From positions 18,602-82,601 of the forward strand of contig BBXU01003057.1 of NCBI GenBank assembly GCA_001598975.1: a DNA stretch of 64,000 nucleotides, in the 5' to 3' direction. The notes under the pieces are model-generated. The model saw only the letters and a program-made list of their open reading frames with translations, did not search any database and was not told the origin of the DNA. Source of the stretch: Parachlorella kessleri (taxonomy: Eukaryota > Chlorophyta > Trebouxiophyceae > Chlorellales > Chlorellaceae). Positions 1 through 64,000 of this stretch are shown piece after piece (position 1 is the stretch's first letter; each line of letters starts with the position of its first letter). The translations under genes and the position numbers were made by a program.

Positions 1-435
1 GCCGTTGGCAGGGGCCTCAAACGAGGGCTACAGGCTTGCACGGGGCCTTGCACAGGCAGGCGGCAGCAGGGCTACGAGGAGGTTGACGCCTACGAGCATG
101 GCCCCATCGAAGGGCTGGCTTTTGGCAAGGTGAGGAGCCGCCGAAAAACACTCCAGCTGTCTGATCTGTCGTTTCTGTAAGCAAGGTCATTGGCGGCCCA
201 CCAGGTGGCTCTTGGCAACCCTTGCCCCCGCAGCATTGCCCTTGCTGTCACCTTGGCCCTGCCCACTCCACTGAGCATGATAAGCTGCACCTTGCAGGGT
301 GCACTGCGGGATCCCAACCCACTGCTGGAAGGATATCGAACAGAGACGCATAAGCCGCAGCGGCAGCGCTCGCGAACTCCACCAGGGCCTAGGGTGGCTG
401 CCTTTGGGGAGGGGGCGCTGCGCAAGTGGCACTGA
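1..435 (+). CDS. 3' end of an unidentified gene (partial)
   Basis: The sequence is open in frame 1 from the window edge to 129, where a GTGAGG donor follows a lysine codon. A phase-0 acceptor after TTGCAG opens a last exon at 298-435 ending in TGA. The joined C-terminus contains DAYEHGPIEGLAFGK followed by GALRDPNPLLEGYRTE and ends FGEGALRKWH. The intron (130-297) is 168 nt, typical of the short introns in this window. The tail is basic and rich in Arg, Gln and Pro, so it is probably disordered. I do not recognise the family; the rest of the gene lies outside the window. The reading frame and splice sites support a real gene end, but the product is unknown. Confidence 0.5.
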
Positions 436-1347
436 GACTGGCCGCTGGCGGGGGACTCCAGTGCCCCCCTCGGTAACTCTTGACAGCCCAGGTTATTTTG
501 ATTCAGTCTTCATTGCAAGGCTTTACATCCGCTCGTTGCTGATCAGAACAACTCCTAGGCAAGGCTGGTCAAACTTTTGCACGGCCACAGGTGCTGAAGA
601 GGCGATACTACGATAGTGTGGTCTAGCAAGGACGTCTGTCCTTTCCTAGCCTTGCACGACGGGACATGCGTGGGGCCCTTCATTTGTTGTATTTTAGCTA
701 GACCTGTGGCAAATCACTCTGGCACCTGAACTTCCTTCACTTCGTGTATGTGTACCATGACGCTTGCCAGTATACCTGCCGTTTATGTGTGTACTGGCCT
801 TATTTGTACTTGCCAAAACAGTGATCTTTTTGCCTTTCAGGGCCAGAAAATTGTGCAGTGTGCTCTCGGACTGTGTCGCGTGCAGCCTCATCCACTTCTA
901 CTATTAGGAGCTGGGAGTAAGGCAGGTTTTGTGTGATGTTACTCCTTTCACACCATTGTTGTGGGATGTGTATGTGCAATGATGCGTTCGCGCAAGCGAA
1001 CATCATGATAACCTCTGCTGTAAGCAGGGCAGGCAGAATGGCACGGAGGAATTGGCAGCATGAAGGGTACTTGGTGCACCTCAAGTTTTCAGGGCCTTAT
1101 GAAGCCCACCCCTGCTTGTGAAGTGATCTTGAGTTGATGCTGAGGGACCCACACAACTGGAAAAGAGGAGACCAGGTGAAGCCACGACAACAGTTTGCTG
1201 GCGCCCTCCTTGCTACGCCTGCTTTGCAGTCGAAAACCATTCAGCCATTGCGGGTCTTCAGTAGTGAGACATTTATTCTCAAAGGGCGCGTTTCCTTATT
1301 CAACCTGCACAGGCATGTTTTGATCACTCGCCTGGACGATCTGGGAA
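436..1347. other. Intergenic: 3' flank of the first gene and 5' region of CAP
   Basis: No coding exon with matching splice sites is convincing here. The stretch must hold the 3' UTR of the upstream gene and the promoter and 5' UTR of CAP. The short open frames look like chance. Confidence 0.4.
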
Positions 1348-4300
1348 ATGGCTGGGGACGACCCTCGGCTTGATGCCGTAGTGTCTCGGCTGGAAGCCAT
1401 AGCCATCAGACTTGAAAAGACCGAAGTAGGACTGCAAGCACGCCAACGGCTTGCACACAACACTTTGCCAAGAATGTATTGCATGTCCAAGGCCCACACA
1501 CCCATCTGCCCACTATGCAGGTCCTTCTATCCCCACACAGCCACCCTGCTCCAGCTATTAGATCGACGCCTCCCGCAGCGGCACCAAGAGCACCAGCGGC
1601 CTCAGCTGCCAGCGCAACACCTGCCACTAGCGGTATAACAAGTGCCTATTCCCAGCTTGTGCTGCCGCGGGTGAAGCAAGTTCTGGATGCCGCAGAGGCA
1701 GTTGGCGGCGAGGTGAGCTTGATGTTAAGCTTGGAGCCGAGACCTCGTTGAAAGGGATGTACACCATGTCTGCTGGCTTAAGCCGCTTCTAATGCACCAG
1801 CCTGCGCCTGCCTGAGGCATAACAGCTCTACATACCTGCAGACCACTCTTTCGAGTGCCTCGTAAATAGCGTAAAAGCGTAAATAGCTTCAAAACTGGAT
1901 GTCCTCTATTTAAACGGCAGGTACTTAAGGCGAGCAGGTCTTTGGCTGCCGGGTTTGAGGCAGAGGGTGCAGTGGTGCAGGCCACCGAGCAGTGCCAGGT
2001 GATGTGAAGGTGGAGTGGAGCTAGGCGGAATGCATGGACTCGTCAGTATGCTGCCCTAAGTTGCGTACAAAGCGTCTCCAACATGTGTTGAGCACGGCAT
2101 CAAATGCGAGCATATGAAAGTAGACCCTGTCAGACTTGGCTTGGCCTCTGTAAAGGATCACTCAGAATTGTGAAGTCCTCCGCCACCGCAGAGACCTAGC
2201 GATGCAGAGCTGCAGCAACTGGTGCAGCCAGTTGGGCAGCAGCTGGTGGCGGCGCAGGCGCTTGTGCACGGCCCTCGGTCCAAGTACCTGAACCACTTCA
2301 AGCTGGTGGCTGAGGCCATGCAGGGGCTGACGTGGGTGGTGTACACCGGACCAGCCTGCGGTGAGTGTGGGGCTCATTGCAGGGGCCTCTTCCAGTGGCT
2401 ATAATGCACATAATGCTGGTTGGTGTTACGTAGGGCCTGACATGGGTGATCCACATGGTGCCAGCATGGTGCAAGGAGCTGGGGACCTCAAAGTGCTGTC
2501 CTCCTAGGTGTGCGGGGCAGTGGTGCCGTGTGCACTGGGCTATCAAGCATGGACAGCAACAGTAAAGAGTGGAGCCGGTTGGGAGGAGCGCGTAAAAGCG
2601 GGGCCGAGGTGTCGGCATTTTCCAGTTGGTTCCCTGCGGCTGGCGAGCATACGCCATCACATCTCTTGTGACAGCATCCATCGCCCCGTGGAGCTCGTGC
2701 TGTTCCCCTGCAGGCATGCAGCCGCCGCCGCTGCATGTGCAGGAGAGCTGGGCGGCCGCGGAGTTCTACGCCAACAAGGTGCTCATGGAGTGGAAGGCCA
2801 AGGACCCGGCCCATGTGCCCTGGGTACAAGCCGTCAAGGAGCTGATGCTGGGCCTCAAGGTGGGAGGCTAGTCCCTGCCTAGTAGACCTCATATGTGTGA
2901 AACAAAGCATTCACGTTGAAATGAGCTGTGCCCTGACATGCCAGCTGTGGGAAAGACGCTGCTGGAGTGCAGACACATGAATGGTGGTAGGTCCCCTGCT
3001 GCTGCGTTGTGCGCAGGCCTTCTGCGCGGAGCACTACCCCGCCGGCCTCACCTGGAAAGCGGGAGGCATACCTGTCTCGCAGTTCAAGCCAGGCACAGTC
3101 GCCCCTGCAGCCGGCAGCCCCGCTGCAGCACAACCAGCAGCAGCGCCCAAGCCACCTCCGCCCGTGCCCAAGGCAGCAGCTGGCAGCGCCGGGCGGCCCC
3201 CGCCGCCGCCCCCGATGCCCGCCGGCGGTCCTGGCAGCCTGATTGAAAAAGCCCAGCCCACGGCTGCTGCAAGTGAGCAGCACTAGCTGGGACCGCTCCC
3301 ACTGCCGCTCAGTATATCCATACCATACGTGCCTGCAAGACCTGTTGACCGCTTTGGCGAGCCCCCTGCGTGCTTCAAGTCATGCACTTCACCATCGACC
3401 AGCCCCCTTCTGGCAGAAACGCATAGCCCGGCACTACATACATCAACTTGGCCCATGCACGACTCAGCCAGCAGCCCACTGCACCCTTGTAGGTGGCCCC
3501 AAGCCTGCAGCAGCAGGGGCAAACATGTCTGCCCTGTTCGCGGACATCAACAAGGGTGACGGCATCACCGCAGGACTGAAGAAGGTCACCGGTAGGTTGG
3601 GCACTTGAGCGCTCAGGTCGCTTAAAGTCAACCAATTCTCGGCTTCCCACAGCAAAAACCAGGACATGTGCCATAGATGCAGGCCATCTTGCCTTTTCAA
3701 CTACTTCACAGGGCTGGCTGCAATCGTGAAAGGCTCCGCGCTACCTTGCCCACGTAACCCCAGGCTTGCTCTGTGCTGATCTGCATTCTCTTAGCTTGGC
3801 CATTGACTGCCGGGATCGCTCATCAGCCAGCGGCTGGGCCAAGCAAGCCACTGCCCCCAAAAAAGTGTGACCCAGCCCTGTGTTCTGCAGCCGACATGAA
3901 GGCTAAGAACCGAGCTGACCGCAGCGGGGTTGTGCCAGCAGCCGCGGTGGCTGGCACGGCCAAGCCAGGAGGGGCGCCTAAGGCGGCAACTGCTGGTGCT
4001 GATGGGCCGTCTGGACCTCCTAGGCTAGAGTGCGAGCAGGTAAGATTAGCTGACTAACTAGTGGTTCATGATAGGGGGTGGCGGGCCCTGCATTAGAGGA
4101 CCATTCAGCTGGAAGTTTGCTATTTCTGCATGCACGCATGCCCGTAACTGCTCGCCCTAGCCCAAGGATTGCAGCACATGGTCAGAACGTGCGGTTGCTT
4201 TGGCCTTTTGTGCACCGGTCTGTCTCTCCCCACAAGCTGTCTTGCGAACTGTACTGGCCCTGGGCTCTTACTAAGGTTCTCAGTGCCGGGGGCCCTGCCA

Positions 4301-5477
4301 GGATGGCCTGCACGACAGGTGCTGTTTTTGTTCAACTTGCGACTGTGCCTGCCCGTACAGGAGCGCAAGTGGGTGGTGGAGAACCAGCGAGACAACCGCG
4401 AGATAGTCATCAGTGACACCCAGCCCAAGCAGACGGTGTACGTGTACAACTGCGTCAACAGCACCGTTCAGGTGAGCCTGGCTGGTGCACGACGGACCAA
4501 GCAGCCGGACGCGCAGGGCTCATTGCCATTCTCTACTTTATGGTCATGCTCCGTGTCGGAAGCCAGTCTTTGCACTTATGTCATGAAGAGAAAATATCCC
4601 GTCCTTAAGGAGGTCATGCGGCCTTTGGCAAGGCAATACATGAACCAGAAGACTCGTGGCGACCTCAATCCCACTGGCTTCCTTTCGGGTGTTCTGTTAT
4701 TGTCACCAATCTCGAACTACCTCTCCTTGAAGCTGCTGATGCGCTTCGAAAGGTCTGCCCTGCTGCAGGTTCGCGGCAAGGTCGCCGCCATCTCCATGGA
4801 CAAGTGCCGCCGGGTGGGGCTGGTCTTTGAGAACGTGGTGGCCTCCTGTGAGGTGGTCAACTGCGCCAACGTGGAGGTGCAGTGCACGGGGCGGGTGGCC
4901 ACGGTGGCGATCGATAAGAGCGATGGCTGCCAGGTAGGCTGTAGGGGAGGGTATGCATGCAGCTAGCAGGGTAGCGAGAGGTGGCATGGGTGGCAGGAGG
5001 GGCCCTTGGGGTGGAGTGGTTGCAAGGTAGGAAGCCTTCTCTAGGGCATGTGCATTAGGTGCATCACTGGGGTGGTAATGTAGGGAGTGTTAGGTGCAGT
5101 CACAGCTGCTACAGTGTGTGACATGACTCGCAGTAGATGCATAACAGGGACAGGCAGCTTGGGAACGGTCAACGCACTGGCAGAGCTAACCGCAGCTTGG
5201 GAAAAGGCAGCTTGTCTGCAAGCAGCCGGCATCACGCGGAGGACGGGCTCAACCACCCCAAGCCATGGGTGTTGCCTCCATGATGCAGGTGTACCTGTCA
5301 AAGACCTCCCTCGAGGCGGAGGTCACCACCGCCAAATCGTCAGAGGTTAACATTGTGATCCTGCCTGGCGAGGGGGAGGAGGGGGACCCCACGGAGGTGG
5401 CCATCCCAGAGCAGTTTGTCACCCGCTACCGCGACGGCAAGTGGGTGACGGAGGCGGTCAGCCACAGCGGGGGGTGA
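1348..5477 (+). CDS. CAP1: Adenylyl cyclase-associated protein (CAP/Srv2 family)
   Basis: CAP binds actin monomers, helps recycle ADP-actin from cofilin and promotes nucleotide exchange. Eleven exons give about 543 aa: 1348-1425, 1521-1712, 1921-1998, 2192-2360, 2714-2859, 3017-3272, 3493-3591, 3891-4039, 4361-4471, 4769-4933, 5289-5477. The start is the first Met before RLDAVVSRLEAIAIRLE, the N-terminal coiled-coil oligomerisation motif of the family. Exons 3-6 give the helical folded domain (KYLNHFKLVAEAMQGLTW and AFCAEHYPAGLTWK are typical). A proline run in exon 6 (PPPPPPMPAGG) matches the profilin/SH3-binding segment. Exons 9-11 encode the beta-helical C-terminal CARP domain, including KWVVENQRDN and VPEQFVT-like IPEQFVTRYRDGKWVTE. 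Total length is close to the usual 470-550 aa. Exon 2 is alanine/proline-rich and its acceptor is the least certain junction. Nothing looks broken. Confidence 0.95.
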
Positions 5478-6507
5478 TGGGGCTGGTGCTGCCAAGTAAG
5501 TAATACGGCAGAAGGTACGATGGACACAGGGAGGCCCATTGCAAGGAGGGGGATGGATGCTTGGGCACGAGTATTTACAGGTGTGAGCCGGGTGCTGGGG
5601 AGGGGACTCCCAGGAGGGCACCTTGATTACGCATCCAGGCAGCTATAAAAGGGTGTGCGGCCAGCAGTTTGATAGAGATCTGCTGGGGCAGCAAATACTT
5701 AGCTAATGTAAGACATTACATTAGTGCATAGGTGGATATTCGGAGGCCAGTAGGTCGGCATGCAGGTGCACTGTCAGATCAACCAGGGCACTTCGGCCAG
5801 TAGGGTGACGGTGCTGGACTCCAGCGGCAGTAGACAGTGTTGCTGCGCGCATTTTGGATTCTTGAATGCAGGGGCAGTATTAGGAAAATCATTACATAGG
5901 TAACCCAGCTGTGCTTATTGAGTGCGCGGAAGACAGAAGCCCCCGGCTTTCTCTTCAGCAGTGGTTTTAATTGCCCCCCCGATTGTGGGGGGGCACGTTG
6001 CTGACGCTGGAGGTGATATTCGGCTTACACCTCCAAGGGGGCACTGCAACCCACTCCGTACGCCTGGCTCAACCACTTGTGTGCGTCAACGATGCCAGGC
6101 CTCTCAACCGGCCCCATTACCCCTGGTGGGCGCATTGAGGACAGGATTGTCCCACAACCTTTGAAGCCGTGAAATCCTCAAGCGAAGCCTAACCTCCCCA
6201 GGCCCATCTTGCCACAACTTTTGGAACAAGCAATGGCCAGCCACCTCACCAGCTTGCCTGGCTCCTCCGGGGTTCCATCCCGTCTACTGCTCCCCCTCCA
6301 CCATCGCCACAGTCGCCACAATACAGTCACCCCTTACACTTCCTTTACTCGCCTCGCCTGCCACCATAAACAACTACATTCCTGCCAGCTCTCCTCGGAC
6401 GTAAGTGGACGGACGGAGCCCACCCTTCCCCCGCCTTTAGAAGCTGCCCCTTCTCCACGCCTCTCTACAACCCCAACCCGCTAAAGCCTCCATCCTACCC
6501 CACCCCC
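5478..6507. other. Convergent intergenic region between CAP and PSMA1
   Basis: Both flanking genes end here, so the 1 kb should hold two 3' UTRs. Apart from the hairpin at 5703-5724 I see no gene. The open frame at 6209-6484 (+) has no recognisable composition or splice context. Confidence 0.4.
5703..5724. repeat. Perfect 9-bp inverted repeat with a 4-nt loop
   Basis: CTAATGTAA and its exact complement TTACATTAG flank the loop GACA, about 225 bp after the CAP stop. The stem contains TGTAA, the polyadenylation signal known from other chlorophyte algae, on the CAP strand. A role in CAP 3'-end formation is inference. Confidence 0.4.
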
Positions 6508-9500
6508 TTAATCCTCCATGGGTGCGGGCCCCTCCCCCCCTTCCTGCTGCTGCCCCTCTGCAGGCGCCGGCGCCCCGCCGGCGCCTTCCTCACCCTCAGC
6601 CCCCCCTGCTGCTGCTGCTCCCGCCGGGGCCTCCTCCATGGCCGCTTCTTCGCCAGCTGCCGGGGCCTCCTCCTCCTTGAGAGCTGCAAGAAGGACCACA
6701 GAGCTCTGCTACTCAGAGTTGTGTTGGCGGTGTAGGCCCGGGAGGACAGGGATACTGGAAAGGGTGGGGAGGGACCGCCAAATACCCTAGCTGTGCTGGT
6801 GGGGTAGCACCTGTTCCTCCACCCAAACACGCCGCCGACACAGCCGACAGGACAGGAGAGCAAAGCAAGCCAGCACAACAAGGGAGCAACCCAAGCCAGC
6901 GATATACTCTCCACCCAAACACACTAACCGAAGCTCCATGCAGCCGACCAGGACCCCCAACCTGTGATGTATCAATCCATCAAGCAAGCAAGCAACCCGC
7001 TTCCCAAAGCAACAGACCGAGCATGTGCCGTAGTTGCGATCGTGCTGGCAGTAGAATGAACCTAGAGCTGTATTCATGTTACCTGTAATGTATGGCAGCA
7101 GCAGGTCGTCCTCCAGGAGGGTGAAGCTCATATCCTTGCCCACCACAGACACAGTCACGTTCTTCTCAGTGATCTCCCCATCCTGCTGGCAGCAACGTCA
7201 CAAGGACAACCTACTTTTGCGGGGAAGTGGAAAAGACCAACAACGCAGCGTGACAAGGACAAGCGACCTTTTGGGGGGAGGGGGCAAGGCCAGTCGCAGC
7301 CTTCCCAGCTCTCCATCCTGCGGAAGTGAGTACAGGCTTGCATTTCGGGGGCTCGGGATCCGGGTGGCCTCACTGCTGTTCCTGCTACCTTTTCAGCAGG
7401 AGCTTTTGAGTGATCTGACCCCCCGCTAGGCTGCAAGCAACGCCCAACAAGTTCCGGTTGTGAGACCCCCCACCGGCCAGCACAGGGTAGGAGGCACCAT
7501 ATGGACGGCTCTATCGAGCCAAATACCAAGGCTCTATCCTCCCGCAGTCCTGGCAGTTCTTCAAACCATTTGAGCAAGCGCCCCCACCTGCTGCGAGGCG
7601 GTCAAAGCGTGCAGGGCGTGCTTGATGAGCTCATCGACGGACAGCCCAGCAAAGCCCTCAAAGTGGCGCTCAAGGTATGTCTTGGCAGCCTGCAGGATAG
7701 CAGGTGAAGACGAGGCTTTGCCAACATAGGGCGCGCAAGCTTGATGGCTGCACCTGTTCGCAAGCATGCACCCAGTGCACGTGTCGGCAGAAAGGGAGCA
7801 TAGATACCCTGTTGAACAAAGGCTTTGGCTGGAGGCGCAGAGGTCAAGTGCAGTAAGGACGCGGACATAATAAACATTACCCCAGTGCCTTGTCTGAGCG
7901 CTGTCATAACACTGGTGGCTTATAACAATCACTACCCCAGCGTCTTGTCCGCTCGCCGTCAGACCACCAGTGGCTGTCCAGCCTCTCTAATGCACACCTG
8001 TGACCTGGCTCCCATGGCAAAGCCCTTGTAGTCATAATAGTTGCCCGAGGGGCAGTTGTAGAACAGCCGCGTGCCTGCAGATCGCAGCAATATAACCGAA
8101 GCTTTTGGGAATGCTACTGCGACAACCAAGTTTTGCCGCCAACAAACCTTGCACCCTCCACCAGCATCAGCATTAGGTGCACAGGCACCCAGGGAGAACG
8201 AAACAACCAACAGGAATCCCACACAAATCATCCGTGTTTCCAAACATGACACCCCACTCCATTATGGACACGCCATACACCCCCCACAACAAGCAGTCCC
8301 AACCTGACTCATCAAGCACCTGAGTTCTATTCACACTGTTCACAGGGGCCCCATCCCTCCTCTCCACGCCGCCCGCCGCCATCAGCCTCACACAGCTGGG
8401 GGCGCCCTCCACCAAAGACTAATACCACTGACCTCGGATCGAAACCACAAGATTTCATCCATGCCAACCTGTGCCGTACCTGACTCGTCCACGCCTCCCA
8501 CCATCAGCCCCACGCCATACGGCCGCTTCCAGGACCGCTGCGTGCCTATCTGCGCCTTGTCGGCCAGCTGACGCACCAGGCGGCCCAGGGGCATGGGAGA
8601 GTCGTACACAAACCTGCACCAGGGGGAAGTGGCAACAGCTTCCATGCAAGTGGTAGTAAGCACCTGGGTTATGTCGGCCTGAAACGGAGGAGGCCCAACC
8701 GGAGCATGGACGCGTGGAGTTCAAACCAGAGGGGCGCCGAAAGAACCGGTGTGTGTGTGTGTGTGGGTAGGGGGGGGGGGCAGCCTTCCGAAGAACCAGG
8801 AGGCGCGCATGTGTTGTTCCCACTGTGCAGCCACCTCGGCCTAATAGCAGCGCGTCCAAGGTTCAGGAGCCATCCGCCCTAGTGTGAACACTTCCGTGAT
8901 CACGTCTAAGGCATCCCTGGCACACCTGTGGTTGAGGCACTCGTTGCGCATGTATCTGCACAGGATGCGGCCGTCGGCGGTGAGGCCTGAGATAGCGATG
9001 CCCATGTGGTCGTCGATCTTGAACACCTTGCGCTGGAAGGCTGACAGCTCCGACTGAGCGCGCTTGAGGGTTGCCAGCACCACATGGGTGTCGCTCTGCA
9101 GCAGCACAGTGGTAGAACGCATGCTTTGCACGCATGAAGTCATCGCTTCGAATTATTTATATCTTGTACTAAACCACTACATACTTTCCCACAAAGGCTC
9201 CTCCACCACGGACCCAACCTGGGCGCTACGACATGGGCGCTCTGCCGCACCACTGCTGCGAGGCGCCCCGGCACGCTGGTCCTACTGCTAGGCTGCTCCA
9301 CACCATCGCCAAACTACCCAATGCTGCTTTCCGGTCTCTCTCCCACACACACATACACACCTTGAGGCCCACTGCTGCGCTGCCTTGCTTTACCGCCTCC
9401 ATCGCATACTCTATCTGGAAGATCCTGCCCTGGGGGCTCCATGTCACGACATCAGTGTCATACTGCAGAAGTGTGCCCACACCAAAGAGTCAAGGTCTGG

Positions 9501-9612
9501 CTCCACTCCTTCAAGGTATTAATACTGAGGTCGCCGCTAGGAGATGGGGGCCTGGCGAACAGTGTAGGCTGTACCTCACACTAGGGAGTGATCTCACCTG
9601 GTTGCGGAACAT
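6508..9612 (-). CDS. PSMA1: 20S proteasome subunit alpha type-1
   Basis: This is a structural alpha-ring subunit of the 20S core (PAF1 in plants, PSMA1 in animals). Eight exons read on the minus strand: 9612-9598, 9462-9361, 9095-8926, 8613-8480, 8074-7998, 7689-7588, 7185-7083, 6683-6508; about 292 aa. The first exon is only MFRNQ and joins [20 protein letters not shown], the alpha-subunit N-terminal signature. [40 protein letters not shown] and [20 protein letters not shown] are near-identical to family members. Exon 7 may start at 7182 instead of 7185; both keep frame. The last exon adds an Ala/Glu-rich tail ending GPAPMED, making it longer than the human protein (263 aa). It shares a 378-bp divergent upstream region with the LENG1 homologue. 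Confidence 0.97.
8749..8780. repeat. GT microsatellite followed by an 11-nt G run
   Basis: Eight to nine GT units (8749-8765) and then eleven G (8770-8780) lie in PSMA1 intron 3. On the transcribed strand this is an AC/C-rich tract. It is probably length-variable and is outside all exons. Confidence 0.8.
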
Positions 9613-9990
9613 ATCTACCTGCTGCTAAACCTGTCACTTTTGTGAGACCTGGCCTGAGGAGCACTGATCACTGATCTTGATGATGTCAGTGTCAGCAGGA
9701 TGGCAGATAAGTGTCACAGTAAGGAGTATAAACTGGAATGAGAGCAGCACAAGATGACGGGTGAAGGCTTGCTTGGAAGCCTCTCAGGGCGCAAGTTTGA
9801 GAGCGGGAAACAGACAACTCTTGCCAAGCTTAACTTAAGACGTTCAAGCAGAATAGCTGTGTGCTCTGTTGCTAATTTTCCTAAGCGCTGGGCTTGATAG
9901 CGATGATGCTGGGCAGAACAGTGGGGCTCACGACTGGCGTTGCCTGAGGTCTGCACACAGTTGCAACGGCAGCCCGGCTATCTTGGCACC
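9613..9990. promoter_or_regulatory. Divergent promoter region of PSMA1 and LENG1 homologue
   Basis: The 378 bp between the two start codons must hold both promoters and 5' UTRs. There is a short CACTGATCACTGATC direct repeat near 9662. I see no clear TATA box. Shared regulation is inference from spacing only. Confidence 0.5.
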
Positions 9991-12900
9991 ATGGGTGGCC
10001 ACGGTGGCTTAAACATCCTCCCTCAGAAGCGCTGGAACGGTAAGTTAACACTGCCTCAGTGCTGAGCCCTTGGACAGCTTAAGTACACACAGCCTCGCTT
10101 CCTTCACTGTACACTTCATCGGCACCCTGTGGTTTGCAGTGTATGGTCGTGAAAACCGGCTCAAGGTCGCCAGGGATGAGGAGAAGTATGAGGAGGAGCA
10201 GAAGGAGGCTCGCGCAAAGCACGAAGCCGCTGAGAAAGAGTTTCGGCACCGCATGCTGCTGCAGCGTGCTCGGGAGCGCTATGGGGTGAGGGTTGCCTGC
10301 TGTATCCTTGCTTAACGAACTTGTAGGTTTTTACATTGGGAGTACCACCGCTTCAGCTGCCGCGGCAATTTTCTGGCAGGGTGCTCCAGTTGCTCCCCAC
10401 ATAGCCTGGCCAGTGGCTGAGCGACGCACCCCATGCACCACAAGCCTGCTGTGGGAGTTTGTGTAACCGAGGACTCCTGCGCTCGGACTTGTTTGTAACC
10501 AGCTGTCTTGCCCCCACATGTGGTGGCATGCAGGGTCCAGATCAAATAGGCATGGCCCAACCGGCAGCCAGCCTCCTGCCAGCTGCTGCAGCAGAGCCAG
10601 GTGTCTTCAGCATTGAGGCAGGAGAGGGAAGCATTCAGGTGGACCATCCAGCCCTTGCAAGCCTGCAGCATGCTGGCGAGGCAGCAGCAGCCACCGCTAC
10701 AGTAGACACTGACAAGGGGCAGCAAAAGCAGCAGCAGCAGAAGCAGCAGCCAGAGGCGGGCAGCGCGGCAAGGCGTGAGCCTGGCAAGGATAGGAGCCGC
10801 AAGCGAAGCAGGCGAGAGCGGCGCTCCGAGGCAGGCAGTGGGGGTACCGCTGCCGCCACTGGCGCAGAGGTTGTGGAAAAGCCGACGCTTGCTGACTTGG
10901 CAAGGCAGCTGCAGAGCGGGGGCGCCAGCGCTGGCAGTGGCACTGCTACTGGGCATGCCGAAGCCGGTGAAGGGGCCAGGCAGGCATCCCAACACTTAGC
11001 CCTTGGTGACAAGAATGGCAGCCAGGAGGTAGCTACTGCGGGTACCGTTGCAGGGCAAAGTCAGGTCGGCACAGTAGCTGCACAGCAAATAGGTGACAGG
11101 TTTACCAAGGAGAAGCTGGAGCACATCAACTTGTTTGCTGACGAAGAGAGGAAAGCGAAGAACCCGGAAGCGGAGGTGAGCAGATGCGGCCAAGGAGAGC
11201 GTATGGGCCATGGAGGGTACTGGGTAGTATTGGCTGAGGTGTGCTCCTGAGCTTGGCAGCCCAGGTGGGAAGTGCGTAGGTGTGCTTGCCGTGCTCTTGC
11301 TGTTAATGTTAACATGTTATGTCGGGACGAAGCGCTAAACCTGCTTCTTTTGTGGGAAGACAGCAAGCATTGCATCCACTCTTGCCAGTCCTGGCCAGGA
11401 CCGCGCTGCGCTCCACCTGATACACCTGATACAAGTGCACTGAGGCCAGCTTCAGTGTGCCGGCATGCTTGCTTGTTGTATGCAGGCAGAGAAGCGTGCG
11501 GAGCGGAAGGCTCGTGGTAATGCTGACACTCAGACCTCGGATGCTAAGTTCGATGAAAGATTCAAGTTTGGATACGGGCTGACTGGCAAGCAGGCAGCAC
11601 CCTGGTAGGTAGTCTGGCGTCACAACACGGATATTTGGGTGGTTTGGAGGGTGGTGAGGCAGGCGGGGGTTGATCTTGGGCACCAAGCAATTATGCGGTG
11701 TGCTTGCCCTTGTGTGGTGCTAGCTGCTGCCATGTGGGTAGTCCTGGCACACTCGTGTCGAAACGCAACATTAATCCTGTCAATGACCTTGGGTCCCACG
11801 GTATGGGGTCGCACGTTACATGCCCACTGCAGGCCCTGTCAGCCTCTAAGAGTCTGGGGCCTAACCGCCTCCCATTTTGCATTGATGAAATGATGGATGG
11901 GTCCCCTTACAGAAGGAGTTTATGAAGCGCGACCAAGTCCTTGCTGGTGCAGGTACGCCCAGCATGCCGCTACCCTCCCAGGTAGCGCCATCGAGCGCCT
12001 GGAGGCCCCCTCCCACCACGGTGCCCAGCTTGACCAGTGGAGGCGGGCTGGCCAGGCGGCCCTGGCAACTGGAAATGGCCAACAGCAGCTCCAGCAGGGC
12101 CAGGCCCAGGCTGTGGAGAGTGGTGCTGGCCAGAATGGTGCTGCTGTGCCTGCTGGGACAGCAGCGCCTGGTGCTGTGCTTAGCCTGCTGGGCGCCGTGA
12201 GGGTGGCTGAGGGCATGGAGGCGACAGATGAGGGACGGCGTGATAAGAAGCGAGGGAGGAAGCGGAGGCGAAGCAGCAGGGGCAGCGGCAGGGGCAGCAA
12301 CTCTGAATCTGGCTCGCCAAGCTCAGGTGAGATGTCCGTCAGTATGCACGAGACAGCGTCGTGATGCTGACCTGCTGAGCCAAGGGTGCAATGCCAGCCG
12401 TGGAGTAGGCCTGTGTCATGCCTTCAGACCTGTGATGCTGGGCTGCCGATGGCTGACCTGTGGCAACTAACGGCAACTGAGTGGGCTGAGGAGACCGTGT
12501 TGACATTCTGCGGCCTGCAGACTCTGAGGCGGAGAGTTCAAGGGATGGCAAACATAAGCGTCACAAGAAAGGGAAGAGGGATAAAGATAAAGGTGCGCAT
12601 ATCATACCGGGGCGCCTGTTCGTTACCCCGCTCTGTTTAAAATCTAGCACATCCCGCTCTCGTGTAGTGATAGCAGCCTGCACAACTTGCTGGCACGGCC
12701 ACAGCCAGCGATCGAAGGGTTGCTCAGTAATTGAGAGTTCCCTACAATGCGTTCTGTTGCAGGGAGGGTAAAGAGCAGGGAGAAGCGTAAGCACAGCAAG
12801 GGCAGCAGCCGCAGCCAGTCAGGGGAGAGCCTCATAGAGAAGCTGCGGCGGGAGCGGCTCGAGCGGGAGTCCGCGGAGAGGCAGCGGCAGCAGCAAGTGG

Positions 12901-12998
12901 TGGCCAGCCATGCTGCTGGCCAGCGGCAGGGCGAGGCAGAGGGGCGCCGCTACCACAGCGGCTTTGGCTTCCGCCGGCCTCCCCTGGGGCGGCGGTAG
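9991..12998 (+). CDS. LENG1-like protein with CIR N-terminal domain
   Basis: The protein begins MGGHGGLNILPQKRWNVYGR, the CIR_N domain start found in LENG1 and CIR1-type nuclear proteins associated with the splicing and transcription machinery. Seven exons give about 545 aa: 9991-10039, 10140-10285, 10534-11175, 11486-11604, 11953-12326, 12521-12592, 12763-12998. After CIR_N comes a charged helix (DEEKYEEEQKEARAKHEAAE), then a long Gln/Ala/Gly-rich insert in exon 3. The block FTKEKLEHINLFADEE follows, then FKFGYGLTGKQAAPWYAQ, where the PWY motif is rebuilt across the exon 4/5 junction. The C-terminus SLIEKLRRERLERESAERQR...RRYHSGFGFRRPP matches the LENG1 C-terminal signature. It is about twice the length of human LENG1 because of low-complexity, RS/K-rich insertions. 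Orthology is likely; the molecular role is known only in outline for the family. Confidence 0.92.
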
Positions 12999-13621
12999 GC
13001 TGCCCCAGCGCTGAGGTCGCGGTTTGTATATGACGGGCTGTTGGTGCTGCAAGTGCTTGCACCATGTGTTGGAAGCGGCGTGCAATGATGAATGGAGCCC
13101 CTGTATATCTTTATTTAGGGTGGGAGGTAATGTGATCAGAGAGGAGGTACGGGTATACTGAGCTGACAGGGTTATATCTTGGTAAGCCCAGCGTCACCTG
13201 CCTGTTCACTAGCGACACCTCCAAATTGGACCTTTCAACATCCCTTTCCCTCTCAACATCCCTGTTCGGGATACCTATTCAGCTTGAGCTGACGTTCTAG
13301 CAGGCTGCAAGTTGGTCTCTTAAAGTATTGAGCCTATGTATTGTACAACGTAAATGCAGTCCTTACTAAGGCTGCTGCGCATGATTGCACATGCCTTGCC
13401 CTGACTTGTGCGGCCCCTGAAAGATCGTTCCGTACTGGCCATATGTTAACACGCTTGTGCTGGATCACAAGCTGGTGACATCAGAGGAGAAAATAACAAT
13501 GACTCCTCTTGACTCGGCAGCAGACTGCCCTTGCATCATGCCTCAAAACTATACTGTTGATATTGCTGGCCACAAGTCTCATGGCGTCCCCTTCTAAGTG
13601 CTCAAACTGTGAACATTACAA
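12999..13621. other. Convergent intergenic region
   Basis: This lies between the LENG1-homologue stop and the 3' repeats of paralogue A. It should contain 3' UTR sequence from both sides. No coding exon is apparent. Confidence 0.4.
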
Positions 13622-13854
13622 TGTACTGGCTGTACAAGATTGCTTCCCAGCCATGAGGTCAATCCCAAGAGACTGCCACTCCACTCTGTGCCGGCTGTGT
13701 ACAGCTGCGGCCCAGCCGGACGTCAAACTTATGAGGCTGCCGCTCCATCATGTACCGGCTATATAAAGCTGCGGCCCAGCCATTGAGGTCAGTCCCACAA
13801 AACTAGCAGTCCACTTTGTACCGGCTGTATCCAGCTGCAGTCCAGTCTTTGAAG
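13622..13854. repeat. About four tandem imperfect ~65-bp repeats in the 3' flank of paralogue A
   Basis: Units start with TGTACTGGCT-like sequence near 13622, 13687, 13751 and 13817, and each continues with CAGCTGCGGCCCAGCC-like and GTCAATCCC-like blocks. The last unit runs up to the A stop codon. A similar single element (GGCTGTATATAACGCGGTCC) sits just after the B stop near 23294. Confidence 0.65.
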
Positions 13855-16800
13855 TTAATCCTCCAAGGCTAGCAGAAGCTCACGCACTGCAAAGTTGGGG
13901 CGCACCATTCCAGAAGCCATAGCCCGCCCTGTGACTGGGGACCGTGAGCTGCCCCTCTGCAGCCAGGCTGCCAGCGCCTGCCGCTCGTACGTGTACCCAT
14001 CAGCGGCTATGACTGGGTCTGTCAGGCGCTGCCCCGTCAGGGCGCACACCAGCACTGCTGGCAAGGTGGGCGACGCCACAGCGCTCTCCTGCCGTGCAGC
14101 ACCTACTGTGCTGCTGGAGCCGCTTCCGAGGCCAGCTGCCGTAGCCCTGGCTTCAGTGACTGCCGCTGCAGGTGGCACAGGGTATCCTACTGGCGGCTCT
14201 ACCTGTTGGCTGTGCTTGCCAAGGGTGATGCCGGGCAGGAGCAGCTCCAGCAAGGCCTGCAGCAGCCAGAGGGCAGACCTACTCACGTCAACTGCATAGT
14301 CCTCAGCAATGAAAGGGGCATGCACGTCAGGGCCCACCAGCATTGTGCAAAGCGCACAAAGACGAGCTGTGCCTTCTAATGTACAAAAGCAGCTCACATA
14401 TCCTCCTTGGCTACATGTCGATAGCCTCCGAGCCGGCCCAATGTCACCTGGCGCTGCCAAGAAGGGCATGCAGCAATGTCCAAGGCCATCAAGTACTCCA
14501 TGTCCTGCCTACCGACCTTGTGCTCTGCCTCCTGCTCGTCAGCTCCTGACGCTGATGGTGCCCCGCCTCCTGGTGGCACAGGAAGGTGTTGCGGAGGCCT
14601 AGCTGCAGCCCCAAGTTGCTCTTGCGGTGGTGGTGCTGCTGCAGGGCTTGATGGCAACGCCACTGCACCTGCCCGCCGTGTCTGCTGCCGTGCGGGAGTA
14701 GCAGGGGCGGGAACAGCAGGCATAGCAGGGCTCGTTGCGATGGCAGCGGTGCGGGTGTTGGCGGTCGATAACTGCTTACTGCCACCCGACGTAGCGGGCA
14801 GAGCAGGGAAGGAGCCTCCCCCTGTCTGCTGCAAGCCAGTTGACGCAGCACCTGCTGCTTCGTTGAGTGCCTCCCGCTGCTGCTGCTTCTTCTTCTTCAG
14901 AGGCTTCTTCAGTGTGAGGCTGCGGCCACCAGACATCCTCGCGCCTGCTTGCCTTACCGCGCCATCCTCAGCTTCCTGCTGCTCCGCTGCTACATCCTGC
15001 AAGCCCGCGCAGAAGTCTTCTTTGGCCCGTTTGACACAGCCGCTGTGTTCTGTAGGTGCAGCTGTTGCTGGCAACATTGGACTTGAGGGCTCACCAGCAG
15101 CGCCCATCGCCCATGGCTTGCTGCCCTGCAGAGTAACCGCTGGAGCCTCGGCGTGTTGTTGGCTGCCCTGCCCTGCCTCCTGCTTGGCGCGCTGCTTGCC
15201 TGCCTTCTGCCGCTGGCGCTTGGCCGCCTTGGCTGCTGCCTTGCTGTGTTCGGCCTCCTCTTCCGCCAGTAGCGCGGCAGCAGCAGCCTACAGCAGGCCA
15301 GGGTGAATGGAAACCCCACCTCTTCCCCGCCTTGCTATGCCAACTTGCAGCACCTGCAAACGTTCTGTCACAGGGTGACAACCCCGACCCAGGCACTTAG
15401 CCTCATCTGAGTATTTGCAATGGGGAGGCGTCTCCAATTCCCCATGCCGAGCCAGGTGACAATCTCAAATCACATCCTCACCTCAGCCCGCTGCGCTGAA
15501 GGCCCCCTGCCTCCGTTTCGTTGCAGCAGATCATGTGCCCATGAGAGGAACCGCGTGAGAAAATGTTCCGCCGCCTGCAGAACAATAACAGTCACGCTTT
15601 TAAATTACTCAGATGCCCTTTCACTCGATTTCCAAACCAACAGGCTGCACATCAACTCCTGGTCCACCACTGGAGCCGCCTCCGGAGGGAGGCTCTGCGC
15701 CCACACAGCCAGTGTGGCGGTGTTCTCGAACCCCAGCTAGACAAGCCTGAGGCTGTGGACAAAGCCTGCGATAACCTCAAGCACTTGCCGGCGCGTATGC
15801 GACGCATCAACACGGCTCTTGCTTACTTTGCAGTTGGGGTGAGGGCCGCTGAGGGCCAGGGCTGCTCCCGCGGCAGCCTCCTCCAGCTGGCCATCGTCAA
15901 CCACCTTCAGGGCCGCCCTTTGCCCACCAGCTCCGGCCTGCAAGGGTGCAGTTTAAGGCGATACCATACCACAGCTGCCTTAGGTCAGCATGAGGCACAT
16001 TTGTAGTGATCATTCACCAAAGGAGCACGACCAGCACTGAGGCTTGGAGTGTAGCAGCGGCCAGATCCTAGTCATTAGGAAATCTTCAAGGAGGCTTCTC
16101 GAAGTTTCCTTGGGAGCAAAAGCAGGGTCCAGGCAGGGCAGTGTAAGTCATCATGCGCTATGCTGACCCTGGCTGCAAGAAGGCGGTCATGGAACACCAG
16201 CCAACAGAAGGCATTATAGCTTTTACAAGTAAAGTAGCACATGCGCACCAGGCGGTAAACTTGTGGAAGCTTGAATTGGTTTGTGTGCAGTGCCTTACAC
16301 AATCCATGAAAGGTGCCCAGTGCTCTGCATATTGACAGTCGTACGCACCTGCTTCAATCCCAGAAGCAGCAAGCTCGTATTGAGGATGAGAGCACCGTAC
16401 TTTGCCATGTCATTCAGGACAGCCGCCTGGGGCGAACTGCCATATGCATGGACCCGCCGCGACGACCGTGCAGCCTGTGCCAGCTCCTTGACGTGGGTGA
16501 GTGCAGCTGTAAGTGCTGTAGCGGCTTTCACATGGACCCTGTCTTGAAGCAGCTGCATTTGGCACGCTGCTCCGCCCCTGTGCTGGACAAGGAATGCATG
16601 ACTCACTCTCAGGCGTGGGTCCAGCTTTCATGCTCCTGCGCAACTTCCAGGAGCAAACAGGCATCATCGTCCGCACAGGCCGCAAAGGTGCCACCACTTC
16701 CGGCTAGGGGCTGCACACCGTGCCAACGACACAATGCAGAAGCTGAGCAGGGGGACATGACGAGCCACCTACAACCATTAGGCAGATCACCACGCAAGGG

Positions 16801-19800
16801 CTTATCAATTGCTCGGCCGGCACTTACCGCAATGCTTCTGCAAGGTTAGTGAATGCCACAGATTGAGCCAGCACGATTGCATCGCTGGTAGAGGCCTCCG
16901 CCAAGGATAGCATTTGGCTGTAAAGTTGGGGGTATGTGATTAGCGAGATCTCGCTCCGCCCTTTCTCCAGACTGAGCAATACTTGGGCGCAGAACACTAC
17001 CGCATGGCTGAGGCTGAGGCTTGAGGCGTACTGCAGGCACACAAGAGCTCATTGCTTCCTGCGCTGCTCGCAAGTTGCCGCAGCCTCCGTGCCACCTTGC
17101 TCACCCCCATGCGGAAGTTGCTCTCACAATGGCAGCAACCATGACGCCCCACATGTGTCCAACACCAAATGCGCGGCCCCAGCAGCGCCCACCCCAGCAA
17201 ACCTGTATGCCAAGCAACGCACCTTGTCACGCAGGCGGCCCGCTCCACTCTCATCTACGAAGTCGGATCTTGCAGCCTGCTGTTCAGGAGCCCTTAAGGA
17301 GCTTTCCACCCCTGGACCAGGATCCCCGAAGCCGGCCTCCCGGCGTGGCTGCCGCAAGTGCTTCCCATGTTCCTTGCCTCCAGGCTGCTCTGGCGCGCCG
17401 CTGGAGGAATGCATTATGCGTGCAAACTGTTCCAGCTCCCCCAGAGTGGACAGGCTGGCCAGCTGCCTCTTGGCATCTAACACTGCGCAGCACAGTGCCA
17501 TGGCAAGGGTATGAGAGCTGCTGTATGCACCATAATCTGGCGCTCCCGTTTATATTTTGGACAAACCAACTACCAAAGCACGCAACACACAGATCTCATA
17601 AGCTGTGCACTGGCTTGCCGAAGTGCCATGCTAAATTTAGCTTGGTGCTGCATGCAACAGGGAGGCACCACACAGGCAGCAAGAACCTGAGGCAAAAAAT
17701 GGCTTGCCTCACTCTGTTGCATGGCCTGGCCGGCCAGCAGTCCTTGACATTGTTAGGACTGCATCCCCATGGAAGTCCACAAAACTAAGCTGCCCAGTTC
17801 GCGGTACTCTGACTGTTCCAGCATTTGCACAAAACTCAAGGCAAACCTCAGTACTTGCACAAAGCCCCCTCACCTGCCTCGCCTCGCATCCAAACTTGGC
17901 CTACCACGGAGCGTGCGTGGGTGGCCACGGCACGAAACAACTCTGGCAGCCCGCCGGATCGGACGTTGGCCTGCAGTACAGGCAAACACAAACAACCCTA
18001 CTCGCCGGATCCCATGTCTATCCATCTTCCCCCTGACCATGCATGCATGCCTCTCACCAGCGCCTGCCATGCACGCGCGCAACTACAAACCTACTTGCAG
18101 TTGGGTGCGGCTGCCAAGGCCATTGCGACCCCTGCAACGCCTTCTGTATTCCCCTACCCTTTGCTTTGCAAATCGATTGAGCTGGCATCTGCCACACTGC
18201 TTTCTGACCCCTTCTTTTCAAGTGCAATACATCTATCCTAAATGTTTTTTTCAAATGCCTTCCGACTGAAGCACAGGCCGCAGCAATCCTCCCGCCACCA
18301 CACCTCCGCTCGGGTCCTGACTTCCGGCGGCGCGTCGCAGCTCCCAGGCCTTCTAGGGTCCCATCGTGTGGCCTGGAGCAGGGTCTTAATGCCGCCTGCC
18401 CTCAGGAACTCCTCCCTGCCTGGCTCGCTCTTACACACTGCCAGGTCCAGCACTGCCAAGCACGCGCACAGAAGGTGCCACGAGCCATCGTAGGCGCTGC
18501 GGGCAGAGCAGAAGTGCAGTGCAAGTTCTTAAGGGAGCATATTGGAGAGTTTGTGGTGGCAGTACTACTCGAAGGCTACAGTAGAGGTGGGAAGGGGCTG
18601 AAGGGGCAGCCTGCGCTGCTCCCATGGGACTGACAGCGGTTACAGCTTGACCAAATCGAAAGGCCCAGTAGGCCAACCAACCGCCCAGTAAACAATGCCT
18701 CAAGCCTCGCCCATACCGTAGGCAAGAAAGTTGGCGCGTACCACTAAGTGTCTGATGGTTCGGGGTTGCGGATGAGCCCAAACTAGCTTTGCACGGCTTT
18801 GGAAGCACACAGAAGTGGCAGGCTACTACCCCTCCCACACCCAAATTGGTATACTCTAAATCCCCCGCCCCCCACCCTCACCCCCCACCCCTCTATGCCT
18901 CACTTGTCCACATATGGTTCAGCAAGGTGGCGAAGCGGCAGGTTCTGTATAATTTCCAGCAGCTGCCGGCAGCCACCATCGGAAGTCAAGGCATCCATGG
19001 CTTCCTGCAAAGCAAAGAAAACAGCGTGCACGCTTCTTTGCTGACCAGTAGGAGTCTTATACACAAAGTAGACCCAATCTTCATGAATGCTTCTGCACAG
19101 CGACTGAGCGGGACACGTCTGGGAAAGTTGAACAGCTGGTGACAGCTGGATAACGGCCATACACCCAGCGTGGTGCGAGGCGAACCAGCAACAGTTTTAG
19201 AGTAGGCAGCAGCGATGGAAGGAAGTGCAATAATCCTCCCAAAGAGCAAGCCATGGCATACCCAGTCCAACATCCTGATCGCTACAGCACCCCTCCCTTG
19301 CACGCCTCACTTCAACCCAGTGTTGCTGCTATGCGTACCCAGTGACACCAAAACTCAACCCCAAACACCTCCCCACGCGCACATGCAGTTCGTATGGGTG
19401 CACTGCCTGCCTGCTGCACGTGGCAGCTTCTCACCTTGTCACTCTCCACGGCCGCAATCAGGCAATCAGCAGCCAGGCACACGCAGCCCCCAGAGCCAGC
19501 CAAAACGTCCCTGAACTTGCCACCAAATGAAATTCCCACCAGCAGCACTGCCAGCATGACATTTATTCCTGCAGAACCGGGTTAGCCGGGGTGAGGCTGA
19601 GTCCCAGGATGGCTGACCACTGGCAGCCCATGGAGGGGCATGCCATAGAGCAGGTGCGAGCCTGGAGGGGCCGAGAGCACCAGTGGCCTGACATGACTTT
19701 GTAAGATGCGCCAGCATTCCTCAATTGTGCAGGGATGCATGTGACAGGTAGGCATCCTGGGGGTTCTTGTGCTGGTCGGCATTAGAGGGGCATGAGGCGG

Positions 19801-22800
19801 GCCGGGGGTAGCAGGGCCCGAGGCAAAGGGGTGCCTTTGATTTCCCATGTTGACTGACTGGGGGTTACCCAAAGCACAGCATGGCATTCCTAGTACAGTG
19901 CAGCCCCCTGCGTGCCCACTATGCAGTGGCAAGCCCCTTGTACAGCGTAGTGGGGCACACAAACCCGCTGGGGCCCCCAGCCCGACAGCTCCTGAGAGAC
20001 TTAAGCAAAGATCACTGTCAAGCGCAGGGGCAGAGGCGTAGGTAACTGAGTTGCATGCAGGTGCCCCACCTCACCTTGCCCCTGAACAAACGCCTCCAGC
20101 TGCATGCCATTCTTGAGGAAGATATCCAGGCTCGTCAGCAGCCCTCCGAGGGCCTCCAACAGCTGGGGTATTCCTACCAGCCACACAGCAGTGACTTTTG
20201 TGAGGGGCCCTGGAAAGGGTGGCTGGCTACCCATGCTTGTGCTCCCGTCACCCTGCAAGGTATGGGATATGGCCAATGCGGGTGTATTGATCTAAACTGA
20301 TGAGTCTGTACCACTACGGACCAAGGGCAGTCATTTAAAGCTGGCCATAAAAGCATCACATGTCAGCACACATGTTGGAAACTAGGACATTCCAGAGGCT
20401 AGCACACAGCATATGAGGTATTTGGGGCGCACCCTACGTAAACAAATTGCCATGTGGTTTGTGGCCCTTGGGGCAATTCCATGGCTTAAAGTGCAACAAT
20501 TTTGTGTTGGAGTGACAGAAGAGCCACATGCCAATGCCTCGAGCACTACAGGTAGCACCCCATCTCAGCAACCCTTTCATAAGCAGCCCCTGAGGAGGGC
20601 CCCAGCCTCGTGCATGAGCCCTTGAGCTCCTCATTGACAAGCCTTGTTTAGCCCTTCACTCAGCTTTGTGCAGCTTCACCACACATCCTCTCTGTTCGAT
20701 GTACCTGCCACCGTAATAAGCACAACAGCAAAATCACACTGCACAGTGGCCCCGCTGCACTCACCTGATGGGCCGTGGCAGCTGCGGCGTCAGCAGCTAC
20801 CACTGTGAGTAGGCTTGCTTCACCATCTCCGGCTTCTGGTGCCTTCTTGATGAAGAGAAACCTGCGACATGACCAGGCTGGTGGTAGGCGGCACAACAAC
20901 GCAGAATGCTTGTCATTAACCACAGCCCAACCCTGGCTGCGACGACCAACTGTCTGATACAAACAGACTGTTATTATGGGGCCCACAACTATCCAGTTAT
21001 AAAGTCCATCAGCTGTGAAGTGCACAAGGCCAAGCCCTTTGAGTACATGACAAAGCCTCCCTTTCACCCTTTAGCATACCACGATACCGCTCGGCTTCCC
21101 ACCTGATGAGTCGTTGCACCAGCTGGACGTTACACACCATGAAATGCCACTTGTCCAGCAGGTTTAGCAGCTCCCCCGACGGGGCCCCCAGGGACCGCTC
21201 CCTGGCACTGAGCCACTCTGTCAGTTGATGCAGCCTGCCGGCACTCAGCAGGAACATAAGCTCCACCTCCGGACTGGCAGAGTTGCTGGCGGCTGCGGAG
21301 GGCGGGAACGTACAGGGTGGCCAGGAGACCTAATGTGAGCAGAGTAGGAGTGAACCGCATGCCAACACCAAAAGCCCACGCGGCTTCCAGCCTTGCGTGT
21401 CTCTTCCTTTGCACCCGCTGGCCCGTGGCCTTGGACGGCCATGAAGCTTAGAATGTGCACAGCAGGCACTCTGCAGGAGTCAAGCACAGCCAAAGGCTTG
21501 TCTGCTCTGCGGCTGGAGAGCACAGAGCACAACTTACCAAGGGCTACTGTGGCTGCCTGGAACGCTGTGGTTATGCTGGCATCCACCCCTGGTGTGGCCA
21601 GCGCGAGCGCAATCGTTGCTCTAGCGGTGCAAAGGCAGCTGTGCCAGCACCAATCTTGGCTTGCTTCCTCAAGAAGGCAGTTCGCGGGGGGGCGGCGCGA
21701 AGTCGTCGTGCAGTCCGAGACAGCTGAGAGGAAGTCTGCGCCAGTAGGAGGGCCCAGCAACTGCTTTTCCTACTACCGTTAGAACGTTAGAAGCACTCTT
21801 CCTTTCCCTACAATGGCACAGAAGCATGTGTGCGATCGAGCGCCCAAGCAGGGGCCGTGCAAGCTCCATCCCGCACAACAATAGTAATAAAGGGGGGTTA
21901 GCCATGGACGACATTCATTTCGCCACAAGGCCTTGGAGATGACGTCCCAAACTGACGCATTTGGGACACATAAGGCGACCTGTTCAGTTGGGTTGCCTGA
22001 TTAAGAGATAAAATACACTCACAGTGCCTCACCCGCTTGTGAGTCATGGTCTGCCTTCCAGGCTGCTTGTCGGCCATCAATGCTTACTAAGAGGTCCACC
22101 CCACACCAAAGTGCAGGGCTGCTGACCTCGGCACACAAGGCTGGCTCCCGATCAGCAGCCCGCACCAGCCCGGCAAGCACCCGCAGCACACAGCTCCTGC
22201 AAGCTGCTGCGTCTTTTCCCTCCTCAGAGAGTCTGCAGCACAAAAGAATGGCAGGAGCTTTGACCCTGCTGATGTTTAGGATCTTGACAGTTGCTCTGCA
22301 AGGGCGAGCGACGGGACAGTCTTCCCACACAGGCGTGCTAGGCCGTGCCGCTGGGCCGCCCATTTAAGCTCAGCCACCGATAGAAGCAAGAAGCAAGGTC
22401 TGCACCACCAGGTTACTGTCTTGCGTGGGTAGGGAATGCACGGCCTTGACATACCGCTTCATGCCAAGTACAACAAAACTTGGCAGGGCCTCCACTCCGT
22501 AGCCGCAGCGATCATCCTCACGCAGGCGTGACAGCAGCTTGGCAAAAAGGGTTGCGCATCGGCGTGCGTAGAACACAGCCTCTTCAGGGGTGGCGGTAGA
22601 CAGCTTGGAGAGGTAGTCCGCAGCGAGGTCCGCTAGCACTCTACGCTCTGCCAAGTGGGAGGCATTCTCAGCCGTGTCCAGGACCCTAGCCCCTGCAACA
22701 CGCACTTTCTGACGTGTCTAGGTGTAGCCCAGGGATGACCGACCACACTTGGTGATCATGGGGTGTCCCTTGGACGAGGTGATGGGCTGTCACACGCACC

Positions 22801-22836
22801 TGGACACAGTGCTTTGAAGACTTCCTCCACCTTCAT
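13855..22836 (-). CDS. Paralogue A: large helical-repeat U-box protein (candidate E3 ubiquitin ligase)
   Basis: Eighteen exons give about 1211 aa with no frame break: 22836-22800, 22692-22455, 22232-22033, 21735-21538, 21292-21103, 20861-20765, 20162-20075, 19568-19435, 19004-18904, 18496-18304, 17970-17874, 17476-17223, 17030-16828, 16577-16349, 15937-15827, 15574-15482, 15287-14517, 14256-13855. It starts MKVEEVFKALCP, as in B. Exons 2-16 encode leucine-rich helices resembling armadillo/HEAT repeats (REEFLRAGGIKTLLQATRWD in exon 10). Exon 17 opens LLAEEEAEHSKAAAKAAKRQ, a basic coiled-coil with possible nuclear signals, then a Pro/Ala/Gln-rich linker. Exon 18 is a U-box: LTGQRLTDPVIAADGYTYER, AAWLQRGSSRSPVTGRAM, RPNFAVRELL. 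U-boxes recruit E2 enzymes without zinc. The substrate is unknown. Exon 7 is two codons shorter than in B because its acceptor has moved. Confidence 0.85.
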
Positions 22837-23329
22837 GCGGCCTAAGAAGCAGATCTGGCTGCCCTTGGTGTTGTGTGGGTTAAAATTCCATCTGTGGCGC
22901 CCAGTGACTAATCGTGACAACCTCGGACACCTGAACATGTATCGTTGGAACGTAGATGCATCACCATAACGTGGGTGGGTAAGCGACATAGGTGAGGCAC
23001 TGTCGAGACGGACATCAGCATATACTCACCGTGCGACGACAATGTTCTCAGCCAGCGAATAAAGGACTCAGAAGGGCAAGGCACCACCAGGTTCTGTATA
23101 TTGAGTGACCTTGTTGTTATTTACACTGATAACTAGTGCGGACTGCGTATAACGGACCTGGGTGTGGCATACTGACATGGCTGGGAAAATCCCCAACCGA
23201 CACTTAACATCGCAGGTAAGGTCGCTGACAAGTCCGGTGGCGTCCCCTTCGACTTCAACTTTGCTCAATCTTGCCCTCCACTCTCTAGTGGTTGGCTGTA
23301 TATAACGCGGTCCAGCTTTGAAGTCAAAG
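22837..23329. other. Spacer between B (3' end) and A (5' end); A promoter region
   Basis: These 493 bp hold the promoter and 5' UTR of A and the 3' UTR of B. GGCGCCCAGTGACTAATC at 22896-22913 is identical to 32493-32510 upstream of B, at about the same distance from the start codon (60 and 67 bp), so it is a candidate shared promoter or 5' UTR element. Confidence 0.5.
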
Positions 23330-26300
23330 CTATGAGGCTGGCAGAAGCTCGCGCACTGCAAAGTTGGGGCGCACCAGTCCAGGAGCCATAGCCCGCCCTG
23401 TGACCGGAGACTGTGAGCTGCCCCTCTGCAGCCAAGCTGCCAGCGCCTGCCGCTCGTACGTGTATCCATCAGCGGCTATGACTGGGTCTGTCAGGCGCTT
23501 GCCCGTCAGGGCGCACACCAGCACTGCTGCCAAGGTGGCCGGTGGCATAGCACTCCCATGCTGCCCAGCACCTGCCGTGCTGCTTCCCAGGCCAGCCGGC
23601 GCGGTCATGGGACTTGTGACTGCTGCCGCAGGTGGTGCAGGGTTACTCACGGGCGGCTCCGGCTGTTGGCTGTGCTTGCCAAGGGTGATGCCGGGCAGGA
23701 GCAGCTCCAGCAAGGCCTGCAGCAGCCAGAGGGCAGACTTACATGAAGCCATCGGCAGTTGAAGCGGCGTGTGAACCAGGGCCCAGCAGGGTTGTGCACA
23801 CACTAACAAGACGAGCTTTGCCTTTTCTGTAAGTAAGCAGCTCGCGTGTCCTCCCTGGCTGCACATCTGTCCCCTCCATGCTGGCACGATGTCATCTTGC
23901 GTTGTCACACAGCCGCGCAGCTATGTCTACGGCGTGCTTGTGAAAGATGGCCATCCTGACCTGGTGCTCTGCCTCATGCTCGTCAGCTGCTGGGGCTGTT
24001 GACACCTCTGCAACCGCTGGCACAGGTAGGTCCTGCGGAGGTGCAGCCGCCGTGGCACCTAGCTCCAGTGGTGGTGCTGCTGCAGGAGTGGACGGCAGGG
24101 CTGCTATACCAGCCCGCCGAGTCTCAAGACCCTGCTGGCGTGCGGGAGTACCAGGGGCGTGCACAGCAGGCACAGCAGCGAGGGGGGGAATGGCGGGCGA
24201 TGCCTGCTTACTGCTGCCCGATGCAGCGAGCAGAGGAGGCAGGGAGCCTCCCCCTGACAACTGCGAGCCACTTGACGCAACGGCTGTTGCGTCGTTGAGG
24301 GGCCGTTCCAGCATGTCCCGCTGCTGGTGCTCCAGCTTCTGTAATGGCTTCTTCACTTTGGCTTTGCGACTAGGCTGTCCTTGTGCCGTTTTGATGGTTG
24401 CATCCAGGCGTTGCCAAGGCCCTGCTGCCTACATGCACTGCCCTGTCGTCCCCAGCCTCCTGCAGCACAGTGTGATCCGGTGCTGTAACGTGTGAAGTAG
24501 CACTGAAAACTCCATGGCCGTGGGAGACGGGGCCGCTGCACTCTGTGAAGGCAGCTGTTGTTAGCAGCATTGGAGACGTGGGCTCCACAACAGCACCCAC
24601 CGCCCGTGGTTCCCCACTGCTGCCCTGCTGAGCAGCTGCTGCTGGCGCAGTGGCTTGCTGCTGGCTGACTTGCAACGCCTGCTGCTTGGCCTGCTCCATG
24701 GCTGCCTTCTGCCGCTGGCGCTTGGCGGCCTTGGCTGCTGCCTTGCGCTGCGCGGCCTCCTCTTCCGCCAAAAGCGAGGCTGCAGCAGCCTACAGGCCAG
24801 GGCGATGGAACCCCAGTTCATTCCCGGCCTAGCTTTGTCGACTTGGAGCCGCGGGAAGGGACCTGGCAGAGGGGTGACAACCCCACCAGTACAGGGCCTC
24901 TCCACAGTTCGCAGGTGGCGGAGGTGCTTCAAATTTCATGACTGGAGACAACTCAGAATCACCCTTACCTCGGCTTGCAGCCCCGGACGCATCATGCCTC
25001 CGTTCTGCCGCAGCAGCTCATTAGCCCATGAGAGGAACTCCTTGAGATAAAGACCCGCCGCCTGCAAAGCCATGGCCATCACAATTTCAACACCTATATG
25101 CCTGGTTGCAAAAGTCTACAAGGCTGCAAAACTATTATGTTGAAGACTTGGGCCCCCTCTGGAAGGGAGCTCACGCACACACGGCCAGTGTCATGGTGTC
25201 CCACTAGCCAGCCAGTTAGGTGACCCCAAGGCTGTGGGCAAAGCCTGTGCCTAGCTTACGGCTCTGACTGGCGCTCATGCGAGGGATTATGAGGGCCCTT
25301 GCTGACCTCGCATGTGGGGTCAGGGCTGCTGAAGGCAAAGGCGGCTCCCACGGCAGCCTTCTCAAGCTGACCATCTTTCACCACCTCCTGCGCGGCAGTC
25401 TGCCCCGCGTCTCCTGCCTGCAGGTGTGCAGGCCATATCACTGCTGCCAATGGCCAGCGTCTAGCCACACATGACTGGTAACTAGGGCCACCAAAGGAGC
25501 ATCGCCAAGCACTGAGGTGTCAGGTACAACGGCCACCCGATCCTGGCCGGTACAGATTCCTTTGGAGAAGACTCCATGCGAGCGTCACAGGCAGCGGAAG
25601 CAGGGTCCACCCAAGACAAACGTGAACCATCATGCCCTATGCTGACCCTGACTGCAAGAAGGCAGTCGTGGAACACTAGCCAAAAAGGTCATATCCGCCT
25701 TTCGGGGCGAAGTTAGCACAAGTGCACACCCAGGTGATGATGTTATGGGTGCTTATCTTTGGTAGTGGTTGCCAACAGTGCTGATAGAGGAGAGTTAGGT
25801 GTCGTGCTCTGGGGCTTGCCTGATGCATGATCCAGTCACTTCTGTTACCTTGCCCTGCACAATCCATTGGATGGTGCCTAGTGCTTTCCATACTGACAGT
25901 AGCACGCACCTGCCTCAGCCCATCAAGCAATAAGGTCACATTGAGGATGAGGGCGCAGTGCTGCGCTATGGCATCCACGACAGGCCCCTGGGCCAGCTTG
26001 CCGCGAGCGGGGGCCCGCCGTGACAATTGTGCCGCCCGTGCCTGCTCCTTGATGTGGGTGAGCGCAGATGTAACTACCGTGCCAGCTGTCAGGTGGACCC
26101 TGTCTTGAAGCAGCAGCCGTTGGCACGCTGCTTTGCCCCTGCGGTGGAGAAGGCATGCATGACTCCCCATCAGGTGTGGGTACACATACAGTATCTGAAC
26201 ACTCAAGTGCAGAAACAGGCATTGCTGTCCGCAAGGGCCAGCCATGTGACATGCCACGCCACGGGCTAAGACCGGCTCAGGGTGGCAGCACAGCACGCAG

Positions 26301-29300
26301 AAGCTGAGCAGTGGGACATGAGGGAACATTCACACTATCTACAGCATCTCTTGAAGAGGCCGCTGTGGGACAGGTGTAAAACATCGCCATGCACAGGCTT
26401 CTGTTCACTGGACTGGCTCTTACCGCATTGCTGCGGCAAGGATGCGAAACGCCACCGAATGAGGCAGCACGGTCGCATCGCTGGTGGTCATCCCCGCCAA
26501 TATTAGCACTTGTTCATAAAGATGGGGGTATGCATCCAGCATGATCTCCCCCTGCCCACCCTCCATATCAAGCAGGGCTTGGGTGCAGATCGCTACCCCA
26601 AGGCTGAGGTCAAGGCTTGAAGAGTACTGCAGGCAAACAAGGGCTGGTGCTTTCTGCATCGCTGGGTAGTACAACGACCTCTGTGCCTCCTTGTACACCC
26701 CCATGCGGTCCTCGTTCACCACCGCCGGCGGCAGCCGTGATCTTCCAACCACAGCAATCAAGCGCCTCCAGCAGAGCCCACCCAGCAGAACTGCACGCCA
26801 AGCAACGCACCTTGGCGCGCAGCGAGTCCGCTCTGTTGTCAGGTAGCATGCGGGACGTTGCACCCATCTGTTCAGGTGCACCCTCCATGCCCTCCACCCC
26901 AAGGCTGGAATCCACAAAGCCGACCTCCCGCCGTGGCTGCTCCGCTATTCGCCCGCTTCTTGACTGCCCTGGTGAGCTGCTGTGAGGAGGGGCCAGGCGC
27001 GCGTACTGTTCTAGCTCCTCGAGGGTGATCAGGCTCGCCAGCTGCCCTCGGGCATCTGAACCTGCGCACGAGAGTGCACTGGCACGTGAGTGGTACAAGT
27101 GGTGCTGCACAGACAACTACTGACGGAATACAAACACACTCTTGATGGAAAGCACTGGCTTTCCAATGCCACCTGCTAAACCACGCCTGGCGCCTTCTGC
27201 ACTGCCAACAGTGAGGCACCTTGTGGCCAAGAAGCGGCGCCTTGCCGGCAAGCAGTCCCTGAGATTGCGAAGGCTGTACACCCAGCGTACTGCAAGGCGT
27301 ACCAGCAATTCTCTGAGGTTGTCAGGACTACATCACCTTGGATGTCCACGGTGGCAAAGCTGCCCAATTCGCCGCCACGACTGTTCCAGCTGTATATGGA
27401 CCACAACACCAACCATGTCACGAACCCCTTAGATTTTGTACCTAGCCCCTCACCTGACCCGGCACGCATATAGAGCTCGCCCAGCGCAGAGAGCGCACGG
27501 GTGGCCACAGCACGCAGAATATCTTGCAGCCCGCCCGCCCGGGCTCTGCCCTGCACAACACAGCAACCACCACTGAGTCTCTACTCGTCAGCTCCCATGC
27601 CAATCCTAGCCCTCCCCGTATCCCACGCATCGACGACTCCACCAGTGGCCTGCTGTGCACCCGGACTGCAGACTGCAAGTCCTACTTGTAGTCGGGTGCT
27701 GCTGCCAGGCCTTATGCCGACCCTTGCAGTTGCTACCCACGCCAGAAATCACAGGTAGAAGCAAGCCACGCCGCCGTCCACACACCTCCGCTCGAGCCCT
27801 GACTTCCAGCGGCGCCTGGCAGCTCCAAGATCTGCTAGGGTCCCACCGTGAGGCCCGGAGAAGTGCCTTGATGCCGCCTGCCCTCAGAAACTCCTCCCTG
27901 GCTTGCTTGCTTCTCCAGATCGCCAGCTCCAGCACTGACAGGCACATGCACAGGAGCTGCCACCAGCCAGGGTGGCCGCTGCAGGCAGAGCAAGAGCGCA
28001 TTCCGAAACAATTAGATGGGGCAAACTTGGGTTCTTGCAGCGGCAGCATCGACTCTAAGGCTGCAGGAGAGGTAGGAAGGGGCTGAAGGGGTAGCCTGGG
28101 CTGTTCCATGTGACTGACAGCGATTGGGGCCTGTCTATCTCATTTTGGAAGGCCCAGCAGGCCAACCACCGCGTTAATAGGCCCAAAGTCTCGCCCCCAC
28201 GAAAGGCAAGAAAGTAAGCGCAGACCACCAAGTCTCTGGTAGGTCGGGGCTGCGCAGGACCTCCAGCCTAGCTTGCCCGGCCCTTAAAGCACAAAGATGA
28301 CAGCCTAGAACCCTCCCACACCGCAAACCCACGCAAAGCCTCACTTGTCAACATACGCTTCCGCCACGCGACAAAGCGGCAGATCGTGCACAATGTTCAG
28401 CAGCTGTTGGCAGCCACCAGCGGAAGTGAGGGCAGCCGCGGCCTCCTGCACAGCACAACGAAGTCTGCATTCTTGATGCTGGCTGTACGGAGTCCTTCAC
28501 AAAAAGCCAAGCCCACCCTGTCTTATGCTTGCTTCCGGCAAGCGCCTAAGCAGCAGGGTCTGGCAGTAAAGTCTAGCAGTCAATGACGGCTGGCACTGAC
28601 AGTATACCCAGTGTACTGCAAGGTGTAACAGCAACAAGGCGACAGCTGGCGGCCGCCAAGAAAGTATTTCGACCTTCCCAAGCTGCGAGTCACCACACGC
28701 CCCACACGACTGCTGGCTCACAACCCCATCTTGCACGTCTCACTCCAAACCATGTGTGGCCCTGCGTACTCAGTGACACCTCACACCCAGGCTCAGACCC
28801 TTCACAACACCTATCTGCCAATGCACATTGACACCTTTTAATGAAGGTGCATCGCCTAAGGCTGTGGTTGCTGCTCACCTTGGAGACCACAAGGGCAGTG
28901 ATAAGGCATTCAGCAGCCTGGCATAGGCAGCGGCACTTGGAGTCAACCAAAGCGTCCGGAAAGTTGTTGTCCTCAGAAACTCCCGCCAGCAGCACTGCCA
29001 GTAAGACATGGGTGCCTGCAGAACCAAGGCAGGAGCGTGGAGGTGTGGGCAAAAACCGCTGACTACTGGCAGCCCAGGGAGAGTTATACCAACCAATAAC
29101 CGAGCCCGCATGGCCGTGAGCACCAGTGCATAACACAATGAGATACGCCAGCACCCCCCATGCTAGCAAGGATGCATGTGACGGTAAGGTGATATGGAAA
29201 TTCATGCACAGTTTGGCGACAGAGGGCATAAGCTGAAAAGGGGATAGCAGGGCCCGAGGCACGGATATGTTTGGTATGCCATGCACATATGTCGACTGAC

Positions 29301-32300
29301 TGGTGCTGTTCAAGCATAGCATGCCAGTACTGGTACAGCCCACCTCCCCTGGTGCCCGCTATGCAGTGGCAAATCCCCTATTGCACAGCATGGCAGGCAC
29401 ACAAACCCACCGAGTCCTCTAGCTTGACTGCTCTTGGCAAAGGTTACAAAACGCAGAAATGACTGTCGGCTAGCACAGAAGGAAGAGGTATGGGTGGCTG
29501 TGTGGCAGGTGCCCCACCTCACCTTGCCCCTCAACAAATGCCGCCAGCTGCATGCCTCTACAGAGGAACACGTGCAGGCTCCTTAGCAGCTCTCTGAGGG
29601 CCACCAACAGCTGAGGCTGCACTCACCAACAACTCAGCAATGCCTGGTTTATAACCTACAGAGAGGGTAGCTGGCTACAGACAGATTTATTGCAAACTGC
29701 ACCATGGCAAGAATGAGACCAAAGCAGATATATTGACCTGCACTTACGAGGCAGATTTGCATGTGTCTACTGTGGATGTGTCTACTGTGTACTAAGTGTA
29801 GACCAAAGCCCCAGGCCAATGCCCTGGGCGCTACATTCACCGGCCTCGCTCAGCGACTCTTTCCGGCAGCGGAACCTTCAGGTGGGCCCCAGCCCCATGC
29901 ACAAGCCCTCTTGAGTTCATTCAGTCGTGCACAGCTCACCCCTTACTCCTTCTCTTTTCACACTGCCGCTCACAATAACATGTGCAGGGCATCCCGCTGC
30001 ACCCACCTGACCGGCCTCGGCATCTGCACCAGCAATGGCCTCTGCAGGGAGCATGCTGGGTAGGCTGCCTTCACCTTCTCCGGCAGCCGGGGTTTCTGAT
30101 GTCTTTCTGACAAAGGCAAACCTACAACGTAGGGACGCAGGTGGTTGGGCGGCACAAGACCTACTGTGGGTCAACCACGGCACATTCCTGGCTGCCAAGA
30201 CCACCTTGAAGACACACAAACTGTTAGTAACAGGCCCATACCCTCCAGTCAGAAAGTCAGTTGCCAGTCACCTGCGCAAGAGGAAGTCTTTACAGTTCCC
30301 CATGAACCTTCCGCTAGGGGGTAGGCTTCCTTCGCCTTCTCCAGCAGCAGCCGGGGGTTCTGATCCTTTTCCGACAAAGACAAACCTGCGACCAAGCGTG
30401 CAGGTGATAAACCGAAGCCCACTTTCTATCTGCCACAGCCAGGTCCTGGCTGCAAAGACCAATCGTTGGATGCAAGCAGTTTTGTTGTTCCAGTCAGCTA
30501 AACAGCAGTTGCCTGCGCAAAGAACGCCTTCAGAACGAGGTCTTCCTAGCACGACAAACCCTCCGATTACCCTGCATCACATCGTGCCACTGTCCGGCAT
30601 CCCACCTGAGTAGCCGCTGCACCAGTTGCACATTACACAGCATGACAGGTTTCCTGTCCAGCATGCTCAGCAGCTCCCCCGGTGGGGCACCCAGGGACCG
30701 CTCCCTGGCAATGAGCCGCTCTGGCAACAGATGCAGCCTGCCAGCGCTTAGCAGGAACATGCGCTCCACCTCCGGGCTTGCCGAGCTGCAGGCGGCTGCA
30801 GAAGTCGGGGAGGGATGCCACCCGGTGTACAAGGCGCATTCATCATATATTCAGTCAATCATGAATGCAAGCATTGACTCATCCAATCATGGCAAAGGGT
30901 GGCCAGGAAGTGTAGTGATGCAGTGTAGGAGTGAACCGCATGCCAATGCCCGGAGCCCAGGCCCGCTCTTAAAACTTCCAGCCCCTGCGCATCTCTTCCC
31001 CACTTCACCAGCAGCTCCTGGCCTCAGGTTGCCTTTACGTGATAGACTGTGCACGACACGCACACTGCAGCAGTCAAGCACAGCCAGAGGCATGCCTGCT
31101 CCGTTGAGGAGCCCAAAGCGCAGCTTACCAAGGGCTTCCCTGGCTGCATGGAACGCTGAGGTGATGATTGGCGGTAAGTCTGCCCGTCCTGGTGCCATGA
31201 CTGTTGCGGCCAGCATTAACGTTGCCCTAGCGGTGCACAGACAGCTGTGCCAGCACAACTCTTGGCTCGCTTCCTCAGGAGGGCAGTCTGCAGGGGGCCG
31301 GCGCCAGCTCGCCGCGCAACCCCAGACCGCCTGGAAGAAGTCTGCAACAGCAGGAGGGCCCAACAATCTTGCTTTTCAGATCGACACAGGCTTCACTACG
31401 TTGGTGGAAATGAAGCAGGCCTGGGGCAGATGGCCCCAATCAGGGGACCTGTCAAACTCACCTCCCAAGCGGTAGGACTGGAGAAGTAGCCATCAACAAT
31501 GCTCAAGGGACTTCCTTAGCCATGTCATGGAAACACCTGAAATATTGCAGTATGGCTATATAACCTCAACCCCACTGCCCGTCCGGTCGACTGCTGAATA
31601 GATATAATACACTCACAGTGCCTCACCCGTTGTTGAGTCACAGTCTGCCTCCCAGGCTACTTGGTGGCCAACCATGCTTGTCAGGAGATCTAACCCACAC
31701 CATAGCGCAGGGCTGCCAACCTCGGCGCGCAAGGCTGGCTCCCTGTCAGCTGCCCGCACCAGCTTGGCGAGCACCCGCAGCCCAGTACTCCGGCAAGCTC
31801 CTTCGTCTGTTCCCTCATCAGAGAGTCTGCAGCAAGAGGAAGTGTGGGAGGAGCCTCCCATCTGCTATTGTTTGGGCTTAACACAAGCTGCAGGGGCAGC
31901 AATATGACAGCTCTCCCTCGCAGGCTTGCTAGACTTTGCTGCGGAGCCGCCCAAAGACACTGAGCCACCAATTGAAGCAAGCTCTGCACCATCCGACTAA
32001 ACTACAACCTTGAGCAGGGCGACAGGGTAGGGACTGCACAGCCATGACATACCGTTTCAGGCCAAGTACCACAAAACTTGGCAGGGCCTCCGGTCCGTAG
32101 GCGCCGCGATTCTCACGCAAGCGTGGCAGCAGCTTGGCGAATAGGGTCGCACATCGGCGTGCGTACAACGTGGCCTCTTCAGGGTCGGCTGCAGATAGCT
32201 TAGAGAAGAAGCTCACCGCCAGGTCCGCTAGCACTCTGCGCTTTGCCAAATGGGGCGCAGTCTCCGCCGTATCCAGGATCCTAGCCCCTGCAACAGAAAA

Positions 32301-32426
32301 TTTCTGACGCATTAAAGTATAGCCCAAGGGTGACCGATCAAACATCATGATCATGGGGCTCCCTTGGACGAGGTGAGGGGCTGCCACACCTGGGCACAGT
32401 GCTCTGAAAACTTCCTCCACCGACAT
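23330..32426 (-). CDS. Paralogue B: helical-repeat U-box protein with exon duplication and apparent frameshift
   Basis: B has the same plan as A and starts MSVEEVFRALCP. Exons: 32426-32390, 32287-32053, 31826-31627, 31341-31129, 30795-30606, 30385-30272 (6a), 30121-30007 (6b), 29616-29523, 29015-28879, 28445-28345, 27978-27786, 27550-27454, 27055-26811, 26626-26424, 26138-25910, 25417-25307, 25061-24969, 24789-23961, 23716-23330. Exon 6 is present twice, and 6a has symmetrical phase 2-2, so it can be included or skipped without changing frame. Exon 17 is 829 nt, one more than a multiple of three. Its N-terminal half (AEEEAAQRKAAAKAAKRQRQ) reads into a TAG at 24370, while the KKPLQKLEHQQRDM half is in another frame. 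The U-box exon itself is intact (GKRLTDPVIAADGYTYER). Either an extra small intron repairs the frame, or the product loses its U-box, or the base is a sequencing error. Confidence 0.78.
30007..30385 (-). repeat. Tandem duplication of exon 6 in paralogue B
   Basis: Exons 6a (30385-30272) and 6b (30121-30007) are almost the same length (114 and 115 nt) and encode F(V/A)FV-x-K-x-SE-x-PAA followed by GEGEGSLP. A, D and E have one such exon. The intervening intron is 150 bp. Confidence 0.75.
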
Positions 32427-32715
32427 GCTGCATATTTGAGCTTGAACTGGGCTGGCCTTGGTGTTCTGCATGGCCATGAACTTGACAAGGTTGGCGCCCA
32501 GTGACTAATCCTGACCACCTTGATCCCTCCGAGGCAATACTCATTGGTCTGGACAGGCCTCTCGGTGGCAACCCGCAATTTCAGCTGTGTGATCTACAAG
32601 GTATCACAAGGTGGCATTGCCTGGCTTTCAGCTGTTTGCGCCAAGGCCGCTCCACGCCTGCCTTGGACTTGAGCCTCCAACGGGGGCCAGCACTCTTGTG
32701 TCCCCCAGGGACAGA
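32427..32715. promoter_or_regulatory. Head-to-head promoter region of paralogues B and C
   Basis: Only 289 bp separate the start codons of B (minus) and C (plus), at the inversion point of the array. It contains the 18-bp element shared with A (32493-32510). The 5' UTRs of B and C must lie here, so the promoter is probably bidirectional. No TATA box is obvious. Confidence 0.55.
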
Positions 32716-35700
32716 ATGGACGTCAGTGAGCTTTATAGATCGTATAGGAAACTCCTGCCAGGTGCGCTTGCACGCGCTCGCAGGTTGCAGAGCTGTGCCC
32801 GTGACGCAGTTCAGCACGCTCGCACTGCCTTGGCTACCTAGCCGTTCTGCTAGGTTTCTCAGCGGTACGCACCATGGCCACGCACTGACGGTAGGATAAG
32901 GGTTGAGAGTAAGAAGGTGTGCCGGGCCGTTAGTGGGTTCAGTGATCAAGGCAAGGAGCAGTGCAACCGAAGCAAACAGCCCCCAGTGTCCCTGCAGGGA
33001 GCGCGCCCACAGTTGTGGAGGATGATTCTGGCCGGGTATGCCCGGCTGCTGAGGCCCTGATGACGGAGATCCTGGAGCTGAATTTCAAGCTATCCCAGGA
33101 CGACGCCCCAGGGATGTTGCACCTGGCAGAGGACTGTGCACGCCTACTGGCCCAGCTGCCGCCATGGTTGGGCTTGGACGCGGAACAGGAAGAGTGGGAG
33201 AGCATAAGAGCTGAAGCGCTGCCCAGCTTCATCTGGCTGGGACTGATACGTTTTGGGTGAGTCATGCCAAGAAAGCCTGCTATCAAGGCAGGAGACAGTG
33301 CGGAAGCTTTCGCGACCGCATTTCATGTTATGCTGCTGGGTTGACCTGCCTCCATATGCCTGCATGCGCAGCTGGATCGTAGAACTGTAGGGGTGGTCCT
33401 ACCCCAAGTGTGCAGCCATGCCTTGCAAGACAATTGTCCTTTCAGGATACCCCCGGCTGGAAGCGGAATTTCACCATCACGGCTTCTCTGGGCCCCGCTG
33501 CGCGTACTGGGGCGCCTGGTGGCAGCGGCGACAGCACAGGAGGACCTGCGAAGCGCGGTGGGCTTTCCGGCGGTGTGGTGCGGCGTGGACCTCATCAAGA
33601 ACGTTCATGCACTGCGACCTGAGTGGATGCCGGGTCCAAATGCCTTACAGGGTGAGTCAGCAGAGGTCGCCTGTGTTCACGGCCCTAGGCAACACCCACT
33701 GCAGACACGTATCGGGAAGGGAACATATATTGACCGTGAGATGCAGAAGAGGTAGAAGGGTTGATCTGCTTGGCCAGGTGAAGCATTGTGTGCCCGCTTT
33801 GCTGGGCTTGGAGCTATGTATTTAGGCCGCGTTTGTTTCAGTCTAACAGCTCATGGGTCTGCACGATGACAGCATGAGAGGCAGCCACGCTTCTTGCTCC
33901 TGCGGTCACAGCGTCCCTCATAAGCAAGGCATGCCCCAGGTCCTCGGGGCCTATTACACAAGCATTGCTGCAGGTGACTCACCTCATCGCCGCTCCTTCT
34001 GGTGCCGCAGAGTTTACCGACTCGCTGGCAGTCGACAACCACCCCTCGGCACCTACCCATGATGTTGAGGGGGCGCACTGCCAAGCCAGTAGGCATGCAT
34101 GGCGTAGCTGCCTGCTTTCGGCCCAAGCTGAGCTGGCAGTGCACGGGCCTAGCACAATCACGAAGAATAGGAACGTTTCAGTGGCTAGGCGGGTACCCAA
34201 GGCTGTCGTGGCGGCATTCGAGGCTGCCGTGGAAGCAGCCGGTGAGTCCGGTGGCACTTACTTCCACCTCACATGGCCACCTGCCCCATGTTGACAGGCA
34301 CTTGGACGTCAGGCTGTGGGGCGGGCGTGCACAAGTCGGAGCTCTTGCTGCAAGAGCTCTCTTGTGCGCGGTGACAGATGGAAAAGAAATCACATTACCA
34401 GGCCCTCGTGGGGTGAGGCTGTGGTGGGAGGCATGCAGGCAGGTCAGCTGTGCTTCACATGGGGGCGTCAACATGCGACATACAGCCTGCGCACACCATT
34501 CGTACGCTGGAATCCCAGGGTTGATCTAGTTCTCACTGGCAAGCATGCCCCCTTGCCTGCAGAAACCTGTTGTGAGAGCCGGACTCGTGTGGAGCTGTTG
34601 TTCCTGATAAGCACTGCGCGGCTGTCCTCGTTGACTCCGGACCTCGCCAGCCGGGTGGCGGCCCCGGCAGGCGAGCTGTGCCAGATGCTGGCAAAGATCA
34701 ACAGGGAGGACTTTATGCACTGCCACATCCGGGTGGTGCAGTGCCTGCAAATGTGAGTTACATCCACTAGATCAGTCCGCCCGCCTGCCGGGAGATGAGA
34801 CCACGCGGCCTGATTTGCGGTGTTGTGCGAGTGGGCGCTGACGCAGACAGGGTTGGACTCCGTATGTGCTGTTGGTGTTATCGGTGTTTTCTTTTTCTTC
34901 CCTGCCCCTTGTTGGGAGATGGTGGGAAGTGCGCATGGCAGCCCCAGTGTGGTCCTTCCCTTCTCAGGCTAGGCCTGGCGCGCCTGCTGTGGGCATTATG
35001 GCGTGCAGTGCCACGTTTATCAAAGGTTGTGCGGCACACATGCTGGAGGTTGTCAGCTGCACCCTTTCTAAGAGAAGCCCTGGTCGTGTTGGGCGGTTTG
35101 TGACCCTCATTTCCATCTGGTACAGCTGGAAATTGCACCTTGCCCCCTCATCAGAAAGCATTTCCTAATTGTTTGATCCCTATCGACAACACCTTTTGTA
35201 GCAGTACCAACTACTGCTGTCCCGCTTCTGCTTGTGCAGTTTCCTCTTTCCCACAGTATCGGGCTATCCAGGACAGGATACCCGGCGCGGCCCAGATTTG
35301 CTGGTAAGCGCGATATTGCTCCCATGCTGCAAGCTGTGTACACCCAGCTCCTGACCACCTCCTCAGCATACTCTGCAGCAGCTCGTGTTGTGTCTCTCTA
35401 CATTGCAGTGCTGGGTGCCTGGCCAGGGAGTCGACCTGCAGCATGTGTGTCGTCTCTCTATATCGGAGTGCTGGGTGCAGGGCAAGCTGTGTGACTCGCT
35501 GGGCAGGGCCCTGGGCAGCCTTCGGCTGTTCCTTGAGCTGAACATGCAGCTGGACACGTTCCTACACAAGGGTGGTGAGTGATGTGTTGGGCTGCCCTCC
35601 CCATGCAACCAGCCTCAATGTCACTGTCTTTGTTTCTGTGTGCCACAAACACCACACCGCACCCACCTGGTCGGAGCACCTCCTTGCCTTTAGTCTCCGT

Positions 35701-38700
35701 GGCCATGTGCTATAAACAGGCACCTAGGCGCAACAGGCTTCAAGCAAAGCTTTTCCTTGCTTTCTGTCCTGTGGAGGCTCTGCGTGGTCCATAGTCGTTC
35801 CCTTGGCATCCGGCTGCCTGCTTGCAGGCATCCAGGCATTGATGGGCCTGTTTGAAGTGTGGGCACTAGAGTATGGCAGGCTGGGGTACATGCAGCACCT
35901 AGTACAGGAGTCAATGCTCACTGCGGCTGAGTGTTTGGTGGCCGTGCTTGGGAGCCAGCATCAAGAGGTGGGCGTAGCACTGTACGGTTGATGCGCGTTG
36001 GCTAATGTCTGCAAGGGAGGTGCGAGTGCACCATCGGTGGTTGGGGCGCGAAGGTCCGTGGACAGCAAAAACAATAAATGACAGAGAGTCGTCAAGCCGA
36101 AGCTTGTCTGCGCTGAAGGGGCATCATGCTGAGAGGGGCGCTACGATTTGGAAGGGGCTAGTTCCACTGCATTCGGTTCCTGCTGAAGCAAGCTTGGCCT
36201 CCAAGGTCTGTGCAGTGATGTATCCAGCCGTGTTCGTCATTTTTACTTATGCTGTACAGGAGGCCCAAGATGAGTTCCTCGCCGCCTCTGGCATCCAGAT
36301 ATTCCTGAGTGTGGTGGAATTGCTGCCACTTCGTCTAGTGGTGAAGGCAGCTTTTGTCAGGTGGGCGCCTTGCTGTGCCCAGCAGCCGCTAGCAACTGCT
36401 TGCTGCGCCAGCTGAGCATGCTGCACGTCCTGGCTGCACTTGCAGCTCTCTGTGGCTGTGGTGTTTCGTGGCAGCACATATGACCACCAGCTGAGATGCC
36501 CACTGGCTGTGCGAGCCCTGGTGTCAAGGATACATGCCCCACGATGCAGCCATTATGCACACGACCAAACATGCCCCGGTGTAGTAAGCTTTTCTCGCCC
36601 AAGAGTGCTTGGCACCTGCGTTTGATGCCCCACTTGCCCTGTAGGCAGTTGCGTTGGTCCCCAGGAGTGTCAGCAGTCTAGCTTGCAATCTTTTTTTTCT
36701 GGCTTATACCTGTTGAGCACTCACCGGCCTGCACCGCCTTTCTGCAGTGGCAAGCACGAGCTCTGGCAGCTGCAGTGCGCCTCCTTGAGAGTCCTGGAGT
36801 TAGCGTGCGAGAAATGCTCGGCCAGCAGGGAGCTGTTTATTGCTGAGGGGGGCATTGCAGCTGTGATCCAGGCCATGCGCTGGTACGCCGACACGCCTGG
36901 CAGCTCCACAACGCCACTTGTCGTAGTTGAGGCTGAGGCACAGGTTAGTATCGAGGCCGTGTTCAATTAGTCAAGCCCCTTGACTGTGTGACAGTGCAGA
37001 AGGCACATCATCCACCCTGCACTGCTCGCAAGCTTGCCACTGGCCCGCTGGCATAGCACATGCCTCACCACAGATGGCGTGGGGTGGTTTGCACACACGC
37101 ACGCGCCACAGGCCGAGATTGCATTGCTAAGCAGCATAACTCACCATTGGTGGTCTTGCATGCGACTTCTTCCTTGTTTACTTGTGGGCAAGGTTGCCAT
37201 GCACCCTGTGCTATTCTTGTACCCATGCAGACCCCTTTGCAACGGCAGAGGTTGGCGGACGTGCTTTGCTCCCTGGTCACCCATGCATGCGCTGCTGTCG
37301 TCCGAGTATGCATCGATGAACTGAGTAAGGAGGGATAGCCCAGTGACTTGAGGATCAGGCATAAGTCCTGGCCAGCACATGGATATTGGCTGCGGAGCAA
37401 CTTGTGTAGGGCCAGACCCAATACCATATGCAGCGGTGTTGCATACATTGAAATGCCAGGCCTCCTGGCTTGAGTGCCCCCATGGCAGTCCCGCATTGGC
37501 GGCTGCTCACCTCGGATTGAGGTGTGTGACACAGTGACGGCTGTGAGATGTGTTGTGCAGACGACCCCTCCCACGGGAGTGATTCTCTGTGCCTTCATGC
37601 ACTGCTTAAGGCCACCTCAGTTGAAGAGATGGAGCAGTTTCTCAGCTTGCAATCGGCTGGTAGGGCTGAGCATGCAGACATAGCGGAGGCGAGCTTCATG
37701 GATAAGGTGAGCACACACACCGGACAGCGTGCTTACCTGCCAGATTTTGGCTGTTAAAAGTGTAATCCTTCCTGCTGGCTTGTCGAGGACATGGCTTACG
37801 TAATTTTCCTCGTCAGGGCGTTGCTCAGCAAGTCCCAGGACTGCCCTTTCCAGGCTTGCTGAGATGTTTTTTTTAACACCAACAGATCCAAACGCAGGCG
37901 ACCCAAGTTGCAGTTTGGGGCTTGTGTTTCATAGAGCCTCGCCTCCTTTGAGAAGGATGGATGACTTCAGGGGTTGCAGTTGTCCTAGAGCTCTCCTCAC
38001 TCTAATAGAAGCCCTGCTGGTTTTTGCCCCGCCCTCAGGCTTACACCCTTTTGCCCTGACCACCTGCTGCAGATAGCCCCAGACTTCCCCCTCCCAGTCT
38101 CGGTAATTGTCTGCAGCCACATGCTCCTTACAGAGCAGCCGCAGCATCAGGTGCTTTTCATGCAGCAGCGATACCCTCTCCTGTACCAAACGCACCTGCA
38201 GCTAATCAGCTCCAGCGAGGATGGGGGAAATCATCAGGCCTTGGCCAAGTCGTTGGCTTTCGCTACCCTTGCCATCCTGATGAGGTGAGTGAGCATGCAG
38301 CATGGCCCCTGGATATTTCACCACTGTCAGAAGGAGGTACTTACGAGCCTGGTTTTTGGTGCATGAGCCGGGCAGAAAGGCGTTTCTCCACCGTAATAAA
38401 CCGCTCTGTCAGCGTGAGCAACAGGGAGCAGTGAACCCCAGCTGGACCTATACCTGCAGGTGCTTCTCATCACCCACCTCCTGGCCAGCAGGAGTGTTTG
38501 AGACCACTTGCAGTCGCAAACTGTTCACGACCGAGTGCTATGAGCCGGCTGCAGGGAGCGCACGGACTGGCGGCGGCAGCTACTCACCGACAAGGTGCAT
38601 GTGGCTGCGGGTGCCGCCCTAACCGCGGCGCTGACCACCTTAAGGCTGGAAACCCTGGCGGGCCGCAAGGCGCGGTTGCACAGGCTACAAGCGCGCAGCC

Positions 38701-40983
38701 GATGCGGCGCCGGTGGCGGCAGCAAGTGCGGTTGCGGGCAGCCGGGGTGCCGGGACGCCCGCATTGGTTGGGGTGACGGCGAAGCGGATGCTGAAGGGGC
38801 GAGGGATGGTGCCGAGAGGGCTGGGCGAATCAATAAAGCCACTATGATGATAGTGAGGACCACCAATCTACTAGCTGTGCTACGAGAGGTGGGCAGCTCC
38901 TGCATTTTTGAAGCCTGTGTTCACGGTAGGAGGAACAGCGTGGAAGAATTCCAGCAGAGGTGCAATTGAATGGAGTTGTTTGTGTTGCTCAGCATGCACT
39001 ACCTTGCAACCTGCTTAACTATATGCTGTATACGTAGCAGCAGTAACGGCAGCTGTATACATAGCAGCAGCTGACTACGCAGCAGCTCCCTCATTGCTTT
39101 AACCAGTGGCGTGGCCTCTGCAGGGGCAAGACAGCGGAGCAGCAGTGCTGGAGGTCTTAAACGACGGCGGGAAGCTGGCTGCAGCCGCAGCTGCACTTGA
39201 GGGCCCTTCAATGGCCAGCATCTCTGCTGCCGTCAAGGTCAGTGCGGGCACACTTAATGCTTGCAGGACCGCTTTAGAAGCAGAGGAGCTTGCGTGCATG
39301 TATTTTCTACAATGTTGTGACCCTACTGGGCTGGCAGTTGGCTAGTGGCACTGACTGTGGTCGCCTGGCAGGCAACATCGCAGGTCAGGGCATTCTCTGC
39401 ATACCGGAAATCACTTACAAGGCCTACACTCCCCACCGGAGTCCGGAACTATCGTGACATACATAAGCAATACTACTAGCTAGCTCAAGCTTCCTTCCCT
39501 GCAGACATCGCACGCGAGCCTGAAAGACTTCCTTGCCTGGGGGAAGCAGCAGCAACAGCAGCAGCAGCCACAAACTCCGACAGGCGAACAGGCTTCAAAA
39601 CAGCAGGCTGAGGTGAGCAGTTCTTCAGTCCACATGCCGCTTGTGCCTTCTAGATTGCACTAGACAAGCCCAGCTTGACAGTGTAGGAGCAACCTTTTGT
39701 TGCTGTGGCAAAGCGTGCATGTCATGCCACATGTGGGGCGGGTGTGAAGGCCTACTGGCTGCGACTTTTGTCCCTATAGCGGTGGAACACATAATCTTTG
39801 CAATCACAGGCGCTTGAAAACAGATGACCCTTTCTGCATGGCCAAGTCGCATGTGTTTTGGCCCCTTCATTACCACCACTTCCTATTTACCACCACTGAC
39901 AGAGAACCTATGTGGGGTTTGGCTTGCGCTCAAGAGCGTAGTCCATTGACTGCATGGCAGACTTTGACTTGGTCGGTGGTGCCTCCCACTGTACTGAAGC
40001 TCCTACTCGTTAGCTTTTGTAGGCTGCGGCGGCACTACTGCTTGCGGAGGAGGAGACTGAACAGCGCAAGACTTCGGCCAAGGCAGGCAAGCGCCAGAGG
40101 CAAAAGGCAGCCAAACAGCAACCTCGCCTGCTCCGAGACCAAACGGGTTTGGGCAGCAGGGATGTGCTCGCATTGCCGGCTGGCAGCAAGCAGGCATTGC
40201 CCACCACCCTCCCAGCCCTGGCGGCTATCCTTGGCCCTACTGTTGCCTCAGGGCCTGAACACCAAAGCACAATCGTGGCCCCCCCGCTCACGTCGCGCAA
40301 TCCGGAGGCAGCAGCGGCCCGGCATGTGACACCTGTCATTGAACCGTCCCTGTCGGAAGCAAAGTCGCCAGAAGCAGAAGCAGCAGCAGTACCAGCAAGA
40401 GGCGAAGCAGCAGCCCAGGCGGAGCGTAGCCAAGCTGAGTCACTGGCTGAGGCTTCAGAAACACCAGCAGTGGACATGCAGGAGCTGGATATCCAGGTCG
40501 GTCATGGGAGCAGCTGCATCTTTGCTGCTACCCTTCGCCCCCACCCCATGACAAGCACATCCTCCAGTGCATGCTTGTTCACAATCGGTGGCCCTGTGGG
40601 TGGCTTTGGTCTAAAATCTGGGTGGTGCTGGGGCTTGTACCTTGCGCCGCCATAGTCGTGCTCGGCCAGTTTAGTTACTTGCGCATGCACTGCACGTCCG
40701 GTGTAGAGCATTAGTTTGCCAAAGTGTAGATCCAGAGCATGTGAATTTTCTGTATCTGATTAGGCTGGAAACTGCCAGAGATGTTGATCTGCAGGCATCA
40801 GCGAGTGGCGCTCCGGCCCCAGTGGACAAGCACTGCGGCTGCTGCGGCTCCACCCCAGGACCTGGCGTCAAGCTGAAGCTCTGCTCGGGCTGTCGTAGGG
40901 TGCGCTTCTGTGGGGCAGCCTGCCAAAAGGCTGCGTGGCCTGGCCACAAGGCAGCGTGTAGGGCAAGCCAGCACAATGGCTGA
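32716..40983 (+). CDS. Paralogue C: helical-repeat protein with C-terminal MYND zinc finger instead of U-box
   Basis: Exons: 32716-32761 (MDVSELYRSYRKLLP), 32998-33256, 33446-33651, 34011-34241, 34563-34752, 34968-35025, 35481-35574, 35828-35967, 36260-36360, 36748-36943, 37231-37324, 37561-37706, 38073-38284, 38555-38888, 39124-39237, 39505-39612, 40023-40496, 40795-40983; about 1063 aa. Exon 6 is tentative: it fits the required phases but not the peptide of its counterparts. Body exons match A, B, D and E block by block (for example LWAPLRVLGRLV and VWCGVDLIKNV in exon 3). Exon 17 keeps the coiled-coil (LLLAEEETEQRK, KRQRQKAAKQQ). Exon 18 carries a MYND finger: C-x2-C in HCGCCG, C-x2-C in LCSGCRR, FCGAAC, then WPGHKAAC, giving the C6HC pattern. 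MYND domains bind zinc and proline-rich partners and have no ubiquitin ligase activity. Exon 14 has a Cys-rich insert. C is the most diverged member in its 5' half. Confidence 0.8.
35376..35478. repeat. 60-bp tandem repeat upstream of C exon 7
   Basis: The block ending CAGTGCTGGGTGC (35376-35418) recurs 60 bp later as GGAGTGCTGGGTGC (35436-35478), with the shared core TCTCTCTA. The second copy supplies the splice acceptor of exon 7; the first has its own TTGCAG, a possible decoy acceptor. Confidence 0.6.
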
Positions 40984-41539
40984 GGGAGGTGAAGCGTATG
41001 CATTCTTGGCAGCTTGCAGTAGGCATGGCAGAACGTAAGTCGACGATAGGGAGCAATAGCGGTCGACAGCATGTCATTAGACTACTAACACTTTCATAAG
41101 GGGTTTGGAAGGCATTGTGGTAAGGTGTATCAGTGTGATGGGGCAGCCACTGGTTGCCCTAGTCATAGCTAGCCAGACTTGAGCAGGGCTTTCACGCGTT
41201 GAGGTTACAAGATGCTCACGTACTGTAGTGTGATATTGGAAGAGGTATTTAGCCCCTTGGCCCAGCTTGGACTTGTACAGCGATACTTTAAGACCGTAAG
41301 TGCACCTTTCAGCCTCTTTTCCGTCAGCAGCTGACTATCTCACCAACATGCATGGTTGCAACATAAGTCTGTCGTGGGTTGTGTGAGGGGTTTGAGCGTG
41401 CTATAAAGCTACCATCAAGACTTGCGCCTTCTGACTCATCATGATCAGATGTAAAACGTAATAGGGCAATCAACATGTTCAAAACAATCATGCCAACATA
41501 AGTTGCGGCAGCCTCGCCTACTGGTACAAGCACGTTAGT
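40984..41539. other. Intergenic region between paralogues C and D
   Basis: This 556-bp spacer holds the 3' UTR of C and the promoter and 5' UTR of D. I tested several ATGs here as the D start; only 41540 gives an exon of the right phase and homologous sequence. Confidence 0.4.
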
Positions 41540-44500
41540 ATGAAAGGTTCCAAGGTTTTCGAAACACTCTTCCCAGGTGGGGGTTTGCACTTTTGTGGCA
41601 AATGCACATGTCGATCGTGGGGAACTGTGGTTTGAAGTGTCAAAACCGCTGGTGCAGGGGGCCAACTCCTGGACACGACCACCGATGATGGCTCAGCCTT
41701 GGCTGATCGAAAGTCGCTCGCTGTTCTGTTAGAGGGCTTGTCTCGCAAGCTTTGTCAAGACAGCCCAGAAGGGGCGGCAGCTCACGCAACGGAGTGTGCA
41801 GGCTTGCTTCCCTGGCTTGAAAAGCACCTGGAGAAGGGAGCTGACCTCATGTCCAGCTTCATCTTGCAAGGCGTGACACGGTGCGCAAGGGCAGCTGCTC
41901 AGTGGTTCACTTGGTGCTGAAGCGTCCAAGCGCGTATCATGTGCCTGTTATAGCCGGCTTGATGCACTCATAAGCGAATTCAGGATTGCATCTTGCTTGC
42001 TGTGGCAGAGGTTTTGCGCGGTAGTCCTGGGACAAATTCCGTCTTTGCTGCGCAGGTTGTCTGAGGAAGGCCACGATTGGTCAGCATGCATCCGCAGTGC
42101 CCTGCGGGTGTTGGGCAGGCTAGTGAGGGCAGCAGGGGCCAACCCAGAGCTGCGGGCTGAGGTTGGCCGCCCTGCTGTCTGGTGTGGGGTGAAGCTCATC
42201 GGGAGAATGCGCAGCCAGGCGCCAGAGTCGCCGCCAGATGTGGAAAGTCTTAGTGGTGAGCACGGGCTCCATTGAAGCCCACTATGTGCCCTGCTTGGGC
42301 TCCCACAGAGGGAGTCTATGTTGCGTGCAAACAAGGGCCGGAACGTTGCAATCAAATTGTTTGGGTCCCAAGGCATGGTTGACAGCTTGGCTGCCTTACT
42401 TGGCTGCATAATGTGAGCCCCACTTGCCGCGGCCGCTGGCTAGCAGCTGACAAGGCCTCTGGGGGGCAGAGAGGAACTTGCGGGTGTCTTCAACCTGCAC
42501 TCACATTCCAAAAAGGCACGCTTCAACTGTCTTACAAACATTGTTGGCGCTGCAGACTTCACGCTGCCCATCCATGAAGCTACCAGGGCTTGGATGCCCC
42601 CCTCGTCCTACTGTGAGCCTGCAAAAGCCGGCCACGCTTGGTTGTGGCACACCTGCCTGGTCGTGGCGCGCGCAAAGCTGGCGTTCGAGCCACTGGCACG
42701 GACTCAGCTGCCCGCCGCGCTGCCAGCGCTTCTGGCCGCTTTCCAGGTCTTGAGAGATGGTGAAGGTGAGCAGGGCAGGGCTGGGACACTGTCAAGCGCT
42801 GGGCGGGAGAGCAAGGCCTCACCTGCAGCTCCGCTCAGTGCATGCGCGAGCTCCAGGCGAGGCCTTGCTTTCGCTGCAGAGCACATGCTGTGAGTGCACG
42901 GCGCCATACCTGCACACATAGTGTTATAAGTGAAAATTGTAAACATTGCCCAGCATCATGCTATAAGGGTGCCTCTGCTCAATCTGGCGTTGGACTAGTT
43001 TGTTTTGCCCGTACCTTACGAGTTGCAAGTTGACAAGGGCCGGCCGTCATGTTACCAAGATGCGGGGAGCGTGACAATGAACACTCAGTCAGTTCTCTTC
43101 AGTATGCTGCATGCTGCGCCCTCAAGTAGTACTACCACAGGCCTTCATGCTCTTGACCTGCACCTCACAATGCCGTGCAGACGCCTGCTGTGCGGCCAGT
43201 GTTGAGGTGGAGCTCCCTTTTCTGGTGGATGCCGCCCGCCTTTTTGTGTTCGTCGCCCAGATCGTAAGCGAGGAACTCTTACCCAAGCGGCAGATAAAAG
43301 AGCTCCTTGGCAAGCTGGACACCCATGAAGCCGGGCGGTCCAACATCTTCTATGCGCAGCAGCTGCTAAGGTGTGGGAATGCCAAGGCAGCATGTTCTGG
43401 CTGGATCGGCCCAAGCTCACATGGCAGGCCCAGGTTGTATAGGGTTTGGGATGTTTGGATTGGCAACAATTCGACTTTCTGCATCTGTCCCACAAGCTGC
43501 ACTACATGGGATGAGGCTAGTTGTCGCTAAAGAAGGCCAGCGCACAAAGATTGCCTCAGAGGCGCAGCTTCAAGCATGGTTCAACAGAGCGTGTTACTAC
43601 TGTTCTGGGGGCCTTCTGTGGTGCACTTCTTGAACCATTGTGGCGTCCTGCTATCGTAAGGCTGGAGCGATGCCTGCTGCTGCTGCTGCACTCCTGCCCA
43701 CGCTGCTGGATGCGTGCTCACCTCTGGTGCAGATTTGCCTTTGTTAGAGGCCCTGCGGGTGCCGACACTGTCGGCCAGGAGGGAGAAGCATCAGATGGTG
43801 GAGCGTTGGGAGGGAAAGGGAAGGAGAACGACCAAGTGGAGGATGACGACGCAAGCACCAGTTGTGAGGTTCTTGAACCGCTGCCTGCTGATGCCATTCC
43901 CTTTGCAAAGGCGCATCAGGTGGGTGTCGCCATGCCCTACTGTCTGTCCTGGGTATGCTCCAAATAATTGCTGCCTCGTGTCTGGGGTATGCGCAATCTT
44001 GTGTGGATTGCGCCGCTTGCACACAGCAGCGCCTGGCTTCTTGCTGCTTCCACGCATGTGTGGGGCCTCCCCTCTGGCAACCCGTTTGGGCCCACCAGCA
44101 ATTTCTAAGACTGCTGGGGCAGCAGGCAGCAGGCAAGACTCCTGCCATTGTGATGGTTGCCATGTTGTGAGAAAGTGCCCAAACCTGGGCGCAGGCTGAA
44201 GCTCTGGCGGCACTGTGGGGATTGCTGCGCAGCCTACGGCTGTTCTTGTCCGGCGGCATGCACGTATGGTTGCTAGCACAGGAGCCAGGTATGCGAGGTT
44301 TGCAATTCCTACATTTGACATGACAGACAGCTGTCGTGCCAGGGGCCACAGGTTGCCATATTGGAGACCCCAGTGTGTGTTGTCCATGTCGGAGAGCGGG
44401 ACCAGGTCAGCAGCATGTCACCAGCGGCGGCGGCAGCATGTGCCGCAGCGCGGCTCAACAGAAGGCTTGCAACTGGCCCTTTGGTATCTACCGTCCTGGT

Positions 44501-47500
44501 TTCGAGAGCATGCATGGCTGGGAGAGGCGCCAGCGTGCGCATGCGGAGGCATCCTCCTCCATTCTGCTGCCAGATTCCAGCAATGCTTCATTCCTGGAAC
44601 AGGAGGAGTTACTCTGACCTAGTTACTTCCCCCGGCTTGCTGCGCAGGCGTTGGTGTGCTGGTGACTCTCTTTGATTACTACTACGATGTGCAGCACTCA
44701 TTTGGGGCGCTGGAGGAGTCCGTGCACGGCTGCCTCCTGGCAGCAGCGGACTGCCTGCTTGTGTTGCTTGAAAGCTCGTACGGGATGGTGAGGGGCAAAA
44801 TCTAGCAGTAGGAAACCCATGCACCAAAGCCCCAGCGACTACATCACCTTGGATATCATTCCTTTCATACCCGTTAGTGCACAGTTCTTGCCTCAACTGC
44901 CAGTTGGTGCCACAGGGTGAACCTAGGCCTGAGGCCCTCGCCATCCCCTCAGTCGTCGTTCCAGGCTGCTGCATGTTTGGTTTGCAGGTTGCCGCAGCCT
45001 GCTTGCCTGCCATGTTCTTTGCTTTTCATGGGTAGCGCCTACCCTAATCATGCACGCTCTGTCATGCTGTGCAGGCTGCCCAGGAGGCCTTCGCCACCAC
45101 ATGTGGCTATGAGCGGCTGCTGGACGTGGTGGACTCGCTGTGGCTCAACCGCATGGCTAAGGATTATGTAAACAGGTGGATTTTGCGTGGGCCATGCTCT
45201 GTGGTGGTCCGCGGGCGCGAGGGAGGATGTGGAGGTGGCCTTGCGTTCCTTGCTTTCTTGCCTTGATGAGAGCCAGGTCGAGCGTCCAGGGTGCCCCAGT
45301 GTCACCTGCTGACCTTGGTGATATGGCCCTGCTTGAGGCAGCTCATCTTGCTCTTGCTTAGGGTCCGTCACAATACACGAGGTCCTTGCCAGCCTGACTA
45401 TTTATCGGCCTTGACTTCCTCTGCCTCCCATACCCTCTCCTTACTGGTCCCCCTGCTTGTATGCAGCGGCCGGACGGATGTTTGGCAGCTGCAGTGTGCA
45501 TGCCTGTCAGTGCTGGAAGCAGCCGTCTTAGCCAGTGAGGAGGGTGCGGCGAACTTCAACGAAGAGCAAGGCATGGAGTCAGTAATGGATGCTATACGCT
45601 GGGACACGGATGAGCCTTTATCAGACATCCTGGGCGGTGCTGAGGTGACTGAAGGTGTTCTGTAGCTCTGACCCCCTGAGGACCTCCTGCATCAGGGGCA
45701 TGCCAGGGCGCGGAGCTGTTTCCAAGACTGCCAAAATGCGCGATGATAGAGGGTTGGTTACTGGGTGGCACACTGTTGTGGCCTGCAGAGTTTCAACTCT
45801 TTTTGCAGTCTGTGGTGTGCCTTGAGCCCGAGTGTCCAGACAACGCCATGCCAGGCTTGTGTGGGTGTTATTGCCAGGTGCTACCCTGTCCCAATCCCAG
45901 CCTATGAAAATGTCATCCGGCTGCAGGTGCCCGGCACGCCGGGCGCCATTGACGAAATGGTCCGTGCTGTGGTTACACATGCGCTGTCTCTTGTGGCGCA
46001 AGCGTGCCTGTCTTGCCCGGAAGGTGAGGTGCCCTGTTGCTAAGGCTATGCGGGCAACTAGGTGGCCGGCAGCAAGGGTATTCGCTGAACAGGGGCCATC
46101 CAGCACACCCTGGAGCCCATTAACACATTCGACAAAACAGGCATGCATGTTTGTGGCAGGTCAATGGTGTGTCATATGCCGAACGCATGAGATCCGGAGT
46201 ATGAGGGGGCACCATAGTAGTCCTCCTCAGCGGCGAGCGCTTTGCCTCATACGTGTTGGTGGTGAGGTTTGTTTGCGTCATTGGCAGCGGTGATGCGTGG
46301 CTTGTGGCTTGGAGGTGGCTGCTGCGCCTTCACAACACACACTTTTTGTCCACTACCATCTGTGGGTGCAGGGGGGCAGCTGGCTGATGTGACGTCCCTT
46401 GAGGAGTTGAATCAATACCTGCGATTGTTTCCTTTGAAAACCGGCTCACATGAGCATGCTCGGCAGGACCGCCTGCAGAGCAAGGTGCGTGAACAGCGGT
46501 AGGCAGTGCGTGTCCTGCCTGTTTGCTTGGTTGTATTCACATTCACGAAGAAGGTGATATCAGCGCACCAAACAAAACTCCAGCAAGGTATGAGGTATGT
46601 AGTGCTGCCAGTGAGACCGAGTCTGTGTCACCCTGCATGCCGCTTGCAGTACAAGACATGGCACACGCTCAGCGCTGGCTTGATGCTTTGTACCAGCGTG
46701 GTCTTGAAGGATCCCCGGCAGAGGGAGGCGCACACTCACGCCTTTCCACAGCTGCGCAGCCTGCTGCTGTCAGTGGTGAAAGCCCCAGCCGGCCCAGAGT
46801 CTACTTTTGTACAGAAGGCCGCGGCCTTCCAGAGCCTGTCTCTGCTCCTAAAGTGGGTGGCTGGCCGGCTTCAAGCGTGGGATGGGGAACATAGGACTGC
46901 TACAGCTCTTGTTGCGCTGGTCGCAGCTTTGTGCTGCGCACCGCATGTTGCTCCCGTGCCAAGGGGGTGTTGCATCTGTTTGAGCTGGCCGGTGACAGAG
47001 CCGTCATCTTGCCTTGCATATGCCTAAGTGCCTGCATGGGCTTGCCCAGGCCTGACAGTCACTGGTATATGGCAAGCTGATGACTTGTCTGGAGGGCGTG
47101 GCTCACTGCCCATCATGAGACCAACCGGAGGCGCAAGGAGTCTTTGGAAGACTCATGTCCTGTGAGCTAGCATATTCGTTATGACCACTGCAGGGACGAG
47201 CCCGCAGGGTGGGAGCAGCTTCTGACTGAAAGAGTCCACCTGGCGGCTCGCACCGCGCTTCTGTCCGCCCTGGCGCTGCTCAACAAGGACAAACTGGCGT
47301 CTATGAGGTACCAGATTTGCAAGATGCGCGGCGCCTTCACGGCCTGCACCTGCGACAGCCCTGGCTGCATCATGCGCCCGAGGGGCGGCTGCACCGGCCA
47401 CACACTTGAAGCGTTGGAGCTTGGCCGAGAAAGCAGCATGGGCGAGTCGGCCAGCCAGGTTGCTGGTGCAGCCACGCTGCTGCTGGACCTTAAGCAGGTG

Positions 47501-50190
47501 GCTATACCCTCTGGGTGGGCTTTCTAAATGGTCATGGGAGGGTTGGCCTGGGGCGGCAGCACCTGTGGGGGTAGGCTCCTAGGCTGACTGGTTGTTGGGG
47601 GGAATTGCATCACCTTGTTTGGCTTGCTGGCTGCGGAGGCACTCTGTGTTTCTTTCTTGTGGCGGAGAGTGTCATGTGCTTGACGAGCTATAGCTGACCT
47701 GGGCACCCTGAAGTTGGCGTGCAAGGCTTGGGTGGTGTGCTTGCGGTAACTGCTGACGCCACGGTGTCTTCCTTGCACCCCGCAGGCTGGGCAAGCCGGG
47801 CGAGCCGCAATGCGGGAGGTGGTCCGCGACGGGAAGCTGCAAGAGGCTGCTGATGCTGCCGGGCCTGCCTTCATCTCCCTTGATGCCAAGCTCGACGTGG
47901 GTACTAGCGTGCCTGCACAACGTGCATGCAAAGTGTGAGACAAAGCTGATGAAGACACATAGCCGGCCACTGCTGAGCTGCGCAGCCCCTGCCTGTCACC
48001 ACCATCATAGTTTGCTGTGGTTGTGCCCTGCTTCCTGGACAGCCTCCACGTTGTGGTTTGCAAGAATAGAACATAGTATGTGCCATGAAGTGCAATCGCT
48101 TTCCAGTCCAGGCCACAGAGGAGATGTACACTGCTGATAGGGTTTGGTCTGCTACTTGTCTGCAGCATGCTAGTGTGCAGCTTCGGGACCTCATAGACTG
48201 GGGCCAGGAACTGATACAGGATAAGGATGACGAGAAGCTCTCCAGGCTGCTGGCAGAGGTGAGGGGGCGCTTGGTGCAGCATGCCTTGACTATGCTGGTC
48301 AACTTCGAACAGTGGATAGGCAGTTCTGATATGTGATTTCAGATAAAAGATGGCAAGCTGCTGAACTGTGTGCTTGCATACACATATGGGGTTGACAATG
48401 AGAGGCCCTTGACCTAGGGCAGCGGCTGTGCCGTCTGCAGCAAGCCGCCGAAGCGGCAGCGGCTGCCCTGCTTGCTGAGGAGGAAGCTGCGCAGCGCAAG
48501 GCGGCAGCCAAGGCGGCCAAGCGTCAGCGGCAGAAGGCAGCCAGGCAGCAGGCGAAGCAGCAAGCAGCGCAGCAGGCAGGGCGATGCGGAGCAGAGGCTC
48601 AGTTAGTAGTGCAGCAGGGTGCATGCCCAGCAGCTGCGGTAGGACCTCGTGAGGCTGGTGGGGAGTCCAGGAGTCCTCTCGTGGAGTCAACATTAGCTGC
48701 CGCCCTTAGCTTGGGTTCTCCTGGAGCGGCCTCCAATGTGGTTCAGGCACCGTTGGTCGGTACCTCTACGCCTGAACCTCAGGCATCAGGAAGCCGTGAA
48801 GCATCAGAGCTCAGCGTGCAGGGCAAGGCGAAGCGCTTGGACTCGGGACAGCAACGCATGAGGCAGCCTTTGCAGCCTGCTTTGCAGCCCACCCAGCAAG
48901 TGCCTGACGGTCAAACTGCTGGCCAGGCTGTCAAGCCGACGAAGGCACTGGCAAAGACGAAGAAGAAGAAGAAGCGGGGGCCAAGCGGTACGGGTCAGCA
49001 GGCAGCGGAGAGGCCCACACCAAGCGTCATGGAGCAGCAGCCACGCGCGGTTCCCATCCTGCCTACAGTGCCTGCTCCGCTTGCGGGGGATGAGCAGGCA
49101 TGGCAAGCCTCCATTCCTACCCTTGGCCCTGCAACTCCCTCAGTGCCTGAGGCCGCATCCACAGCCGCTATTCTCAAGCCCGCTGCGGATCTGCCCGGAC
49201 CCGCGACCGGGCGTACCGCGCCTGCTGGTTCACCGACACTGACAGCGCTCTTAGCAGTACCAGCTGGGGAAGCTACCGTGGAAGCTGCCCCTGCAGCACA
49301 GACTTGTTTGAGGGAGCTGGCGATACCAGCGACTGACAACCCAGCGGCGGATTATGAGGTGAGGCAGGAAGCACATGATGTCTCTCTGTGTCTGAGAGGC
49401 TGCCACTGCTTGCCCTCACATAAGACCACACTGCCGGGGGTAGCGGTGGTGGTTGGCTCCAGCCCTTGCTTTGTATGTAAAGCATTGAAATGGGGAAGAG
49501 TGTGGACGGCACCTGAGCATGAGGGCGCTTGCCACTGGCATCAGTGAGGAGTGCACGATTCAACTTGCAGGCAGCTTTGTGTCTGTGAAAAGGTGGTCCA
49601 GCGGATGCTGTTCCGCAGTTGTTCCCACGAGCCTTGGTGGCAGGCAAGCTTAGTATCTGGCTGCTCAAACAGGCTGCCAAGATATGACTATAGTTCCCAT
49701 CAACCTAAGGGGCGGCAGGCAGCTGTAAATTGCCCCAACTGTTTGTGGTAAGGGTGATCTAGCTGCTGAACTTCCCAGTCTTGTTCCACTGCAGCCCTTG
49801 CTGGAGTTTCTCCTGCCTGGCATCGTGCTGAGCCAGCCGAGCTTGCCGGCAATGGCGCCTGACGAGTCCGATTCGTTGCCAGCAAAGGATGGACTCGACA
49901 TGCTCCCCGGGACAATTTCTGTACAAAGCCGCGGTGAGGCGCTGGTGTTGCAGCGGGGACCGGCTGTGCCAGCCCCAGCCTTGCAGGCAGTGTTGGTGTG
50001 CCACCTGACCGGGCAGCAGCTTGTCGACCCAGTGATAGCCGCCGACGGGTATACCTACGAGCGTGGGCCTCTGTTGGCATGGCTGCAGCAGGGGGATTCC
50101 CTCTCCCATGCCATGGGCAAGCCGCTGTCCACGGAGGCGGTACGCTCCAACTTTGCTGTGCGGGAGCTGTTGAAAGGGTTCTGTAGTTGA
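41540..50190 (+). CDS. Paralogue D: large helical-repeat U-box protein (candidate E3 ubiquitin ligase)
   Basis: Eighteen exons give about 1264 aa: 41540-41576, 41658-41880, 42056-42255, 42556-42765, 43181-43370, 43733-43919, 44195-44288, 44648-44787, 45075-45175, 45467-45644, 45927-46023, 46372-46484, 46650-46852, 47194-47497, 47786-47896, 48166-48258, 48441-49358, 49795-50190. Exon 1 (MKGSKVFETLFP) is 37 nt, the same length and phase as in A and B. Helical blocks include SALRVLGRLVRAAG, FATTCGYERLLDVVDSL and LQCACLSVLEAAVLASEE. Exon 14 carries a Cys-rich insert (CKMRGAFTACTCDSPGC). Exon 17 is the longest in the family: LLAEEEAAQRKAAAKAAKRQ, then a Pro/Ala/Gln-rich linker containing KKKKKRGPSG, a likely nuclear signal. 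The U-box in exon 18 reads LTGQQLVDPVIAADGYTYER and AWLQQGDSLSHAMGKPL, ending RSNFAVRELLKGFCS. H-A replaces the usual C/S-P before the third loop, so E2 binding may differ. Confidence 0.87.
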
Positions 50191-50845
50191 GCATGCTGGG
50201 AGTTTGTAGGATTCACTTGTATAGGTTGCTTGGGATTCTGATACCTTCTCGCAACCGACTTCACAGCAGAGCACCGGGGCTGCTAATGTACGGTGGCTGT
50301 GCCGCACTAGTCTGCAGCTCTCTGGCTGGGTCCGGTAGGGGCTGGAATAGTAGTACATATTCTTGAGTTTCCTGCGTAAGTTCAGCTGGCACCCGCCAAA
50401 CTGCTGCCTGACCCCAACCTGTCACTTGCATTGCCATCCTAGGTGCGCCTCAGTATAGTTTACGTTTCCATATACAGTTATGTAGAAGACTCGCTGCGTG
50501 CTCCAATTTCTATGCTCCCTTGGCTGCACGACTCCATCACACAGCACGTCTATGTGACTTTTTTGGGTGCTTTTGTGCTCATCGATCTACCCTTATCTGC
50601 CCTGTGTTTCATTTGCGCGCTGGGCACCCCTGGAGGCTGTAAACGGCAGCTTTTCGAGCACACAGCTTAGTTGCGCGCTTTAGTCACAAGCTTAGTCTTT
50701 CGACACCACTATGACTACACATCCCCTTTCAAAAAGGCGATCGCTACACCAGCATGCTCTGACAAAGATCATGATGAATATACACTCTCAAAGTGAGTGA
50801 AACGTTATTACAAGCATTGACGAGGTACCAGCCTCCGCAAGCAGT
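50191..50845. other. Intergenic region between paralogues D and E
   Basis: This 655-bp spacer holds the D 3' UTR and the E promoter. The stretch near 50620-50667 (CACCCCTGGAGGCT, then AAACGGCA) resembles 59507-59548 downstream of E, so the flank seems to have been copied with the gene. Confidence 0.45.
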
Positions 50846-53800
50846 ATGCAAGGCTTCAGGAGCACATTGTCCGACGCGGAGGTCGGCGATGTCATTGACA
50901 ACCTTCTGCCAGGTAAGCACACTGCCTGTATTAACATATCAGTGGGAGAGACTGTCGCGGTGGGCCTTGATCTCTTACTGTAAGCTGAACTAAGAAAACA
51001 TTGTCGCCGTGGCTGCAGGGGCCGGGTTTCTGGATACTGAGATGCTCGGTGACTGTGCCTTAGTACAGATGTCAGTGGGCTTGTTTAGCAGGCTAGCCGA
51101 GGCCAGCCCACAGGAAGCAGAGCAGTGTGCCCAAAGATGTACAGAGCTCCTCCAGGGCGCCTTGACGCGGCACAAGCACCATCGCGAGTCCAGCCACTTT
51201 GGTGGACATACTGATGTTGTTCCCACGTTCATCAAGGCTGCCATACAGCAGTAAGTTACTCGCAGTAAAGGCCAGGTCCTTGTGGTACAGGCAGCGGACG
51301 TCAAGCGTGCACCCTCGTGCAACGCTCCCGCAAGCGGCATGGCAGGTGGTCTATTTCACTCTTGCTTGGTGTAGGTTGGTGGACGAGGGAGAAGACGGGG
51401 CGGCATGCATAGGCAGTGCGCTGCGGGTGCTAGGCCGGCTGGTACAGGCCGCCGCTGACAGCCCGGCTTTGCGGCCAGAGGTTGGGCGCCCGTCCCTTTG
51501 GTGTGGGCTGACCCTGCTGAAGAGCCTGCTAACCTGCCGGCCAGGCTGGGTGCCAGAGGACCTGTCGGGTGAGTGCTCTTCTCGTTGAACGTTGTGGTGC
51601 AGACTGCAGCACTGCTGATGCAGGTGGCTGATGGTACGTCATTATGAAATGGACCAGCTGTGCAACTCATTTCCATTCAGGTCCTTACAGTGGGGTGTGA
51701 TGTGATGAGGGCAGGTGTGGCAGGGTGTGCTCGCTGGCGGCGGCGGCCACCAGATGTACTGCCGCCCAGCTTGCTGCCCTACTCCTGCAGATTTCACAGC
51801 TCCTATCTTGGCTGCCACAGCATCATGGACGCAGCCTCCCCCGGACTGCCCACCTCCAGGAGCCAGCCAGGCCTGGTGCTGGCACTGCTGCCTGCTTTCA
51901 GCGGCTGCGGAGCTGGCACTGCTCCCACTGAAGCTTATGCCGCACATCTCTCTGCCCAGCTCTATTCTTCCAGCACATGGAGCAGCCTTCTTGGCTCTCG
52001 GTAGGCTATTAGGTTGGGATGCCACCTCGCGCTGCCAGTGGCCCCGTCTCTTAAGGGTTGTTGTGTGGTCGGCAAAGCAGACTGTGGCAGGACCGGCGGG
52101 ATCCTTGCAGCCATGCATCATGTGAAGCAAATGCGTCAGTGTTGCTGCCCCAAAGGATGCACTCACCACCTTTGCCACACTCGTTCTGTGGTTGCAGTTA
52201 CAGCTTGCCCATACATTTTGCAGATGCCTGCCAGGGTGCCAATACTGACGAGGAACTGATGTTCCTACGAAGCGGTGGTCGGCTGTTCTTGCTCGTCGAT
52301 GCCATGCTGACCACTGACCGCCTAGCTGGCGAGTTGCAGCAGCTGCTGGACTCGCGCGGCATCAGGGGACTCATTGTCACCATCCTTGAGCTGGTCCAGC
52401 GGCTCCTCAGGTGGGGGAGGGGGGGGGAGGCCCAGCGGAGGGTAGGCACACAAAGCACAGGAGTGCTCTGCGCAATTGTCATATAGGCGGGTGCCGATAT
52501 GAAGTTGGCAGCAAGCCGAACACTGGCACGAAGCGCTTATGCCTCCATCACCCCTGGAATGCTTCTAGCTATATAGGCGTCAGTAACAGTGTAGCTGACG
52601 TGTGAGCTGGGGTTGAATATGGCGCCAGACAGTAATGCTGTGGCCAGCGATATGTTGAATGCTGGCAAGCAGTTTTTATCACCAAATATAACTCCTTTAT
52701 TTCTGTCAGTTTGCTGCTTGGCTATACTATGTACAGGTTTTGCTTTCTGAAGCCAGCATCACCATCCCCTGCTGGTGAACAAGAGAGCGATGTGCCCACA
52801 GGGCTGCCCGCTGATGCTTTGGAATCTGCAAAAGCACACCAAGTGAGGGGTCAGGGCAACCACTTAGGCTGCCGCCCGCAAACGGAGAGCATGGCTTGTG
52901 TGTGCTTGAGTGTCACCTGCGCATGACTGCCCATTTCTCGCTGCATGCAGTCGGATGTCAGCGCTATCCCACGGATTTGTGGGATTGGCAGTTCTGAGAT
53001 TTCCTTGGGGTATGCCCTTGGTGGTTCATTGCATTGCACCTATAATGCTTTCCAATACTGAAATGGCTTGCGGGTGCAGGCTGAGGCTGTGGAGGCCCTG
53101 AAGGGTCTGCTAGCGACCCTGCAGCTGCTCACTGGTCGGCAGACGGACATGCGAGTGTTTGTTGTGGACGGAGGTGGGCAGTCTATGTGTACGAGCTGAG
53201 GCACAGCATTGCTGAGCACGTGCGTTGGGAGAAACGAAAAGCCCCATGGCGGGCGGGAGGGCCAAGGCAGTCTCACACGCCTCGAGGCCCTTGCCTGATG
53301 AGCTGCCAAGCGTCTGCGGGTTGCCCTTGGTTCGGCATGCGCCTGAGGCGCCAACCAGGCGTAGATTTCCTGCTGAGTCACGCCTACTGCTGCTCCTCCT
53401 GCATGAATGGACCTTCTACTCAAAGGAGTTCAAAACGACTGTTCTGCAACTCAAAGTCAGTAAGGAACACAGTGCCCTTCTTCACATTCTGAATGCCAAC
53501 TCGCAGTCCGCCCGCTCCGCCTGAGAGACAGGGCATACAAGCGGCCAGGAAGCGAGTCCTTGCCCCACTCGTCGCTGCCTGGGCGCAGGCATTGGTGTGA
53601 TGGTGGACGTGTTCAGCGCCTACTACGATGGGTGGGACTCGCTGGGCGCTCGTCTACTCGAAGAACCCATACACCGCTGTCTGCTGGTGGCAGCGGACTG
53701 CCTGCTTGCGGCACTGCAGGGAAAAGGCTGCAAGGTAGGCAGCAGCTTCAAGAGTCAGTGCATTAGCTCAGCGAGGCCACCCACCCTCATGTACACCACG

Positions 53801-56800
53801 CTATTGCAGTGGTTCAGCTGTGGGCACCGTGGGCAGCCCATGACGACAGCTGCCAAGCCCAAAGCTTAAAAATCACTGTCTGCCGGCGACGCTATTAAGT
53901 GTACCTCTTGAGTGTGAGGTGTGCATGTATGGTGAGCTATTTTGTGAGTGCGGAACGTGCCTGGGCGCATGCTGCGCAGGTGGCCAAGAAGGTTTTCATG
54001 TCGTCATGTGGCTTTGAGAGGCTCCTGGACATGGTTGACTTACTGCCGCTCCGCCGCATTGGTGAAGCATATGCCACCTTGTGAGTGCTGAGGCTGCTCA
54101 TGCTGAGCGGCAGGACTTGCGGCGCTGGCACACTGCTACACAACGTCACGGTACTACGAGTGGCGTGTCAGGCTGCACCTGGGCAAGAATTCTCCGGAGC
54201 CCTCCATAATCCTGTGTTCCCTGCGGGAGTAGCCCTTGTTAGCCATGCATGTGGCACACAGTTTGCCTGGAACTTGCTCTCATTCCCTTCAACCCATTTC
54301 GCCCTCATACCCTACATCCATATCCTGTTCCCGACCATACTCTCGTCCGCTGCTGCTTGCCGCACATGTTGGATCAAAAAGCTCTGTCTCCATGGGCTTT
54401 GTTGCAGTGGCTACAAGGATTTCTGGGAGGTGCAGTGCGCTTGCTTGGCGGTCCTTGGCGAGGCTCTGGTGGACTGCGAAGCAGGCTGGGCGAGGTTTGT
54501 GGCACAAAGAGGCGTGGAGACTGTGATTCAGGCCACACGCTGGAACCCTGGCACGCATGGGGATTGCAAAGCGCCGCCCGACGTTCTGGCCGCTGCTAAG
54601 GTCAGAGCAGGGGGTGGCGTGCCAGTGTGGTGTGTCGATGGCTGAGGTGCTGCTCAGCAATCTCCAGGCAGCTGGCAGGGGCGGCACTGGTAGCTCAACC
54701 CTGATGCTCTTGATAGGGGGAATGCGTTTTTTCTTCGACTAATTTTCTTCTGCGAGGAAGGTCTGGTGGAGGGTGGTCGCTGCATGACCTTACGCCTGCC
54801 ATGCGAGCCCTCAGTAATCTTCGTGGCTGCCTTGCCACATTGCGCGTGCAGGAGAGAGGGAGGGCTGCTGGGCTGGAGGACATGTGTGGTGCTGTGGCTG
54901 CATATGCACTCTACGTCGTGGGCCTGGCCTGTGTGGCCTGTGAGGATGGTGAGGTGGTGGGCTAGGCTGCAACTAGGTGCTTTTCAGTGGCTGTATTCTT
55001 ATCGGAGTATAGTGATGCGTGGGTGTTCACAGTGGAAGGGCATGGCAGGCCACATCTTGTTGTGCAGTACGCACTGGGACCCTTCCCAGACTGCGCCACT
55101 ATCAAGGGATGTCTTGCTTCCCAGCGTGCATGGTCATAACAGCCCTCCCCCTTTTAAGGTAGTCTATTAAGCCCACCACTCAGAAATTACCTTGTGGCAG
55201 TCACTTGCTGTGGATACTGTGTCAGCGCCCATAGTTCGTTTAAAAGCGCAGCTGGTGATACTGTAAATAATTATAAATGGCTAGCATACGAGCTGACAAG
55301 GCTGGGTGCAACTGAGGCCCAAGTGTTTCTTTGGCCGTAGGGGGGCGACTAGTCGATGTGACCTCCCTGGCCGAGCTTTCCAAGCACCTGCAACTGCTGC
55401 CTCAGGAGGGTGGCCTTCACAAGCAGGCCGGGCAGGGACTTCAAAGCAAGGTGGGCTGAACTTGCATCTACAGTCGTCGGGCCTGGGAGGGGACCGGCTC
55501 CTGCATGCAGGCAGCCCTGAGTTCGGTCGCTTTTTGGCCGTGTGATGACAAAAGGAGGGTCTGGTGCGTAGATACCTTACCCGTGGTACCCAGCAGCATC
55601 GCCGGGGGAAAAGCGGCGGCCTCAGCAGGAAATTGCCAGAGCTGCACCAGGCAAACCTTGGAGTTCACCCTGGCTCCATGCTCTCTGCAGTACGTGTCCC
55701 GCGTTCCTCTCAGCGTTGGGATTGTGCTCTGCACCCGCGTGCTACTGACGACAGGCACCACAAGGCACAAAGAGGCTTTCATGCGCAGCCTCACAGAGCT
55801 GCGCGGGCACCTCCTGTCTACGGCCGGGCCGCCAGACCCCTTCGTCCCAAGCACAGGCAGAGTGGTAGCCCTCGACACGTGTCGTATGTTGATGAGGTAG
55901 GTACTTCTTAATAGTGGCAGGTAAAGAACAAAGAAGAATTTGTAAAGTGTGCTGACAGGACTGGGTGCAAGTTGTGCTCTGGGGCGTGCCTGAGGGACTG
56001 CACTGAGCCCTGATGAGGCAGGCCACCACGTCATCACTCAGGGGGTCAGTGTGTCTTGTTTGGGTGGTGAGCAGCCTGTATGAGCACCCTTGTTTTGGAC
56101 GTCAGACTTCCTGCAGCTTGCTTGGCGAGTGCAAACACCCATATTGCTACCAACACTGGGCGATGCACAACTCGCCATTTCCTCTCAGCCGTGGAGGGGA
56201 AGCCCCGGAGGATGGACCATCAGCATGCAATGGCTTTGGTTCACATCACACACTGCGACAGTATTTCAATGCATGGTTTAAGATACTCGTGGCTGGTCGG
56301 GACAAGCAGAGCACAGATGGCTGCGTGAAGGGCAGCCCTGGCTGCCAAGTGTGCCTTGACGGCTGAAGGACGCACCACCGGTATTCCCCTGGCCTCAGGG
56401 AGCGGCCCGTGTGGCGGGAGCAGCTGCTAAAGGAGGGTGTCCACCTTGCGGCTGGCAGGGCCCTTGAGTCCGGCCTGCTACTCCTGGGGGCAGCAACCAC
56501 TTCCTTACAGGGAGCTCAGGCAGCCAGGCAGCAGGGGGGCCGCCCCGGCTCCGGCAGACCTGACTGCCTGCTAAATGGCGCCGACGTCGGCTACAGTTAT
56601 GCTAAGGATGCGGAGGGCGACACGGACTCTTATAGAGCGTGCATACAGGATGCACTGATTCGTATTATCAGTGCGACGTCACTGCTGCAGGAGCTCCAGC
56701 AGGTAGGCCTGTCTGAAACCCTGAAATACATGGGGCCCAAGGTCAGCGCACAGTCGGCTCTGGGGAACTGCTATGCTTCCAGCTCAGGGGTGGCGCCCTT

Positions 56801-59347
56801 GACATGATGCACCATGCTGCTGCCTGGTGCACTGTGGGGGGTCGTCTCTGTGGTGTGTTGCCCAAGATACTAGCTTTAGCAGGAGGCGCTGCCACAGAGC
56901 TAGGCTCTGCGGCTTGGAGGCGTGGCCACGCTCATCTCTGGGCACACAATATGCCAGCAGCTGCTGGTAGCCATGCCACTGCTCTGCCAACCACGGTCAT
57001 CGTCCAGGGCGGGTCATCAAGTCACCAGAGTCACCAGAGAGAGCTGTTTGCTAGTCGCCTGCTGTGGCCTGCTCGCCTGCAGGCTGGGGAAGCGGGGCGA
57101 ATAGCAGTGCTGGAGGTGATAGACGATACCTCTCTGGAGGCTGCTGCGCTTCAGGCAGCCCCGGCCCTTCGCGAACAGGACCTGCTGTGCCAGGTACACA
57201 CGCCAGCGGCTTGACGGGTGTAGCCCGAATGAAGCCAGCAGCGACTACCACTCGCAAACTCAGCTTTCCTAAGTCTCCCCGGTGTTGGGAAACTCGCGGC
57301 TGCCTTGCCGGCTTGACCACTCTTGCTGCTGATGGGAAATTGCCCTGTGGATGCCCTTCTTACCATAGGCATTGCCATCCGCAGCTAGCTAGCTTGTTGC
57401 TGCCCCACCAACTTGCTTGATTGGACTCTGGCGCTGCTGCTGCAGCAGAGAAACCCTGGGATGCGCAACAGCAAGTTTGACAGGCGATGTAAAACCACGC
57501 TGTGTGTGCTGTTGTCTGTCTGACTGCAGAGGGCCGCTGCTCAACTTGCGGATGTCCTCGCCTGGGCGCACAAGCTGCTGAGGAAGAATGGCGGCAAGCG
57601 GCTTTCTGTGCTGCGGGCTGAGGTGCGACCTGTGGAACCTTCCAAGCCTAACTTTGCACGCCATGTCACCTTGGTGCTGCTGTCTATCACCTTGCTGCCT
57701 TGTCCATAATGACAACCGTGGGCCTGTCTGTTGGGGAACATCTCCCTCATTTGGAGTTATGTAACTGCGAACCCACTGCACCTGTAAAACCTCAGCAAGT
57801 GTATCTGCTGCAGGAAGCTGCGGAAGCCGCAGCTGCTGCCCTGCTTGCTGAGGAGGAGGCCGCGCAGCGCAAGGCAGCAGCCAAAGCCGCCAAGCGCCGG
57901 CGCCAAAAGGCCTCCAAGCAACCGGCCAAACAGCTGGCGGGGGAGGGTGGGACAGAACCGGAGGCAACATCGGCCGGCCAGCAGGCTGATATGCCGCTGC
58001 CAGAGCCGCATACATTAACACCTCAGGAGCCAAACAGATACGGCAGCGCTGTCCTTGCTGCGGACGAGAACACAGCTTGCCTGGCGCAAGGGAAAGATGT
58101 TGGGCAGCCAGCCGTGGCGCTAAGTGAAGCCAGCAGCTTGCAGGAGGGTGAGTGCGAAGCAGAGGACCTCTCCCAGCCATGTGAGCCAGGGGGCAGGAGG
58201 GCAGAGCAGCCAGGTGGCAGCCACAGTCTGCCATCCCACGAGCAGCCTGGCAGCAGCCAACAGGTAGCTTGGAGTCAGGCCCCCAGCCGCAACGGCAAGT
58301 TGCGGAAGCCAACTAAACAATGCTTGCAGCAGGAAGTGCCTATAGCATCCCAGCAGCAAGCAGCCTGTGGCACGGCAGGTGATTCGCCCGGTGGTTACGC
58401 CCTGCCTGCTGGGCCCGCTAGGCTAGCTGGCGTGGAGCAGGCACCTCCCACCGCTGCTCCTGAGCTTGCCGCTGGCCTTAGCCGCGCTGTGTCCTGTGTG
58501 GCTCCTGCCCCACCGACGCCCACACGAAAGACAGCGCCCACCGTGCAGCACGCGACACCAGCTGATGCAGCAACACTTGCAGCTGCACCCCCTGCGGCAG
58601 CGTTGCTTGCAGCTGCACCATGGACACAATCAGCAGGGCGTGCAGTGTTGCCAGGAGGTGATGACCACCTTGTGGAGTATCAGGCAAGTGACCCTACATA
58701 TCACTGCGCCACCCTGAACTCCTTGGCTGTCCCCGCCTTCTGACGTACCCCTTGCGCTGGTATTGAAGCTGGACTCGTTATTGGCGGTGGTGGATGCACA
58801 GTAGATGCAAGCGCTATGCGGTTGCATGTGGCCTGCTAGGCCGGGGTAGTGGTGCCCTGGAAGCATCTCCCAGGTGATCAATGCTCGCTCTCGCACACCA
58901 AGGGTGGTTCCACATGCTGCCGGAACCCTTCCCTTCCCGCAGGCCCTGCTGGACCTTGTTCTGCCTGGCATCCACATAGCTGAGCACAACACGCAGGCCA
59001 CTCCTGCTGAGCGGCTTGCAGTGTCAGCAGAGCCCAGCAGCGGGGCGGCCTTGGCCAGTAACCTGGGGAGCAGCATTGACCCTCAGCGGAGCAATGCAGC
59101 TCCAGTCCAGCAGCCTGTGTGTAATCCATCCGCCTTGGCAGCGCTGGTGGTCTGCCGCCTGACAGGGCAGAGCTTGAGGGACCCGGTGATAGCGGCTGAT
59201 GGGTACACGTATGAGAGGGAGGCGTTTGCTGCCTGGCTACGGCAGGGCAAGCAAGAGTCTCCCGTGACCGGGCAGCAGCTACCCAGAAAGGCTGTGCGCC
59301 CCATTTTTGCCCTGCGGGAGTTGTTGCTGTCCCCATATACTTGCTAA
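50846..59347 (+). CDS. Paralogue E: large helical-repeat U-box protein (candidate E3 ubiquitin ligase)
   Basis: Eighteen exons give about 1241 aa with no break: 50846-50912, 51019-51250, 51375-51568, 51791-52000, 52224-52410, 52737-52842, 53080-53173, 53589-53734, 53980-54080, 54408-54600, 54852-54948, 55341-55450, 55691-55896, 56399-56702, 57083-57193, 57530-57622, 57814-58683, 58943-59347. Exon 1 is longer than in A, B and D (MQGFRSTLSDAEVGDVIDN) but ends in the same LLP-phase 1. Body blocks include SALRVLGRLVQAAADSPALR and VFMSSCGFERLLDMVDLLPL. Exon 17 opens EAAEAAAAALLAEEEAAQRK and is followed by KRRRQKA and a Gln/Ala/Pro-rich linker. It ends at a GC donor (CAG|GCAAGT) rather than GT. The U-box reads LTGQSLRDPVIAADGYTYER, AAWLRQGKQESPVTGQQL, RPIFALRELL and is the closest in the family to the canonical pattern. 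Cellular location and substrates cannot be read from the sequence. Confidence 0.9.
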
Positions 59348-59785
59348 GTGCAAGCCAGCCCAGTGCACATTTATAAAGGCATGTCTCATGCGCATCGTCT
59401 GCCTTGCAAGCGGTACCGCGCTCTAAATCATGAGCCATCGAGGCAGGGAGGTGCAGTAGCTGCGCTGCCTCGTGTTCGTAATGTGTACGTGTTGTTGTGG
59501 TGCTTGGTACCCCTGGAGGCTCACAGACGGCATTTTGGGTGCACACAGTAACCAGGAGCACCGCAATCACTGCGTTCTACTCTACGACTATGCCGCGACA
59601 AGGAATACCTGTTCAAGAACTATGGCAAGCACCAACCTTCTCACGCCAACCTCAACAATTTGATGCGTTCATTGCATGCCACCACGGGGCACATCATCTC
59701 CGCTGTTGTCATCTTCTTCTAAGCAGCCGACCCCTAAACCTGTACAACTTGTACCTCCTATAACAAGGTGGCCCCGTCACCAACA
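59348..59785. other. Convergent intergenic region after paralogue E
   Basis: The E 3' UTR and the 3' end of the minus-strand gene at 59786 lie here. It includes the block resembling the D downstream flank. No coding exon is seen. Confidence 0.4.
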
Positions 59786-61223
59786 TCAACGACCTGGTGG
59801 CCGAATAGCATCCCCAGCCACACTGTCACTTGGCTTTCCGTGCTGCTGCTGCTGGTGGAAGTAGTCCTCATGAGCCTGCCGCTGCTCCTGCTTCATCTCA
59901 TGGTGGTGCTGCCGCTCGCCAGCTGGCTCACTGCCACCTGCAAGGCAACCCACCGACTGCCTTCCGTATGCTCTTGAGTTCGTCTGGAGGACTCGTATTG
60001 ACGGTGTCTTGAGTACTCGTGCAGGACCCCTTGCTTCCCAAGTTTGAAAGTGCAGACTTGTTAGTGACAGCACTAAGCCCCATCATGGAGAGCTCACCAG
60101 TCAGTGGGTATTGACCAAGCGTGATTGAGGAAGGGGGGGGGGTAGGGGGGGGGGGGGGGGGGTCGTGTAACCTGCTCCACACTCTTGATGGTATGCCCCA
60201 CTCACCTGTAGGCATCAGTTCATCAGCAGCGTCTTTCAGGACACCAGCTACACTGCTAGCGGCCGCACTGGCAGCCTCTCCCGCCCTGGTGAGGACGCCT
60301 GAATTGGAGCCTTGCGGGAAGTATTGAGCCACTGCGCAGGGGAGCACGGAGGAGCGTTTCAGGCCTGCTTCCAGCTCTTTGGCATCGTGGACACGCTTGA
60401 AGGCGGAGCTAGCGCAGAAGCAACAGGTGAGCAACGCCACACATCTATGTTCATGAAGCATAGCTCCCCCGACACTTACTCTTTCTGCGGAAAAGCCCTC
60501 TCCAGACCAAAGTTGTAAGTAACAATGGCAGGATACGTATTGTAGAGGTGAAATGGATGTGTTCGCGGCGACTTCATATGGAATAGCTTGGCGCAGGCGC
60601 CAGGCTATTTCTTGCATGCGCATTTGCCTACTTCTCGCTCGGCATTCAAAGGCCGGAAGTTTGAAAGTCCCAATTTGGAAGTCCTCCGGACGACTTTCCT
60701 TACAGCAGCTTTGGGCCCCAAACACCCCAGCGGGTGTGGCCGCGCCCTTCTGTCACCTCACTTTGTATCAAGGCTTGCGAGTGAACTACGATCACTTGAT
60801 ATACCCACTGCTTGCCTTATAATCGTCACCGACCCCATTACCCAACGTGCAGATGGCAGGTACCTAGGCAGCCTTCCTACCCTGACACAAACCTTGTTTC
60901 CAACGGGGCTCCAGAGTTGCACCGTAGGCCTCCATCCACTTGCCTTTGTCGCTGCAAAGCGGAAGAAGTTAATGACAGGCTGGGCACTCCCCCTACCCCG
61001 CCTCAGAGTCCCTATTCACATTTTCTCCCAAGAGCCGCTCCTGCTCGCTGAAGAACTCCTTCAATCCCTCTGGGGTGTACTTGCCACCACTACGCTCGGC
61101 TATCTTGATATTCCAAGAAACCAGACACTGGTTGGCGCTCACCAGGAAGCTGGACACTCCCTGCAGGCGCAGACACCCTTTCGGTGCACGCTTGCGTTCC
61201 TCACCTCTCTGCAAGCAGGCCAT
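59786..61223 (-). CDS. Unrecognised gene, exon structure only partly resolved
   Basis: The best-supported coding pieces on the minus strand are: 61160-60997 (or from a Met at 61223), with LVSWNIKIAERSGGKYTPEG and LKEFFSEQERLLGEN; 60951-60893, DKGKWMEAYGATLEPRWK; an open stretch near 60725 with EDFQIGTFKLPAFECR; 60408-59954, with AFKRVHDAKELEAGLKRSS, then an Ala/Ser-rich helix and DELKSIRKAVG; and a last exon 59937-59786 rich in His, Gln and Glu, ending AIRPPGR. The 60997/60951 (phase 2) and 59954/59937 (phase 1) junctions are frame-consistent. The junctions around 60408 and near the start are not resolved. The 60408-59954 piece stays open through a poly-C tract that would encode polyproline; that tract may instead belong to an intron. 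I do not recognise a family. Confidence 0.45.
60133..60162. repeat. Long G tract (G10-TA-G18)
   Basis: Ten G (60133-60142), then TA, then eighteen G (60145-60162). On the minus strand it is a poly-C tract inside or beside an exon of the unrecognised gene. Its length is prone to sequencing error and could shift a reading frame. Confidence 0.85.
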
Positions 61224-61401
61224 TCTCTTTTCCCCATCCCAGGGGCCGCCTCCTCCTCCTCCTCCACCTATTCCTGACTGAAAGCCTCCCTCGTGGATTC
61301 TCATCCAGGCAGCATGCTTCCTTTGCCGTTCCACAGGCTCCTCCTCCTTCCGCCTTCCAACAGGCACCCTCCTCCTTGTCTTCCTACCGGCGGGTAACCA
61401 C

Positions 61402-61833
61402 ATGGGCAACGCTATATCGCGTTTAATGCCCTGCCTACCTCAAAAGCCCTGCCAGCACTGGCGTAGGCAACCACGTTGGCTGGGGCGGCGGCAGCAGCAG
61501 CAGGTAAGCCTACGGCCGTGGGGGTTTTGGCTACCGTCAGCCGCGGCTGTGGGTGGGCCACTGGGCTCGCTCATGCTCCCTGCCTGAGGCTGGCAACTCG
61601 GCCAAATTGGGGTGTACTGCCGGCTCAGCTTCCAGCGTGTCTGTCTAGGGAGGTCGAACCGCCTGAGAACCCCCTGCGTTGTGCCCCGCAGAGGACACTT
61701 TGACGTGTACCCAGACTACTTCCCCACCCCGCAGCAGCACCAGAACCAGCTGGCTGGCTCCTCCCCCTCCAGCTCGACTGACTGCAGCGCCCCAGTCAGA
61801 AAGCGGACGCAGCGTTTGCCTGACCCTGAATAG
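61402..61833 (+). CDS. Possible small N-acylated protein
   Basis: Exon 1 (61402-61503) reads MGNAISRLMPCLPQKPCQHW and continues to a glutamine run before a GTAAGC donor. A phase-0 acceptor (TTCCAG) allows exon 2 at 61636-61833, containing GHFDVYPDYFPTPQQHQNQL and ending TQRLPDPE before TAG; about 99 aa. Gly2 with nearby cysteines is the pattern of N-myristoylated and palmitoylated membrane proteins. The gene starts 178 bp from the start of the minus-strand unknown gene. There is no family match that I recognise, and the acceptor choice is uncertain. Confidence 0.4.
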
Positions 61834-62184
61834 TCAGAGCAGGGTTTCTAGTACCAGCGAGGAGTCCCAATGGCAGCCGCACAGACAGAAACTGATTAAT
61901 AACAAGCGTTGATTGCATAGTGAGGCATTCGAGGAACCCTGCGCATGTATGATCCCTAAGGCAGTCTAGCACTGTCATAGCATAGTGCCCTTGATGGCAC
62001 CGCTGCAGCGCGCTTTGGCACTGTGGATGTTACTGCTGCCAATCATGCTGCCAATCGATCACGTCTGCTGAGCCTGCTACGCTCAGGCCACCCCCCTGTC
62101 ATATGCAACCAAGCGTCTGGCAGATAGACTTGCCATGAGTGCAATGCGAGATACGAGCCCTCACGTGTCTAATTTGTGCACTCC
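61834..62184. other. Intergenic region upstream of RPC10
   Basis: No coding exon is visible. It should contain the RPC10 promoter. A CTGCCAATC direct repeat occurs near 62036-62057. Confidence 0.4.
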
Positions 62185-63081
62185 ATGTCAATAGTCTTCT
62201 GCCCCACTTGCGGAAATCTCCTTCTCGGTGAGTGGGTCAGTGCACAGAGCACAATGGTCCCGTCATATTGCGGTTCAGTACCTGGGACGATACGGTCTCC
62301 AAAGCACGTGCCATTGGTTCGCTAGCATGGATGCCTGCAGTGGAAAACCAAGGAGGCGATCACTTATACAGCTGCCAGACGTGCCCGTATATCTATCACA
62401 TCGACAGAGAGGTGAGCCCCGGCTTTGAATTGTTAGTGGGGCTGGTGCGAAGGGGCTGGTGCTCTACCTTGGAACCCTCATTGCGGCGCCCCTAGTAGTG
62501 CCGAGGAGCAGCCTGGTACTGCTAACGCTATCACGAGTGTAGACCAGGCGTGCATGGCTGTGTAGTACGGCTCTATCGGGCACCGACGCTTTGCAGCCTG
62601 CCATGGGCTGCAGATCAGCAAGAGGCTGCCGCTGAAGAAGAAAGAAGTAGACGACGTGCTAGGGGGTGAAGAGGCCTGGAAAAACGTTCAAAAGACTGAC
62701 GGTGAGTTCTGCAGGCAGCGCCTGGTTCGACAGGGCACAACGCCCAAGTGTTGTAGACATAGCAGGCCTGCCCACAAAAAGCGCTTATTGCCAGGGCACT
62801 GGGCTTCTTTAAAGCGCCGTGAGGGGAAGGCACGCAACCTGCCTAGGGTGGCATGTATGAGCAGCGTGTTTCTGCGGGGCACACTATTTCATTCAGCCAG
62901 TCGCTGTCGAGCCACCTGTCGAGTCACCCAGGCCCACTGCTTTGCTCCTGCTGCAGTCCCCTGTCCCAAGTGCAGCTACCACCAGGCGTATTTCATGGAA
63001 GTTCAGATTCGCTCTGCCGACGAGCCAGCAACCCTGTTCTTCAAGTGTGTCAAGTGCGGCAACCAGTGGAGGGAGGGCTAG
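62185..63081 (+). CDS. POLR3K: DNA-directed RNA polymerase III subunit RPC10 (TFIIS-like)
   Basis: RPC10/RPC11 is the small Pol III subunit needed for transcript cleavage, termination and reinitiation. Four exons give 108 aa, the same as human POLR3K: 62185-62227, 62341-62411, 62614-62701, 62957-63081. The N-terminal zinc ribbon has FCPTCGN and YSCQTCPYIYHIDRE. The linker KKKEVDDVLGGEEAWKNVQ is diagnostic. The C-terminal ribbon has CPKCSYHQAYFMEVQ, the catalytic acidic loop RSADEP with its invariant Asp-Glu, and CVKCGNQWRE. All eight zinc ligands and the acidic pair are present. Every intron phase closes, so the model is firm. Confidence 0.96.
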
Positions 63082-63281
63082 GTCCTGTCATTAGCATATC
63101 ATTAAACAGCTGGTGGCTTGTGTGTCAGCAGAGTGCACTTATCAGCTACCATTCCAGCTCAGCATCAAGCAGCACCGGACAACATCAGTCAAGCCTGCAC
63201 GCTACAGCGGAGCAGCCCGGCAGCTGGGTTGTTCAGAAAAGCAACTAAGACGGAAAAGGAGGACCGAAGTTGTTAGCAGCT

Positions 63282-63733
63282 ATGCAGCACTCCGGAACAT
63301 TACATATGACCACAGCAGCAGCCCCTCGCAAGGGTCTGCTGCTTGCGCCTCCTGCCTTGCTGGCAAGGCATAGCATGCACAGCACAGCGCGGCCCTTTCA
63401 GCGCCTCAGCGTGCGCGCCGCGCAGGGGCCCCGCGGCGTGAACAGCAGCAGCAGCAGCGGGGACAAGGGGGGTGTCAGCGGGGACCAGCTGGCCCACCTG
63501 CAGGACCTGCTCACATCGCTGGACGGGGAGGGAGGGGGTGCAGGTGCGGCGGACGCTGCTTTGAGATAGCGTGTTGCAGGCGAGATTTGGCCAAGGGGAG
63601 GGGCTTGGTACCTCCGGGAGAGTTGGAAGATGTGATCGGGTGGGGCAGCGACGAACCTTGGCAATGCTACGCCCTGCTGTGGATGGAGGATTTGATCAAG
63701 CGCACAAATCTCTCCTGCCACACTGCTGTCTAG
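63282..63733 (+). CDS. Possible plastid-targeted protein, exon structure unresolved
   Basis: An ATG at 63282 opens MQHSGTLHMTTAAAPRKG, followed by a Ser/Ala/Arg-rich, acid-poor stretch (HSTARPFQRLSVRAAQG) that resembles a plastid or mitochondrial transit peptide, then DQLAHLQDLLTSLDGEG. A second open block at about 63581-63733 reads GLVPPGELEDVIGWGSDEPW and WMEDLIKRTNLSCHTAV before TAG. It lies in a different frame, and I could not find a GT-AG pair of normal length that joins the two correctly; the obvious GTGCGG/TTGCAG pair would be 36 nt and out of frame. The product is unknown. Confidence 0.35.
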
Positions 63734-64000
63734 CCCCTTCCTGTCACTTGCATTTCCATCTTAAATCCCTCCTGCTGCACTAGGGACCACTGCTGTGCTG
63801 CCTTCGTTTTGGGATGACCCTCGTGTTACGGTTGTGCCCCCTGGCTGTGCCAACTCCTGGCCGGAACCTGCATGATTGATATCCGTTACTAGGAAGCCCT
63901 GGCTTGGGGAAGGTATCCGAAATGGGTAAAGGTATCGCTCAGTGAGCTGCCGAGAGTCAGGGTTAGGCAGGGTCAGCTAATCAGTCGAGCCGCGCTGCAT
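63734..64000. other. 3' flank at window end
   Basis: No gene is visible in these last 267 bp; they probably form 3' UTR and spacer. Confidence 0.35.

Follow-up and report, generated by a model that had tools for sequence, protein, structure and literature searches.

A five-gene tandem array of predicted helical proteins in Parachlorella kessleri: candidate U-box E3 ligases and one probable non-ligase ending in a MYND finger

What do five large paralogous genes lying side by side in the green alga Parachlorella kessleri encode, and do they constitute, as proposed in a preliminary description made from the sequence alone, a lineage-specific expansion of candidate E3 ligases? We analyzed a stretch of 64,000 nucleotides (the window; contig BBXU01003057.1, positions 18,602 to 82,601), on which all coordinates below are given. 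Translated self-comparison, gene models and mapping of NCBI proteins confirmed that positions 13855-59347 hold five collinear paralogues of 8.3-9.1 kb each, two on the minus strand (gene 1, 13855..22836; gene 2, 23330..32426) followed by three on the plus strand (gene 3, 32716..40983; gene 4, 41540..50190; gene 5, 50846..59347), with intergenic spacings of 493, 289, 556 and 655 bp along the array. Paralogue matches run exon by exon (e.g. E 3e-47 between the last exons of genes 1 and 2), and every gene combines a body, a linker and a C-terminal domain, which is a MYND finger in gene 3 and a U-box in the others. The preliminary description was thus right about layout, count, strands, limits and ends, and its interpretation is supported in part. 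Genes 2 and 3 lie head to head, and the 289 bp separating them (32427..32715) are a candidate shared promoter; a scan of this interval returned no promoter, a result that means little for a eukaryote given the sigma-70-type consensus used.

The 18 exons previously proposed for each gene are correct for genes 3, 4 and 5, on the basis of exact NCBI protein mapping and of the gene 4 ATG exon. Gene 5 matches N2152v2_000081 (1162 aa) exactly, with 18 exons at 50846-59344 and a stop codon extending to 59347. N2152v2_000080 (2281 aa) maps exactly onto 35 exons at 32716-50187, 18 of them belonging to gene 3 and 17 to gene 4; the 18th exon of gene 4 is its own ATG exon (41540-41576), predicted by the gene finder and missing from the fused NCBI model. 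No NCBI annotation was found for genes 1 and 2, for which the gene finder gave 21 and 24 exons, respectively, and a protein-guided splice model 30 and 28. We take the micro-exons within both sets of gene 1 and 2 models as spurious, together with the extra micro-exons that the protein-guided model introduced in genes 1, 2 and 4; the initial gene-finder settings, which over-predicted introns and fused genes, were set aside. A spliced open model can be obtained for all five genes with the gene finder, which avoids stops by construction, and three inner exons (101, 111 and 93 nt) have equal lengths in genes 1, 2, 4 and 5. The gene 2 start codon, placed at 32477 by the gene finder, was set by eye at 32426 because this gives a 37-nt first exon similar to those of genes 1 and 4.

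Six-frame searches identified a U-box (PF04564, cutoff 21.4 bits) above the curated cutoff in four of the five array genes: gene 1 (13879..14061, minus strand, 42.5 bits), gene 2 (23348..23521, minus strand, 38.1 bits), gene 4 (49993..50184, plus strand, the weakest at 25-27 bits) and gene 5 (59153..59320, plus strand, 39.1 bits). The U-boxes of genes 1, 4 and 5 also exceed the cutoff as ORFs. In a Pfam test on an alignment of genes 1, 3, 4 and 5 and c917b, a homolog on contig C917 (gene 2 was left out), four of the five members matched PF04564 and gene 3 did not. The gene 5 U-box aligns to those of LubX and plant PUB proteins of solved structure, and, of 13 aligned U-boxes, only that of gene 4 lacks a second-loop proline. 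From the U-box alone, we infer that genes 1, 2, 4 and 5 are candidate E3 ligases.

Gene 3 is the exception to the ligase designation. Its terminal exon (40795..40983, plus strand) encodes a MYND finger (PF01753, 42.1 bits; cutoff 22.7) that spans profile positions 1-39 of 39 with its zinc ligands complete, and the phase-0 intron preceding it (40497-40794) corresponds to the intron before the U-box exon. The MYND exon is 69% identical over 54 residues to a segment of another contig (C1048:2344-2505), and both carry CRASQ ahead of the stop. On the inferred tree, gene 3 groups with the U-box genes of contigs C916 and C917 (support 100); its nesting inside these genes, through pairing with c917b, has a support of only 74. 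Given this placement among U-box genes and the resemblance to the C1048 segment, gene 3 likely arose by terminal-exon replacement, a MYND exon taking the place of the U-box exon. Gene 3 is probably a non-ligase, and the label of E3 ligase is not warranted for it.

The body shared by the five proteins comprises ~700-800 residues and is predicted to be mainly helical. It matched no Pfam family, PDB sequence or named protein family in the searches made, and protein searches returned no relatives outside P. kessleri. Neither ARM families nor TPR nor the Ufd2P core matched at E <= 1 in five members, a screen in which HMMER filters discard most matches above about 0.1. The body had been described as made of helical repeats; the helical part stands as a prediction, whereas the repeats are weakly supported, with an internal-repeat signal close to noise level (score 24.6, E 0.1; highest score among 15 shuffled controls, 23.2) and a structure model, built on N2152v2_000081 aligned with N2152v2_000080, that has a pLDDT of 34 and provides a helical prediction only. 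The linker, previously termed a basic coiled coil, is better described as a conserved Ala-rich helix whose charge changes along its length from acidic to a strongly basic C-terminal half. It maps to 15174..15290 and 24676..24792 on the minus strand (genes 1 and 2) and to 40020..40127, 48441..48569 and 57814..57939 on the plus strand (genes 3, 4 and 5, respectively). Many of its positions are invariant among the five sequences compared, it contains a KRQR stretch that we take to be NLS-like, and it had no PDB match at E <= 10; it is accompanied by a low-complexity Ala/Pro-rich tail.

Searches of the P. kessleri genome revealed ten genes of this body family at two array loci, nine of them with a U-box end; two of the ten are incomplete at contig ends, the tenth being cut by the start of C916. 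Searching with the linker at E <= 0.01 yielded ten matches, five in the window, three on C916 and two on C917. Likewise, body exons 3 and 10 at E <= 0.1 returned, respectively, ten matches from nine genes and nine matches, all of them on the window contig, C916 and C917; the gene models of C916 and C917 contain apparent retained introns. The N-terminal exon of gene 2 matched genes 1 and 2 only, and single exons used as one-copy queries therefore miss distant members. Within the reach of these searches, the body is restricted to the two array loci, which fits the proposed lineage-specific expansion. Linkers were also seen by eye on C785 and C1189-C1191, outside the linker-search matches. The C1191 linker match is strong (hhalign E 5e-9), and its body homology is weak but collinear (E 0.006, hhalign probability 6%); the C1190 model is scrambled, and that of C785 opens with an upstream gene that appears unrelated. 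MYND arrays occur elsewhere in the same genome, and neither the body nor a U-box/MYND array was described among the matches listed in a literature search.

To characterize the divergence of bodies and ends, we compared nine body sequences over the 699 columns kept after dropping those with more than one gap. Body dN/dS ranged from 0.48 to 0.65 in five pairs, with every interval below 1; under a looser filter, genes 4 and 5, outside this set, gave 0.30 at a dS of 1.36. For genes 1 and 2, dS is 0.51 [0.42-0.59] in the body and 0.13 [0.05-0.24] in the U-box, and this fourfold lower value suggests U-box gene conversion between them. The signal is weak or absent in other pairs: the body and U-box intervals of c916a and c917a touch at 0.34, and genes 4 and 5 reverse the contrast (1.36 in the body and 1.62 in the U-box, looser filter). 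The 24-codon U-box row for gene 3 and c917b is meaningless, gene 3 having no U-box. No recurrent fast-evolving body surface was detected (windowed dN, r = -0.14 over 26 overlapping windows). The evolving bodies fit a substrate-receptor logic.

We consider it reasonably probable, on sequence grounds, that the array encodes lineage-specific single-chain U-box E3 ligases in which the body selects substrates, plus one probable non-ligase. In such proteins the helical body would bind the substrate, the conserved basic helix and its Ala/Pro-rich tail would act as a spacer, and the C-terminal U-box would recruit a ubiquitin-loaded E2, possibly in the nucleus. Tandem duplication would create new bodies, with the U-box exons being held similar to one another, probably by gene conversion in at least one neighbour pair. 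Gene 3 would be a chimera whose U-box terminal exon was swapped at the corresponding phase-0 intron for a C1048-like MYND exon; it would probably recognise a similar class of substrate and couple it to another partner, as an adaptor or competitor. A broader reading, which we regard as possible but doubtful, is that of an expanding modular recognition repertoire, in which duplication diversifies the body, conversion evens the ligase end and terminal-exon exchange swaps the effector, gene 3 being a decoy or adaptor. Expanded E3 receptor families elsewhere are thought to act in surveillance, and by analogy such a repertoire may do so too.

Three other explanations were weighed. It appears extremely improbable that an assembly or annotation artefact accounts for the array order or for the chimeric gene 3, and that the fused model, a single NCBI protein for genes 3 and 4, is correct. 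The fusing splice (40909 to 41658) halves the MYND finger and skips the gene 4 ATG exon, similar to those that open genes 1 and 2, and the intact MYND of gene 3 is closed by an in-frame stop (40981-40983). Moreover, another assembly version seems to hold genes 3-5 together, since N2152v2_000080 and N2152v2_000081, numbered consecutively as loci, are assigned to the same 1,146,684-base contig. The fusion in N2152v2_000080 is probably an annotation error, and the public annotation apparently merged two array genes, with loss of the MYND finger from the record.

Alternatively, the body could be an alpha-solenoid whose ligand is nucleic acid or an organellar factor, with U-box and MYND as protein-binding accessories. 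The strongly basic half of the linker would suit such a role and, in the available text of PMC13126933, 169 of 3300 organelle-targeted alpha-solenoid candidates carry MYND, in Chlorophyta only and with some species-specific expansions. This explanation is nonetheless unlikely: nine of the ten members end in a U-box, a term absent from the main text of that source as available; the N-termini, judged by eye, are unlike transit peptides; and sampled MYND-array fragments (L013, L035 and L036, 3-5 kb each) have different bodies, a different MYND type and no linker-like motif. We also give low probability to the view that most members are duplicates, decaying or evolving neutrally, of a single ancestral U-box gene and form no diversified repertoire, the raised dN/dS reflecting relaxed constraint. 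The dN/dS values, the missing hot surface and the weak gene 4 U-box are compatible with decay, but exact, stop-free NCBI models span genes 3, 4 and 5, the models of genes 1 and 2 are open (albeit by construction of the gene finder), body dN/dS intervals stay below 1 and many linker positions are invariant in the five sequences. If the preferred reading of body-directed U-box ligases and a MYND-ended non-ligase is true, the array would represent a new type of substrate receptor among the single-chain E3 ligases of green algae, and the replacement of an effector end by terminal-exon exchange would have been caught within a tandem array.

Several known systems resemble parts of this arrangement. 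PUB-ARM proteins (PUB12/13/14) form a large family that joins a helical protein-binding body and a U-box in a single chain, with the ARM repeats C-terminal to the U-box. Plant U-boxes, including 1t1h, which we take to be PUB14, are among the nearest solved structures, alongside bacterial LubX; the array genes, however, carry the U-box at the C-terminal end, showed no match to an ARM family and have a different linker. UFD2/UBE4 and CHIP proteins have a helical region followed by a C-terminal U-box. The array genes share the U-box position with UFD2/UBE4, but the five members screened showed no Ufd2P core at E <= 1, and the genes form a lineage-specific tandem family; unlike in CHIP, no TPR was detected ahead of the U-box in that screen, and PDB matches to CHIP are confined to the U-box part. 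In the available text of PMC4378952, Chlamydomonas is reported to lack ARM-PUB, the main plant class, and seven CrPUBs have coiled-coil regions; CrPUB subfamily I has a C-terminal U-box, as do the array genes, but its members are mostly described there with transmembrane domains. Finally, chlorophyte alpha-solenoid MYND proteins, as presented in the accessible parts of PMC13126933 and PMC8226300, combine a helical body with MYND and undergo tandem or species-specific expansion, which likens them to gene 3 and its array, whereas the body and MYND subtype of gene 3 differ from those of the MYND-array fragments sampled in this genome.

Translated self-comparison of the window revealed that positions 13855-59347 are filled by five collinear exon sets, two on the minus strand (genes 1 and 2) and three on the plus strand (genes 3, 4 and 5), which bears out the five genes, limits and strands of the preliminary description. 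A purpose-built gene finder that combined codon usage and splice sites with between-copy conservation yielded a spliced open model for each of them. The sole protein-search match to the gene 4 model was N2152v2_000081, an NCBI hypothetical protein of Parachlorella kessleri. Gene 5 encodes this protein without a single mismatch, in 18 exons, and on this ground we assign the DNA to that species. A profile search identified N2152v2_000080, which maps exactly to 35 exons (32716-50187) and joins genes 3 and 4. The joining splice cuts the MYND finger midway, with its donor at 40909, and its acceptor at 41658 lies beyond the gene 4 ATG exon; read through without this splice, gene 3 keeps its MYND finger whole and ends at an in-frame stop (40981-40983), and we take the fusion to be an annotation error. 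The 18-exon structure proposed for all five genes holds for genes 3, 4 and 5; protein and profile searches found no annotated protein for genes 1 and 2. Exon 2 of gene 5 ends at 51124 in the NCBI model, and its continuation to 51250 codes for paralogue-like residues (51019-51250, plus strand), so residues are probably missing from the annotated protein at this exon. Elsewhere on the plus strand, the window encodes the C-terminal domain of an adenylyl cyclase-associated protein (CAP_C; 4148-4963, PF08603, E 4e-32) and a TFIIS-type zinc ribbon (62566-63078, PF01096, E 6e-20), the latter resembling the C-terminus of a small RNA polymerase III subunit.

In each array protein, a body of ~700-800 residues is followed by the linker, an Ala-rich helix that is acidic at first and turns basic (AAAALLAEEEAAQRKAAAKAAKRQRQKAAKQ type). 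Next come a low-complexity tail and the part encoded by the terminal exon. In gene 3 this exon codes for a MYND finger; in genes 1, 2, 4 and 5 it codes for a U-box and, with it, a short stretch of LLPGI type. Pfam searches returned no convincing family match for the body; a zf-NOSIP match over the U-box fell below cutoff (best E 5e-4), and weak matches (E 0.02-0.7) involved DUF1168 and CCDC47, both in the linker region, UTP20_C, GidB and Rtf2. All 21 matches in a PDB sequence search lay within the U-box part. In the protein searches, only two proteins from outside P. kessleri were matched: a Closterium kinase/U-box protein covering 5% of the query (profile search) and a Diretmus argenteus WDSUB1-like U-box protein covering 41% of the terminal exon (protein search). 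These searches rely on shared five-letter words, and two of the three scored no more than the best ~8000 candidates, so distant relatives may escape them. The body had been called a helical repeat. An AlphaFold2 model of N2152v2_000081 with one aligned relative contained only helices in the body (pLDDT 34), and profile self-alignment detected three F-x3-G-[GF]-I like segments spaced 57-59 columns, with a repeat signal of 24.6 (E 0.1) versus a best value of 23.2 among 15 column-shuffled controls; on these grounds the body is likely helical, and its construction from repeats is a guess.

In genome searches the linker was matched ten times, with the window contributing five of these, contig C916 three and C917 two; body exon 3 gave ten matches, in nine genes, and body exon 10 gave nine, those to both exons being confined to the window contig, C916 and C917. 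Judging from the sequence, C916 ends with a linker and C917 starts with a U-box, apparently two parts of one gene divided by the contig break. The first gene on C916 is truncated at its 5' end. On this reading the locus would hold five genes if the contigs adjoin. A CVCVCV reading (GT-type repeat) immediately precedes the terminal U-box exon at the start of C917 (fragment L015), and may explain the break. The family accounts for 9 of the 23 U-box matches in the genome. Genes on C1189, C1190, C1191 and C785 (L024-L027; L022/L023) present a similar layout, a related U-box and, by eye, a similar linker; only their U-box end passed pairwise comparison with the array family. In profile comparisons the C1191 linker was homologous to that of the family (E 5e-9), and its body gave a weak, collinear match (E 0.006, probability 6%). 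The bodies of all these genes have diverged; those on C1189-C1191, which are consecutively numbered contigs, are possibly one more array.

The U-box was probably the older state of the terminal exon, since these more distant genes carry U-boxes too. All four U-box genes in the window have a phase-0 intron before the last exon (junction CAG/GCC or CAG/CCC), and the gene 3 MYND exon begins at the corresponding phase-0 intron. An unrooted tree built from the bodies of nine genes places gene 3 with the C916/C917 genes (support 100), its position inside that group depending on pairing with c917b, a relative on C917 (support 74). The gene 3 MYND exon shares 69% identity over 54 residues with a MYND frame on C1048, both with CRASQ near the stop; the surrounding C1048 open frame presents, by eye, a SAP-like segment and not the array family's linker. 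For the relative on C384, the sole match was to a rififylin-like family, below cutoff. Terminal-exon capture is the simplest account of the gene 3 end; no flanking traces of such an event were seen. The genome-wide MYND search gave 58 matches, of which many belong to tandem arrays; fragments sampled from C1021, C573 and C1144 encode helical-looking bodies unrelated to the U-box array family. Such arrays lie on C1021, C573, C574, C1144, C1146 and C648, many spaced about 5 kb. Alpha-solenoid MYND expansions in green algae have already been published (PMC13126933, PMC8226300).

Body dN/dS, computed on codons aligned across copies, was 0.53 for genes 1/2, 0.48-0.65 for four other pairs and, under a looser filter, 0.30 for genes 4/5; windowed comparison found no fast-evolving body stretch recurring between pairs. 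In genes 1/2, dS was 0.13 [0.05-0.24] for the U-box versus 0.51 [0.42-0.59] for the body, and DNA identity peaked at 83% (13950-14349), with the remaining 400-column windows at 39-76%. Gene conversion likely affected this U-box. The contrast is weaker between c916a and c917a, relatives on C916 and C917 (dS 0.41 in the body versus 0.18 in the U-box, with touching intervals), whereas genes 4/5 follow the opposite trend (dS 1.36 in the body, 1.62 in the U-box; looser filter).

Taken from sequence, it is reasonably probable that the U-box genes encode E3 ligases with a substrate-choosing body and that gene 3 is a non-ligase sister; for gene 4, the ligase reading is put forward less firmly than this statement as a whole. 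The body would choose the substrate and the U-box would provide the ligase end. The body, its confinement to two arrays and the exchange of U-box and MYND ends appear to be new, and we found no earlier description of any of them in the literature, among the matches listed. By analogy, the array proteins may work like PUB-ARM, UFD2 or CHIP, but in Pfam searches they differ from these in giving no match to ARM, the Ufd2P core or TPR, respectively. In a Chlamydomonas survey, 30 U-box proteins are reported, none with ARM repeats, and one subfamily places its U-box at the C-terminus (PMC4378952).
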